DNA from: Styela clava
Lineage: Eukaryota; Chordata; Ascidiacea; Stolidobranchia; Styelidae
NCBI RefSeq assembly: GCF_964204865.1
Contig: NC_135261.1
Span: forward strand, 8,432,001 to 8,496,000
Direction: 5' to 3'
DNA length: 64,000 bases
The translations under genes were made by a program, and so were the position numbers. Numbering within the stretch: the stretch's first letter is position 1; each line of letters starts with the position of its first letter. Positions 1 through 64,000 of the stretch are shown in pieces. Under the pieces are notes generated by a model, which made no database searches, was not told where the DNA came from, and saw only the letters and a program-made list of their open reading frames with translations.

Positions 1-49
1 ATTTTAAAATCAAGGCTCAAAATGTCGTTGTAAACTACGGCTATTGATG

Positions 50-121
50 GGCTCGTTGGTCTAGGGGTATGATTCTCGCTTTGGGTGCGAGAGGTCTCGG
101 GTTCGAATCCCGAACGAGCCC
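50..121 (+). tRNA. tRNA-Pro(UGG), class P-UGG
   Basis: First and reference copy of class P-UGG. It is 72 nt with no intron and decodes proline codons. Acceptor GGCTCGT pairs with ACGAGCC, followed by discriminator C. Anticodon stem CTCGC/GCGAG encloses loop TTTGGGT, giving anticodon TGG. T-arm is TCGGG, TTCGAAT, CCCGA, fully paired here. The internal promoter is the D-arm A box and the T-arm B box (GGTTCGAATCC). A TTTT run six bases downstream is the likely Pol III terminator. The body matches the standard animal tRNA-Pro(UGG). Other copies commonly have CCCGG in the T-stem (U.G at the base) or ACGAGCT at the 3' end (G.U at the acceptor tip). Confidence 0.93.
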
Positions 122-180
122 TTGCTTTTGTATCACTACCCAGTCTGAACCAATGACTCATTTAATAACTTCTCATAATT

Positions 181-195
181 CAGACAGAATGTCTG
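181..195. promoter_or_regulatory. Short hairpin upstream of each Tyr gene
   Basis: Perfect inverted repeat CAGACA-GAA-TGTCTG about 75-90 bp upstream of each Y3 gene. The homologous place before Y1 keeps GACA-GAT-TGTC; before Y2 it has decayed to GACAGAATATC. The conserved TGATCATGT follows in all three. It may be an upstream promoter element or merely shared ancestry of the flanks; no function is shown. Confidence 0.35.
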
Positions 196-269
196 ATCAT
201 GTGTTTTGGTTTTTGTATTAAACATTTCAATTCATGAATTTTGAATCAGGCGTCATGCCGGAGGTATGC

Positions 270-357
270 CCTTCGATAGCTCAGTTGATAGACCGGTGGA
301 CTGTAGGGGTAGAATGCTGAGATCTATAGGTCGCTGGTTCGAATCCGGCTCGAGGGA
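270..357 (+). tRNA. tRNA-Tyr(GUA)-like, degenerate D-arm, class Y3
   Basis: Reference copy of class Y3, 88 nt including a 15-nt intron after G37. Acceptor CCTTCGA pairs with TCGAAGG (here TCGAGGG, a U.G pair), C1-G72 and A73 being the eukaryotic tyrosine identity set. Anticodon loop CTGTAG gives GUA. Two class-wide defects sit in the D-arm: the loop reads AGTTGATA instead of AGTTGGTA, losing one of the G18-G19 pair that docks with the T-loop, and the stem reads GCTC/GACC, a C.C mismatch. The intron differs from Y1/Y2 (GGGTAGAATGCTGAG). A T-run follows directly. Because every copy shares the defects, they arose before amplification. Probably weak or non-functional, but Pol III boxes are still recognisable. 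Confidence 0.65.
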
Positions 358-419
358 ATTTTTTTTTTCAATATGGAGATCTAAGTAAATTTGTTATGTC
401 TGCATAGACTTTCATTATA

Positions 420-475
420 TTGAATAGGTCGTTGTGAACATCGCCTTTTGTTCAAATCCGGAAAGATTCCTCACT
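420..475 (+). pseudogene. Relic of a tRNA-Pro gene (T-arm only)
   Basis: Between every Y3 and Y1 lies a piece resembling the Pro 5' flank (GTCGTTGTGAACATCG) fused to a Pro T-arm (TTGTTCAAATCCGG) and a Pro-type 3' flank. The acceptor, D-arm and anticodon arm are gone. The relic recurs about 176-180 bp after each Y3 start and marks a Pro gene lost before the 1564-bp unit amplified. Confidence 0.6.
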
Positions 476-625
476 ATTGTATAACTGCCCATTCAAGATC
501 AAATTTTTACTTAATAATAACAATTTCTCATCAATCTGACAGATTGTCCGATCATGTGTTTTTTTTCATGTTATATCTCAATTTATGAACTCCAACTCAG
601 GAGTAATGCTTCCATAGTCGTGTGT

Positions 626-713
626 CCTTCGATAGCTCAGTTGATAGAGCGGTGGACTGTATTGATAAAAAGCTGATATCCATAGGTCGCTGGTTCGAAT
701 CCGGCTCGAAGGA
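626..713 (+). tRNA. tRNA-Tyr(GUA) with intron, class Y1
   Basis: First Y1 copy, 88 nt. Class consensus: acceptor CCTTCGA/TCGAAGG with A73, D-arm GCTC-AGTTGGTA-GAGC, anticodon stem GTGGA/TCCAT, loop CTGTAG with anticodon GUA, a 15-nt intron TGATACAAAGCTGAT after position 37, T-arm GCTGG-TTCGAAT-CCGGC. A box TAGCTCAGTTGG and B box GGTTCGAATCC are intact in the consensus; TTTT follows 3 nt after the gene. The intron position is the conserved one for nuclear tRNA splicing. This particular copy is off-consensus: the D-loop has GATA for GGTA, G37 is T, and the intron has AAAAA for ACAAA. Confidence 0.85.
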
Positions 714-938
714 GCTTTTGAAACAGATGAAATTTGTAATTTTTACACAATATATGATTTGAGTTTCACCCTTCACCTCTCCGGTTCTCTGTCTTACGTA
801 ATATATCGCAATATTTCTATTTATCCATTTCAATGCTATCTTATCCTGTCAGTCCAAAATACCCCAATATCTGCATAGAGTTTGCGTATTTCAAAAATGA
901 ACGCTGAAAATGTCGTTGTAAATCTCAAGCTATCGATT

Positions 939-1010
939 GGCTCGTTGGTCTATGTGTATGATTCTAGCTTTCGATGCGAGAGGTTCCGTGATTAAATCAC
1001 GGACGAGACT
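939..1010 (+). tRNA. tRNA-Pro-derived gene with UCG anticodon, class P-UCG
   Basis: First P-UCG copy, 72 nt. The class is clearly a tRNA-Pro body (GGCTCGTTGG start, same flanks), but the anticodon loop is TTTCGGT, so the anticodon is UCG (reads CGA, Arg) instead of UGG. Class-wide changes: D-loop ATGTG for AGGGG, 3' acceptor ACGAGAC or ACGAGTC (mismatch with G2), discriminator T for C, and a T-stem that changed on both sides to CCGTG/CACGG and so stays paired. TTTT follows 5-6 nt downstream. An annotation program would call it Arg or a Pro pseudogene. This copy has further damage: CTAGC/GCGAG stem and T-loop ATTAAAT. Confidence 0.6.
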
Positions 1011-1163
1011 TCGCTTTTGTATCACTTCCCAGTCTGAACCAATATCTCATTTATTAACTTTTCAATAATAGGACAGAACATCTGATCATGTTTTTTGGTT
1101 TTTGTATTAAACATCTCCATTTATGAACGTCAACTCAGGCGTAATGCATTACTATTCGTATGA

Positions 1164-1251
1164 CCTTCGATAGCTCAGTTGGTAGAGCGGTGGAATGTAG
1201 TGATATAAAGCTGATATCCATAGGTCGCTGGTTCGAATCCGGCTCGAAAGA
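1164..1251 (+). tRNA. tRNA-Tyr(GUA) with intron, class Y2
   Basis: First Y2 copy, 88 nt. Same exons as Y1; the class intron is TGATAGAAAGCTGAT and the 3' flank is GATCTTTTGAAATAG, with TTTT 3 nt after A73. Here C32 is A, one acceptor pair is lost (TCGAAAG) and the intron has ATATAAAG. The consensus of the class looks fully functional; this copy is less certain. Confidence 0.8.
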
Positions 1252-1617
1252 TCTTTTGAAATAGATTAAATTTGTAATTTTTGAACAATATATGATTTGA
1301 GTTTCACCCTTCCGCTCTCCGGTTCTCTGTCTTTCGTAATATATCGCAATGTTTCTATTTCTCCATGTCAATACTATCTTAGCCTTCCAGATAAATTTTA
1401 TAATAGATGAAATTTGTAATTTTTAAAACAATATGTAACTTGAGTTTCACCTTTCCTCTCTCCGGTTCTCTTTCTTCCGTAATATATGTCAAGGTTTCTA
1501 TTTATCCATGTCAATACTATCTTAACCTCTGAGTCCAAAATACCCCAATGTTTGCATAGAGTTTGATTATTTTAAAATCAAGGCTCAAAATGTCGTTGTA
1601 AACTTCGGCTATTGATG
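1252..1617. other. Gene-free flank between Y2 and P-UGG: duplicated Tyr 3' flank
   Basis: This stretch recurs once per unit. It contains the Y2 downstream flank and then, from about 1400, a second diverged copy of the same flank (AGATGAAATTTGTAATTTTT, CTCTCCGGTTCTCT, TATTTATCCATG), with no gene in front of it. The simplest reading is that a Tyr gene and its neighbouring Pro gene were deleted here in the ancestor of the unit. No ORF or RNA gene is seen. Confidence 0.6.
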
Positions 1618-1689
1618 GGCTCGTTGGTCTAGAGGTCTGATTCTCGCTTTGGGTGCGAGAGGTCCCGGGTTCAGATCCCGGACGAGCCC
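1618..1689 (+). tRNA. tRNA-Pro(UGG)
   Basis: P-UGG with D-loop AGAGGTCT and T-loop TTCAGAT; T-stem CCGGG/CCCGG and acceptor are fully paired. Confidence 0.85.
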
Positions 1690-1837
1690 TGAATTTTGTA
1701 TCACTACCCAGTCTGAACCAATGACTCATTTAATAACTTCTCATAATTCAGACAGAATGTCTGATCATGTGTTTTGGTTTTTGTATTAAACATTTCAATT
1801 CATGAATTTTAAATCAGGCGTCATGGCGGAGATATGC

Positions 1838-1925
1838 CCTTCGATAGCTCAGTTGATAGACCGGTGGACTGTAGGGGTAGAATGCTGAGATCTATAGGTC
1901 GCTGGTTCGAATCCGGCTCGAAGGA
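1838..1925 (+). tRNA. tRNA-Tyr-like, class Y3
   Basis: Y3 consensus with acceptor TCGAAGG fully paired and a T7 run immediately after A73. Confidence 0.6.
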
Positions 1926-2190
1926 ATTTTTTTAATAGGGAGATCTAAGTAAATTTGTTATGTCTGCTTAGACTTTCATTTTATTGAATAGGTCGTTGTG
2001 AACATCGCCTTTTGTTCAAATCCGGAAAGATTCCTCACTATTGTATAACTGCCCATTCAAGATCAAATTTTTTATTTAATAATAACAATTTCTCATCAAT
2101 CGGACAGATTGTCCGATCATGTGTTTTTTTTCATGTTATATCTCAATTTATGAACTCCAACTCAGGAGTAATGCTTCCATAGACGTGTGT

Positions 2191-2278
2191 CCTTCGATAG
2201 CTCAGTTGGTAGAGCGGTGGACTGTAGTGATACAAAGCTGATGTCCATAGGTCGCTGGTTCGAATCCGGCTCGAAGGA
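2191..2278 (+). tRNA. tRNA-Tyr(GUA) with intron, class Y1
   Basis: Y1 consensus except for one change at the intron / position 38 border (GATGTCCAT for GATATCCAT). Confidence 0.9.
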
Positions 2279-2503
2279 GCTTTTGAAACAGATGAAATTT
2301 GTAATTTTTACACAATATATGATTTGAGTTTCACCCTTCCCCTCTCCGGTTCTCTGTCTTACGTAATATATCGCAATATTTCTATTTATCCATTTCAATG
2401 CTCTCTTATCCTGTCAGTTCAAAATACCCCAATATCTGCATAGAGTTTAAGTATTTCAAAAATGAACGCTGAAAATGTCGTTGTAAACCTCAAGCTATCG
2501 ATT

Positions 2504-2575
2504 TGCTCGTTGGTCTATGTGTATGATTCTCACTTTCGGAGCGAGAGGTTCCGTGTTTAAATCACGGACGAGACT
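2504..2575 (+). tRNA. tRNA-Pro-derived, UCG anticodon
   Basis: P-UCG with G1 changed to T, anticodon loop TTTCGGA, anticodon stem CTCAC/GCGAG mismatched, T-loop TTTAAAT. Probably a pseudogene. Confidence 0.5.
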
Positions 2576-2728
2576 TCGCTTTTGTATCACTTCCCAGTCT
2601 GAACCAATATCTCATTTATTAACTTTTCAATAATAGGACAGAATATCTGATCATGTTTTTTGGTTTTTGTATTAAACATCTCCATTTATGAACGTCAACT
2701 CAGGCGTAATGCATTACTATTCGTATGA

Positions 2729-2816
2729 CCTTCGATAGCTCAGTTGGTAGAGCGGTGGACTGTAGTGATATAAAGCTGATATCCATAGGTCGCTGGTTCG
2801 AATCCGGCTCGAAGGG
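2729..2816 (+). tRNA. tRNA-Tyr(GUA) with intron, class Y2
   Basis: Y2 exons intact apart from discriminator G instead of A; intron TGATATAAAGCTGAT. Confidence 0.85.
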
Positions 2817-3182
2817 TCTTTTGAAATAGATTCAATTTGTAATTTTTGAACAATATATGATTTGAGTTTCACCCTTCCTCTCTCCGGTTCTCTGTCTTTC
2901 GTAATATATCGCAATGTTTCTATTTCTCCATGTCAATACTATCTTAACCTTCCAGATAAATTTTATAATAGATGAAATTTGTAATTTTTAAAACAATATA
3001 TGACTTGAGTTTCACCTTTCCTCTCTCCGGTTCTCTTTCTTCCGTATTATATGTCAAGGTTTCTATTTATCCATGTCAATACTATCTTAACCTCTGAGTC
3101 CAAAATACCCCAATGTTGGCAGAGAGTTTGATTATTTTAAAATCAAGGCTCAAAATGTCGTTGTAAACTTTGGCTATTGATG

Positions 3183-3253
3183 GGCTCGTTGGTCTAGGGG
3201 TCTGATTCTCGCTTTGGGTGCGAGGGTCCCGGGTTCAGATCCCGGACGAGCCC
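3183..3253 (+). tRNA. tRNA-Pro(UGG), one base short
   Basis: P-UGG of 71 nt: one base is missing after the anticodon stem (GCGAGGGTCCC), shortening the variable region. Acceptor and T-stem paired; T-loop TTCAGAT. Confidence 0.7.
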
Positions 3254-3683
3254 TTGCTTTTGTATCACTACCCAGTCTGAACCAATGACTCATTTAATAA
3301 CTTCTCATAATTCAGACAGAATGTCTGATCATGTGTTTTGGTTTTTGTATTAAACATTTCAATTCATGAATTTTAAATCAGGCGTCATGCCGGAGTCTCT
3401 CGTAATATATCGCAATGTTTCTATTTCTCCATGTCAATACTATCTTAACCCTCCAGATAAATTTTATAATAGATGAAATTCGTAATTTTTAAAACAATAT
3501 ATGACTTAAGTTTCACCTTTCCTCTCTCCGGTTCTCTTTCTTCCGTATTATATGTCAAGGTTTCTATTTATCCATGTCAATACTATCTTAACCTCTGAGT
3601 CCAAAATACCCCAAAGTTTGCAGAGAGTTTGATTATTTTAAAATCAAGGCTCAAAATGTCGTTGTAAACTTCGGCTATTTATG
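3254..3683. other. Collapsed unit: deletion junction at about 3395
   Basis: The Pro 3' flank runs normally to GTCATGCCGGAG and then jumps to TCTCTCGTAATATATCGC, which belongs to the flank downstream of Y2. Y3, the relic, Y1, P-UCG and Y2 are missing, leaving a 501-bp unit. No gene in this stretch. Confidence 0.75.
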
Positions 3684-3755
3684 GGCTGATTGGTCTAGGG
3701 GTATGATTTTTGCTTTGGGTGCGAGAGGTCCCGGGTTCAAATACTGGACGAGCCC
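3684..3755 (+). tRNA. tRNA-Pro(UGG), damaged
   Basis: P-UGG with acceptor GGCTGAT opposite ACGAGCC, anticodon stem TTTGC and T-stem CCGGG/ACTGG. At least three helices carry mismatches, so probably a pseudogene; anticodon TGG is kept. Confidence 0.5.
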
Positions 3756-3903
3756 TTGCTTTTGTATCACTACCCAGTCTGAACCAATGACTCATTTAAT
3801 AACTTCTCATAATTCAGACAGAATGTCGGATCATGTGTTTTGGTTTTTGTATTAAACATTTCAATTCATGAATTTTAAACCAGGCGTCATGCCGTAGATA
3901 TGC

Positions 3904-3991
3904 CCTTCGATAGCTCAGTTGATAGACCGATGGACTGTAGGGGTAGAATGCTGAGATCTATAGGTCGCGGGTTCGAATCCGGCTCGAAGGA
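3904..3991 (+). tRNA. tRNA-Tyr-like, class Y3
   Basis: Y3 with GACCGATGG after the D-arm and T-stem GCGGG/CCGGC (one mismatch). Confidence 0.5.
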
Positions 3992-4254
3992 ATTTTTTTA
4001 ATAGGGAGATCTAAGTAAATTTGTTATGTCTGCATAGACTTTCATTATATTGAATAGGTCGTTGTGAACATCGCCTTTTGTTCAAATCCGGAAAGATTCC
4101 TCACTATTGTGTAATTGCCCATTCAAGATCAAATTTTTACTTAATAATAACAATTTCTCATCAATCTGACAGATTGTCCGATCATGTGTTTTTTTCATGT
4201 TATATCTCAATTTATGAACTCCAACTCAGGAGTAATGCTTCCATAGGCATGTGT

Positions 4255-4342
4255 CCTTCAATAGCTCAGTTGGTAGAGCGGTGGACTGTAGTGATACAAA
4301 GCTGATATCCATAGGTCGCTGGTTCGAATCCGGCTCGAAGGA
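4255..4342 (+). tRNA. tRNA-Tyr(GUA) with intron, class Y1
   Basis: Y1 with acceptor CCTTCAA, breaking one pair; rest as consensus. Confidence 0.8.
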
Positions 4343-4567
4343 GCTTTTGAAACAGATGAAATTTGTAATTTTTACACAATATATGATTTGAGTTTCCCCA
4401 TTCCCCTCTCCGGTTCTCTGTCTTACGTAATATATCGCAATATTTCTATTTCTCCATTTCAATGCTATCTTATCCTGTCAGTCCAAAATAACCCAATATC
4501 TGCATGGAGTTTAAGTATTTCAAAAATGAACGCTGAAAATGTCGTTGTAAACCTCAAGCTATCGATT

Positions 4568-4639
4568 GGCTCGTTGGTCTATGTGTATGATTCTCGCTTT
4601 CGGTGCAAGAGGTCCCGTGTTCAAATCACGGACGAGACT
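4568..4639 (+). tRNA. tRNA-Pro-derived, UCG anticodon
   Basis: Typical of most P-UCG copies: anticodon stem CTCGC/GCAAG with one C.A mismatch, T-stem CCGTG/CACGG paired, 3' end ACGAGAC. Confidence 0.6.
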
Positions 4640-4792
4640 TCGCTTTCGTATCACTTCCCAGTCTGAACCAATATCTCATTTATTAACTTCTCGATATTAG
4701 GACAGAATATCTGATCATGTTTTTTGGTTTTTGTATTAAACATCTCCATTTATGAACGTCAACTCAGGCGTAATGCATTCCTAGTCGTGTGA

Positions 4793-4880
4793 CCTTCGAT
4801 AGCTCAGTTGGTAGAGCGGTGGACTGTAGCGATAGAAAGCTGATATCCATAGGTCGCTGGTTCGAATCCGGCTCGAAGGA
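4793..4880 (+). tRNA. tRNA-Tyr(GUA) with intron, class Y2
   Basis: Exons at consensus; intron starts CGATAGAAAG. Confidence 0.92.
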
Positions 4881-5245
4881 TCTTTTGAAATAGATTAAAT
4901 TTGTAATTTTTGAACAATATATGATTTGAGTTTCACCCTTCCTCTCTCCGGTTCTCTGTCTTTCGTAATATATCGCAATGTTTCTATTTCTACATGTCAA
5001 TACTATCTTAACATTCCAGATAAATTTTATAATAGATGAAATTTGTAATTTTTAAAACAATATATGACTTGAGTTTCACCTTTCCTCTCTCCGGTTCTCT
5101 TTCTTCCGTATTATATGTCAAGGTTTCTATTTATCCATGTCAATACTATCTTAACCTCTGAGTCCAAAATACCCCAATGTTTGCATAGAGTTTGATTATT
5201 TTAAAATAAAGGCTCAAAATGTCGTTGTAAACTTTGGCAATGATG

Positions 5246-5317
5246 GGCTCGTTGGTCTAGGGGTATGATTCTCGCTTTGGGTGCGAGAGGTCTCGGGTTC
5301 AAATCCCGGACGAGCCC
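5246..5317 (+). tRNA. tRNA-Pro(UGG)
   Basis: P-UGG, all stems paired with a U.G at the base of the T-stem (TCGGG/CCCGG). Start of a 1565-bp unit almost identical to the next one. Confidence 0.92.
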
Positions 5318-5466
5318 TTGCTTTTGTATCACTACCCAGTCTGAACCAATGACTCATTTAATAACTTCTCATAATTCAGACAGAATGTCTGATCATGTGT
5401 TTTGGTTTTTGTATTAAACATTCCAATTCAAGAATTTTAAAATCAGGCGTCATGCCGGAGATATGC

Positions 5467-5554
5467 CCTTCGATAGCTCAGTTGATAGACCGGTGGACTG
5501 TAGGGGTAGAATGCTGAGATCTATAGGTCGCTGTTTCGAATCCGGCTCGAAGGA
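5467..5554 (+). tRNA. tRNA-Tyr-like, class Y3
   Basis: Y3 with an extra T-stem mismatch (GCTGT/CCGGC), which also alters the B box. Confidence 0.5.
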
Positions 5555-5818
5555 ATTTTTTTAATAGGGAGATCTAAGTAAATTTGTTATGTCTGCATAG
5601 ACTTTCATTATATTGAATAGGACGTTGTGAACATCGCCTTTTGTTCAAATCCGGAAAGATTCCTCACTATTGTATAACTGCCCATTCAAGATCAAATTTT
5701 TACTTAATAATAACAATTTCTCATCAATCTGACAGATTGTCCGATCATGTGTTTTTTTTCATGTTATATCTCAATTTATGAACTCCAACTCAGGAGTAAT
5801 GCTTCCATAGACGTGTGT

Positions 5819-5906
5819 CCTTCGATAGCTCAGTTGGTAGAGCGGTGGACTGTAGTGATACAAAGCTGATATCCATAGGTCGCTGGTTCGAATCCGGCTC
5901 GAAGGA
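5819..5906 (+). tRNA. tRNA-Tyr(GUA) with intron, class Y1
   Basis: Exact Y1 consensus. Confidence 0.95.
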
Positions 5907-6131
5907 GCTTTTGAAACAGATGAAATTTGTAATTTTTACACAATATATGATTTGAGTTTCACCCTTCCCCTCTCCGGTTCTCTGTCTTACGTAATATATA
6001 GCAATATTTCTATTTCTCCATTTCAATGCTATCTTATCCTGTCAGTCCAAAATACCCCAATATCTGCATAGAGTTTAAGTATTTCAAAAATGAACGCTGA
6101 AAATGTCGTTGTAAACCTCAAGCTATCGATT

Positions 6132-6203
6132 GGCTCGTTGTTCTATGTGTATGATTCTCGCTTTCGGTGCAAGAGGTCCCGTGTTCAAATCACGGACGAG
6201 ACT
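6132..6203 (+). tRNA. tRNA-Pro-derived, UCG anticodon
   Basis: P-UCG with G10 changed to T (TTGTTCTATG). Confidence 0.55.
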
Positions 6204-6356
6204 TCGCTTTTGTATCACTTCCCAGTCTGAACCAATATCTCATTTATTAACTTCTTGATATTAGGACAGAATATCTGATCATGTTTTTTGGTTTTTGTAT
6301 TAAACATCTCCATTTATGAACGTCAACTCAGGCGTAATGCATTCCTAGTCGCGTGA

Positions 6357-6444
6357 CCTTCGATAGCTCAGTTGGTAGAGCGGTGGACTGTAGTGATAGA
6401 AAGCTGATATCCATAGGTCGCTGGTTCGAATCAGGCTCGAAGGA
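6357..6444 (+). tRNA. tRNA-Tyr(GUA) with intron, class Y2
   Basis: Y2 with one T-stem mismatch (GCTGG/CAGGC). Confidence 0.85.
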
Positions 6445-6810
6445 TCTTTTGAAATAGATTAAATTTGTAATTTTTGAACAATATATGATTTGAGTTTCAC
6501 CCTTCCTCTCTCCGGTTCTCTGTCTTTCGTAATATATCGCAATGTTTCTATTTCTCCATGTCAATACTATCTTAACCTTCCAGATAAATTTTATAATAGA
6601 TGAAATTTGTAATTTTTAAAACAATATATGACTTGAGTTTCACCTTTCCTCTCTCCGGTTCTCTTTCTTCCGTATTATATGTCAAGGTTTCTATTTATCC
6701 ATATCAATACTATCTTAACCTCTGAGTCTAAAATACCCCAATGTTTGCATAGAAGTTGATTATTTTAAAATCAAGGCTCAAAATGTCGTTGTAAACTTTG
6801 GCTATTGATG

Positions 6811-6882
6811 GGCTCGTTGGTCTAGGGGTATGATTCTCGCTTTGGGTGCGAGAGGTCTCGGGTTCAAATCCCGGACGAGCCC
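6811..6882 (+). tRNA. tRNA-Pro(UGG)
   Basis: P-UGG at consensus, as at 5246. Confidence 0.92.
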
Positions 6883-7031
6883 TTGCTTTTGTATCACTAC
6901 CCAGTCTGAACCAATGACTCATTTAATAACTTCTCATAATTCAGACAGAATGTCTGATCATGTGTTTTGGTTTTTGTATTAAACATTCCAATTCAAGAAT
7001 TTTAAAATCAGGCGTCATGCCGGAGATATGC

Positions 7032-7119
7032 CCTTCGATAGCTCAGTTGATAGACCGGTGGACTGTAGGGGTAGAATGCTGAGATCTATAGGTCGCTGTT
7101 TCGAATCCGGCTCGAAGGA
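7032..7119 (+). tRNA. tRNA-Tyr-like, class Y3
   Basis: Same as 5467, shifted by 1565 bp, including the GCTGT change. Confidence 0.5.
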
Positions 7120-7383
7120 ATTTTTTTAATAGGGAGATCTAAGTAAATTTGTTATGTCTGCATAGACTTTCATTATATTGAATAGGACGTTGTGAACATC
7201 GCCTTTTGTTCAAATCCGGAAAGATTCCTCACTATTGTATAACTGCCCATTCAAGATCAAATTTTTACTTAATAATAACAATTTCTCATCAATCTGACAG
7301 ATTGTCCGATCATGTGTTTTTTTTCATGTTATATCTCAATTTATGAACTCCAACTCAGGAGTAATGCTTCCATAGACGTGTGT

Positions 7384-7471
7384 CCTTCGATAGCTCAGTT
7401 GGTAGAGCGGTGGACTGTAGTGATACAAAGCTGATATCCATAGGTCGCTGGTTCGAATCCGGCTCGAAGGA
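7384..7471 (+). tRNA. tRNA-Tyr(GUA) with intron, class Y1
   Basis: Y1 consensus; duplicate of 5819. Confidence 0.95.
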
Positions 7472-7696
7472 GCTTTTGAAACAGATGAAATTTGTAATTT
7501 TTACACAATATATGATTTGAGTTTCACCCTTCCCCTCTCCGGTTCTCTGTCTTACGTAATATATAGCAATATTTCTATTTCTCCATTTCAATGCTATCTT
7601 ATCCTGTCAGTCCAAAATACCCCAATATCTGCATAGAGTTTAAGTATTTCAAAAATGAACGCTGAAAATGTCGTTGTAAACCTCAAGCTATCGATT

Positions 7697-7768
7697 GGCT
7701 CGTTGTTCTATGTGTATGATTCTCGCTTTCGGTGCAAGAGGTCCCGTGTTCAAATCACGGACGAGACT
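7697..7768 (+). tRNA. tRNA-Pro-derived, UCG anticodon
   Basis: Duplicate of 6132 with the same G10 to T change. Confidence 0.55.
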
Positions 7769-7921
7769 TCGCTTTTGTATCACTTCCCAGTCTGAACCAA
7801 TATCTCATTTATTAACTTCTTGATATTAGGACAGAATATCTGATCATGTTTTTTGGTTTTTGTATTAAACATCTCCATTTATGAACGTCAACTCAGGCGT
7901 AATGCATTCCTAGTCGCGTGA

Positions 7922-8009
7922 CCTTCGATAGCTCAGTTGGTAGAGCGGTGGACTGTAGTGATAGAAAGCTGATATCCATAGGTCGCTGGTTCGAATCAGG
8001 CTCGAAGGA
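7922..8009 (+). tRNA. tRNA-Tyr(GUA) with intron, class Y2
   Basis: Duplicate of 6357 with the same T-stem mismatch. Confidence 0.85.
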
Positions 8010-8375
8010 TCTTTTGAAATAGATTAAATTTGTAATTTTTGAACAATATATGATTTGAGTTTCACCCTTCCTCTCTCCGGTTCTCTGTCTTTCGTAATAT
8101 ATCGCAATGTTTCTATTTCTCCATGTCAATACTATCTTAACCTTCCAGATAAATTTTATAATAGATGAAATTTGTAATTTTTAAAACAATATATGACTTG
8201 AGTTTCACCTTTCCTCTCTCCGGTTCTCTTTCTTCCGTATTATATGTCAAGGTTTCTATTTATCCATATCAATACTATCTTAACCTCTGAGTCTAAAATA
8301 CCCCAATGTTTGCATAGAAGTTGATTATTTTAAAATCAAGGCTCAAAATGTCGTTGTAAACTTTGGCTATTGATG

Positions 8376-8447
8376 GGCTCGTTGGTCTAGGGGTATGATT
8401 CTCGCTTTGGGTGCGAGAGGTCTCGGGTTCAAATCCCGGACGAGCCC
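8376..8447 (+). tRNA. tRNA-Pro(UGG)
   Basis: P-UGG consensus. Its 3' flank leaves the 1565-bp near-identity tract at about 8521. Confidence 0.92.
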
Positions 8448-8595
8448 TTGCTTTTGTATCACTACCCAGTCTGAACCAATGACTCATTTAATAACTTCTC
8501 ATAATTCAGACAGAATGTCTAATCATGTGTTTTGGTTTTTGTATTAAACATTTCAATTCATGAATTTTAAATCAGGCGTCATGCCGGAGATATGC

Positions 8596-8683
8596 CCTTC
8601 GATAGCTCAGTTGATAGACCGGTGGACTGTAGGGGTAGAATGCTGAGGTCTATAGGTCGCTGGTTCGAATCCGGCTCGAAGGA
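8596..8683 (+). tRNA. tRNA-Tyr-like, class Y3
   Basis: Y3 with intron end CTGAGG for CTGAGA; T-arm intact. Confidence 0.6.
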
Positions 8684-8946
8684 ATTTTTTTAATAGGGAG
8701 ATCTAAGTAAATTTGTTATGTCTGCATAGACTTTCATTATATTGAATAGGTCGTTGTGAACATCGCCTTTTGTTCAAATCCGGAAAGATTCCTCACTATT
8801 GTATAACTGACCATTCAAGTTCTAATTTTTACTTAATAATAACAATTTCTCATCAATCTGACAGATTGTCCGATCATGTGTTTTTTTCATGTTATATCTC
8901 AAATTATGAACTCCAACTCAAGAGTAATGCTTCCATAGACGTTTGT

Positions 8947-9034
8947 CCTTCGATAGCTCAGTTGGTAGAGCGGTGGACTGTAGTGATACAAAGCTGATAT
9001 CCATAGGTCGCTGGTTCGAATCCGGCTCGAAGGA
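8947..9034 (+). tRNA. tRNA-Tyr(GUA) with intron, class Y1
   Basis: Y1 consensus; 5' flank has GACGTTTGT. Confidence 0.95.
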
Positions 9035-9259
9035 GCTTTTGAAACAGATGAAGTTTGTAATTTTTACACAATATATGATTTGAGTTTCACCCTTCCACTC
9101 TCCGGTTCTCTGTCTTACGTAATATATCGCAATATTTCTATTTATCCATTTCAATGCTATCTTATCCTGTCAGTCCAAAATACCCCAATATCTGCATAGA
9201 GTTTAAGTATTTCAAAAATGAACGCTGAAAATGTCGTTGTAAACCTCAAGCTATCGATT

Positions 9260-9331
9260 GGCTCGTTGGTCTATGTGTATGATTCTCGCTTTCGGTGCAA
9301 GAGGTCCCGTGTTCAAATCACGGACGAGTCT
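9260..9331 (+). tRNA. tRNA-Pro-derived, UCG anticodon
   Basis: P-UCG with the alternative 3' end ACGAGTC. Confidence 0.6.
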
Positions 9332-9484
9332 TCGCTTTTGTATCACTTCCCAGTCTGAACCAATATCTCATTTATTAACTTCTCGATATTAGGACAGAAT
9401 ATCTGATCATGTTTTTTGGTTTTTGTATTAAACATCTCCATTTATGAACGTCAACTCAGGCGTAATGCATCCCTAGTCGTGTGA

Positions 9485-9572
9485 CCTTCGATAGCTCAGT
9501 TGGTAGAGCGGTGGACTGTAGTGATAGAAAGCTGATATCCATAGGTCGCTGGTTCGAATCCGGCTCGAAGGA
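9485..9572 (+). tRNA. tRNA-Tyr(GUA) with intron, class Y2
   Basis: Exact Y2 consensus. Confidence 0.95.
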
Positions 9573-9897
9573 TCTTTTGAAATAGATTAAATTTGTAATT
9601 TTCGAACAATATATGATTTGAGTTTCACCCTTCCTCTCTCCGGTTCTCTGTCTTTCGTAATATATCGCAATGTTTCTATTTCTCCATGTCAATACTATCT
9701 TAACCTTCCAGATAAATTTTATAATAGATGAAATTTGTAATTTTTAAAACAATATATTACTTGAGTTTCACCTTTCCTCACTCCGGTTCTCTTTCTTCCG
9801 TATTATATGTCAAGGTTTCTATTTATCCATGTCAATACTATCTTAACCTCTCAGTCCAAAATACCCCAATGTTTGCAGAGAGTTTGATTATTTTAAA

Positions 9898-9945
9898 TAC
9901 AAAGCTGATATCCATAGGTCGCTGGTTCGAATCCGGCTCGAAGGA
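9898..9945 (+). pseudogene. 3' half of a Y1 tRNA-Tyr gene
   Basis: The Pro 5' flank (GATTATTTTAAA) is fused to the Y1 intron (TACAAAGCTGAT), so the acceptor 5' strand, D-arm and anticodon are missing while the T-arm, B box and TTTT remain. First of four such fusions; the others read CACAAAG at the joint. Confidence 0.85.
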
Positions 9946-10170
9946 GCTTTTGAAACAGATGAAATTTGTAATTTTTACACAATATATGATTTGAGTTTCC
10001 CCATTCCCCTCTCCGGTTCTCTGTCTTACGTAATATATCGCAATATTTCTATTTATCCATTTCAATGCTATCTTATCCTGTCAGTCCAAAATACCCCAAT
10101 ATCTGCATAGAGTTTAAGTATTTCAAAAATGAACGCTGAAAATGTCGTTGTAAACCTCAAGCTATCGATT

Positions 10171-10241
10171 GGCTTGTGGTCTATGTGTATGATTCTCGCT
10201 TTCGGTGCAAGAGGTCCCGTGTTCAAATCACGGACGAGACT
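10171..10241 (+). tRNA. tRNA-Pro-derived, UCG anticodon, one base short
   Basis: P-UCG with GGCTTGTGG at the start: one base deleted in the acceptor region. Probably a pseudogene. Confidence 0.45.
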
Positions 10242-10394
10242 TCGCTTTTGTATCACTTCCCAGTCTGAACCAATATCTCATTTATTAACTTCTCGATATT
10301 AGGACAGAATATCTGATCATGTTTTTTGGTTTTTGTATTTAACATCTCCATTTATGAACGTCAACTCAGGCGTAATGCATCCCTAGTCGTGTGA

Positions 10395-10482
10395 CCTTCG
10401 ATAGCTCAGTTGGTAGAGCGGTGGACTGTAGTGATAGAAAGCTGATATCCATAGGTCGCTGGTTCGAATCCGGCTCGAAGGA
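10395..10482 (+). tRNA. tRNA-Tyr(GUA) with intron, class Y2
   Basis: Exact Y2 consensus. Confidence 0.95.
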
Positions 10483-10847
10483 TCTTTTGAAATAGATTAA
10501 ATTTGTAATTTTTGAACAATATATGATTTGAGTTTCACCCTTCCTATCTCCGGTTCTCTGTCTTTAGTAATATATCGCAATGTTTCTATTTCTACATGTC
10601 AATACTATCTTAACCCTCCAGATAAATTTCATAATAGATGAAATTTGTAATTTTTAAAACAATATATGACTTGAGTTTCACCTTTCCTCTCTCCGGTTCT
10701 CTTTCTTCCGTATTATATGTCAAGGTTTCTATTTATCCATGTCAATACTATCTTAACCTCTGAGTCTAAAATACCCCAATGTTTGCATAGAGTTTGATTA
10801 TTTTAAAATAAAGGCTCAAAATGTCGTTGTAAACTTTGGCAATGATG

Positions 10848-10919
10848 GGCTCGTTGGTCTAGGGGTATGATTATCGCTTTGGGTGCGAGAGGTCTCGGGT
10901 TCAAATCCCGAACGAGCTC
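10848..10919 (+). tRNA. tRNA-Pro(UGG)
   Basis: P-UGG with one anticodon-stem mismatch (ATCGC/GCGAG) and acceptor tip G.U (ACGAGCT); T-stem TCGGG/CCCGA fully paired. Confidence 0.8.
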
Positions 10920-11067
10920 TTGCTTTTGTATCACTACCCAGTCTGGAACAATGACTCATTTAATAACTTCTCATAATTCAGACAGAATGTCTGATCATGT
11001 GTTTTGGTTTTTGTATTAAACATTTCAATTCATGAATTTTAAATCAGGCGTCATGCCGGAGATATGC

Positions 11068-11155
11068 CCTTTGATAGCTCAGTTGATAGACCGGTGGACT
11101 GTAGGGGTAGAATGCTGAGGTCTATAGGTCGCTTGTTCGAATCCGGCTCGAAGTA
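11068..11155 (+). tRNA. tRNA-Tyr-like, class Y3, damaged
   Basis: Y3 with acceptor CCTTTGA opposite TCGAAGT and T-stem GCTTG/CCGGC. Likely a pseudogene. Confidence 0.45.
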
Positions 11156-11419
11156 ATTTTTTTAATAGGGAGTGCTAAGTAAATTTGTTATGTCTGCATA
11201 GACTTTCATTATATTGAATAGGACGTTGTGAACATCGCCTTTTGTTCAAATCCGGAAAGATTCCTCACTATTGTATAACTGCCCATTCAAGATCAAATTT
11301 TTACTTAATAATAACAATTTCTCATCAATCTGACAGATTGTCCGATCATGTTTTTTTTTTCATGTTATATCTCAATTTATGAACTCCAACTCAGGAGTAA
11401 TGCTTCCATAGACGTGTGT

Positions 11420-11507
11420 CCTTCGATAGCTCAGTTGGTAGAGCGGTGGACTGTAGTGATGCAAAGCTGATATCCATAGGTCGCTGGTTCGAATCCGGCT
11501 CGAAGGA
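11420..11507 (+). tRNA. tRNA-Tyr(GUA) with intron, class Y1
   Basis: Y1 exons at consensus; intron TGATGCAAAGCTGAT. Confidence 0.95.
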
Positions 11508-11732
11508 GCTTTTGAAACAGATGAAATTTGTAATTTTTACACAATATATGATTTGAGTTTCACCCTTCCACTCTCCGGTTCTCTGTCTTACGTAATATAT
11601 AGCAATATTTCTATTTCTCCATTTCAATGCTATCTTATCCTGTCAGTCCAAAATACCCCAATATCTGCATAGAGTTTAAGTATTTCAAAAATGAACGCTG
11701 AAAATGTCGTTGTAAACCTCAAGCTATCGATT

Positions 11733-11804
11733 GGCTCGTTGGTCTATGTGTATGATTCTTGCTTTCGGTGCAAGAGGTCCCGTGTTCAAATCACGGACGA
11801 GACT
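11733..11804 (+). tRNA. tRNA-Pro-derived, UCG anticodon, repaired stem
   Basis: The only P-UCG copy I saw with CTTGC/GCAAG, a fully complementary anticodon stem; other GCAAG copies keep CTCGC and a mismatch. Confidence 0.6.
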
Positions 11805-11957
11805 TCGCTTTTGTATCACTTCCCAGTCTGAACCAATATCTCATTTATTAACTTCTCGATATTAGGACAGAATATCTGATCATGTTTTTTGGTTTTTGTA
11901 TTTAACATCTCCATTTATGAACGTCAACTCAGGCGTAATGCATCCCTTGTCGTGTGA

Positions 11958-12045
11958 CCTTCGATAGCTCAGTTGGTAGAGCGGTGGACTGTAGTGATAG
12001 AAAGCTGATATCCATAGGTCGCTGGTTCGAATCCGGCTCGAAGGA
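11958..12045 (+). tRNA. tRNA-Tyr(GUA) with intron, class Y2
   Basis: Y2 consensus. Confidence 0.95.
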
Positions 12046-12370
12046 TCTTTTGAAATAGATTAAATTTGTAATTTTTGAACAATATATGATTTGAGTTTCA
12101 CCCTTCCTCTCTCCGGTTCTCTGTCTTTCGTAATATATCGCAATGTTTCTATCTCTCCATGTCAATACTATCTTAACCTTCCAGATAAATTTTATAATAG
12201 ATGAAATTTGTAATTTTTAAAACAATATATGACTTGAGTTTCACCTTTCCTCTCTCCGGTTCTCTTTCTTCCGTATTATATGTCAAGGTTTCTATTTATC
12301 CATATCAATACTATCTTAACCTCTGAGTCCAAAATACCCCAATGTTTGCAGAGAGTTTGATTATTTTAAA

Positions 12371-12418
12371 CACAAAGCTGATATCCATAGGTCGCTGGTT
12401 CGAATCCGGCTCGAAGGA
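12371..12418 (+). pseudogene. 3' half of a Y1 tRNA-Tyr gene
   Basis: Fusion as at 9898 with CACAAAG at the joint. The following flank has GAAATGTGTAATTTTTAC and TTTCCCCATTCC, diagnostic of this sub-lineage. Confidence 0.85.
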
Positions 12419-12643
12419 GCTTTTGAAACAGATGAAATGTGTAATTTTTACACAATATATGATTTGAGTTTCCCCATTCCCCTCTCCGGTTCTCTGTCTT
12501 ACGTAATATATCGCAATATTTCTATTTCTCCATTTCAATGCTATCTTATCCTGTCAGTCCAAAATACCCCAATATCTGCATAGAGTTTAAGTATTTCAAA
12601 AATGAACGCTGAAAATGTCGTTGTAAACCTCAAGCTATCGATT

Positions 12644-12715
12644 GGCTCGTTGGTCTATGTGTTTGATTCTCGCTTTCGGTGCAAGAGGTCCCGTGTTCAA
12701 ATCACGGACGAGACT
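12644..12715 (+). tRNA. tRNA-Pro-derived, UCG anticodon
   Basis: P-UCG with GTGTTTGATT in the D-arm (A to T). Confidence 0.55.
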
Positions 12716-12868
12716 TCGCTTTTGTATCACTTCCCAGTCTGAACCAATATCTCATTTATTAACTTCTCGATATTAGGACAGAATATCTGATCATGTTTTT
12801 TGGTTTTTGTATTAAACATCTCCATTTATGAACGTCAACTCAGGCGTAATGCATCCCTAGTCGTGTGA

Positions 12869-12956
12869 CCTTCGATAGCTCAGTTGGTAGAGCGGTGGAC
12901 TGTAGTGATAGAAAGCTGATATCCATAGGTCGCTGGTTCAAATCCGGCTCGAAGGA
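12869..12956 (+). tRNA. tRNA-Tyr(GUA) with intron, class Y2
   Basis: Y2 with T-loop TTCAAAT in place of TTCGAAT, an accepted B-box variant. Confidence 0.92.
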
Positions 12957-13321
12957 TCTTTTGAAATAGATTAAATTTGTAATTTTTGAACAATATATGA
13001 TTTGAGTTTCACCCTTCATCTCTCCGGTTCTCTGTCTTTCGTGATATATCGCAATGTTTCTATTTCTACATGTCAATACTATCTTAACCTTCCAGATAAA
13101 TTTTATAATAGATGAAATTTGTAATTTTTAAAACAATATATGACTTGAGTTTCACCTTTCCTCTCTCCGGTTCTCTTTCTTCCGTATTATATGTCAAGGT
13201 TTCTATTTATCCATGTCAATACTATCTTAACCTCTGAGTCTAAAATACCCCAATGTTTGCATAGAGTTTGATTATTTTAAAATAAAGGCTCAAAATGTCG
13301 TTGTAAACTTTGGCAATGATG

Positions 13322-13393
13322 GGCTCGTTGGTCTAGGGGTATGATTATCGCTTTGGGTGCGAGAGGTCTCGGGTTCAAATCCCGAACGAGCTC
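13322..13393 (+). tRNA. tRNA-Pro(UGG)
   Basis: As 10848, including the ATCGC stem change. Confidence 0.8.
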
Positions 13394-13541
13394 TTGCTTT
13401 TGTATCACTACCCAGTCTGGAACAATGACTCATTTAATAACTTCTCATAATTCAGACAGAATGTCTGATCATGTGTTTTGGTTTTTGTATTAAACATTTC
13501 AATTCATGAATTTTAAATCAGGCGTCATGCCGGAGATATGC

Positions 13542-13629
13542 CCTTTGATAGCTCAGTTGATAGACCGGTGGACTGTAGGGGTAGAATGCTGAGGTCTATA
13601 GGTCGCTTGTTCGAATCCGGCTCGAAGTA
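13542..13629 (+). tRNA. tRNA-Tyr-like, class Y3, damaged
   Basis: As 11068 (CCTTTGA, TCGAAGT, GCTTG). Confidence 0.45.
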
Positions 13630-13893
13630 ATTTTTTTAATAGGGAGTGCTAAGTAAATTTGTTATGTCTGCATAGACTTTCATTATATTGAATAGGACGT
13701 TGTGAACATCGCCTTTTGTTCAAATCCGGAAAGATTCCTCACTATTGTATAACTGCCCATTCAAGATCAAATTTTTACTTAATAATAACAATTTCTCATC
13801 AATCTGACAGATTGTCCGATCATGTTTTTTTTTTCATGTTATATCTCAATTTATGAACTCCAACTCAGGAGTAATGCTTCCATAGACGTGTGT

Positions 13894-13981
13894 CCTTCGA
13901 TAGCTCAGTTGGTAGAGCGGTGGACTGTAGTGATGCAAAGCTGATATCCATAGGTCGCTGGTTCGAATCCGGCTCGAAGGA
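13894..13981 (+). tRNA. tRNA-Tyr(GUA) with intron, class Y1
   Basis: As 11420, intron with ATGCAAAG. Confidence 0.95.
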
Positions 13982-14206
13982 GCTTTTGAAACAGATGAAA
14001 TTTGTAATTTTTACACAATATATGATTTGAGTTTCACCCTTCCACTCTCCGGTTCTCTGTCTTACGTAATATATAGCAATATTTCTATTTCTCCATTTCA
14101 ATGCTATCTTATCCTGTCAGTCCAAAATACCCCAATATCTGCATAGAGTTTAAGTATTTCAAAAATGAACGCTGAAAATGTCGTTGTAAACCTCAAGCTA
14201 TCGATT

Positions 14207-14278
14207 GGCTCGTTGGTCTATGTGTATGATTCTCGCTTTCGGTGCAAGAGGTCCCGTGTTCAAATCACGGACGAGACT
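14207..14278 (+). tRNA. tRNA-Pro-derived, UCG anticodon
   Basis: P-UCG with the usual CTCGC/GCAAG mismatch. Confidence 0.6.
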
Positions 14279-14431
14279 TCGCTTTTGTATCACTTCCCAG
14301 TCTGAACCAATATCTCATTTATTAACTTCTCGATATTAGGACAGAATATCTGATCATGTTTTTTGGTTTTTGTATTTAACATCTCCATTTATGAACGTCA
14401 ACTCAGGCGTAATGCATCCCTTGTCGTGTGA

Positions 14432-14519
14432 CCTTCGATAGCTCTGTTGGTAGAGCGGTGGACTGTAGTGATAGAAAGCTGATATCCATAGGTCGCTGGT
14501 TCGAATCCGGCTCGAAGGA
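14432..14519 (+). tRNA. tRNA-Tyr(GUA) with intron, class Y2
   Basis: Y2 with A14 changed to T (GCTCTGTTGG), which hits the A box; the partner at 24557 keeps A. Confidence 0.8.
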
Positions 14520-14844
14520 TCTTTTGAAATAGATTAAATTTGTAATTTTTGAACAATATATGATTTGAGTTTCACCCTTCCTCTCTCCGGTTCTCTGTCT
14601 TTCGTAATATATCGCAATGTTTCTATCTCTCCATGTCAATACTATCTTAACCTTCCAGATAAATTTTATAATAGATGAAATTTGTAATTTTTAAAACAAT
14701 ATATGACTTGAGTTTCACCTTTCCTCTCTCCGGTTCTCTTTCTTCCGTATTATATGTCAAGGTTTCTATTTATCCATATCAATACTATCTTAACCTCTGA
14801 GTCCAAAATACCCCAATGTTTGCAGAGAGTTTGATTATTTTAAA

Positions 14845-14892
14845 CACAAAGCTGATATCCATAGGTCGCTGGTTCGAATCCGGCTCGAAGGA
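14845..14892 (+). pseudogene. 3' half of a Y1 tRNA-Tyr gene
   Basis: Same fusion as 12371. Confidence 0.85.
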
Positions 14893-15117
14893 GCTTTTGA
14901 AACAGATGAAATGTGTAATTTTTACACAATATATGATTTGAGTTTCCCCATTCCCCTCTCCGGTTCTCTGTCTTACGTAATATATCGCAATATTTCTATT
15001 TCTCCATTTCAATGCTATCTTATCCTGTCAGTCCAAAATACCCCAATATCTGCATAGAGTTTAAGTATTTCAAAAATGAACGCTGAAAATGTCGTTGTAA
15101 ACCTCAAGCTATCGATT

Positions 15118-15189
15118 GGCTCGTTGGTCTATGTGTTTGATTCTCGCTTTCGGTGCAAGAGGTCCCGTGTTCAAATCACGGACGAGACT
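15118..15189 (+). tRNA. tRNA-Pro-derived, UCG anticodon
   Basis: As 12644 (GTGTTTGATT). Confidence 0.55.
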
Positions 15190-15342
15190 TCGCTTTTGTA
15201 TCACTTCCCAGTCTGAACCAATATCTCATTTATTAACTTCTCGATATTAGGACAGAATATCTGATCATGTTTTTTGGTTTTTGTATTAAACATCTCCATT
15301 TATGAACGTCAACTCAGGCGTAATGCATCCCTAGTCGTGTGA

Positions 15343-15430
15343 CCTTCGATAGCTCAGTTGGTAGAGCGGTGGACTGTAGTGATAGAAAGCTGATATCCAT
15401 AGGTCGCTGGTTCAAATCCGGCTCGAAGGA
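15343..15430 (+). tRNA. tRNA-Tyr(GUA) with intron, class Y2
   Basis: As 12869 (TTCAAAT). Confidence 0.92.
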
Positions 15431-15795
15431 TCTTTTGAAATAGATTAAATTTGTAATTTTTGAACAATATATGATTTGAGTTTCACCCTTCATCTCTCCG
15501 GTTCTCTGTCTTTCGTGATATATCGCAATGTTTCTATTTCTACATGTCAATACTATCTTAACCTTCCAGATAAATTTTATAATAGATGAAATTTGTAATT
15601 TTTAAAACAATATATGACTTGAGTTTCACCTTTCCTCTCTCCGGTTCTCTTTCTTCCGTATTATATGTCAAGGTTTCTATTTATCCATGTCAATACTATC
15701 TTAACCTCTGAGTCCAAAATACCCCAATGTTTGCATAGAGTTTGATTATTTTAAAATAAAGGCTCAAAATGTCGTTGTAAACTTTTGCAATGATG

Positions 15796-15867
15796 GGCTC
15801 GTTGGTCTAGGGGTATGATTCTCGCTTTGGGTGCGAGAGGTCTCGGGTTCAAATCCCGAACGAGCCC
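15796..15867 (+). tRNA. tRNA-Pro(UGG)
   Basis: P-UGG with every stem fully paired (TCGGG/CCCGA; ACGAGCC). Confidence 0.94.
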
Positions 15868-16015
15868 TCTCTTTTGTATCACTACCCAGTCTGAACCAAT
15901 GACTCATTTAATAACTTCTCATAATTCAGACAGAATGTCTGATCATGTGTTTTGGTTTTTGTATTAAACATTTCAATTCATGAATTTTAAATCAGGAGTC
16001 ATGCCGGAGATATGC

Positions 16016-16103
16016 CCTTCGATAGCTCAGTTGATAGACCGGTGGACTGTAGGGGTAGAATGCTGAGGTCTATAGGTCGCTTGTTCGAATCCGGCTCGAA
16101 GGA
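16016..16103 (+). tRNA. tRNA-Tyr-like, class Y3
   Basis: Y3 with T-stem GCTTG/CCGGC. Confidence 0.5.
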
Positions 16104-16359
16104 ATTTTTTTAATAGGGAGATCAAAGTAAATTTGTTATGTCTGCATAGACTTTCATTATATTGAATAGGACGTTGTGAACATCGCCTTTTGTTCAAATC
16201 CGGAAAGATTCCTCACTATTGTATAACTGCCCATTCAAGATCAAATTTTTACTTAATAATATCAATTTCTCATCAATCTGAAGATTGTCCGATCATGTGT
16301 TTTTTTTCATGTTATATCTCAATTTATGAACTCCAACTCAGGAGTAATGCTTCCATAGA

Positions 16360-16447
16360 CCTTCGATAGCTCAGTTGGTAGAGCGGTGGACTGTAGTGAT
16401 ACAAAGCTGATATCCATAGGTCGCTGGTTCGAATCCGGCTCGAAGGA
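16360..16447 (+). tRNA. tRNA-Tyr(GUA) with intron, class Y1
   Basis: Y1 consensus, but the 5' flank is shortened: CATAGAC joins the gene directly, without GTGTGT. The following 60 bp carry a probable conversion patch. Confidence 0.93.
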
Positions 16448-16672
16448 GCTTTTGAAACAGATGAAATGTGTAATTTTTACACAATATATGATTTGAGTTT
16501 CCCCATTCCCCTCTCCGGTTCTCTGTCTTACGTAATATATAGCAATATTTCTATTTCTCCATTTCAATGCTATCTTATCCTGTCAGTCCAAAATACCCCA
16601 ATATCTGCATAGAATTTAAGTATTTCAAAAATGAACGCTGAAAATGTCGTTGTAAACCTCAAGCTATCGATT

Positions 16673-16744
16673 GGCTCGTTGGTTTATGTGTATGATTCTC
16701 GCTTTCGGTGCAAGAGGTCCCGTGTTCAAATCACGGACGAGACT
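16673..16744 (+). tRNA. tRNA-Pro-derived, UCG anticodon
   Basis: P-UCG with GGTTTATGTG in the D-arm. Confidence 0.55.
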
Positions 16745-16897
16745 TCGATTTTGTATCACTTCCCAGTCTGAACCAATATCTCATTTATTAACTTCTCGAT
16801 ATTAGGGAAGAATATCTGATCATGTTTTTTGGTTTTTGTATTAAACATCTCCATTTATGAACGTCAACTCAGGCGTAATGCATTCCTAGTCGTGTGA

Positions 16898-16985
16898 CCT
16901 TCGATAGCTCAGTTGGTAGAGCGGTGGACTGTAGTGATAGAAAGCTGATATCCATAGATCGCTGGTTCGAATCCGGCTCGAAGGA
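16898..16985 (+). tRNA. tRNA-Tyr(GUA) with intron, class Y2
   Basis: Y2 with variable region AGATC for AGGTC. Confidence 0.92.
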
Positions 16986-17351
16986 TCTTTTGAAATAGAT
17001 TAAATTTGTAATTTTTGAACAATATATGATTTGAGTTTCACCCTTCCTCTCTCCGGTTCTCTGTCTTTCGTAATATATCGCAATGTTTCTATTTCTCCAT
17101 GTCAATACTATCTTAACCTTCCAGATAAATTTTATAATAGATGAAATTTGTATTTTTTAAAACAATATATGACTTGAGTTTCACCTTTCCTCTCTCCGGT
17201 TCTCTTTCTTCCGTATTATATGTCAAGGTTTCTATTTATCCATATCAATACTATCTTAACCTCTGAGTCCAAAATACCCCAATGTTTGCATAGAAGTTGA
17301 TTATTTTAAAATCAATGCTCAAAATGTCGTTGTAAACATTGGCTATTGATG

Positions 17352-17423
17352 GGCTCGTTGGTCTAGGGGTATGATTCTCGCTTTGGGTGCGAGAGGTCTC
17401 GGGTTCAAATCCCGGACGAGGCC
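17352..17423 (+). tRNA. tRNA-Pro(UGG)
   Basis: P-UGG with 3' acceptor ACGAGGC, a G.G mismatch at the second pair. Confidence 0.8.
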
Positions 17424-17571
17424 TTGTTTTTGTATCACTACCCAGTCTGAACCAATGACTCATTTAATAACTTCTCATAATTCAGACAGAATGTCTGATC
17501 ATGTGTTTTGGTTTTTGTATTAAACATTTCAATTCATGAATTTTAAATCAGGCGTCATGCCGGAGATATGC

Positions 17572-17659
17572 CCTTCGATAGCTCAGTTGATAGACCGGTG
17601 GACTGTGGGGGTAGAATGCTGAGATCTATAGGTCGCTGGTTCGAATCCGGCTCGAAGGA
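17572..17659 (+). tRNA. Y3 tRNA-Tyr-like with GUG (His) anticodon
   Basis: The loop reads CTGTGG, so the anticodon is GUG rather than GUA; body otherwise Y3. Shared by the duplicate at 27697. Confidence 0.6.
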
Positions 17660-17923
17660 ATTTTTTTAATAGGGAGATCTAAGTAAATTTGTTATGTCTG
17701 CATAGACTTTCATTATATTGAAGAGGTCGTTGTGAACATCGCTTTTTGTTCAAATCCGGAAAGATTCCTCACTATTGTATAACTGACCATTCAAGATCAA
17801 ATTTTTACTTAATAATACCAATTTCTCATCAATCTGACAGATTGTCCGATCATGTGTTTTTTTTCATGTTATATCTCAATTTATGAACTCCAACTCAGAA
17901 GTAATGCTTCCATAGACGTTTGT

Positions 17924-18011
17924 CCTTCGATAGCTCAGTTGGTAGAGCGGTGGACTGTAGTGATACAAAGCTGATATCCATAGGTCGCTGGTTCGAATCC
18001 GGCTCGAAGGA
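17924..18011 (+). tRNA. tRNA-Tyr(GUA) with intron, class Y1
   Basis: Y1 consensus. Confidence 0.95.
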
Positions 18012-18236
18012 GCTTTTGAAACAGATGAAGTTTGTAATTTTTACACAATATATGATTTGAGTTTCACCCTTCCTCTCTCCGGTTCTCTGTCTTACGTAAT
18101 ATATCGCAATATTTCTATTTATCCATTTCAATGCTATCTTATCCTGTCAGTCCAAAATACCCCAATATCTGCATAGAGTTTAAGTATTTCAAAAATGAAC
18201 GCTGAAAATGTCGTTGTAAACCTCAAGCTGTCGATT

Positions 18237-18308
18237 GGCTCGTTGGTCTATGTGTATGATTCTCGCTTTCGGTGCAAGAGGTCCCGTGTTCAAATCACGG
18301 ACGAGTCT
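18237..18308 (+). tRNA. tRNA-Pro-derived, UCG anticodon
   Basis: P-UCG, 3' end ACGAGTC. The flank just upstream has CTGTCGAT, while the duplicate has CTATCGAT. Confidence 0.6.
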
Positions 18309-18461
18309 TCGCTTTTGTATCACTTCCCAGTCTGAACCAATATCTCATTTATTAATTTCTCGATATTAGGACAGAATATCTGATCATGTTTTTTGGTTTT
18401 TGTATTAAACATCTCCATTTATGAACGTCAACTCAGGCGTAATGCATTCCTAGTCGTGTGA

Positions 18462-18549
18462 CCTTCGATATCTCAGTTGGTAGAGCGGTGGACTGTGGTG
18501 ATAGAAAGCTGATATCCATAGGTCGCTGGTTCGAATCCGGCTCGAAGGA
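18462..18549 (+). tRNA. Y2 tRNA-Tyr body with GUG (His) anticodon
   Basis: The loop reads CTGTGG, anticodon GUG, nominally His. The same copy has G10 changed to T (GATATCTCAG), altering the A box. Acceptor with C1-G72 and A73, intron and T-arm remain Tyr-like. One of six copies with this pair of changes. Confidence 0.65.
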
Positions 18550-18915
18550 TCTTTTGAAATAAATTAAATTTGTAATTTTTGAACAATATATGATTTGAGT
18601 TTCACCCTTCCTCTCTCCGGTTCTCTGTCTTTCGTAATATATCGCAATGTTAATATTTCTCCATGTCAATACTATCTTAACCTTCCAGATAAATTTTGTA
18701 ATAGATGAACTTTGTAATTTTTAAACCAATATATGACTTGAGTTTCACCTTTCCTCTCTCCGGTTCTCTTTCTTCCGTATTATATGTCAAGGTTTCTATT
18801 TATCCATGTCAATACTATCTTAACCTCTGAGTCCAAAATACCCCAATGTTTGCATAGAGTTTGATTATTTTAAAATCAAGGCTCAAAATGTCGTTGTAAA
18901 CTTTGGCTATTGGTG

Positions 18916-18987
18916 GGCTCGTTGGTCTAGGGGTATGATTCTCGCTTTGGGTGCGAGAGGTCTCGGGTTCAAATCCCGGACGAGCTC
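18916..18987 (+). tRNA. tRNA-Pro(UGG)
   Basis: P-UGG with acceptor tip G.U (ACGAGCT). Confidence 0.88.
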
Positions 18988-19135
18988 TTGCTTTTGTATC
19001 ACTACCCAGTCTGAACCAATGACTCATTTAATAACTTCTCATAATTCAGACAGAATGTCTGATCATGTGTTTTGGTTTTTGTATTAAACATTTCAATTCA
19101 TGAATTTTAAATCAGGCGTCATGCCGGAGATATGC

Positions 19136-19223
19136 CCTTCGATAGCTCAGTTGATAGACCGGTGGACTGTAGGGGTAGAATGCTGAGATCTATAGGTCGC
19201 TGGTTCGAATCCGGCTCGAAGTA
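19136..19223 (+). tRNA. tRNA-Tyr-like, class Y3
   Basis: Y3 with terminal acceptor mismatch (TCGAAGT). Confidence 0.5.
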
Positions 19224-19487
19224 ATTTTTTTAATAGGGAGATCTAAGTAAATTTGTTATGTCTGCATAGACTTTCATTATATTGAATAGGTCGTTGTGAA
19301 CATCGCCTTTTGTTCAAATCCGGAAAGATTCCTCACTATTGTATAACTGCCCATTCAAGATCAAATTTTTACTTAATAATAACAATTTCTCATCAATCTG
19401 ACAGATTGTCCGATCATGTTTTTTTTTTCATGTTATATCTCAATTTATGAACTCCAACTCAGGAGTAATGCTTCCATAGACGGATGT

Positions 19488-19575
19488 CCTTCGATAGCTC
19501 AGTTGGTAGAGCGGTGGACTGTAGTGATACAAAGCTGATATCCATAGGTCGCTGTTTCGAATCCGGCTCGAAGGA
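19488..19575 (+). tRNA. tRNA-Tyr(GUA) with intron, class Y1
   Basis: Y1 with one T-stem mismatch (GCTGT/CCGGC) and an interrupted B box; 3' flank GTTTTTG. Confidence 0.8.
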
Positions 19576-19642
19576 GTTTTTGAAACAGATGAAATTTGTA
19601 ATTTAAAACAATATATGATTTGAGTTTCACCCTTCCCTCTCC

Positions 19643-19702
19643 GGTTCTCTGTCTTACGTAATATATCACAATGGTTCTCTGTCTTACGTAATATATCACA
19701 AT
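19643..19702. repeat. 30-bp tandem duplication in a Tyr 3' flank
   Basis: GGTTCTCTGTCTTACGTAAT begins at 19643 and again at 19673. It explains the 1592-bp unit length and recurs in the right 10-kb copy. Confidence 0.85.
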
Positions 19703-19828
19703 GTTTCTATTTCTCCATTTCGATACTATCTTATCCTGTCAGTCCAAAATACCCCAATATCTGCATAGAGTTTAAGTATTTCAAAAATGAACGCTGAAAA
19801 TGTCGTTGTAAACCTCAAGCTATCGATT

Positions 19829-19900
19829 TTCTCTTTGGTCTATGTGTATGATTCTCGCTTTCGGTGCGAGAGGTCCCGTGTTCAAATCACGGACGAGTCT
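19829..19900 (+). tRNA. tRNA-Pro-derived, UCG anticodon, damaged acceptor
   Basis: The first two bases are TT instead of GG and the acceptor reads TTCTCTT, so the helix is broken. Anticodon stem CTCGC/GCGAG is fully paired. Likely a pseudogene. Confidence 0.45.
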
Positions 19901-20053
19901 TCGCTTTTGTATCACTTCCCAGTCTGAACCAATATCTCATTTATTAATTTCTCGATATTAGGACAGAATATCTGATCATGTTTTTTGGTTTTTGTATTAA
20001 ACATCTCCATTTATGAACGTCAACTCAGGCGTAATGCATTCCTAGTCGTGTGA

Positions 20054-20141
20054 TCTTCGATATCTCAGTTGGTAGAGCGGTGGACTGTGGTGATAGAAAG
20101 CTGATATCCATAGGTCGCTGGTTCGAATCCGGCTCGAAGGA
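20054..20141 (+). tRNA. Y2 tRNA-Tyr body with GUG (His) anticodon
   Basis: As 18462, and C1 is changed to T, removing the C1-G72 tyrosine identity pair. Confidence 0.55.
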
Positions 20142-20507
20142 TCTTTTGAAATAGATTAAATTTGTAATTTTTGAACAATATATAATTTGAGTTTCACCCT
20201 TCCTCTCTCCGGTTCTCTGTCTTTCGTAATATATCGCAATGTTAATATTTCTCCATGTCAATACTATCTTAACCTTCCAGATAAATTTTGTAATAGATGA
20301 ACTTTGTAATTTTTAAACCAATATATGACTTGAGTTTCACCTTTCCTCTCTCCGGTTCTCTTTCTTCCGTATTATATGTCAAGGTTTCTATTTATCCATG
20401 TCAATACTCTCTTAACCTCTGAGTCCAAAATACCCCAATGTTTGCATAGAGTTTGATTATTTTAAAATCAAGGCTCAAAATGTCGTTGTAAACTTTGGCT
20501 ATTGGTG

Positions 20508-20579
20508 GGCTCGTTGGTCTAGGGGTATGATTCTCGCTTTGGGTGCAAGAGGTCTCGGGTTCAAATCCCGGACGAGCTC
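20508..20579 (+). tRNA. tRNA-Pro(UGG)
   Basis: P-UGG with an anticodon-stem mismatch (CTCGC/GCAAG) and ACGAGCT end. Confidence 0.8.
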
Positions 20580-20727
20580 TTGCTTTTGTATCACTACCCA
20601 GTCTGAACCAATGACTCATTTAATAACTTCTCATAATTCAGACAGAATGTCTGATCATGTGTTTTGGTTTTTGTATTAAACATTTCAATTCATGAATTTT
20701 AAATCAGGCGTCATGCCGGAGATATGC

Positions 20728-20815
20728 CCTTCGATAGCTCAGTTGATAGACCGGTGGACTTTAGGGGTAGAATGCTGAGATCTATAGGTCGCTGGTTCGA
20801 ATCCGGCTCGAAGGA
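20728..20815 (+). tRNA. Y3 tRNA-Tyr-like with UUA anticodon
   Basis: The loop reads CTTTAG, so the anticodon is UUA, complementary to the stop codon UAA. Formally an ochre-suppressor tRNA-Tyr, but on the damaged Y3 body. Confidence 0.6.
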
Positions 20816-21079
20816 ATTTTTTTAATAGGGAGATCTAAGTAAATTTGTTATGTCTGCATAGACTTTCATTATATTGAATAGGTCGTTGTGAACATCGCCT
20901 TTTGTTCAAATCCGGAAAGATTCCTCACTATTGTATAACTGCCCATTCAAGATCAAATTTTTACTTAATAATAACAATTTCTCATCAATCTGACAGATTG
21001 TCCGATCATGTTTTTTTTTTCATGTTATATCTCAATTTATGAACTCCAACTCAGGAGTAATGCTTCCATAGACGGATGT

Positions 21080-21167
21080 CCTTCGATAGCTCAGTTGGTA
21101 GAGCGGTGGACTGTAGTGATACAAAGCTGATATCCATAGGTCGCTGTTTCGAATCCGGCTCGAAGGA
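21080..21167 (+). tRNA. tRNA-Tyr(GUA) with intron, class Y1
   Basis: Y1 with GCTGT/CCGGC T-stem mismatch. Confidence 0.8.
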
Positions 21168-21390
21168 GCTTTTGAAACAGATGAAATTTGTAATTTAAAA
21201 CAATATATGATTTGAGTTTCACCCTTCCCTCTCCGGTTCTCTGTCTTACGTAATATATCACAATGTTTCTATTTCTCCATTTCGATACTATCTTATCCTG
21301 TCAGTCCAAAATACCCCAATATCTGCATAGAGTTTAAGTATTTCAAAAATGAACGCTGAAAATGTCGTTGTAAACCTCAAGCTATCGATT

Positions 21391-21462
21391 TTCTCTTTGG
21401 TCTATGTGTATGATTCTCGCTTTCGGTGCGAGAGGTCCCGTGTTCAAATCACGGACGAGACT
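21391..21462 (+). tRNA. tRNA-Pro-derived, UCG anticodon, damaged acceptor
   Basis: TTCTCTT acceptor as at 19829 but 3' end ACGAGAC. Confidence 0.45.
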
Positions 21463-21614
21463 TCGATTTTGTAGCACTTCCCAGTCTGAACCAATATCTC
21501 ATTTATTAACTTCTCGATATTAGGACAGAATATCTGATCATGTTTTTGGTTTTTGTATTAAACATCTCCATTTATGAACGTCAACTCAGGCGTAATGCAT
21601 TCCTAGTCGTGTGA

Positions 21615-21702
21615 CCTTCGATAGCTCAGTTGGTAGAGCGGTGGACTGTAGTGATAGAAAGCTGATATCCATAGGTCGCTGGTTCGAATCCGGCTCGAAG
21701 GA
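21615..21702 (+). tRNA. tRNA-Tyr(GUA) with intron, class Y2
   Basis: Y2 consensus. Confidence 0.95.
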
Positions 21703-22068
21703 TCTTTTGAAATAGATTAAATTTGTAATTTTTGAACAATATATGATTTGAGTTTCACCCTTCCTCTCTCCGGTTCTCTGTCTTTCGTAATATATCGCAA
21801 TGTTTCTATTTCTCCATGTCAATACTATCTTAACATTCCAGATAATTTTTATAATAGATGAAATTTGTAATTTTTAAAACAATATATGACTTGAGTTTCA
21901 CCTTTCCTCTCTCCGGTTCTCTTTCTTCCGTATTATATGTCAAGGTTTCTATTTATCCATGTCAATACTATCTTAACCTCTGAGTCCAAAATACCCCAAT
22001 GTTTGCATAGAGTTTGATTATTTTAAAATCAAGGCTCAAAATGTCGTTGTAAACTTCGGCTATTGATG

Positions 22069-22140
22069 GGCTCGTTGGTCTAGGGGTATGATTCTCCCTT
22101 TGGGTGCGAGGGTTCTCGGGTTCAAATCCCAGACGAGACC
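22069..22140 (+). tRNA. tRNA-Pro(UGG), damaged
   Basis: Anticodon stem CTCCC/GCGAG, T-stem side CCCAG and 3' end ACGAGAC all carry changes; anticodon TGG kept. Confidence 0.65.
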
Positions 22141-22288
22141 TTGCTTTTGTATCACTACCCAGTCTGAACCAATGACTCATTTAATAACTTCTCATAATTC
22201 AGACAGAATGTCTGATCATGTGTTTTGGTTTTTGTATTAAACATTTCAATTCATGAATTTTAAATCAGGCGTCATGCCGGAGATATGC

Positions 22289-22376
22289 CCTTCGATAGCT
22301 CAGTTGATAGACCGGTGGACTGTAGGGGTAGAATGCTGAGATCTATAGGTCGCTGGTTCGAATCCGGCTCGAAGGA
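22289..22376 (+). tRNA. tRNA-Tyr-like, class Y3
   Basis: Y3 consensus. Confidence 0.6.
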
Positions 22377-22641
22377 ATTTTTTTAATAGGGAGATCTAAG
22401 TAAATTTGTTATGTCTGCATAGACTTTCATTATATTGAATAGGTCGTTGTGAACATCGCCCTTTGTTCAAATCCGGAAAGATTCCTCACTATTGTATAAC
22501 TGCCCATTCAAGATCAAATTTTTACTTAGTAATAACAATTTCTCATCAATCTGACAGATTGTCCGATCATTCTTTTTTTTTTCATGTTATATCTCAATTT
22601 ATGAACTCCAACTCAGGAGTAATGCTTCCATAGACGGATGT

Positions 22642-22729
22642 CCTTCGATAGCTCAGTTGGTAGAGCGGTGGACTGTAGTGATACAAAGCTGATATCCATA
22701 GGTCGCTGGTTCGAATCCGGCTCGGAGGA
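22642..22729 (+). tRNA. Hybrid Y1/Y3 tRNA-Tyr(GUA)
   Basis: 5' flank, D-arm, anticodon and intron are Y1, but the 3' flank (GAATTTTTTTAATAGGG) is that of Y3. The junction lies in the T-arm/acceptor. The product still pairs (TCGGAGG with one U.G) and has both GG in the D-loop, so it looks functional. Confidence 0.85.
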
Positions 22730-22993
22730 ATTTTTTTAATAGGGAGATCTAAGTAAATTTGTTATGTCTGCATAGACTTTCATTATATTGAATAGGTCGT
22801 TGTGAACATCGCCTTTTGTTCAAATCCGGAAAGATTCCTCACTATTGTATAACTGCCCATTCAAGATCAAATTTTTACTTAATAATAACAATTTCTCATC
22901 AATCTGACAGATTGTCCGATCATGTTTTTTTTTTCATGTTATATCTCAATTTATTAACTCCAACTCAGGAGTAATGCATTCCTAGTCGTGTGA

Positions 22994-23081
22994 CCTTCGA
23001 TAGCTCGGTTGGTAGAGCGGTGGACTGTAGTGATAGAAAGCTGATATCCATAGGTCGCTGGTTCGAATCCGGCTCGAAGGA
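22994..23081 (+). tRNA. tRNA-Tyr(GUA) with intron, class Y2
   Basis: Y2 with A14 changed to G (GCTCGG). Its 5' flank is a second hybrid: Y1-type up to AGGAGTAATGC, Y2-type after; P-UCG is missing from this unit. Confidence 0.85.
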
Positions 23082-23446
23082 TCTTTTGAAATAGATTAAA
23101 TTTGTAATTTTTGAACAATATATGATTTGAGTTTCACCCTTCCTCTCTCCGGTTCTCTGTCTTTCGTAATATATCGCAATGTTTCTATTTCTCCATGTCA
23201 ATACTATCTTAACCTTCCAGATAAATTTTATAATAGATGAAATTTGTAATTTTTAAAACAATATATGACTTGAGTTTCACCTTTCCTCTCTCCGGTTCTC
23301 TTTCTTCCGTATTATATGTCAAGGTTTCTATTTATCCATGTCAATACTATCTTAACCTCTGAGTCTAAAATACCCCAATGTTTGCATAGAGTTTGATTAT
23401 TTTAAAATAAAGGCTCAAAATGTCGTTGTAAACTTTGGCAATGATG

Positions 23447-23518
23447 GGCTCGTTGGTCTAGGGGTATGATTATCGCTTTGGGTGCGAGAGGTCTCGGGTT
23501 CAAATCCCGAACGAGCTC
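23447..23518 (+). tRNA. tRNA-Pro(UGG)
   Basis: Third copy of the ATCGC-stem variant (10848, 13322). Confidence 0.8.
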
Positions 23519-23666
23519 TTGCTTTTGTATCACTACCCAGTCTGGAACAATGACTCATTTAATAACTTCTCATAATTCAGACAGAATGTCTGATCATGTG
23601 TTTTGGTTTTTGTATTAAACATTTCAATTCATGAATTTTAAATCAGGCGTCATGCCGGAGATATGC

Positions 23667-23754
23667 CCTTTGATAGCTCAGTTGATAGACCGGTGGACTG
23701 TAGGGGTAGAATGCTGAGGTCTATAGGTCGCTTGTTCGAATCCGGCTCGAAGTA
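23667..23754 (+). tRNA. tRNA-Tyr-like, class Y3, damaged
   Basis: Partner of 13542. Confidence 0.45.
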
Positions 23755-24018
23755 ATTTTTTTAATAGGGAGTGCTAAGTAAATTTGTTATGTCTGCATAG
23801 ACTTTCATTATATTGAATAGGACGTTGTGAACATCGCCTTTTGTTCAAATCCGGAAAGATTCCTCACTATTGTATAACTGCCCATTCAAGATCAAATTTT
23901 TACTTAATAATAACAATTTCTCATCAATCTGACAGATTGTCCGATCATGTTTTTTTTTTCATGTTATATCTCAATTTATGAACTCCAACTCAGGAGTAAT
24001 GCTTCCATAGACGTGTGT

Positions 24019-24106
24019 CCTTCGATAGCTCAGTTGGTAGAGCGGTGGACTGTAGTGATGCAAAGCTGATATCCATAGGTCGCTGGTTCGAATCCGGCTC
24101 GAAGGA
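24019..24106 (+). tRNA. tRNA-Tyr(GUA) with intron, class Y1
   Basis: Partner of 13894; intron ATGCAAAG. Confidence 0.95.
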
Positions 24107-24331
24107 GCTTTTGAAACAGATGAAATTTGTAATTTTTACACAATATATGATTTGAGTTTCACCCTTCCACTCTCCGGTTCTCTGTCTTACGTAATATATA
24201 GCAATATTTCTATTTCTCCATTTCAATGCTATCTTATCCTGTCAGTCCAAAATACCCCAATATCTGCATAGAGTTTAAGTATTTCAAAAATGAACGCTGA
24301 AAATGTCGTTGTAAACCTCAAGCTATCGATT

Positions 24332-24403
24332 GGCTCGTTGGTCTATGTGTATGATTCTCGCTTTCGGTGCAAGAGGTCCCGTGTTCAAATCACGGACGAG
24401 ACT
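24332..24403 (+). tRNA. tRNA-Pro-derived, UCG anticodon
   Basis: Partner of 14207. Confidence 0.6.
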
Positions 24404-24556
24404 TCGCTTTTGTATCACTTCCCAGTCTGAACCAATATCTCATTTATTAACTTCTCGATATTAGGACAGAATATCTGATCATGTTTTTTGGTTTTTGTAT
24501 TTAACATCTCCATTTATGAACGTCAACTCAGGCGTAATGCATCCCTTGTCGTGTGA

Positions 24557-24644
24557 CCTTCGATAGCTCAGTTGGTAGAGCGGTGGACTGTAGTGAGAGA
24601 AAGCTGATATCCATAGGTCGCTGGTTCGAATCCGGCTCGAAGGA
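24557..24644 (+). tRNA. tRNA-Tyr(GUA) with intron, class Y2
   Basis: Partner of 14432 but with a normal D-arm; intron has TGAGAGAAAG, unique to this copy. Confidence 0.93.
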
Positions 24645-24969
24645 TCTTTTGAAATAGATTAAATTTGTAATTTTTGAACAATATATGATTTGAGTTTCAC
24701 CCTTCCTCTCTCCGGTTCTCTGTCTTTCGTAATATATCGCAATGTTTCTATCTCTCCATGTCAATACTATCTTAACCTTCCAGATAAATTTTATAATAGA
24801 TGAAATTTGTAATTTTTAAAACAATATATGACTTGAGTTTCACCTTTCCTCTCTCCGGTTCTCTTTCTTCCGTATTATATGTCAAGGTTTCTATTTATCC
24901 ATATCAATACTATCTTAACCTCTGAGTCCAAAATACCCCAATGTTTGCAGAGAGTTTGATTATTTTAAA

Positions 24970-25017
24970 CACAAAGCTGATATCCATAGGTCGCTGGTTC
25001 GAATCCGGCTCGAAGGA
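24970..25017 (+). pseudogene. 3' half of a Y1 tRNA-Tyr gene
   Basis: Partner of 14845. Confidence 0.85.
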
Positions 25018-25242
25018 GCTTTTGAAACAGATGAAATGTGTAATTTTTACACAATATATGATTTGAGTTTCCCCATTCCCCTCTCCGGTTCTCTGTCTTA
25101 CGTAATATATCGCAATATTTCTATTTCTCCATTTCAATGCTATCTTATCCTGTCAGTCCAAAATACCCCAATATCTGCATAGAGTTTAAGTATTTCAAAA
25201 ATGAACGCTGAAAATGTCGTTGTAAACCTCAAGCTATCGATT

Positions 25243-25314
25243 GGCTCGTTGGTCTATGTGTTTGATTCTCGCTTTCGGTGCAAGAGGTCCCGTGTTCAAA
25301 TCACGGACGAGACT
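25243..25314 (+). tRNA. tRNA-Pro-derived, UCG anticodon
   Basis: Partner of 15118 (GTGTTTGATT). Confidence 0.55.
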
Positions 25315-25467
25315 TCGCTTTTGTATCACTTCCCAGTCTGAACCAATATCTCATTTATTAACTTCTCGATATTAGGACAGAATATCTGATCATGTTTTTT
25401 GGTTTTTGTATTAAACATCTCCATTTATGAACGTCAACTCAGGCGTAATGCATCCCTAGTCGTGTGA

Positions 25468-25555
25468 CCTTCGATAGCTCAGTTGGTAGAGCGGTGGACT
25501 GTAGTGATAGAAAGCTGATATCCATAGGTCGCTGGTTCAAATCCGGCTCGAAGGA
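25468..25555 (+). tRNA. tRNA-Tyr(GUA) with intron, class Y2
   Basis: Partner of 15343 (TTCAAAT). Confidence 0.92.
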
Positions 25556-25920
25556 TCTTTTGAAATAGATTAAATTTGTAATTTTTGAACAATATATGAT
25601 TTGAGTTTCACCCTTCATCTCTCCGGTTCTCTGTCTTTCGTGATATATCGCAATGTTTCTATTTCTACATGTCAATACTATCTTAACCTTCCAGATAAAT
25701 TTTATAATAGATGAAATTTGTAATTTTTAAAACAATATATGACTTGAGTTTCACCTTTCCTCTCTCCGGTTCTCTTTCTTCCGTATTATATGTCAAGGTT
25801 TCTATTTATCCATGTCAATACTATCTTAACCTCTGAGTCCAAAATACCCCAATGTTTGCATAGAGTTTGATTATTTTAAAATAAAGGCTCAAAATGTCGT
25901 TGTAAACTTTTGCAATGATG

Positions 25921-25992
25921 GGCTCGTTGGTCTAGGGGTATGATTCTCGCTTTGGGTGCGAGAGGTCTCGGGTTCAAATCCCGAACGAGCCC
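25921..25992 (+). tRNA. tRNA-Pro(UGG)
   Basis: Partner of 15796, all stems paired. Confidence 0.94.
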
Positions 25993-26140
25993 TCTCTTTT
26001 GTATCACTACCCAGTCTGAACCAATGACTCATTTAATAACTTCTCATAATTCAGACAGAATGTCTGATCATGTGTTTTGGTTTTTGTATTAAACATTTCA
26101 ATTCATGAATTTTAAATCAGGAGTCATGCCGGAGATATGC

Positions 26141-26228
26141 CCTTCGATAGCTCAGTTGATAGACCGGTGGACTGTAGGGGTAGAATGCTGAGGTCTATAG
26201 GTCGCTTGTTCGAATCCGGCTCGAAGGA
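26141..26228 (+). tRNA. tRNA-Tyr-like, class Y3
   Basis: Partner of 16016 (GCTTG). Confidence 0.5.
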
Positions 26229-26484
26229 ATTTTTTTAATAGGGAGATCAAAGTAAATTTGTTATGTCTGCATAGACTTTCATTATATTGAATAGGACGTT
26301 GTGAACATCGCCTTTTGTTCAAATCCGGAAAGATTCCTCACTATTGTATAACTGCCCATTCAAGATCAAATTTTTACTTAATAATATCAATTTCTCATCA
26401 ATCTGAAGATTGTCCGATCATGTGTTTTTTTTCATGTTATATCTCAATTTATGAACTCCAACTCAGGAGTAATGCTTCCATAGA

Positions 26485-26572
26485 CCTTCGATAGCTCAGT
26501 TGGTAGAGCGGTGGACTGTAGTGATACAAAGCTGATATCCATAGGTCGCTGGTTCGAATCCGGCTCGAAGGA
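26485..26572 (+). tRNA. tRNA-Tyr(GUA) with intron, class Y1
   Basis: Partner of 16360 with the same short 5' flank; its 3' flank keeps the ordinary Y1 bases. Confidence 0.93.
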
Positions 26573-26797
26573 GCTTTTGAAACAGATGAAATTTGTAATT
26601 TTCACACAATATATGATTTGAGTTTCACCCTTCCCCTCTCCGGTTCTCTGTCTTACGTAATATATAGCAATATTTCTATTTCTCCATTTCAATGCTATCT
26701 TATCCTGTCAGTCCAAAATACCCCAATATCTGCATAGAATTTAAGTATTTCAAAAATGAACGCTGAAAATGTCGTTGTAAACCTCAAGCTATCGATT

Positions 26798-26869
26798 GGC
26801 TCGTTGGTTTATGTGTATGATTCTCGCTTTCGGTGCAAGAGGTCCCGTGTTCAAATCACGGACGAGACT
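26798..26869 (+). tRNA. tRNA-Pro-derived, UCG anticodon
   Basis: Partner of 16673. Confidence 0.55.
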
Positions 26870-27022
26870 TCGATTTTGTATCACTTCCCAGTCTGAACCA
26901 ATATCTCATTTATTAACTTCTCGATATTAGGGAAGAATATCTGATCATGTTTTTTGGTTTTTGTATTAAACATCTCCATTTATGAACGTCAACTCAGGCG
27001 TAATGCATCCCTAGTCGTGTGA

Positions 27023-27110
27023 CCTTCGATAGCTCAGTTGGTAGAGCGGTGGACTGTAGTGATAGAAAGCTGATATCCATAGATCGCTGGTTCGAATCCG
27101 GCTCGAAGGA
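27023..27110 (+). tRNA. tRNA-Tyr(GUA) with intron, class Y2
   Basis: Partner of 16898 (AGATC); flank reads GCATCCC rather than GCATTCC. Confidence 0.92.
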
Positions 27111-27476
27111 TCTTTTGAAATAGATTAAATTTGTAATTTTTGAACAATATATGATTTGAGTTTCACCCTTCCTCTCTCCGGTTCTCTGTCTTTCGTAATA
27201 TATCGCAATGTTTCTATTTCTCCATGTCAATACTATCTTAACCTTCCAGATAAATTTTATAATAGATGAAATTTGTATTTTTTAAAACAATATATGACTT
27301 GAGTTTCACCTTTCCTCTCTCCGGTTCTCTTTCTTCCGTATTATATGTCAAGGTTTCTATTTATCCATATCAATACTATCTTAACCTCTGAGTCCAAAAT
27401 ACCCCAATGTTTGCATAGAAGTTGATTATTTTAAAATCAATGCTCAAAATGTCGTTGTAAACATTGGCTATTGATG

Positions 27477-27548
27477 GGCTCGTTGGTCTAGGGGTATGAT
27501 TCTCGCTTTGGGTGCGAGAGGTCTCGGGTTCAAATCCCGGACGAGGCC
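27477..27548 (+). tRNA. tRNA-Pro(UGG)
   Basis: Partner of 17352 (ACGAGGC). Confidence 0.8.
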
Positions 27549-27696
27549 TTGTTTTTGTATCACTACCCAGTCTGAACCAATGACTCATTTAATAACTTCT
27601 CATAATTCAGACAGAATGTCTGATCATGTGTTTTGGTTTTTGTATTAAACATTTCAATTCATGAATTTTAAATCAGGCGTCATGCCGGAGATATGC

Positions 27697-27784
27697 CCTT
27701 CGATAGCTCAGTTGATAGACCGGTGGACTGTGGGGGTAGAATGCTGAGATCTATAGGTCGCTGGTTCGAATCCGGCTCGAAGGA
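27697..27784 (+). tRNA. Y3 tRNA-Tyr-like with GUG (His) anticodon
   Basis: Partner of 17572; loop CTGTGG. Confidence 0.6.
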
Positions 27785-28048
27785 ATTTTTTTAATAGGGA
27801 GATCTAAGTAAATTTGTTATGTCTGCATAGACTTTCATTATATTGAAGAGGTCGTTGTGAACATCGCTTTTTGTTCAAATCCGGAAAGATTCCTCACTAT
27901 TGTATAACTGACCATTCAAGATCAAATTTTTACTTAATAATACCAATTTCTCATCAATCTGACAGATTGTCCGATCATGTGTTTTTTTTCATGTTATATC
28001 TCAATTTATGAACTCCAACTCAGAAGTAATGCTTCCATAGACGTTTGT

Positions 28049-28136
28049 CCTTCGATAGCTCAGTTGGTAGAGCGGTGGACTGTAGTGATACAAAGCTGAT
28101 ATCCATAGGTCGCTGGTTCGAATCCGGCTCGAAGGA
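28049..28136 (+). tRNA. tRNA-Tyr(GUA) with intron, class Y1
   Basis: Partner of 17924; consensus. Confidence 0.95.
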
Positions 28137-28361
28137 GCTTTTGAAACAGATGAAGTTTGTAATTTTTACACAATATATGATTTGAGTTTCACCCTTCCTC
28201 TCTCCGGTTCTCTGTCTTACGTAATATATCGCAATATTTCTATTTATCCATTTCAATGCTATCTTATCCTGTCAGTCCAAAATACCCCAATATCTGCATA
28301 GAGTTTAAGTATTTCAAAAATGAACGCTGAAAATGTCGTTGTAAACCTCAAGCTATCGATT

Positions 28362-28433
28362 GGCTCGTTGGTCTATGTGTATGATTCTCGCTTTCGGTGC
28401 AAGAGGTCCCGTGTTCAAATCACGGACGAGTCT
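28362..28433 (+). tRNA. tRNA-Pro-derived, UCG anticodon
   Basis: Partner of 18237 (ACGAGTC). Confidence 0.6.
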
Positions 28434-28586
28434 TCGCTTTTGTATCACTTCCCAGTCTGAACCAATATCTCATTTATTAATTTCTCGATATTAGGACAGA
28501 ATATCTGATCATGTTTTTTGGTTTTTGTATTAAACATCTCCATTTATGAACGTCAACTCAGGCGTAATGCATTCCTAGTCGTGTGA

Positions 28587-28674
28587 CCTTCGATATCTCA
28601 GTTGGTAGAGCGGTGGACTGTGGTGATAGAAAGCTGATATCCATAGGTCGCTGGTTCGAATCCGGCTCGAAGGA
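28587..28674 (+). tRNA. Y2 tRNA-Tyr body with GUG (His) anticodon
   Basis: Partner of 18462; GATATCTCAG and CTGTGG. Confidence 0.65.
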
Positions 28675-29040
28675 TCTTTTGAAATAAATTAAATTTGTAA
28701 TTTTTGAACAATATATGATTTGAGTTTCACCCTTCCTCTCTCCGGTTCTCTGTCTTTCGTAATATATCGCAATGTTAATATTTCTCCATGTCAATACTAT
28801 CTTAACCTTCCAGATAAATTTTGTAATAGATGAACTTTGTAATTTTTAAACCAATATATGACTTGAGTTTCACCTTTCCTCTCTCCGGTTCTCTTTCTTC
28901 CGTATTATATGTCAAGGTTTCTATTTATCCATGTCAATACTATCTTAACCTCTGAGTCCAAAATACCCCAATGTTTGCATAGAGTTTGATTATTTTAAAA
29001 TCAAGGCTCAAAATGTCGTTGTAAACTTTGGCTATTGGTG

Positions 29041-29112
29041 GGCTCGTTGGTCTAGGGGTATGATTCTCGCTTTGGGTGCGAGAGGTCTCGGGTTCAAATC
29101 CCGGACGAGCTC
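29041..29112 (+). tRNA. tRNA-Pro(UGG)
   Basis: Partner of 18916 (ACGAGCT). Confidence 0.88.
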
Positions 29113-29260
29113 TTGCTTTTGTATCACTACCCAGTCTGAACCAATGACTCATTTAATAACTTCTCATAATTCAGACAGAATGTCTGATCATGTGTTTTGG
29201 TTTTTGTATTAAACATTTCAATTCATGAATTTTAAATCAGGCGTCATGCCGGAGATATGC

Positions 29261-29348
29261 CCTTCGATAGCTCAGTTGATAGACCGGTGGACTGTAGGGG
29301 TAGAATGCTGAGATCTATAGGTCGCTGGTTCGAATCCGGCTCGAAGTA
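29261..29348 (+). tRNA. tRNA-Tyr-like, class Y3
   Basis: Partner of 19136 (TCGAAGT). Confidence 0.5.
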
Positions 29349-29612
29349 ATTTTTTTAATAGGGAGATCTAAGTAAATTTGTTATGTCTGCATAGACTTTC
29401 ATTATATTGAATAGGTCGTTGTGAACATCGCCTTTTGTTCAAATCCGGAAAGATTCCTCACTATTGTATAACTGCCCATTCAAGATCAAATTTTTACTTA
29501 ATAATAACAATTTCTCATCAATCTGACAGATTGTCCGATCATGTTTTTTTTTTCATGTTATATCTCAATTTATGAACTCCAACTCAGGAGTAATGCTTCC
29601 ATAGACGGATGT

Positions 29613-29700
29613 CCTTCGATAGCTCAGTTGGTAGAGCGGTGGACTGTAGTGATACAAAGCTGATATCCATAGGTCGCTGTTTCGAATCCGGCTCGAAGGA
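29613..29700 (+). tRNA. tRNA-Tyr(GUA) with intron, class Y1
   Basis: Partner of 19488 (GCTGT). The 30-bp flank duplication follows at about 29768-29827. Confidence 0.8.
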
Positions 29701-29953
29701 GTTTTTGAAACAGATGAAATTTGTAATTTAAAACAATATATGATTTGAGTTTCACCCTTCCCTCTCCGGTTCTCTGTCTTACGTAATATATCACAATGGT
29801 TCTCTGTCTTACGTAATATATCACAATGTTTCTATTTCTCCATTTCGATACTATCTTATCCTGTCAGTCCAAAATACCCCAATATCTGCATAGAGTTTAA
29901 GTATTTCAAAAATGAACGCTGAAAATGTCGTTGTAAACCTCAAGCTATCGATT

Positions 29954-30025
29954 TTCTCTTTGGTCTATGTGTATGATTCTCGCTTTCGGTGCGAGAGGTC
30001 CCGTGTTCAAATCACGGACGAGTCT
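29954..30025 (+). tRNA. tRNA-Pro-derived, UCG anticodon, damaged acceptor
   Basis: Partner of 19829 (TTCTCTT). Confidence 0.45.
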
Positions 30026-30178
30026 TCGCTTTTGTATCACTTCCCAGTCTGAACCAATATCTCATTTATTAATTTCTCGATATTAGGACAGAATATCTGA
30101 TCATGTTTTTTGGTTTTTGTATTAAACATCTCCATTTATGAACGTCAACTCAGGCGTAATGCATTCCTAGTCGTGTGA

Positions 30179-30266
30179 TCTTCGATATCTCAGTTGGTAG
30201 AGCGGTGGACTGTGGTGATAGAAAGCTGATATCCATAGGTCGCTGGTTCGAATCCGGCTCGAAGGA
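30179..30266 (+). tRNA. Y2 tRNA-Tyr body with GUG (His) anticodon
   Basis: Partner of 20054, with T1. Confidence 0.55.
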
Positions 30267-30632
30267 TCTTTTGAAATAGATTAAATTTGTAATTTTTGAA
30301 CAATATATAATTTGAGTTTCACCCTTCCTCTCTCCGGTTCTCTGTCTTTCGTAATATATCGCAATGTTAATATTTCTCCATGTCAATACTATCTTAACCT
30401 TCCAGATAAATTTTGTAATAGATGAACTTTGTAATTTTTAAACCAATATATGACTTGAGTTTCACCTTTCCTCTCTCCGGTTCTCTTTCTTCCGTATTAT
30501 ATGTCAAGGTTTCTATTTATCCATTTCAATACTCTCTTAACCTCTGAGTCCAAAATACCCCAATGTTTGCATAGAGTTTGATTATTTTAAAATCAAGGCT
30601 CAAAATGTCGTTGTAAACTTTGGCTATTGGTG

Positions 30633-30704
30633 GGCTCGTTGGTCTAGGGGTATGATTCTCGCTTTGGGTGCAAGAGGTCTCGGGTTCAAATCCCGGACGA
30701 GCTC
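30633..30704 (+). tRNA. tRNA-Pro(UGG)
   Basis: Partner of 20508 (GCAAG). Confidence 0.8.
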
Positions 30705-30852
30705 TTGCTTTTGTATCACTACCCAGTCTGAACCAATGACTCATTTAATAACTTCTCATAATTCAGACAGAATGTCTGATCATGTGTTTTGGTTTTTGTA
30801 TTAAACATTTCAATTCATGAATTTTAAATCAGGCGTCATGCCGGAGATATGC

Positions 30853-30940
30853 CCTTCGATAGCTCAGTTTTTAGACCGGTGGACTTTAGGGGTAGAATGC
30901 TGAGATCTATAGGTCGCTGGTTCGAATCCGGCTCGAAGGA
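30853..30940 (+). tRNA. Y3 tRNA-Tyr-like with UUA anticodon
   Basis: Partner of 20728; loop CTTTAG. The D-loop has decayed further to AGTTTTTA, so both G18 and G19 are gone. Confidence 0.55.
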
Positions 30941-31204
30941 ATTTTTTTAATAGGGAGATCTAAGTAAATTTGTTATGTCTGCATAGACTTTCATTATATT
31001 GAATAGGTCGTTGTGAACATCGCCTTTTGTTCAAATCCGGAAAGATTCCTCACTATTGTATAACTGCCCATTCAAGATCAAATTTTTACTTAATAATAAC
31101 AATTTCTCATCAATCTGACAGATTGTCCGATCATGTTTTTTTTTTCATGTTATATCTCAATTTATGAACTCCAACTCAGGAGTAATGCTTCCATAGACGG
31201 ATGT

Positions 31205-31292
31205 CCTTCGATAGCTCAGTTGGTAGAGCGGTGGACTGTAGTGATACAAAGCTGATATCCATAGGTCGCTGTTTCGAATCCGGCTCGAAGGA
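31205..31292 (+). tRNA. tRNA-Tyr(GUA) with intron, class Y1
   Basis: Partner of 21080 (GCTGT). Confidence 0.8.
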
Positions 31293-31515
31293 GCTTTTGA
31301 AACAGATGAAATTTGTAATTTAAAACAATATATGATTTGAGTTTCACCCTTCCCTCTCCGGTTCTCTGTCTTACGTAATATATCACAATGTTTCTATTTC
31401 TCCATTTCGATACTATCTTATCCTGTCAGTCCAAAATACCCCAATATCTGCATAGAGTTTAAGTATTTCAAAAATGAACGCTGAAAATGTCGTTGTAAAC
31501 CTCAAGCTATCGATT

Positions 31516-31587
31516 TTCTCTTTGGTCTATGTGTATGATTCTCGCTTTCGGTGCGAGAGGTCCCGTGTTCAAATCACGGACGAGACT
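31516..31587 (+). tRNA. tRNA-Pro-derived, UCG anticodon, damaged acceptor
   Basis: Partner of 21391. Confidence 0.45.
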
Positions 31588-31739
31588 TCGATTTTGTAGC
31601 ACTTCCCAGTCTGAACCAATATCTCATTTATTAACTTCTCGATATTAGGACAGAATATCTGATCATGTTTTTGGTTTTTGTATTAAACATCTCCATTTAT
31701 GAACGTCAACTCAGGCGTAATGCATTCCTAGTCGTGTGA

Positions 31740-31827
31740 CCTTCGATAGCTCAGTTGGTAGAGCGGTGGACTGTAGTGATAGAAAGCTGATATCCATAGG
31801 TCGCTGGTTCGAATCCGGCTCGAAGGA
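31740..31827 (+). tRNA. tRNA-Tyr(GUA) with intron, class Y2
   Basis: Partner of 21615; consensus. Confidence 0.95.
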
Positions 31828-32193
31828 TCTTTTGAAATAGATTAAATTTGTAATTTTTGAACAATATATGATTTGAGTTTCACCCTTCCTCTCTCCGGTT
31901 CTCTGTCTTTCGTAATATATCGCAATGTTTCTATTTCTCCATGTCAATACTATCTTAACATTCCAGATAATTTTTATAATAGATGAAATTTGTAATTTTT
32001 AAAACAATATATGACTTGAGTTTCACCTTTCCTCTCTCCGGTTCTCTTTCTTCCGTATTATATGTCAAGGTTTCTATTTATCCATGTCAATACTATCTTA
32101 ACCTCTGAGTCCAAAATACCCCAATGTTTGCATAGAGTTTGATTATTTTAAAATCAAGGCTCAAAATGTCGTTGTAAACTTCGGCTATTGATG

Positions 32194-32265
32194 GGCTCGT
32201 TGGTCTAGGGGTATGATTCTCCCTTTGGGTGCGAGGGTTCTCGGGTTCAAATCCCAGACGAGACC
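32194..32265 (+). tRNA. tRNA-Pro(UGG), damaged
   Basis: Partner of 22069. Confidence 0.65.
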
Positions 32266-32413
32266 TTGCTTTTGTATCACTACCCAGTCTGAACCAATGA
32301 CTCATTTAATAACTTCTCATAATTCAGACAGAATGTCTGATCATGTGTTTTGGTTTTTGTATTAAACATTTCAATTCATGAATTTTAAATCAGGCGTCAT
32401 GCCGGAGATATGC

Positions 32414-32501
32414 CCTTCGATAGCTCAGTTGATAGACCGGTGGACTGTAGGGGTAGAATGCTGAGATCTATAGGTCGCTGGTTCGAATCCGGCTCGAAGG
32501 A
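32414..32501 (+). tRNA. tRNA-Tyr-like, class Y3
   Basis: Partner of 22289. Confidence 0.6.
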
Positions 32502-32766
32502 ATTTTTTTAATAGGGAGATCTAAGTAAATTTGTTATGTCTGCATAGACTTTCATTATATTGAATAGGTCGTTGTGAACATCGCCCTTTGTTCAAATCCG
32601 GAAAGATTCCTCACTATTGTATAACTGCCCATTCAAGATCAAATTTTTACTTAGTAATAACAATTTCTCATCAATCTGACAGATTGTCCGATCATTCTTT
32701 TTTTTTTCATGTTATATCTCAATTTATGAACTCCAACTCAGGAGTAATGCTTCCATAGACGGATGT

Positions 32767-32854
32767 CCTTCGATAGCTCAGTTGGTAGAGCGGTGGACTG
32801 TAGTGATACAAAGCTGATATCCATAGGTCGCTGGTTCGAATCCGGCTCGGAGGA
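32767..32854 (+). tRNA. Hybrid Y1/Y3 tRNA-Tyr(GUA)
   Basis: Partner of 22642; the same TCGGAGG end and Y3-type 3' flank. Confidence 0.85.
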
Positions 32855-33118
32855 ATTTTTTTAATAGGGAGATCTAAGTAAATTTGTTATGTCTGCATAG
32901 ACTTTCATTATATTGAATAGGTCGTTGTGAACATCGCCTTTTGTTCAAATCCGGAAAGATTCCTCACTATTGTATAACTGCCCATTCAAGATCAAATTTT
33001 TACTTAATAATAACAATTTCTCATCAATCTGACAGATTGTCCGATCATGTTTTTTTTTTCATGTTATATCTCAATTTATTAACTCCAACTCAGGAGTAAT
33101 GCATTCCTAGTCGTGTGA

Positions 33119-33206
33119 CCTTCGATAGCTCAGTTGGTAGAGCGGTGGACTGTAGTGATAGAAAGCTGATATCCATAGGTCGCTGGTTCGAATCCGGCTC
33201 GAAGGA
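33119..33206 (+). tRNA. tRNA-Tyr(GUA) with intron, class Y2
   Basis: Partner of 22994 but with the normal A14. Confidence 0.93.
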
Positions 33207-33572
33207 TCTTTTGAAATAGATTAAATTTGTAATTTTTGAACAATATATGATTTGAGTTTCACCCTTCCTCTCTCCGGTTCTCTGTCTTTCGTAATATATC
33301 GCAATGTTTCTATTTCTCCATGTCAATACTATCTTAACCTTCCAGATAAATTTTATAATAGATGAAATTTGTAATTTTTAAAACAATATATGACTTGAGT
33401 TTCACCTTTCCTCTCTCCGGTTCTCTTTCTTCCGTATTATATGTCAAGGTTTCTATTTATCCATATCAATACTATCTTAACCTCTGAGTCCAAAATACCC
33501 CAATGTTTGCATAGAAGTTGATTATTTTAAAATCAAGGCTCAAAATGTCGTTGTAAACTTTGGCTATTGATG

Positions 33573-33644
33573 GGCTCGTTGGTCTAGGGGTATGATTCCC
33601 GCTTTGGGTGCGAGAGGTCTCGGGTTCAAATCCCGGACGAGCCC
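33573..33644 (+). tRNA. tRNA-Pro(UGG)
   Basis: P-UGG with one anticodon-stem mismatch (CCCGC/GCGAG). Confidence 0.85.
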
Positions 33645-33792
33645 ATGCTTTTGTATCACTACCCAGTCTGAACCAATGACTCATTTAATAACTTCTCATA
33701 ATTCAGACAGAATGTCTGATCATGTGTTTTGGTTTTTGTATTAAACATTTCAATTCATGAATTTTAAATCAGGCGTCATGCCGGAGATATGC

Positions 33793-33880
33793 CCTTCGAT
33801 AGCTCAGTTGATAGACCGGTGGACTGTAGGGGTAGAATGCTGAGGTCTATAGGTCGCCGGTTCGAATCCGGCTCGAAGGA
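33793..33880 (+). tRNA. tRNA-Tyr-like, class Y3
   Basis: Y3 with T-stem GCCGG/CCGGC, perfectly Watson-Crick paired. Confidence 0.6.
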
Positions 33881-34144
33881 ATTTTTTTAATAGGGAGATC
33901 TAAGTAAATTTGTTATGTCTGCATAGACTTTCATTATATTGAATAGGTCGTTGTGAACATCGCCTTTTGTTCAAATCCGGAAAGATTCCTCACTATTGTA
34001 TAACTGACCATTCAAGATCAAATTTTTACTTAATAATAACAATTTCTCATCAATCTGACAGATTGTCCGATCATATGTTTTTTTTCATGTTATATCTCAA
34101 TTTATGAACTCCAACTCAGGAGTAATGCTTCCATAGACGTTTGT

Positions 34145-34232
34145 CCTTCGATAGCTCAGTTGGTAGAGCGGTGGACTGTAGTGATACAAAGCTGATATCC
34201 ATAGGTCGCTGGTTCGAATCCGGCTCGAAGGA
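34145..34232 (+). tRNA. tRNA-Tyr(GUA) with intron, class Y1
   Basis: Y1 consensus. Confidence 0.95.
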
Positions 34233-34457
34233 GCTTTTGAAACAGATGAAGTTTGTAATTTTTACACAATATATGATTTGAGTTTCACCCTTCCTCTCTC
34301 CGGTTCTCTGTCTTACGTAATATATCGCAATATTTCTATTTATCCATTTCAATGCTATCTTATCCTGTCAGTCCAAAATACCCCAATATCTGCATAGAGT
34401 TTAAGTATTTCAAAAATGAACGCTGAAAATGTCGTTGTAAACCTCAAGCTATCGATT

Positions 34458-34529
34458 GGCTCGTTGGTCTATGTGTATGATTCTCGCTTTCGGTGCAAGA
34501 GGTCCCGTGTTCAAATCACGGACGAGTCT
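34458..34529 (+). tRNA. tRNA-Pro-derived, UCG anticodon
   Basis: P-UCG with ACGAGTC end. Confidence 0.6.
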
Positions 34530-34682
34530 TCGCTTTTGTATCACTTCCCAGTCTGAACCAATATCTCATTTATTAACTTCTCGATATTAGGACAGAATAT
34601 CTGATCATGTTTTTTGGTTTTTGTATTAAACATCTCCATTTATGAACGTCAACTCAGGCGTAATGCATTCCTAGTCGTGTGA

Positions 34683-34770
34683 CCTTCGATAGCTCAGTTG
34701 GTAGAGCGGTGGACTGTAGTGATAGAAAGCTGATATCCATAGGTCGCTGGTTCGAATCCGGCTCGAAGGA
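34683..34770 (+). tRNA. tRNA-Tyr(GUA) with intron, class Y2
   Basis: Y2 consensus. Confidence 0.95.
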
Positions 34771-35136
34771 TCTTTTGAAATAGATTAAATTTGTAATTTT
34801 TGAACAATATATGATTTGAGTTTCACCCTTCCTCTCTCCGGTTCTCTGTCTTTCGTAATATATCGCAATGTTTCTATTTCTCCATGTCAATACTATCTTA
34901 ACCTTCCAGAAAAATTTTGTAATAGATGAACTTTGTAATTTTTAAACCAATATATGACTTGAGTTTCACCTTTCCTCTATCCGGTTCTCTTTCTTCCGTA
35001 TTATATGTCAAGGTTTCTATTTATCCATGTCAATACTATCTTAACCTCTGAGTCCAAAATACCCCAATGTTTGCATAGAGTTTGATTATTTTAAAATCAA
35101 GGCTCAAAATGTCGTTGTAAACTTTGGCTGTTGGTG

Positions 35137-35208
35137 GGCTCGTTGGTCTAGGGGTATGATTCTCGCTTTGGGTGCGAGAGGTCTCGGGTTCAAATCCCGG
35201 ACGAGCTC
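35137..35208 (+). tRNA. tRNA-Pro(UGG)
   Basis: P-UGG with ACGAGCT end; otherwise paired. Confidence 0.88.
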
Positions 35209-35356
35209 TTGCTTTTGTATCACTACCCAGTCTGAACCAATGACTCATTTAATAACTTCTCATAATTCAGACAGAATGTCTGATCATGTGTTTTGGTTTT
35301 TGTATTAAACATTTCAATTCATGAATTTTAAATCAGGCGTCATGCCGGAGATATGC

Positions 35357-35444
35357 CCTTCGATAGCTCAGTTGATAGACCGGTGGACTGTAGGGGTAGA
35401 ATGCTGAGATCTATAGGTCGCTGGTTCGAATCCGGCTCGAAGGA
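35357..35444 (+). tRNA. tRNA-Tyr-like, class Y3
   Basis: Y3 consensus. Confidence 0.6.
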
Positions 35445-35708
35445 ATTTTTTTAATAGGGAGATCTAAGTAAATTTGTTATGTCTGCATAGACTTTCATTA
35501 TATTGAATAGGTCGTTGTGAACATCGCCTTTTGTTCAAATCCGGAAATATTCCTCACTATTGTATAACTGCCCATTCAAGATCAAATTTTTACTTAATAA
35601 TAACAATTTCTCATCAATCTGACAGATTGTCCGATCATGTGTTTTTTTTCATGTTATATCTCAATTTATGAACTCCAACTCAGGAGTAATGCTTCCGTAG
35701 ACGTGTGT

Positions 35709-35796
35709 CCTTCGATAGCTCAGTTGGTAGAGCGGTGGACTGTAGTGATACAAAGCTGATATCCATAGGTCGCTGGTTCGAATCCGGCTTGAAGGA
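35709..35796 (+). tRNA. tRNA-Tyr(GUA) with intron, class Y1
   Basis: Y1 with 3' acceptor TTGAAGG, giving a G.U pair. Confidence 0.9.
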
Positions 35797-36021
35797 GCTT
35801 TTGAAACAGATGAAATTTGTAATTTTTACACAATATATGATTTGAGTTTCACCCTTCCTCTCTCCGGTTCTCTGTCTTACGTAATATATCACAATATTTC
35901 TATTTCTCCATTTCAATACTATCTTATCCTGTCAGTCCGAAATACCCCAATATCTGCATAGAGTTTAAGTATTTCAAAAATGAACGCTGAAAATGTCGTT
36001 GTAAAAATCAAGCTATCGATT

Positions 36022-36093
36022 GGCTCGTTGGTCTATGTGTATGATTCTCGCTTTCGGTGCGAGAGGTCCCGTGTTCAAATCACGTACGAGACT
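36022..36093 (+). tRNA. tRNA-Pro-derived, UCG anticodon
   Basis: P-UCG with a fully paired CTCGC/GCGAG anticodon stem but T-stem CCGTG/CACGT broken at one pair. Confidence 0.5.
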
Positions 36094-36246
36094 TCGATTT
36101 TGCATCACTTCCCAGTCTGAACCAATATCTCATTTATTAACTTCTCAATATTAGGACAGAATATCTGATCATGTTTTTTGGTTTTTGTATTAAACATCTC
36201 CATTTATGAACGTCAACTCAGGCGTTATGCATTACTAGTTGTATGA

Positions 36247-36334
36247 ACTTCGATAGCTCAGTTGGTAGAGCGGGGGACTGTAGTGGTAGAAGGCTGATAT
36301 CCATAGGTCGCTGGTTCGAATCCGGCTCGAAGGA
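36247..36334 (+). tRNA. tRNA-Tyr(GUA), class Y2, altered acceptor
   Basis: C1 is A (ACTTCGA), the anticodon stem is GGGGA opposite TCCAT, and the intron is TGGTAGAAGGCTGAT. First of three copies with this set (also 45619, 47182). Confidence 0.65.
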
Positions 36335-36700
36335 TCTTTTGAAATAGATTAAATTTGTAATTTTTGAACAATATATGATTTGAGTTTCACCCTTCTTCTC
36401 TACGGTTCTCTGTCTTTCGTAATATATCGCAATGTTGCTATTTCTCCATGTCAATACTATCTTAACCTTCCAGATAAATTTTATAATAGATGAAATTTGT
36501 AAGTTTTAAAACAATATATGACTTAAGTTTCACTTTTCCTCTCTCCGTTTCTCTTTCTTCCGTATTATATGTCAAGGTTTCTATTTATCCATGTCAATAC
36601 TATCTTAACCCCTCAGTCCAAAATACCCCAATGTTTGCATAGAGTTTGATTATTTTGAAATCAAGGCTCAAAATGTCGTTGTAAACTTCGGGTATTGATG

Positions 36701-36772
36701 GGCTCTTTGGTCTAGGGGTATGATTCTCGCTTTGGGTGCGAGAGGTCCCGGATTCAAATCCCGGACGAGCCC
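36701..36772 (+). tRNA. tRNA-Pro(UGG)
   Basis: Acceptor GGCTCTT has one mismatch; T-stem GATTCAAAT variant. Confidence 0.75.
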
Positions 36773-36920
36773 TTGCTTTTGTATCACTACCCAGTCTGAA
36801 CCAATGACTTATTTAATAACTTCTCATAATTCAGACAGAATGTCTGATCATGTGTTTTGGTTTTTGTATTAAACATTTCAATTCATGAATTTTAAATCAG
36901 GCGTCATGCCGGAGATATGC

Positions 36921-37008
36921 CCTTCGATAGCTCAGTTGATAGACAGGTGGACTGTAGGGGTAGAATGCTGAGATCTATAGATTGCTAGCTCGAATCCGGC
37001 TCGAGGGA
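36921..37008 (+). tRNA. tRNA-Tyr-like, class Y3, damaged
   Basis: D-arm GACAGG, T-arm AGCTCGAATCC and TCGAGGG; the B box is broken. Confidence 0.4.
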
Positions 37009-37271
37009 ATTTTTTTAATAGGGAGATCTAAGTAAATTTGTTATGTCTGCATAGACTTTCATTATATTGAATAGGTCGTTGTGAACATCGCCTTTTGTTC
37101 AAATCCGGAAAGATTCCTCACTATTGTATAACTGCCCATTCAAGATCAAATTTTTACTTAATAATAACAATTTCTCATCAATCTGACAGATTGTCCGATC
37201 ATGTTTTTTTTTCATGTTATATCTCAATTTATGAACTCCAACTCAAGAGTAATGCTTCCATAGACGTGTGT

Positions 37272-37359
37272 CCTCCGATAGCTCAGTTGGTAGAGCGGTG
37301 GACTGTAGTGATACAAAGCTGATATCCATAGGTCGCTGTTTCGAATCCGGCTCGAAGGA
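37272..37359 (+). tRNA. tRNA-Tyr(GUA) with intron, class Y1
   Basis: Acceptor CCTCCGA and T-stem GCTGT each lose one pair. Confidence 0.7.
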
Positions 37360-37584
37360 GCTTTTGAAACAGATGAAATTTGTAATTTTTACACAATGTA
37401 TGATTTGAGTTTCACCCTTCCTCTCTCCGGTTCTCTGTCTTACGTAATATATCACAATATTTCTATTTCTCCATTTCAATACTATCTTATCCTGTCAGTC
37501 CAAAATACCCCAATATCTGCATAGAGTTTAAGTATTTCAAAAATGAACGCTGAAAATGTCGTTGTAAACCTCAAGCTATCGATT

Positions 37585-37656
37585 GGCTCGTTGGTCTATG
37601 TGTATGATTCTCGCTTTCGGTGCGAGAGGTCCCGTGTTCAAATCACGGACGAGACT
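37585..37656 (+). tRNA. tRNA-Pro-derived, UCG anticodon
   Basis: P-UCG with anticodon stem CTCGC/GCGAG and T-stem CCGTG/CACGG both fully paired; one of the best-folded members. Confidence 0.62.
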
Positions 37657-37808
37657 TCGATTTTGGATCACTTCCCAGTCTGAACCAATATCTCATTTAT
37701 TAACTTCTCGATATTAGGACAGAATATCTGATCATGTTTTTTGGTTTTTATTTTAAACATCTCCATTTATGAACGCAACTCAGGCGTAATACATTCCTAG
37801 TCGTGTGA

Positions 37809-37896
37809 CCTTCGATAGCTCAGTTGGTAGAGCGGCGGACTGTAGTGATAGAAAGCTGATATCCATAGGTCGCTGGTTCAAATCCGGCTCGAATGA
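37809..37896 (+). tRNA. tRNA-Tyr(GUA), class Y2, altered
   Basis: Anticodon stem has GCGGA, T-loop TTCAAAT, and acceptor TCGAATG with a mismatch. Confidence 0.7.
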
Positions 37897-38262
37897 TCTT
37901 TTGAAATAGATTAAATTTGTGATTTTTGAACAATATATGATTTGAGTTTCACCCTTCCTCTCTCCGGTTCTCTGTCTCTCGTAATATATCGCAATGTTTC
38001 TATTTCTCCATGTCAGTACTATCTTAACCCTCCAGATAAATTTTATAATAGATGAAATTTGTAATTTTTAAAACAATATATGACTTGAGTTTCACTTTTC
38101 CTCTCTCCGGTTCTCTTTCTTCCGTATTATATGTCAAGGTTTCTTTTTATCCATGTCAATACTATCTTAACCTCTGAGTCCAAAATACCCCAATGTTTGC
38201 AGAGAGTTTGATTATTTTAAAATCAAGGCTCAAAATGTCGTTGTAAACTTCGGCTATTTATG

Positions 38263-38334
38263 GGCTCGTTGGTCTAGGGGTATGATTTTCGCTTTGGGTG
38301 CGAGATGTCCCGGGTTCAAATCCTGGACGAGCTC
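38263..38334 (+). tRNA. tRNA-Pro(UGG)
   Basis: Anticodon stem TTCGC/GCGAG (U.G), T-stem CCGGG/CCTGG with G.U, end ACGAGCT. Confidence 0.8.
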
Positions 38335-38482
38335 TTGCTTTTGTATCACTACCCAGTCTGAACCAATGACTCATTTAATAACTTCTCATAATTCAGACAG
38401 AATGTCTGATCATGTGTTTTGGTTTTTGTATTAAACATTTCAATTCATGAATTTTAAATCAGGCGTCATGCCGGAGATATGC

Positions 38483-38570
38483 CCTTCGATAGCTCAGTTG
38501 ATAGACCGGTGGACTGTAGGGGTAGAATGCTGAGGTCTATAGGTCGCTTGTTCGAATCCGGCTCGAAGGA
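38483..38570 (+). tRNA. tRNA-Tyr-like, class Y3
   Basis: Y3 with GCTTG T-stem. Confidence 0.5.
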
Positions 38571-38827
38571 ATTTTTTTAATCGGGAGATCTAAGTAAATT
38601 TGTTATGTCTGCATAGACTTTCATTATATTGAATAGGACGTTGTGAACATCGCCTTTTGTTCAAATCCGGAAAGATTCCTCACTATTGTATAACTGCCCA
38701 TTCAAGATCAAATTTTTACTTAATAATAACAATTTCTCATCAATCTGACAGATTGTCCGATCATGTGTTTTTTTTCATGTTATATCTCAATTTATGAACT
38801 CCAACTCAGGAGTAATGCTTCCATAGA

Positions 38828-38915
38828 CCTTCGATAGCTCAGTTGGTAGAGCGGTGGACTGTAGTGATACAAAGCTAATATCCATAGGTCGCTGGTTCGA
38901 ATCCGGCTCGAAGGA
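38828..38915 (+). tRNA. tRNA-Tyr(GUA) with intron, class Y1
   Basis: Short 5' flank as at 16360; intron end GCTAAT for GCTGAT. Confidence 0.92.
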
Positions 38916-39140
38916 GCTTTTGAAACAGATGAAATTTGTAATTTTCACACAATATATGATTTGAGTTTCACCCTTCCCCTCTCCGGTTCTCTGTCTTACG
39001 TAATATATAGCAATATTTCTATTTCTCCATTTCAATGCTATCTTATCCTGCCAGTCCAAAATACCCCAATATCTGCATAGAATTTAAGTATTTCAAAAAT
39101 GAACGCTGAAAATGTCGTTGTAAACCTCAAGCTATCGATT

Positions 39141-39212
39141 GGCTCGTTGGTTTATGTGTATGATTCTCGCTTTCGGTGCAAGAGGTCCCGTGTTCAAATC
39201 ACGGACGAGACT
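39141..39212 (+). tRNA. tRNA-Pro-derived, UCG anticodon
   Basis: P-UCG with GGTTTATGTG, as at 16673. Confidence 0.55.
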
Positions 39213-39365
39213 TCGCTTTTGTATCACTTCCCAGTCTGAACCAATATCTCATTTATTAACTTCTCGATATTAGGACAGAATATCTGATCATGTTTTTTGG
39301 TTTTTGTATTAAACATCTCCATTTATGAACGTCAACTCAGGCGTAATGCATTCCTAGTCGTGTGA

Positions 39366-39453
39366 CCTTCGATAGCTCAGTTGGTCGAGCGGTGGACTGT
39401 AGTGATAGAAAGCTGATATCCATAGATCGCTGGTTCGAATCCGGCTCGAAGGA
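39366..39453 (+). tRNA. tRNA-Tyr(GUA) with intron, class Y2
   Basis: D-loop GGTCGAGC (A21 to C) and variable region AGATC. Confidence 0.85.
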
Positions 39454-39819
39454 TCTTTTGAAATAGATTAAATTTGTAATTTTTGAACAATATATGATTT
39501 GAGTTTCACCCTTCCTCTCTCCGGTTCTCTGTCTTTCGTAATATATCGCAATGTTTCTATTTCTCCATGTCAATACTATCTTAACCTTCCAGATAAATTT
39601 TATAATAGATGAAATTTGTATTTTTTAAAACAATATATGACTTGAGTTTCACCTTTCCTCTCTCCGGTTCTCTTTCTTCCGTATTATATGTCAAGGTTTC
39701 TATTTATCCATATCAATACTATCTTAACCTCTGAGTCCAAAATACCCCAATGTTTGCATAGAAGTTGATTATTTTAAAATCAATGCTCAAAATGTCGTTG
39801 TAAACTTTGGCTATTGATG

Positions 39820-39891
39820 GGCTCGTTGGTCTAGGGGTATGATTCTCGCTTTGGGTGCGAGAGGTCTCGGGTTCAAATCCCGGACGAGCCC
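39820..39891 (+). tRNA. tRNA-Pro(UGG)
   Basis: P-UGG consensus with ACGAGCC. Confidence 0.92.
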
Positions 39892-40039
39892 TTGCTTTTG
39901 TATCACTACCCAGTCTGAACCAATGACTCATTTAATAACTTCTCATAATTCAGACAGAATGTCTGATCATGTGTTTTGGTTTTTGTATTAAACATTTCAA
40001 TTCATGAATTTTAAATCAGGCGTCACGCCAGAGATATGC

Positions 40040-40127
40040 CCTTCGATAGCTCAGTTGATAGACCGATGGACTGTAGGGGTAGAATGCTGAGGTCTATAGG
40101 TCGCTGGTTCGAATCCGGCTCGAAGGA
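40040..40127 (+). tRNA. tRNA-Tyr-like, class Y3
   Basis: Y3 with GACCGATGG. Confidence 0.55.
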
Positions 40128-40391
40128 ATTTTTTTAATAGGGAGATCTAAGTAAATTTGTTATGTCTGCATAGACTTTCATTATATTGAAGAGGTCGTTG
40201 TGAACATCGCTTTTTGTTCAAATCCGGAAAGATTCCTCACTATTGTATAACTGACCATTCAAGATCAAATTTTTACTTAATAATACCAATTTCTCATCAA
40301 TCTGACAGATTGTCCGATCATGTGTTTTTTTTCATGTTATATCTCAATTTATGAACTCCAACTCTGAAGTAATGCTTCCGTAGACGTTTGT

Positions 40392-40479
40392 CCTTCGATA
40401 GCTCAGTTGGTAGAGCGGTGGACTGTAGTGATACAAAGCTGATATCCATAGGTCGCTGGTTCGAATCCGGCTCGAAGGA
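40392..40479 (+). tRNA. tRNA-Tyr(GUA) with intron, class Y1
   Basis: Y1 consensus. Confidence 0.95.
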
Positions 40480-40704
40480 GCTTTTGAAACAGATGAAGTT
40501 TGTAATTTTTACACAATATATGATTTGAGTTTCACCCTTCCTCTCTCCGGTTCTCTGTCTTACGTAATATATCGCAATATTTCTATTTATCCATTTCAAT
40601 GCTATCTTATCCTGTCAGTCCAAAATACCCCAATATCTGCATAGAGTTTAAGTATTTCAAAAATGAACGCTGAAAATGTCGTTGTAAACCTCAAGCTATC
40701 GATT

Positions 40705-40776
40705 GGCTCGTTGGTCTATGTGTATGATTCTCGCTTTCGGTGCAAAAGGTCCCGTGTTCAAATCACGGACGAGTCT
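40705..40776 (+). tRNA. tRNA-Pro-derived, UCG anticodon
   Basis: Anticodon stem CTCGC/GCAAA, two mismatches; end ACGAGTC. Confidence 0.5.
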
Positions 40777-40929
40777 TCGCTTTTGTATCACTTCCCAGTC
40801 TGAACCAATATCTCATTTATTAATTTCTCGATATTAGGACAGAATATCTGATCATGTTTTTTGGTTTTTGTATTAAACATCTCCATTTATGAACGTCAAC
40901 TCAGGCGTAATGCATTCCTAGTCGTGTGA

Positions 40930-41017
40930 CCTTCGATATCTCAGTTGGTAGAGCGGTGGACTGTGGTGATAGAAAGCTGATATCCATAGGTCGCTGGTTC
41001 GAATCCGGCTCGAAGGA
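40930..41017 (+). tRNA. Y2 tRNA-Tyr body with GUG (His) anticodon
   Basis: CTGTGG loop with GATATCTCAG, outside the 10-kb duplication. Confidence 0.65.
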
Positions 41018-41383
41018 TCTTTTGAAATAGATTAAATTTGTAATTTTTGAACAATATATGATTTGAGTTTCACCCTTCCTCTCTCCGGTTCTCTGTCTTT
41101 CGTAATATATCGCAATGTTTCTATTTCTCCATGTCAATACTATCTTAACCTTCCAGATAAATTTTGTAATAGATGAACTTTGTAATTTTTAAACCAATAT
41201 ATGACTTGAGTTTCACCTTTCCTCTCTCCGGTTCTCTTTCTTCCGTATTATATGTCAAGGTTTCTATTTATCCATGTCAATACTATCTTAACCTCTGAGT
41301 CCAAAATACCCCAATGTTTGCATGGAGTTTGATTATTTTAAAATCAAGGCTCAAAATGTCGTTGTTAACTTTGGCTATTGGTG

Positions 41384-41455
41384 GGCTCGTTGGTCTAGGG
41401 ATATGATTCTCGCTTTGGGTGCGAGAGGTCTCGGGTTCAAATCCCGGACGAGCTC
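41384..41455 (+). tRNA. tRNA-Pro(UGG)
   Basis: D-loop AGGGATAT; end ACGAGCT. Confidence 0.85.
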
Positions 41456-41603
41456 TTGCTTTTGTATCACTACCCAGTCTGAACCAATGACTCATTTAAT
41501 AACTTCTCATAATTCAGACAGAATGTCTGATCATGTGTTTTGGTTTTTGTATTAAACATTTCAATTCATGAATTTTAAATCAGGCGTCACGCCGGAGATA
41601 TGC

Positions 41604-41691
41604 CATTCGATAGCTCAGTTGATAGACCGGTGGACTGTAGGGGTAGAATGCTGAGGTCTATAGGTCGCTGGTTCGAATCCGGCTCGAAGGA
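41604..41691 (+). tRNA. tRNA-Tyr-like, class Y3
   Basis: Acceptor CATTCGA loses one pair. Confidence 0.5.
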
Positions 41692-41955
41692 ATTTTTTTA
41701 ATAGGGAGATCTAAGTAAATTTGTTATGTCTGCATAGACTTTCATTATATTGAAGAGGTCGTTGTGAACATCGCTTTTTGTTCAAATCCGGAAAGATTCC
41801 TCACTATTGTATAACTGACCATTCAAGATCAAATTTTTACTTAATAATACCAATTTCTCATCAATCTGACAGATTGTCCGATCATGTGTTTTTTTTCATG
41901 TTATATCTCAATTTATGAACTCCAACTCAGAAGTAATGCTTCCGTAGACGTTTGT

Positions 41956-42043
41956 CCTTCGTTAGCTCAGTTGGTAGAGCGGTGGACTGTAGTGATACAA
42001 AGCTGATATCCATAGGTCGCTGGTTCGAATCCGGCTCGAAGGA
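41956..42043 (+). tRNA. tRNA-Tyr(GUA) with intron, class Y1
   Basis: Acceptor CCTTCGT, losing the innermost pair. Confidence 0.85.
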
Positions 42044-42268
42044 GCTTTTGAAACAGATGAAGTTTGTAATTTTTACACAATATATGATTTGAGTTTCACC
42101 CTTCCTCTCTCCGGTTCTCTGTCTTACGTAATATATCGCAATATTTCTATTTATCCATTTCAATGCTATCTTATCCTGTCAGTCCAAAATACCCCAATAT
42201 CTGCATAGAGTTTAAGTATTTCAAAAATGAACGCTGAAAATGTCGTTGTAAACCTCAAGCTATCGATT

Positions 42269-42340
42269 GGCTCGTTGGTCTATGTGTATGATTCTCGCTT
42301 TCGGTGCAAGAGGTCCCGTGTTCAAATCACGGACGAGGGT
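42269..42340 (+). tRNA. tRNA-Pro-derived, UCG anticodon
   Basis: P-UCG with 3' end ACGAGGG, weakening the acceptor tip. Confidence 0.5.
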
Positions 42341-42493
42341 TCGCTTTTGTATCACTTCCCAGTCTGAACCAATATCTCATTTATTAATTTCTCGATATTA
42401 GGACAGAATATCTGATCATGTTTTTTGGTTTTTGTAATAAACATCTCCATTTATGAACGTCAACTCAGGCGTAATGCATTCCTAGTCGTGTGA

Positions 42494-42581
42494 CCTTCGA
42501 TATCTCAGTTGGTAGAGCGGTGGACTGTGGTGATAGAAAGCTGATATACATAGGTCGCTGGTTCGAATCCGGCTCGAAGGA
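42494..42581 (+). tRNA. Y2 tRNA-Tyr body with GUG (His) anticodon
   Basis: CTGTGG loop, GATATCTCAG, and anticodon stem ATACAT, one mismatch. Confidence 0.55.
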
Positions 42582-42947
42582 TCTTTTGAAATAGATTAAA
42601 TTTGTAATTTTTGAACAATATATGATTTGAGTTTCACCCTTCCTCTCTCCGGTTCTCTGTCTTTCGTAATATATCGCAATGTTTCTATTTCTCCATGTCA
42701 ATACTATCTTAACCTTCCAGATAAATTTTGTAATAGATGAACTTTGTAATTTTTAAACCAATATATGACTTGAGTTTCACCTTTCCTCTCTCCGGTTCTC
42801 TTTCTTCCGTATTATATGTCAAGGTTTCTATTTATCCATGTCAATACTCTCTTAACCTCTGAGTCCAAAATACCCCAATGTTTGCATAGAGTTTGATTAT
42901 TTTAAAATCAAGGCTCAAAATGTCGTTGTAAACTTTGGCTATTGGTG

Positions 42948-43019
42948 GGCTCGTTGGTCTAGGGGTATGATTCTCGCTTTGGGTGCGAGAGGTCTCGGGT
43001 TCAAATCCCGGACGAGCTC
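42948..43019 (+). tRNA. tRNA-Pro(UGG)
   Basis: P-UGG with ACGAGCT end. Confidence 0.88.
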
Positions 43020-43167
43020 TTGCTTTTGTATCACTACCCAGTCTGAACCAATGACTCATTTAATAACTTCTCATAATTCAGACAGAATGTCTGATCATGT
43101 GTTTTGGTTTTTGTATTAAACATTTCAATTCATGAATTTTAAATCAGGCGTCATGCCGGAGATATGC

Positions 43168-43255
43168 CCTTCGATAGCTCAGTTGATAGACCGGTGGACT
43201 GTAGGGGTAGAATGCTGAGATCTATAGGTCGCTGGTTCGAATCCGGCTCAAAGGA
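43168..43255 (+). tRNA. tRNA-Tyr-like, class Y3
   Basis: 3' acceptor TCAAAGG, one mismatch. Confidence 0.5.
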
Positions 43256-43519
43256 ATTTTTTTAATAGGGAGATCTAAGTAAATTTGTTATGTCTGCATA
43301 GACTTTCATTATATTGAATAGGTCGTTGTGAACATCGCCTTTTGTTCAAATCCGGAAAGATTCCTCACTATTGTATAACTGCCCATTCAAGATCAAATTT
43401 TTACTTAATAATAACAATTTCTCATCAATCTGACAGATTGTCCGATCATGTTTTTTTTTTCATGTTATATCTCAATTTATGAACTCCAACTCAGGAGTAA
43501 TGCTTCCATAGACGGATGT

Positions 43520-43607
43520 CCTTCGATAGCTCAGTTGGTAGAGCGGTGGACTGTAGTGATAGAAAGCTGATATCCATAGGTCGCTGTTTCGAATCCGGCT
43601 CGAAGGA
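43520..43607 (+). tRNA. tRNA-Tyr(GUA), class Y1 with a Y2-type intron
   Basis: Y1 flanks and GCTGT T-stem, but the intron is TGATAGAAAGCTGAT, as in Y2: a small exchange or a parallel change. Confidence 0.8.
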
Positions 43608-43830
43608 GCTTTTGAAACAGATGAAATTTGTAATTTAAAACAATATATGATTTGAGTTTCACCCTTCCCTCTCCGGTTCTCTGTCTTACGTAATATATCG
43701 CTATATTTCTATTTATCCATTTCAATGCTATCTTATCCTGTGAGTCCAAAATACCCCAATATCTGCATAGAGTTTAAGTATTTCAAAAATGAACGCTGAA
43801 AATGTCGTTGTAAACCTCAAGCTATCGATT

Positions 43831-43902
43831 GGCTCGTTGGTCTATGTGTATGATTCTCGCTTTCGGTGCAAGAGGTCCCGTGTTCAAATCACGGACGAGT
43901 CT
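43831..43902 (+). tRNA. tRNA-Pro-derived, UCG anticodon
   Basis: P-UCG with ACGAGTC end. Confidence 0.6.
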
Positions 43903-44055
43903 TCGCTTTTGTATCACTTCCCAGTCTGAACCAATATCTCATTTATTAACTTCTCGATATTAGGACAGAATATCTGATCATGTTTTTTGGTTTTTGTATT
44001 AAACATCTCCATTTATGAACGTCAACTCAGGCGTAATGCATTCCTAGTCGTGTGA

Positions 44056-44143
44056 CCTTCGATAGCTCAGTTGGTAGAGCGGTGGACTGTAGTGATAGAA
44101 AGCTGATATCCATAGGTCGCTGGTTCGAATCCGGCTCGAAGGA
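44056..44143 (+). tRNA. tRNA-Tyr(GUA) with intron, class Y2
   Basis: Y2 consensus. Confidence 0.95.
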
Positions 44144-44509
44144 TCTTTTGAAATAGATTAAATTTGTAATTTTTGAACAATATATGATTTGAGTTTCACC
44201 CTTCCTCTCTCCGGTTCTCTGTCTTTCGTAATATATCGCAATGTTTCTATTTCTCCATGTCAATACTATCTTAACCTTCCAGATAAATTTTGTAATAGAT
44301 GAACTTTGTAATTTTTAAACCAATATATGACTTGAGTTTCACCTTTCCTCTCTCCGGTTCTCTTTCTTCCGTATTATATGTCAAGGTTTCTATTTATCCA
44401 TGTCAATACTATCTTAACCTCTGAGTCCAAAATACCCCAATGTTTGCATAGAGTTTGATTATTTTAAAATCAAGGCTCAAAATGTCGTTGTAAACTTTGG
44501 CTATTGGTG

Positions 44510-44581
44510 GGCTCGTTGGTCTAGGGGTATGATTCTCGCTTTGGGTGCGAGAGGTCTCGGGTTCAAATCCCGGACGAGCTC
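44510..44581 (+). tRNA. tRNA-Pro(UGG)
   Basis: P-UGG with ACGAGCT end. Confidence 0.88.
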
Positions 44582-44729
44582 TTGCTTTTGTATCACTACC
44601 CAGTCTGAACCAATGACTCATTTAATAACTTCTCATAATTCAGACAGAATGTCTGATCATGTGTTTTGGTTTTCGTATTAAACATTTCAATTCATGAATT
44701 TTAAATCAGGCGTCATGCCGGAGATATGC

Positions 44730-44817
44730 CCTTCGATAGCTCAGTTGATAGACCGGTGGAATGTAGGGGTAGAATTCTGAGATCTATAGGTCGCTGGTTC
44801 GAATCCGGCTCGAAGGA
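44730..44817 (+). tRNA. tRNA-Tyr-like, class Y3
   Basis: C32 is A (GGAATGTAG); intron AGAATTCTGAG. Confidence 0.5.
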
Positions 44818-45080
44818 ATTTTTTTAATAGGGAGATCTAAGTAAATTTGTTATGTCTGCATAGACTTTCATTATATTGAATAGGTCGTTGTGAACATCGC
44901 CTTTTGTTCAAATCCGGAAAGATTCCTCACTATTGTGTAATTGCCCATTCAAGATCAAATTTTTACTTAATAATAACAATTTCTCATCAATCTGACAGAT
45001 TGTCCGATCATGTGTTTTTTTCAAGTTATATCTCAATTTATGAACTCCAACTCAGGAGTAATGCTTCCATAGACGTGTGT

Positions 45081-45168
45081 CCTTCGATAGTTCAGTTGGT
45101 AGAGCGGTGGACTGTAGTGATACAAAGCTGATATCCATAGGTCGCTGTTTCGAATCCGGCTCGAAGGA
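45081..45168 (+). tRNA. tRNA-Tyr(GUA) with intron, class Y1
   Basis: D-stem GTTC/GAGC (U.G) and T-stem GCTGT. Confidence 0.75.
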
Positions 45169-45393
45169 GCTTTTGAAGCAGATGAAATTTGAAATTTTTA
45201 AACAATATATGATTTGAGTTTCACCCTTCCTCTCTCCGGTTCTCTGTCTTACGTGATATATCGCAATGTTTCTATTTCTCCATTTCGATACTATCTTATC
45301 CTGTCAGTCCATAATACCCCAATGTCTGCATAGAGTTTAATTTTTTCAAAAATGAACGCTGAAAATGTCGTTGTAAACCTCAAGCTATCGATT

Positions 45394-45465
45394 GGCTCGT
45401 TGGTCTATGTGTATGATTCTCACTTTCGGTGCGAGAGGTTCCGTGTTTAAATCACGGACGAGACT
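45394..45465 (+). tRNA. tRNA-Pro-derived, UCG anticodon
   Basis: Anticodon stem CTCAC/GCGAG and T-loop TTTAAAT, as at 2504 but with G1 kept. Confidence 0.5.
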
Positions 45466-45618
45466 TCGCTTTTGTATCACTTCCCAGTCTGAACCAATAT
45501 CTCATTTATTAACTTCTCAATATTAGGACAGAATATCTGATCATGTTTTTTGGTTTTTGTATTAAACATCTCCATTTATGAACGTCAACTCAGGCGTTAT
45601 GCATTACTAGTCGTATGA

Positions 45619-45706
45619 ACTTCAATAGCTCAGTTGGTAAAGCGGGGGACTGTAGTGGTAGAAGGCTGATATCCATAGGTCGCTGGTTCGAATCCGGCTC
45701 GAAGGA
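45619..45706 (+). tRNA. tRNA-Tyr(GUA), class Y2, altered
   Basis: Acceptor ACTTCAA, D-arm GGTAAAGC, anticodon stem GGGGA. Confidence 0.55.
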
Positions 45707-46072
45707 TCTTTTGAAATAGATTAAATTTGTAATTTTTGAACAATATATGATTTGAGTTTCACCCTTCCTCTCTACGGTTCTCTGTCTTTCGTAATATATC
45801 GCAATGTTGCTATTTCTCCATGTCAATACTATCTTAACCTTCCAGATAAATTTTATAATAGATGAAATTTGTAATTTTTAGAACAATATATGACTTGAGT
45901 TTCACTTTTCCTCTCTCCGGTTCTCTTTCTTCCGTATTATATGTCAAGGTTTCTATTTATCCATGTCAATACTATCTTAACCTCTGAGTCCAAAATACCA
46001 CAATGTTTGCAGAGAGTTTGATTATTTTAAAATCAAGGCTCAAAATGTCGTTGTAAACTTCGGCTATTTATG

Positions 46073-46144
46073 GGCTCGTTGGTCTAGGGGTATGATTTTC
46101 GCTTTGGGTGCGAGATGTCCCGGGTTCAAATCCTGAACGAGCCC
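46073..46144 (+). tRNA. tRNA-Pro(UGG)
   Basis: As 38263 but CCTGA and ACGAGCC at the 3' side. Confidence 0.8.
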
Positions 46145-46292
46145 TTGCTTTTGTATCACTACCCAGTCTGAACCAATGACTCATTTAATAACTTCTCATA
46201 ATTCAGACAGAATGTCGGATCATGTGTTTTGGTTTTTGTATTAAACATTTCAATTCATGAATTTTAAATCAGGCGTCATGCCGGAGATATGC

Positions 46293-46380
46293 CCTTCGAT
46301 TGCTCAGTTGATAGACCGATGGACTGTAGGGGTAGAATGCTGAGATCTATAGGTCGCTGGTTCGAATCCGGCTCGAAGGA
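46293..46380 (+). tRNA. tRNA-Tyr-like, class Y3
   Basis: A9 is T (GATTGCTCAG); GACCGATGG. Confidence 0.5.
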
Positions 46381-46643
46381 ATTTTTTTAATTGGGAGATC
46401 TAAGTAAATTTGTTATGTCTGCATAGACTTTCATTATATTGAATAGGTCGTTGTGAACATCGCCTTTTGTTCAAATCCGGAAAGATTCCTCACTATTGTG
46501 TAATTGCCCATTCAAGATCAAATTTTTACTTAATAATAACAATTTCTCATCAATCTGACAGATTGTCCGATCATGTGTTTTTTTCATGTTATATCTCAAT
46601 TTATGAACTCCAACTCAGGAGTAATGCTTCCATAGACGTGTGT

Positions 46644-46731
46644 CCTTCGATAGTTCAGTTGGTAGAGCGGTGGACTGTAGTGATACAAAGCTGATATCCA
46701 TAGGTCGCTGGTTCGAATCCCGCTCGCAGGA
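46644..46731 (+). tRNA. tRNA-Tyr(GUA), class Y1, altered
   Basis: D-stem GTTC; T-stem and acceptor read CCCGCTCGCAGG, breaking two pairs. Confidence 0.65.
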
Positions 46732-46956
46732 GCTTTTGAAACAGATGAAATTTGAAATTTTCAAACAATATATGATTTGAGTTTCACCCTTCCTCTCTCC
46801 GGTTCTCTGTCTTACGTAATATATCGCAATGTTTCTATTTCTCCATTTCGATACTATCTTATCCTGTCAGTCCAAAATACCCCAATGTCTGCATAGAGTT
46901 TAAGTTTTTCAAAAATGAACGCTGAAAATGTCGTTGTAAACCTCAAGCTATCGATT

Positions 46957-47028
46957 GGCTCGTTGGTCTATGTGTATGATTCTCACTTTCGGTGCGAGAG
47001 GTTCCGTGTTTAAATCACGGACGAGACT
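46957..47028 (+). tRNA. tRNA-Pro-derived, UCG anticodon
   Basis: As 45394. Confidence 0.5.
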
Positions 47029-47181
47029 TCGCTTTTGTATCACTTCCCAGTCTGAACCTATTTCTCATTTATTAACTTCTCAATATTAGGACAGAATATC
47101 TGATCATGTTTTTTGGTTTTTGTATTAAACATCTCCATTTATGAACGTCAACTCAGGCGTTATGCATTACTAGTCGTATGA

Positions 47182-47269
47182 ACTTCGATAGCTCAGTTGG
47201 TAGAGCGGGGGACTGTAGTGGTAGAAGGCTGATATCCATAGGTCGCTGGTTCGAATCCGGCTCGAAGGA
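47182..47269 (+). tRNA. tRNA-Tyr(GUA), class Y2, altered acceptor
   Basis: ACTTCGA acceptor and GGGGA anticodon stem, as at 36247. Confidence 0.65.
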
Positions 47270-47634
47270 TCTTTTGAAATAGATTAAATTTGTAATTTTT
47301 GAACAATATATGATTTGAGTTTCACCCTTCCTCTCTACGGTTCTCTGTCTTTCGTATTATATCGCAATGTTTCTATTTCTTCATGTCAATACTATCTTAA
47401 CCTTCCAGATAAATTTTATAATAGATGAAATTTGTAATTTTTAAAACAATATCAGACTTAAGTTTCACTTTTCCTCTCTCCGTTTCTCTTTCTTCCGTAT
47501 TATATGTCAAGGTTTCTATTTATCCATGTCAATACTATCTTAACCCCTCAGTCCAAATACCCCAATGTTTGCATAGAGTTTGATTATTTTGAAATCAAGG
47601 CTCAAAATGTCGTTGTAAACTTCGGCTATTGATG

Positions 47635-47706
47635 GGCTCGTTGGTCTAGGGGTATGATCCTCGCTTTGGGTGCGAGAGGTCCCAGGTTCAAATCCCGGAC
47701 GAGCCC
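47635..47706 (+). tRNA. tRNA-Pro(UGG)
   Basis: One mismatch in the T-stem (CCAGG/CCCGG); ATCCTCGC before the loop. Confidence 0.82.
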
Positions 47707-47854
47707 TTGCTTTTGTATCACTACCCAGTCTGAACCAATGACTTATTTAATAACTTCTCATAATTCAGACAGAATGTCTGATCATGTGTTTTGGTTTTTG
47801 TATTAAACATTTCAATTCATGAATTTTAAATCAGGCGTCATGCCGGAGATATGC

Positions 47855-47942
47855 CCTTCGATAGCTCAGTTGATAGACAGGTGGACTGTAGGGGTAGAAT
47901 GCTGAGATCTATAGATCGCTGGTTCGAATCCGGCTCGAAGGA
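47855..47942 (+). tRNA. tRNA-Tyr-like, class Y3
   Basis: D-arm GACAGG; variable region AGATC. Confidence 0.5.
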
Positions 47943-48206
47943 ATTTTTTTAATAGGGAGATCTAAGTAAATTTGTTATGTCTGCATAGACTTTCATTATA
48001 TTGAATAGGTCGTTGTGAACATCGCCTTTTGTTCAAATCCGGAAAGATTCCTCACTATTGTATAACTGCCCATTCAAGATCAAATTTTTACTTAATAATA
48101 ACAATTTCTCATCAATCTGACAGATTGTCCGATCATGTTTTTTTTTTAATGTTATATCTCAATTTATGAACTCCAACTCAGGAGTAATGCTTCCATAGAC
48201 GTGTGT

Positions 48207-48294
48207 CCTTCGATAGCTCAGTTGGTAGAGCGGTGGACTGTAGTGATACAAAGCTGATATCCATAGGTCGCTGGTTCGAATCCGGCTCGAAGGA
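48207..48294 (+). tRNA. tRNA-Tyr(GUA) with intron, class Y1
   Basis: Y1 consensus; last intact Y1 in the array. Confidence 0.95.
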
Positions 48295-48519
48295 GCTTTT
48301 GAAACAGATGAAATTTGTAATTTTTACACAATATATGATTTGAGTTTCACCCTTCCTCTCTCCGGTTCTCTGTCTTACGTAATATATCACAATATTTCTA
48401 TTTCTCCATTTCAATACTATCTTATCCTGTCAGTCCAAAATACCCCAATATCTGCATAGAGTTTAAGTATTTCAAAAATGAACGCTGAAAATGTCGTTGT
48501 AAACCTCAAGCTATCGATT

Positions 48520-48591
48520 GGCTCGTTGGTCTATGTGTATGATTCTCGCTTTCGGTGCGAGAGGTCCCGTGTTCAATTCACGGACGAGACT
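48520..48591 (+). tRNA. tRNA-Pro-derived, UCG anticodon
   Basis: Anticodon stem fully paired (GCGAG); T-loop TTCAATT. Confidence 0.55.
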
Positions 48592-48743
48592 TCGATTTTG
48601 TATCACTTCCCAGTCTGAACCAATATCCCATTTTTTAACTTCTCGATATTAGGACAGAATATCTGATCATGTTTTTTGGTTTTTATATTAAACATCTCCA
48701 TTTATGAACGCAACTCAGGCGTAATGCATTCCTAGTCGTGTGA

Positions 48744-48831
48744 CCTTCGATAGCTCAGTTGGTAGAGCGGCGGACTGTAGTGATAGAAAGCTGATATCCA
48801 TAGGTCGCTGGTTCAAATCCGGCTCGAAGGA
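48744..48831 (+). tRNA. tRNA-Tyr(GUA) with intron, class Y2
   Basis: Anticodon stem GCGGA, T-loop TTCAAAT; last Y2. Confidence 0.8.
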
Positions 48832-49192
48832 TCTTTTGAAATAGATCAAATTTGTGATTATTGAACAATATATGATTTGAGTTTCACCCTTCCTCTCTCC
48901 GGTTCTCTGTCTCTCGTAATATATCGCAATGTTTCTATTTCTCCATGTCAATACTATCTTAACCTTTCAGATAAATTTTATAATAGATGAAATTTGTAAT
49001 TATTAAAACAATATATGACTTGAGTTTCACCTTTCCTCTCTCCGGTTCTCTTTCTTCCGTATCATATGTCAAGGTTTCTAATTATCCATGCCAATACTAT
49101 CTTAACCTCTCAGTCCAAAATACCCCAATGTTCGCATAGACTTTGATTATTTAAAATCAAGGCTCAAAATGTCGTTTTGTAATGACTCAGTC

Positions 49193-49213
49193 GTTCAAAT
49201 CCCGGACGAGCCC
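49193..49213 (+). pseudogene. 3' end of a tRNA-Pro gene
   Basis: Only the T-loop, the 3' T-stem strand and ACGAGCC plus C remain, after a shortened 5' flank (GTCGTTTTGTAATGACTCAG). The array decays towards its right edge. Confidence 0.85.
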
Positions 49214-49361
49214 TTGCTTTTGTATCACTACCCAGTCTGAACCAATGACTCATTTAATAACTTCTCATATTTCAGACAGAATGTCTGATCATGTGTTTTG
49301 ATTTTTGTATTAAACATTTCAATTCATGAACTTTAAATGAGGCGTCATGCCGGAGATATGC

Positions 49362-49449
49362 CCTTCGATAGCTCAGTTGACGGTCCGGTGGACTGTAGGG
49401 GTAGAATGCTGAGATCTATAGGTCGCTGATTCGAATCCGGCTCGAAGGA
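49362..49449 (+). tRNA. tRNA-Tyr-like, class Y3, damaged
   Basis: The D-arm reads GTTGACGGTCCGG, further from consensus; T-arm GCTGA. Confidence 0.4.
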
Positions 49450-49594
49450 ATTTTTTTAATAGGGAGATCTAAGTAAATTTGTTATGTCTGCATGGACTTT
49501 CATTATATCTTATCCTGTCAGTCCAAAATACCCCAATGTCTGCATAGAGTTTGACTATTTTAAAATCAAGGCTGAAAATGTCGTTGTTTCGATG

Positions 49595-49607
49595 GGCTCG
49601 TTGGTCC
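49595..49607 (+). pseudogene. 5' end of a tRNA-Pro gene, cut at the array border
   Basis: GGCTCGTTGGTCC with a Pro-type 5' flank, then foldback-array DNA (CGACATTGAATGAG). The left edge of region 2 therefore lies inside a tRNA D-arm. Confidence 0.85.
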
Positions 49608-49611
49608 AGCC

Positions 49612-51584
49612 GACATTGAATGAGTTTGTGGAAAGGAACTCAGATAATTCGATATCGAATGGCCTGTTAAAATTTCAAAAACAGTGACTCCAAACCTGAT
49701 GCCATCAGTAGCCTAATTAGTAGCACATTTTTAGGCCACTAATTATGGTTATTGATTACCAATTGCAATTCCAGCCTCCATTTACGAATGCCTCCAATCA
49801 TGTTTTGTGGAAGTTCGATTGAATCCTCTCCTTGGCATACTCGACCAGTATAACACATGGAAGTTGGCCGCAAGATGGTAAAGTTCATTTTGACGATCGA
49901 GTCGTGGTTATGGCGCCGTAAGGTTAGGTACTGAGTGGTATAGCGCCGTAGGTCGAAGATAAGTAAGTTGAGGGAGGTCGAACAGTGGTTCGAGGGTGGG
50001 AAGCTCTTGGCAGATAGTCCAGTGGACCGAGGATGGAAAAGTTGAGGGAGATAGGGCAATGAGTCGAGGATAGAAAGTTTGAAGGGGATAGGATGGTTGG
50101 GGGAAATAGAACAGTGGATAGAGGATAGGAAGGTTGAAGGAGATAGGGCGGTTGGTCGAGGAAAGGAAAGTTGAGGGAGGTGGAGCAGTTGGCCGAGGCG
50201 AGGGAGACAGGGCAGTGGATCAAGAATAGGAAAGTGGAGGGAGATAGGGCAGAGTGTCGAGAATTAAATTGGGATGAATGATTGAATTTTCATGGTTGTG
50301 AATATTACCTCGTTTTGTCAGTTTTCGCGTGTTATTTGTTAGATTTTAGTTGTGTTTTGGTAAATATAAGTCCTAAACTCGCAAAACCATTCTTGAAATA
50401 AGTACCAATAATTTTTCAATGGTAGAGTGTAAAGAGGAAGAATTCAACAGATCAAAAGTCGGGGAAACATTCGTTACTTAGTTGTTCGCATTGCTATATC
50501 CTTCTACGTAGACTTTAGGTTCTTGAAGTTCTCCGTACGGAGCCTCAGGAGACGCTTAGGGCCTCCGCGAGCTATTCGTTTACTCGAAAACTGTCCTCAA
50601 CCTTCCTATCCTCGACCCTCCTCCCCAACTTCTACATCCTCGAACCACCGCTCTATCCCCCTCAACCTTTCTCTTCTCGACCCTCTACGCTATCTCTCTA
50701 TCCTCGACCCACTGCCCTATCTCCCCAACTTCCCCATCCTCGAACCACCACTCTATCTCCCTCAACCTTTCTCTTCTCGACCCACTGCCCTATCTGCCAC
50801 AACTTACCTATCTTTGACCTACAGTGCTATACTATTAAGTACCTGACCTAACGGCGCTTTATTCACGACCCGATCACCACTCTGAACTTTACTATCTTGC
50901 TACCAACTTCCATTGGTTATACAGGTCGTGTATGCCAATGAGATGATTCATTTGTACGTCAACAAAACATGATTGACGGAATTCGTAAATGTAGGCTTGA
51001 ATCTCAAATGGTAAACAATAACCATAATTGGCAGTTTAAAAATGTGTTACTAATTGGGCTACTGATGGTTTCTTGTTGGGAATGACAGTTTTCTAAATTT
51101 TGACAAGCCGTTTTATGCCCTTAATAATTGGCCATGCCGTGAGTCTTATGATAATATGATGCTGATCCGAAATAAGCAATAGTGCTCTGGTCCGTATAAA
51201 GTATTTTTTTTCAACATTTTATAGTAAAAGCGATGCCAAAGATTACGTACGAACTGCGTCCTTTGCAACTTCATTAAGTTGCAGATAATTTAAGGCTCAA
51301 TTTTGGGACTATACGCTGAATTAAAGGGCAGTTGGCAACGCTATCTACGACAAAACATTTCATGGCTTAAAAATAGTTTGGATGGAATTACACTCACTGA
51401 GAGACTTATATTTTTGACTGTTTTTGACTTTAAGCCTTCTCAGTCACGTAAAAGAAGTTTGTGTATACAACTATCTGAGTAGGATTAAAAAATGCAGGAT
51501 ATTGCAGAACATTCGTTGAAAAAGACCAAGCGTGTAAATATCTGAATATTTCCTCATCGTTTTGCCTTGCACATAAATACATGC
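49612..51584. repeat. Foldback-type repeat unit 1
   Basis: Reference unit. The inverted repeat spans about 49661-51110: left arm from GGCCTGTTAAAATTT to about 50265, loop about 50266-50593, right arm to AATTTTGACAAGCCG. Reverse-complementing the left arm gives the right arm with moderate divergence (e.g. ACCAGTATAACACATGGAAG against CTTCCATTGGTTATACAGGT). A purine-rich 37-bp minisatellite fills the inner left arm (about 49949-50265); its complement fills the inner right arm (about 50594-50823). The loop has the palindrome CTCCGTACGGAG at 50531-50542. A gene-free AT-rich spacer (51111-51584) follows, with hairpin GCAACTT-CATT-AAGTTGC. This architecture is known from Foldback-type DNA elements; no transposase is present. 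Confidence 0.8.
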
Positions 51585-53524
51585 GACATTGAATGAGTTT
51601 GTGGAAAGGAACCCAGATACTTCGATATCGAATGGCCTGTTAAAATTTCAAAAACAGTGACTCCAAACCCGATGCCATCAGTAGCCTAATTAGTAGCACA
51701 TTTTTAAGCCACTAATTATGGTTATTGATTACCATTTGAGATTCCAGCCTACAGTTACGAATTCCTCAAATCATGTTTTGTCGACGTACGATTGAATCCT
51801 CTCATTGGCATACTCGACCAGTATAACACATGGAAGTTGGTCGCAAGATGGTAAAGTTCGTTTTAACGATCGAGTCGTGGTTATAGCGCCGTTAGGTTAG
51901 GTACTAAGTGGTATAGCGCCGTGGGTCGAAGATAAGTAAGTTGAGGGAGGTCGGACAGTGGGTCGAGGGTGGGAAGCTTGAGGCAGATAGTGCAGTGGAC
52001 CGAGGATGGAAAAGTTGAGGGAGATAGGGCCATGAGTCGATGTTAAAAAGGTTGAAGGGGATAGTAAGGTTGGGGGAAATAGGACAGTGGATCGAGGATA
52101 GGAGGGCTGAAGGAGATAGGGCGGTGGGTCGAGGAAAGGAAAGTTGAGGGAGGTGGAGCAGTTGGCCGAGGCAAGGGAGACGGGGCAGCGGATCGAGAAT
52201 AGGAAAGTGGAGGGAGATAGGGCAGAGGGTCAAGAATTGAATTGGGATGAATGATTGAATTTTCATGGTTGTGAATATTACCTCGTTTTGTCAGTTTTCG
52301 CGTGTTATTTGTTAGATTTTAGTTGTGTTTTGGTAAATATAAGTCCTAAACTCGCAAAACCATTCTTGAAATAAGTACCAATAATTTTTCAATGGTAGAG
52401 TGTAAAGAGGAAGAATTCAACAGATAAAAAGTCCGGGAAACATTCGTTACTTAGTTGTTCGCATTGCTATATCCTTCTACGTAGACTTTAGGTTCTTAAA
52501 GTGCTCCGTACGGAGCCTCAGGAGACGCTTAGGGCCTCCGCGAGCTATTCGTTTACTCGGAAACTGTCTTCGACCCACTGTCCTATGTCCATTTACTTAC
52601 CTATTCTCGACCCACTGCCCGACCTCCCTGAACTTTCCTATCCTCGACCCACTGCCCTATCTCCCCAACTTCCCCATCTTCGAACCACCACTCTATCTCC
52701 CTCGACCTTTCTCTTCTCGACCCACTGCCCTATCTGCCAAAACTTACCTATCTTTGACCTACAGTGCTATACTATTCAGAACCTGACCTAACGGCGTTTT
52801 ATTCACGACCCGATCACCACACTGAACTTTACTATCTTGCGACCAACTTCCATTGGTTATACTGGTCGTGTATGCCAATGGGATGATTCATTTGTACGTC
52901 GACAAAACATGATTGACGGCATTCGTAAATGTAGGCTTGAATCTCAAATGGTAAACAATAACCATAATTGGCAGTTTAAAAATGTGTTACTAATTGGGCT
53001 ACTGATGGTTTCTTGTTGGGAATGACAGTTTTCTAAATTTTAACAAGCCGTTTTATGCCCTTAATAATTGGCCATGTCGTGAGTCTTATGACAATATGAT
53101 GCTGATCCGAAATAAGCAATAGTGCTCTGGTCCGTATAAAGTATTTTTTTTCAACAATTTATAGTGAAAGCGATGCCAAAGATTACGTACGAACTGCGTC
53201 CTTTGCAACTTCATTAAGTTGCAGATAATTTAAGGCTCAATTTTGGGACTATACGCTGAATTAAAGGGCAGTTGGCAACGCTATCTACGACAAAACATTT
53301 CATGGCTTAAAAATAGTTTGGATGGAATTACACTCACTGAGAGACTTATATTTTTGACTGTTTTTGACTTTAAGCCTTCTCAGTCACGTAAAAGAAGTTT
53401 GTATATACAACTATCTGAGTAGGATTAAAAAATGCAGGATATTGCAGAACATTCGTTGAAAAAGACCAAGCGTGTAAATATCTGAATATTTCCTCATCGT
53501 TTTGCCTTGCACATAAATACATGC
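51585..53524. repeat. Foldback-type repeat unit 2
   Basis: Inverted repeat about 51634-53050: purine minisatellite 51921-52239, loop to 52567 with intact palindrome at 52504-52515, pyrimidine minisatellite 52568-52762. Spacer 53051-53524. The unit is 1940 bp. Confidence 0.8.
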
Positions 53525-55496
53525 GACATTGAATGAGTTTGTGGAAAGGAACTCAGATACTTCGATATCGAATGGCCTGTTAAAATTTCAAAAACAGTGA
53601 CTCCAAACCCGATGCCATCAGTAGCCTAATTAGTAGCACATTTTTAAGCCACTAATTATGGTTATTGATTACCATTTGAGATTCCAGCCTACAGTTACGA
53701 ATTCCTCCAATCATGTTTTGTCGACGTACGATTGAATCCTCTCATTGGCATACTCGACCAGTATAACACATGGAAGTTGGTCGCAAGATGGTAAAGTTCG
53801 TTTTAACGATCGAGTCGTGGTTATAGCGCCGTTAGGTTAGGTACTAAGTGGTATAGCGCCGTGGGTCGAAGATAAGTAAGTTGAGGGTGGGAAGCTTGAG
53901 GCAGATAGTGCAGTGGACCGAGGATGGAAAAGTTGAGGGAGATAGGGCAATGAGTCGATGTTAAAAAGGTTGAAGGGGATAATAAGGTTGGGGGAAATAG
54001 GACAGTGGATCGAGGATAGGAGGGCTGAAGGAGATAGGGCGGTGGGTCGAGGAAAGGAAAGTTGAGGGAGGTGGAGCAGTTGGCCGAGGCAAGGGAGACG
54101 GGGCAGCGGATCGAGAATAGGAAAGTGGAGGGAAATAGGGCAGAGGGTCAAGAATTGAATTGGGATGAATGATTGAATTTTCATGGTTGTGAATATTACC
54201 TCGTTTTGTCAGTTTTCGCGTGTTATTTGTTAGATTTTAGTTGTGTTTTGGTAAATATAAGTCCTAAACTCGCAAAACCATTCTTGAAATAAGTACCAAT
54301 AATTTTTCAATGGTAGAGTGTAAAGAGGAAGAATTCAACAGATAAAAAGTCCGGGAAACATTCGTTACTTAGTTGTTCGCATTGCTATATCCTTCTACGT
54401 AGACTTTAGGTTCTTAAAGTGCTCCGTACGGAGCCTCAGGAGACGCTTAGGGCCTCCGCGAGCTATTCGTTTACTCGGAAACTGTCTTCGACCCACTGCC
54501 CTATGTCCATTTACTTACCTATCCTCGACCCACTGCCCGACCTCCCTGAACTTTCCTATTCTCGACCCACTGCCCTATCCCCCTCAACCTTCCTATCCTC
54601 GACCCTCTACGCTATCTCTCTAACCTCGACCCACTGCCCTATCTCCCCAACTTCCCCATCTTTGAACCACCACTCTATCTCCCTCAACCTTTCTCTTCTC
54701 GACCCACTGCCCTATCTGCCAAAACTTACCTATCTTTGACCTACAGTGCTATACTATTCAGAACCTGACCTAACGGCGTTTTATTCACGACCCGATCACC
54801 ACACTGAACTTTACTATCTTGCGACCAACTTCCATTGGTTATACTGGTCGTGTATGCCAATGGGATGATTCATTTGTACGTCGACAAAACATGATTGACG
54901 GCATTCGTAAATGTAGGCTTGAATCTCAAATGGTAAACAATAACCATAATTGGCAGTTTAAAAATGTGTTACTAATTGGGCTACTGATGGTTTCTAGTTG
55001 GGAATGACAGTTTTCTAAATTTTAACAAGGCGTTTGATGCCCTTAATAGTTGGCCATGTCGTGAGTCTTGTGACAATATGATGCTGATCCCAAATAGGCA
55101 ATAGTGCTCTGGTCCGTATAAAGTATTTTTTTCAACATTTTATAGTAAAAGCGATGCCAAAGATTACGTACGAACTGCGTCCTTTGCAACTTCGTTAAGA
55201 CAGATAAGATAAGCCCAATTTTGGGACTATACGCTGAATTAAAGGGCAGTTGGCAACGCTAGCTACGACAAAACATTTCATGGATTAAAAATAGTTTGGA
55301 TGGGATTACACTCACTGAGAGACTTATATTTTTGACCGGTTTTGAGTTTTAAGCCTTCTTTGTTACGTAGAAGAAATTTGTATATACAACTATCTGAGTA
55401 GGATTGAAAAATGCAGGATATCATTCGTTAAAAAAGACCAAGCGTGTAAATATTTGAATATTTCCTCATCGTTTTGCCTTGCGCGGAAATACAGGC
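53525..55496. repeat. Foldback-type repeat unit 3
   Basis: Inverted repeat about 53574-55032: purine block 53861-54157, shorter than in unit 2 by one repeat near 53885; pyrimidine block 54486-54742; palindrome 54422-54433. The spacer 55033-55496 has lost the GTTGCAG side of its hairpin. Confidence 0.8.
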
Positions 55497-57437
55497 GACA
55501 TTGAATGAGTTTGTGGAAAGGAACTCAGATACTTCGATATCGAATGGCCTGTTAAAATTTCAAAAACAGTGACTCCAAACCCGATGCCATCAGTAGCCTA
55601 ATTAGTAGCCCATTTTTAGGCCACTAATTATGGTTATTGATTACCATTTGAGATTCCAGCCTACAGTTACGAATTCCTCCAATCATGTTTTGTCGACGTA
55701 CGATTGAATCCTCTCATTGGCATACTCGACCAGTATTACACATGGAAGTTGGTCGCAAGATGGTAAAGTTCGTTTTAACGATCGAGTCGTGGTTATAGCG
55801 CCGTTAGGTTAGGTACCGAGTGGTATAGCGCCGTGGGTCGAAGATAAGTAAGTTGAGGAAGGTCGGACAGTGGGTCGAGGGTGGGAAGCTTGAGGCAGAT
55901 AGTGCGGTGGACCGAGGATGGAAAAGTTGAGGGAGATAGGGCAATGAGTCGAGGTTAAAAAGATTGAAGGGGATAGTAAGGTTGGGGGAAATAGGACAGT
56001 GGATCGAGGATAGGAAGGTTGATGGAGATAGGGCGGTGGATCGAGGACAGGAAAGTTGAGGGTGATAGGGCAGAGGGTCGATAATTGACTTGGGATGAAT
56101 GTTTGAATTTTCATGGTTGTGAATATTACCTCGTTTTGTCAGCTTTCGCGTGTTATTTGTTAGATTTTAGTTGGGTTTTGGTAAATATAAGTCCTAAACT
56201 CGAAAAACCATTCTTGAAATAGGTACCAATAATTTTTCAATGGTAGAGTGTAAAGAGGAAGAATTCAAGAGATCAAAAGTCGGGGAAACATTCGTTACTT
56301 AGTTGTTCGCATTGTTATATCCTTCTACGTAGACTTTAGGTTATTAAAGTGCTCCGTACGGAACGTCAGGAGACGCCTTAGGGACTCCGCGAGCTATTCG
56401 TTTACTCGGAAACTGTCCTCGACCCACTGCCCTATGCCCATCTACTTACCTATCCTCGACCCACTGCCCGACCTCCCTGAACTTTCCTATCCTCGACCCA
56501 CTGCCCTATCTCCCTCAACCTTCCTATCCTCGACCCTCTACGCTATCTCTCTATCCTCGACCCACTGCCCTATCTCCCCAACTTCCCCATCCTCGAACCA
56601 CCACTCTATCTCCCTCAACCTTTCTCTTCTCGACCCACTGCCCTATCTGCCACAACTTACCTATCTTTGACCTACAGTGCTATACTATTCAGTACCTGAC
56701 CTAACGGCGCTTTATTCACGACCCGATCACCACACTGAACTTTACTATCTTGCGACCAACTTCCATTGGTTATACAGGTCGTGTATGCCAATGGGATGAT
56801 TCATTTGTACGTCAACAAGACATGATTGACGGAATTCGTAAATGTAGGCTTGAATCTCAAATGGTAAACAATAACCATAATTGGCAGTTTAAAAATGTGT
56901 TACTAATTGGGCTACTGATGGTTTCTTGTTGGGAATGACAGTTTTCTAAATTTTAACAAGCCGTTTTATGCCCTTAATAATTGGCCATGTCGTGAGTCTT
57001 ATGACAATATGATGCTGATCCGAAATAAGCAATAGTGCTCTGGTCCGTATAAAGTATTTTTTTTCAACTTTTTATAGTAAAAGCGATGCCAAAGATTACG
57101 TACGAACTGCGTCCTTTGCAACTTCATTAAGTTGCAGATAATTTAAGGCTCAATTTTGGGACTATACGCTGAATTAAAGGGCAGTTGGCAACGCTATCTA
57201 CGACAAAACATTTCATGGCTTAAAAATAGTTTGGATGAAATTACACTCACTGAGAGACTTATATTTTTGACTGTTTTTGACTTTAAGCCTTCTCAGTCAC
57301 GTAAAAGAAATTTGTATATACAACTATCTGAGTAGGATTAAAAAATGCAGGATATTGCAGAACATTCGTTGAAAAAGACCAAGCGTGTAAATATTTGAAT
57401 ATTTCCTCATCGTTTCGCCTTGCACATAAATACATGC
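55497..57437. repeat. Foldback-type repeat unit 4
   Basis: Inverted repeat about 55546-56963: purine block 55833-56087 (contracted), pyrimidine block 56417-56673. The palindrome is broken (CTCCGTACGGAAC). Spacer 56964-57437. Confidence 0.8.
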
Positions 57438-59439
57438 GACATTGAATGAGTTTGTGGAAAGGAATTCAGATACTTCGATATCGAATAGCCTGTTAAAATT
57501 TCAAAAACAGTGACTCCAAACCCGACGCCATCAGTAGCCTAATTAGTAGCACATTTTTAAGCCACTAATTATGGTTATTGATTACCATTTGAGATTCCAG
57601 CCTACAGTTACGAATTCCTCCAATCATGTTTTGTCGACGTACGATTGAATCCTCTCATTGGCATACTCGAACAGTATAACACATGGAAGTTGGTCGCAGG
57701 ATGGTAAAGTTCGTTTTAACGATCGAGTCGTGGTTATAGCGCCGTTAGGTTAGGTACTGAGTGGTATAGCGCCGTGGGTCGAAGATAAGTAAGTTGAGGG
57801 TGTTCGGACAGTGGGTCGAGGGTGGGAAGCTTGAGGCAGATAGTGCAGTGGACCGAGGATGGAAAGGTTGAGGGAGATAGGGCAATGAGTCGAGGTTAAA
57901 AAGGTTGAAAGGGATAGTAAGGTTGGGGGAAATAGGACAGTGGATCGAGGATAGGAAGGCTGAAGAAGATAGGGCGGTGGGTCGAGGAAAGGAAAGTTGA
58001 GGGAGGTGGAGCAGTTGGCCGAGGCAAGGGAGACGGGGCAGCGGATCGAGAATAGGAAAGTGGAGGGAGATAGGGCAGAGGGTCACGAATTGAATTGGGA
58101 TGAATGATTGAATTTTCATGGTTGTGAATATTACCTCGTTTTGTCAGTTTTCGCGTGTTATTTGTTAGATTTTAGTTGTGTTTTGGTAAATATAAGTCCT
58201 AAACTCGCAAAACCATTCTTGAAATAAGTACCAATAATTTTTCAATGGTAGAGTGTAAAGAGGAAGAATTCAACAGATCAAAAGTCCGGGAAACATTCGT
58301 TACTTAGTTGTTCGCATTGCTATATTCTTCTACGTAGACTTTAGGTTCTTGAAGTGCTCCGTACGGAGCCTCTGGAGACGCTTAAGGCCTCCGCGAGCTA
58401 TTCGTTTACTCGGAAACTGTCTTCGGCCCACTGCCCTATGTCCATTTACTTACCTATCACCGACCCACTGCCCGACCTCCCTGAACTTTCCTATCCTCGA
58501 CCCACTGCCCTATCCCCCTCAACCTTCCTATCCTCGACCCTCTACGCTATCTCTCTATCCTCGACCACTGCCCTATCTTCCCAACTTCCCCATCTTCGAA
58601 CGACCACTCTACCTCCCTCAACCTTTCTCTTCTCGACCCACTGCCCTATCTGCCACAACTTACCTATCTTCGACCTACAGCGCTATACTATTCAGAACCT
58701 GACCTAACGGCGTTTTATTCACGACCCGATCACCACACTGAACTTTACTATCTTGCGACCAACTTCCATTGGTTATACTGGTCGTGTATGCCAATGGGAT
58801 GATTCATTTGTACGTCAACAAAACATGATTGGCGGAATTCGTAGATGTATGCTTGAATCTCAAATGGTAAACAATAACCATATTTGGCAGTTTAAAAATG
58901 TGTTACTAATTGGGCTACTGATGGTTTCTTGTTGGGAATGACAGTTTTCTAAATTTTAACAAGCCGTTTGATGCCCTTAATAATTGGCCATGTCGTAAGT
59001 CTTGTGACAATATGATGCTGATCCCAAATAGGCAATAGTGCTCTGGTCCGTATAAAGTATTTTTTTCAACATTTTATAGTAAAAGCGATGCCAAAGATTA
59101 CGTACGAACTGCGTCTTTTGCAACTTCGTTAAGTTGCAGATAAGATAAGCTCAATTTTGGGACTATACGCTGAAATAAAGGGCAGTTGGCAACGCTAGCT
59201 ACGACAAAACATTTCATGGATTAAAAATAGTTTGGATGGGATTACACTCACTGAGAGACTTATATTTTTGACCGGTTTTGAATTTTAAGCCTTCTCAGTT
59301 ACGTAGAAGAAATTTGTATATACAACTATCTGAGTAGGATTAAAAAATGCAGGATATGGCAGAACATTCGTTAAAAAAGACCAAGCGTGTAAATATTTGA
59401 ATATTCCCTCATCGTTTTGCCTTGCACGGAAATACAGGC
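57438..59439. repeat. Foldback-type repeat unit 5
   Basis: Longest unit, 2002 bp. Inverted repeat about 57487-58966: purine block 57774-58089, pyrimidine block 58420-58676, palindrome 58357-58368. Spacer 58967-59439. Confidence 0.8.
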
Positions 59440-61379
59440 GACATTGAATGAGTTTGTGGAAGGAACTCAGATACTTCAATATCGAATGGCCTGTTAAAAT
59501 TTCAAAAACAGTGACTCCAATCCCGATGCCATCAGTAGCCTAATTAGTAGCACATTTTTAAGCCACTAATTATGGTTATTGATTACCATTTGAGATTCCA
59601 ACCTACAGTTACGAATTCCTCCAATCATGTTTTGTCGACGTACGATTGAATCCTCTCATTGGCATACTCGACCAGTATAACACATGGAAGTTGGTCGTAA
59701 GATGGTAAAGTTCGTTTTAACGATCGAGTCGTGGTTATAGCGCCGATAGGTTAGGTACTGAGTGGTATAGCGCCGTGGGTCGAAGATAAGTAAGTTGAGG
59801 GAGGTCGGACAGTGGGTTGAGGGTGGGAAGCTTGAGGCAGATAGTGCAGTGGACCGAGGATGGAAAAGTTGAGGGAGATAGGGCAATGAGTCGAGGTTAA
59901 AAAGATTGAAGGGGATAGTAAGGTTGGGGGAAATAGGACAGTGGATCGAGGATAGGAAGGTTGAAGGAGATAGGGCGGTGGGTCGAGGAAAGGAAAGTTG
60001 AGGGAGATAGGGCAGAGGGTCGAGAATTGAAATGGGATGAATGATTGAATTTTCATGGTTGTGAATATTACCTGGTTTTGTCAGTTTTCGCGTGTTATTT
60101 GTTAGATTTTAGTTGTGTTTTGGTAAATATAAGTCCTAAACTCGCAAAACCATTCTTGAAATAAGTACCAATAATTTTTCAATGGTAAAGTGTAAAGAGG
60201 AAGAATTCAAGAGATCAAAAGTCGGGGAAACATTCGTTACTTAGTTGTTTGCATTGCTATAGCCTTCTACGTAGACTTTAGGTTATTAAAGTGCTCCGTA
60301 CGGAACGTCAGGAGACGCTTAGGGCCTCCGCGAGCTATTCGTGTACTCGGAAACTGTCCTCGACCCACTGCCCTATGCCCATCTACTTACCTATCCTCGA
60401 CCCACTGCCCGACCTCCCTGAACTTTCCTATTCTCGACTCACTGCCCTACCTCTCTTAACTTTCCTATCCTCGACCCTCTACGCTATCTCTGTATCCTTT
60501 ACCCACCGCCCTATCTCCCCAACTTCCCCATCCTCGAACCACCACTCTATCTCCCTCAACCTTTCTCTTCTCGACCCACTGCCCTATCTGCCACAACTTA
60601 CCTATATTTGACCTACAGTGCTATACTATTCAGTACCTGACCTAACGGCGCTTTATTCACGACCCGATCACCACACTGAACTTTACTATCTTGTGACCAA
60701 CTTCCATTGGTTATACTGGTCGTGTATGCCAATGAGATGATTCATTTGTACGTCAACAAAACATGATTGACGGAATTCGTAAATGTAGGCTTGAATCTCA
60801 AATGGTAAACAATAACCATAATTGGCAGTTTAAAAATGTGTTACTAATTGGGCTACTGATGGTTTCTTGTTGGGAATGACAGTTTTCTAAATTTTAACAA
60901 GCCGTTTTATGCCCTTAATAATTGGCCATGTCGTGAGTCTTGTGATAATATGATGCTGATCCGAAATAAGAAATAGTGCTCTGGTCCGTATAAAGTATTT
61001 TTTTTCAACATTTTATAGTAAAAGCGATGCCAAAGATTACGTACGAACTGCGTCCTTTGCAACTTCATTAAGTTGCAGATAATTTAAGGCTCAATTTCGG
61101 GACTATACGCTGAATTAATAGGCAGTTGGCAACGCTATCTACGACAAAACATTTTATGGCTTAAAAATAGTTTGGATGGAATTACACTCACTGAGAGACT
61201 TATATTTTAGACTGTTTTTGACTTTTCAGCCTTCTCAGTCACGTAAAGGAAATTTGTATATACACCTGTCTGAGTAGGATTAAAAAATGCAGGATATGGC
61301 AGAACATTCGTTGAAAAAGACCAAGCGTGTAATTATTTGATTATTTCCTCATTGTTCTGCCTTGCACGGAAATACAGGA
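59440..61379. repeat. Foldback-type repeat unit 6
   Basis: Inverted repeat about 59488-60904: purine block 59774-60029 (contracted as in unit 4), pyrimidine block 60357-60614, palindrome broken. Spacer 60905-61379. Confidence 0.8.
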
Positions 61380-62867
61380 GACATTGAATGAGTTTGTGGA
61401 AAGGAACTCAGATACGTCGATATCGAACGGCCTGTTAAAATTTTACTCCAAATCAGATGTCATCAGTAGCCTAAGTAGTAGCACATTTTCAAGCCAATAA
61501 TTATGGTTATTGATTACCAACTGAGATTCCAGCCTACAGTTACGATTGCCTCCAATCATGTTTTGTCGACGTACGATTCAATCCTCGCATTGGCATACTC
61601 GACCAGTATAACACATGGAAGTTGGTCGCAAGATGGTAAACTCGTTTTGAAGATCGAGTCGTGGTTATAGCGCTGTTAGGTTGGGTACTGAGTGGTATAG
61701 CGTCGTGGGTCGAAGATAAGTAAGTTGAGGGAGGTCGGACAGTGGGTCGAGGGTGGGAAGCTTGAGGCAGGTAGTGCAGTGGACCGAGGATGGAAAAGTT
61801 GAGGGAGATAGGCCAATGAGTCCAGGATAAAAAGGTTGAAGGGGATATGAAGGTTGGGGGAAAAAGGACGGTGGATCGAGGATAGGAAGGTTGAGAAGAT
61901 AGGGCGGTGGGTCGAGGAAAGAAAAGTTGAGGGAGGGGAAGCAGTTGGCCGAGGCGAGAGAGACAGGGCAGCGGATCGAGAATAGGAAAGTGGAGGGAGA
62001 TAGGGCAGTGGGTCGAGAATTGAATTGGGATAAATGATTGAATTTTCATGGTTGTGAATTTTACCTCGTTTTGTCAGTTTTCGCGTGTTATTTGTTAGAT
62101 TTTAGTTGTGTTTTGGTAAATATAAGTCCCAAACTCGCAAAACCATTATTGAAATAAGTACCAATAATTTTTCAATGGTAGAGTGTAAAAAGGAAGAATT
62201 CAATAGATCAAAAGTCGGGGAAACATTCGCTACTTAGTTGTTCGCATTGTTATATCCTTCTACGTAGACTTTTAGTTTTTAAAGTGCTCCGTACAGAGCC
62301 TCAGGAGACAATTAGGGCTTCCGCGAGCTATTCGTTTACTCGAAAACTGTCCTTGACCCACTGCCCTATGTCCATCTACTTACCTATCCTCGACCCACTG
62401 CCCGACCTCCCTGAACTTTCCTATCCTCGACCCACTGCCCTATCTCCCTCAACCTTCCTAACCTCGACCCTCCTCCCCAACTTCCACAGCCTCGAACCAC
62501 CGCTCTATCTCCCTCAACCTTTCTTCACTCACCCACTGCCCTATCTGCCATAACTTACCTATCTTTGACCTACAGTGCTATACTACTCAGAACCTGACCT
62601 AACGGCGTTTTATTCACGACCCGATCACCACACTGAACTTTACTATCTTGCGACCAACTTCCATTGGTTATACTGGTCGTGTATGCCAATGGGATGATTC
62701 ATTTGTACGTCGACAAAACATGATTGACGGCATTCGTAAATGTAGGCTTGAATCTCAAATGGTAAACAATAACCATAATTGGCAGTTTAAAAATGTGTTA
62801 CTAATTGGGCTACTGATGGTTTCTTGTTGGGAATGACAGTTTTCTAAATTTGAACAAGCCGTTTTAT
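61380..62867. repeat. Foldback-type repeat unit 7, cut by a retroelement
   Basis: Inverted repeat about 61429-62861: purine block 61704-62021, pyrimidine block 62350-62571, palindrome broken (CTCCGTACAGAG). The spacer is replaced after GCCGTTTTAT by unrelated sequence. Confidence 0.8.
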
Positions 62868-64000
62868 TTATTGCTGTTTTGATTAAGGCAACCCCTCACC
62901 GGGTTAGGCCCTCGACAGCAACGAAGCAAGAATAAAAGGAAGAAGAAGATGACATACGCCGAAGCCGCCTCAACAACGCCTACACCTACAAGCGAAGAAG
63001 CGACTGCACCGAATACACGACCTCGCACTCTGTTCCTGACAACCACCAAAGACCTGGACTTCCCTCGACTGTTCGACATCCTGAAGATCGACTCAGCGTC
63101 CCGCAACTATGTCGACAACATCGCGGGATTGTTCGAGGGAAGAAAAGGTCAGTGGATTTGTACTTTTGCCGCCACCGACGAACCCAACTCTAGCTGTCGC
63201 GAGCAATTTATGCACGACACAAAGGGTGAAATAAGAGTTTCAGACGGTACTATTACGGTATCGCTGCCTACCGAAGCACCAATCCGAATATCAATTCGGG
63301 GGATACCGGGAGAAACGTCTTACAGCAAGGCCGTGTCTACAATCGAACGACTGCAGTGCGGAAAAGTCCGGAATGCCACCAGGAACTGGTACAGAGGTAC
63401 GGCTATTTATAATGGTTACACTTCATTCTTTATTGAAAATTTTAAAAAGGACAGGTTGCTAGACTACTTGATCATCGACGGGAAAAGTTGCAAAACCTAC
63501 TTACCCAGGGAATTATACGTGCCAACCTGTGGAAGGTGTTTAAAGCCTTGTCACAACTTCACTGAATGCGAGAGTGAGCCAGTATGTCGCTACTGTAACC
63601 AGCTGGGCCATCTTCTAAAAGATTGTCCATCCAGAAGGAAAGAGTTTCCATCGATTTCTGGATCTACATGGACCATCCCAAGACGTCCAAAACAGCGACC
63701 AGAAAACCCACCTCAATCGAAACAACCAAGTAACCAAGATGCCTCAGAATCGGCAACAAACCTGGATTTACGAAATGCTTCACAACCTGGACTAATTTTG
63801 AATTTACAAAATGCACCACAACCTTCACCAAATTCGGGACTACAGAACAACCAAAATGTCGCACAACCTGAAACAACTACCAAACCGGATATACCAAGCA
63901 AAAACTACCAAATGGACTTACAACCCGAATTGACTACTCTTGGAAATACCTCGCACGGCACCACAATCAACAGGCATGACAATATGATCGATCCAGTCTC
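62868..64000 (+). mobile_element. Retroelement, 5' portion (5' UTR and ORF1/Gag)
   Basis: Foldback unit 7 follows its siblings up to GCCGTTTTAT and then changes abruptly to non-repeat sequence. About 80 bp of leader (62868-62948) precede a long ORF with zinc knuckles. The sequence has higher GC and no similarity to either array. The 3' part, including any reverse transcriptase, lies beyond the window, so LINE versus LTR type is unproven; no LTR start or primer-binding site was recognised, which mildly favours a non-LTR element. Confidence 0.65.
62949..64000 (+). CDS. Gag/ORF1-like protein with two CCHC zinc knuckles (partial, 3' end off window)
   Basis: Open from ATG 62949 to the window end, 350 codons without a stop. 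The start has A at -3 (AAGAAGATGA) and follows the leader directly. N-terminal 30 residues are Thr/Pro/Ala-rich. Residues about 110-190 include SIRGIPGETSYSKAV, resembling the RRM-like fold of retrotransposon ORF1 proteins (inference). Two tandem C-X2-C-X4-H-X4-C knuckles sit at residues 194-207 (CGRCLKPCHNFTEC) and 213-226 (CRYCNQLGHLLKDC), five residues apart. The remainder is Pro/Gln/Asn-rich low complexity with recurring NLxNAxQP-like blocks. Such proteins coat element RNA in the cytoplasm. A cellular CCHC protein cannot be excluded, but its position in repeats favours a retroelement. Confidence 0.72.
   Translation, partial: MTYAEAASTTPTPTSEEATAPNTRPRTLFLTTTKDLDFPRLFDILKIDSASRNYVDNIAGLFEGRKGQWICTFAATDEPNSSCREQFMHDTKGEIRVSDGTITVSLPTEAPIRISIRGIPGETSYSKAVSTIERLQCGKVRNATRNWYRGTAIYNGYTSFFIENFKKDRLLDYLIIDGKSCKTYLPRELYVPTCGRCLKPCHNFTECESEPVCRYCNQLGHLLKDCPSRRKEFPSISGSTWTIPRRPKQRPENPPQSKQPSNQDASESATNLDLRNASQPGLILNLQNAPQPSPNSGLQNNQNVAQPETTTKPDIPSKNYQMDLQPELTTLGNTSHGTTINRHDNMIDPV

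Follow-up and report, generated by a model that had tools for sequence, protein, structure and literature searches.

A higher-order tandem array of tRNA-Pro and tRNA-Tyr copies in the genome of the ascidian Styela clava

Structures of the kind described here are already known, the closest being the SYY cluster on chromosome 1 of Arabidopsis thaliana, a repeat of tRNA-Ser, tRNA-Tyr and tRNA-Tyr genes that has been linked to extensins rich in Ser, Tyr and Pro (PMC12308677). Thirteen of the 54 clustered Tyr genes of Arabidopsis yield tRNA-like RNAs, and tandem silk-gland tRNA-Ala genes are present in Bombyx (PMC12308677). Because similar arrays are known, notably that of Arabidopsis, the locus is less surprising than first judged; within the literature searched, no description of a Pro-Tyr tandem tRNA array in an animal was found.

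The window analysed here is a 64,000-nt stretch of the Styela clava genome, about 50 kb of which is filled by a tRNA-like array (1..49609, + strand) with 153 full-length copies and six fragments. It shares with the SYY cluster a tandemly repeated unit of several tRNA genes in which two Tyr positions have introns, class-marking intron variants, the presence of pseudogenes, a core that arose through tandem duplication and, at least on the right side here, variable edges (PMC12308677). The partner of Tyr here is Pro instead of Ser, more copies are in view, and the unit consists of three diverged Pro-Tyr monomers with two apparently broken classes; moreover, the Pro clusters of Arabidopsis are separate from the SYY cluster, whereas here Pro and Tyr are linked (PMC12308677). 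The array also resembles those of Entamoeba, where each tandem unit holds as many as five tRNA genes and is homogenised within its array. In Entamoeba, however, 25 kinds of array contain almost all of the tRNA genes, which short tandem repeats separate in E. histolytica and E. dispar, as opposed to one two-family array with seemingly broken members here (PMC2652664). With the clusters of fifty or more genes in Nematostella and teleosts (PMC2888827) and with the zebrafish chromosome 4 cluster (PMC11075544) it shares its very large size, mostly parallel genes and pseudogenes, but the available excerpts of both sources deal with different amino-acid pairs and mention no Pro-Tyr higher-order unit.

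The full-length copies fall into five classes, all on the + strand: P-UGG (30), P-UCG (31), Y1 (29), Y2 (33) and Y3 (30). According to this census, they form a higher-order tandem array that crosses the left window edge, with a unit of about 1,564 bp; 23 aligned units have a mean identity of 96.9% (minimum 95.2%). The canonical order P-UGG, Y3, Y1, P-UCG, Y2 was found in 23 of the 30 stretches initiated by P-UGG, the other seven being irregular; a representative canonical unit (5246..6810, +) differs by 0.83% from the unit consensus. The copy number, the single strand, the right limit near 49,609 and the continuation beyond the left window edge had all been claimed in an earlier note and were obtained again, as was the fixed order, albeit exactly only in those 23 stretches. 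The claim of only two amino-acid families stood for the gene bodies but not for the anticodons, as UCG, GUG and UUA are also present. Within Tyr bodies, GUG occurs in 6 of 33 Y2 and 2 of 30 Y3 copies and UUA in 2 of 30 Y3 copies. Chance or simple misreading is ruled out, since 153 full-length copies match two tRNA bodies on a single strand, and 31 minus-strand BLAST rows were rejected as genes, being merely short 13-base matches.

The gathering score of the Rfam tRNA model was reached by 112 of the 153 copies (Y1 29/29, Y2 33/33, P-UGG 25/30, Y3 25/30, P-UCG 0/31), and ARAGORN, run with the bacterial code, made 82 tRNA calls, exclusively on the + strand, some of them named Arg, Leu or Thr. A copy was counted as strictly intact if its stems were fully paired, selected invariant bases were retained and a T-run of at least 4 was present. 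Such copies numbered 48 of 153, namely 13 of 30 P-UGG, 18 of 29 Y1 and 17 of 33 Y2, with none in Y3 (0/30) or P-UCG (0/31). By these structural rules the array is a mix of sound and pseudogene copies, and roughly one third of the 153 look usable, judging by their sequence. A T-run of at least 4 within 25 nt follows all 92 P-UGG, Y1 and Y2 copies. With the promoter patterns adopted for this analysis, the A-box was matched in 30/30 P-UGG, 28/29 Y1, 25/33 Y2, 0/30 Y3 and 0/31 P-UCG copies, and the B-box in 26/30, 22/29, 31/33, 20/30 and 0/31, respectively. The earlier statement that most Y1, Y2 and P-UGG copies keep their stems, Pol III boxes and T-run thus holds only by a small margin for the three classes together (48 of 92 pass the strict rules).

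All 30 P-UGG copies (for example 5246..5317, +, Rfam 53.4 bits) carry the anticodon TGG, and one of them is 71 nt long. The lowest-energy structure computed from their consensus lacks the cloverleaf shape, although in-silico folding of unmodified tRNAs is often poor. The P-UCG copies (for example 6132..6203, +) have a Pro body with an Arg-type anticodon, TCG in 31 of 31. Their consensus contains a G2-A71 mismatch and an altered D-loop and folds no better than its shuffles (z +0.94), and the class as such appears to be broken. That P-UCG might be a working Pro-to-Arg recoding tRNA was suggested by ARAGORN, which labelled many copies Arg(TCG); this candidate is ruled out by the mismatch, the altered D-loop and the lack of any copy reaching the Rfam gathering score or matching the A- and B-box patterns (0/31 each).

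Class Y1 represents tRNA-Tyr(GUA) with a 15-nt intron (for example 5819..5906, +, Rfam 61.4 bits) and Y2 a tRNA-Tyr with an intron of the same length (6357..6444, +, 53.7 bits), while Y3 is Tyr-like (5467..5554, +, 35.8 bits). The introns are class-specific: TGATACAAAGCTGAT in Y1, TGATAGAAAGCTGAT in Y2 and GGGTAGAATGCTGAG in Y3, with the commonest 15-nt form present in 21 of 27, 26 of 33 and 29 of 30 copies, respectively (two further Y1-type copies were left out of the Y1 tally). Both the Y1 and Y2 consensus sequences have a predicted intron-bearing cloverleaf, in which a 4-bp intron helix is flanked by two 3-nt gaps. The Y3 consensus has an A at position 19 and one broken D-stem pair, and this class, too, appears to be broken. 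The introns and bodies of these tRNAs point to a eukaryotic source. As for a viral origin, viral contigs, from which records near this genome may have been excluded, gave no match to a 37-base Tyr exon pattern searched as an exact string.

The unit is composed of three diverged Pro-Tyr monomers: P-UGG with Y3, a probable Pro relic with Y1, and P-UCG with Y2. When the unit consensus was compared to itself by BLAST, matches of 76-84% were obtained at monomer offsets, and a three-way alignment was also made. The Pro relic of the middle monomer lies between Y3 and Y1 (1989..2034, +, in the unit starting at 1618; coordinates set by eye) and matches P-UGG at 25 and P-UCG at 24 of 46 sites, a likeness that is weak alone but supported by collinear flanks. 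Between Y1 and Y2, the consensus of the mature tRNA agrees at 73 of 73 sites and that of the intron at 14 of 15, compared to 272 of 357 in the aligned spacers (Fisher P 2.5e-8). Given this contrast, the Tyr body appears to have been kept by selection or gene conversion between monomers. The spacer figure comes from a MAFFT alignment of hand-cut consensus monomers and varies with the alignment; the corresponding BLAST piece gives 83.9% over 403 columns including the Y genes and about 80% outside the Tyr gene, and on these consensus sequences the contrast appears unchanged with either program. Y3 and Y1 agree at 70 of 73 mature sites versus 191 of 283 spacer sites, which indicates that Y3 stayed constrained for a while after the monomer split. 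No constraint on Pro was seen between monomers, P-UGG and P-UCG agreeing at 63 of 72 sites and their spacers at 339 of 414 (P 0.31).

Selection among the amplified copies was approached by parsimony changes, context-matched alleles and the damaging share of changes. In the 23 canonical units (the seven irregular stretches were left out), parsimony changes per site were 0.51 in P-UGG, 0.36 in Y3, 0.35 in P-UCG, 0.26 in Y2, 0.20 in spacers and 0.18 in Y1. The three sound classes (P-UGG, Y1, Y2) had 50 derived alleles where context-matched spacer sites predict 39.4. With the edges and the second copy of a duplicated block described below left out, the observed number was 31 and the expected one 28.8. 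Across all units, P-UGG bodies were more variable than spacers (22 alleles versus 13.1 expected, P 0.015). Damaging distinct changes were close to a random-mutation null both in the sound classes (Y1 7/12, 7.1 expected; Y2 13/19, 11.3; P-UGG 15/28, 16.5) and in the broken ones (Y3 15/26, 15.2; P-UCG 14/25, 14.7). Pooled, the sound classes showed no sign of purifying selection on single copies in the allele and damaging-share tests. Constraint on Y1 alone is possible, since in the inner array it had fewer changes than expected from spacers (5 versus 9.8, P 0.08) and than the broken classes (5/73 versus 33/145, P 0.002, a comparison picked after seeing the data). In the inner array, the sound classes together varied less than the broken ones (31/218 versus 33/145, P 0.026), but across all units they did not (50/218 versus 40/145, P 0.19). 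Transcribed tRNA genes may mutate faster; this could hide selection from the rate tests, whereas the damaging-share test would not be affected in this way.

A block of about 10.6 kb (12835..23444, +) recurs 10,125 bp further on (22960..33569, +), the two copies being 99.74% identical with 28 mismatches and zero gaps. Identity between units is 97.4% at distances under 2 kb and 96.6% at 30-50 kb (rho -0.20, over non-independent pairs).

Taken together, the array is probably a satellite-like higher-order structure derived from a eukaryotic nuclear tRNA-Pro/tRNA-Tyr pair and carrying a redundant, possibly transcribable gene pool. Homology among the monomers shows that three or more Pro-Tyr monomers once lay in tandem, their spacers diverging while two of them retained the same mature Tyr body. 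Of the Pro genes, one probably decayed and one acquired the UCG anticodon, its promoter boxes being lost; in the first monomer, the D arm of the Tyr gene (Y3) broke. The unit structure shows that the three monomers then came to form a single 1.56-kb unit, whose head-to-tail amplification gave rise to the roughly 30 units present in the window. Single units as well as groups of units were duplicated or deleted along the way, and unequal exchange, whether between sister arrays or homologous ones, is the most plausible cause. About a third of the copies, those with promoter boxes, fold and terminator preserved, could serve as Pol III templates, and the standard tRNA splicing endonuclease would process the Tyr precursors. 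Exchange would renew the copies while decay runs at about the spacer rate, presumably because redundancy makes the loss of a single copy have no detectable cost; with high redundancy and renewal by exchange, the array would therefore be both satellite DNA and a putative buffer of Tyr and Pro tRNA genes.

A heterochromatic satellite that makes no tRNA, its intact copies merely not yet decayed, is a somewhat doubtful alternative. It agrees with the apparent lack of net constraint on amplified copies, the 61 of 153 copies in seemingly broken classes, the neighbouring tandem array of ~1.95-kb units and the silence of the Arabidopsis cluster in most tissues (PMC12308677), but many copies retain internal promoters and terminators, Tyr bodies are conserved between monomers, and SYY is reactivated in some cells (PMC12308677). 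The opposite extreme, a working production array in which most Y1, Y2 and P-UGG copies are transcribed and selected for a high tRNA-Tyr and tRNA-Pro need, for example by a secreted structural protein rich in Tyr and Pro, is unlikely. Gathering scores in 62 of 62 Y1 and Y2 and 25 of 30 P-UGG copies, T-runs in 92 of 92, the hint of constraint on Y1 and the precedents of the SYY cluster and the Bombyx silk-gland tRNA-Ala genes (PMC12308677) speak for it; the 44 of 92 copies that fail the strict rules, a damaging share that fits the no-selection null in all three classes and P-UGG bodies more variable than spacers speak against it. Quite unlikely is the related idea of a paired Tyr and Pro tRNA reserve, in which the joint amplification of only these two families would provide tRNA for a Tyr/Pro-rich structural protein (cuticle, silk, adhesive); if true, the supply would perhaps be limited to secretory tissue or the germ line, and the array would correspond, in an animal, to the SYY and P clusters of Arabidopsis merged in one unit.

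It is also improbable that the copy number was inflated during assembly, the 10.6-kb repeat representing a head-to-tail junction of two haplotypes. Its 28 mismatches would fall in the range of heterozygosity, yet this accounts for no more than some 10 kb out of 49.6 kb, and other units differ by about 3%. Least credible is a by-product of tRNA-bearing retroelements (SINE or Helenus-type TRIM) turned tandem. Helenus elements have tRNA-like LTRs, one zebrafish family occurs in tandem arrays (PMC10886601), and a retroelement-like ORF lies in the window (62949-63998); however, the unit has five tRNA-like genes of two families, including full intron-bearing Tyr genes, whereas Helenus elements are 311-1263 bp long and their tRNA-like sequences are unlikely to be functional (PMC10886601).

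Under the preferred satellite-like reading, what stands of the earlier one is a large, one-orientation, higher-order array of Pro and intron-bearing Tyr bodies; but 61 of 153 copies belong to two classes that look broken as such, and about half of the remainder fail the strict rules. The array would be a readable case of tRNA genes becoming satellite DNA, its unit recording an older phase, with Tyr bodies fixed and spacers drifting, and a recent one of multiplying copies that degenerate roughly as fast as the spacers. With introns and bodies that mark the classes, tRNA sequencing could ask whether such arrays are used. For annotation, taking all 153 copies as genes would overstate the number of Tyr and Pro genes, and a standard scanner labels the 31 Pro-body UCG relics Arg wherever it calls them.

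The right edge of the array (49142..49609, +) is degraded: a Y3 copy at 49362-49449 is flanked by remnants of truncated Pro genes, with matches at 49193-49213 and 49595-49609. The two most divergent units lie late in the array (2.8% and 3.1%), but the last full unit diverges by 2.1%, and the left end is outside the window. The array is adjoined by a different tandem array with units of about 1.95 kb, and the ORF at 62949-63998 is of a zinc-knuckle, retroelement-like type.

Overall, BLAST with the Pro and Tyr tRNA bodies located 153 full-length copies and 6 fragments between positions 1 and 49609, all on the + strand, a count identical to the 153 full-length copies claimed in the earlier note. 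The copies belong to five classes: the Pro bodies, named by their anticodon, are P-UGG (30 copies) and P-UCG (31), and the Tyr-type copies are Y1 (29, including two whose 3' flank resembles that of Y3), Y2 (33) and Y3 (30). The gathering score of the Rfam tRNA family was reached by 112 of the 153 copies, comprising Y1 (29/29), Y2 (33/33), P-UGG (25/30), Y3 (25/30) and P-UCG (0/31); ARAGORN made 82 calls, and the Rfam search of the flank beyond 49,609 gave no match.

Successive P-UGG genes were mostly spaced by 1,556–1,592 bp. Where the step grows to about 2,473 bp, it contains an additional half unit carrying a truncated Tyr; in the shorter steps (501 and about 1,378 bp) parts are missing. The canonical order P-UGG, Y3, Y1, P-UCG, Y2 was present in 23 of 30 stretches. 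The unit consensus of 1,564 bp matches itself at monomer offsets and can be divided into a (P-UGG, Y3) monomer, a (probable Pro relic, Y1) monomer and a (P-UCG, Y2) monomer, with a duplicated spacer of roughly 143 bp after the third. The relic in the middle monomer is probable from 25/46 matching sites and collinear flanks. The stretch around AACTCAGG.GTAATGC upstream of Y1, Y2 and Y3 (for example, about 50 nt before 5819) looks common to all three monomers and may mark a promoter element or simply spacer that diverged less.

Y1 and Y2 have the same mature consensus, a 73-nt tRNA-Tyr(GUA), each with a 15-nt intron after position 37, and in silico folding predicts for both precursors (z −2.2 and −2.0) a cloverleaf in which 3-nt gaps flank an intron helix of 4 bp. 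The P-UGG consensus has a sound Pro body under pairing rules, and its lowest-energy in silico fold is not a cloverleaf. Y3 carries A at position 19 and one broken D-stem pair, and P-UCG a G2–A71 mismatch and an altered D-loop. Strictly intact copies (all stems paired, chosen invariant bases kept, T-run of at least 4) numbered 48/153, namely P-UGG 13/30, Y1 18/29 and Y2 17/33, with none in Y3 (0/30) or P-UCG (0/31). A T-run of at least 4 lies within 25 nt downstream of 152/153 copies. Six Y2 copies have the anticodon GUG. The changed anticodon UCG is common to all 31 P-UCG copies (e.g., 6132–6203); those called by ARAGORN are labeled Arg or similar, and the Arg label is an annotation trap.

When the Y1 and Y2 monomers are compared, the mature Tyr body agrees at 73/73 positions and the aligned spacers at 272/357 (Fisher P 2.5e-8), with 14/15 agreement in the intron. 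The Tyr body was thus preserved as the monomers diverged, through selection or gene-limited gene conversion. Pro genes showed no excess identity between monomers (63/72 against 339/414 in spacers, P 0.31).

Among the amplified copies, the tRNA bodies as a group are not protected. The 23 canonical units share a mean identity of 96.9% (95.2–100%). Relative to context-matched spacer sites, the sound classes (P-UGG, Y1, Y2) carried 50 derived alleles against 39.4 expected and the broken ones (Y3, P-UCG) 40 against 25.7, about 1.6-fold; leaving out the edges and the second copy of the block gave 31 against 28.8 for the sound classes and 31 against 18.6 for the broken ones. The damaging share of changes equaled the random null in every class. 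From their allele excess, Y3 and P-UCG bodies may mutate faster than spacers even in the broken state. Weak constraint on Y1 is possible, since in the inner array it carries only 5 alleles where spacer sites predict 9.8 (P 0.08), and it also falls below the broken classes (inner array P 0.002, all units P 0.027, a comparison picked post hoc). The sound classes together varied less than the broken ones in the inner array (P 0.026) but did not when all units were counted (P 0.19).

The analysis demonstrates the array structure, the monomer history and decay without net constraint. The block 12835–23444 recurs at 22960–33569 with 99.74% identity, near units are a little more similar than distant ones, and truncated genes lie at the right array edge; these features bear the signature of unequal exchange within a tandem array. 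The 10-kb repeat could come from two haplotypes falsely joined, but such joining would explain this repeat alone and leave the rest of the array unaccounted for. Unequal crossing-over would be the motor of array growth; the intact copies would be transcribed by Pol III and might serve as a redundant pool.

The array is of an already known kind. The nearest case is the Arabidopsis SYY cluster, where tandem Ser-Tyr-Tyr units have class-specific introns and pseudogenes, the core is described as a product of tandem duplication, and the cluster is silent in most tissues and reactivated in root tips (PMC12308677). Entamoeba arrays (PMC2652664) and large animal clusters (PMC2888827, PMC11075544) show that big arrays arose many times. 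Helenus elements (PMC10886601) were considered as the array's origin and judged unlikely.

A second tandem array directly adjoins the tRNA array at 49612–62870, with seven anchors spaced by 1,940–2,002 bp and 37-bp subrepeats. In the single unit examined (51583–53530), inverted arms of 390 nt are 80% complementary, suggesting a foldback-like satellite. Past its end, a 350-aa reading frame on the + strand (62949–63998), open to the window end, encodes a zinc knuckle of the CCHC type (E 3.1e-05 for Pfam zf-CCHC) and is probably a retroelement gag or ORF1.
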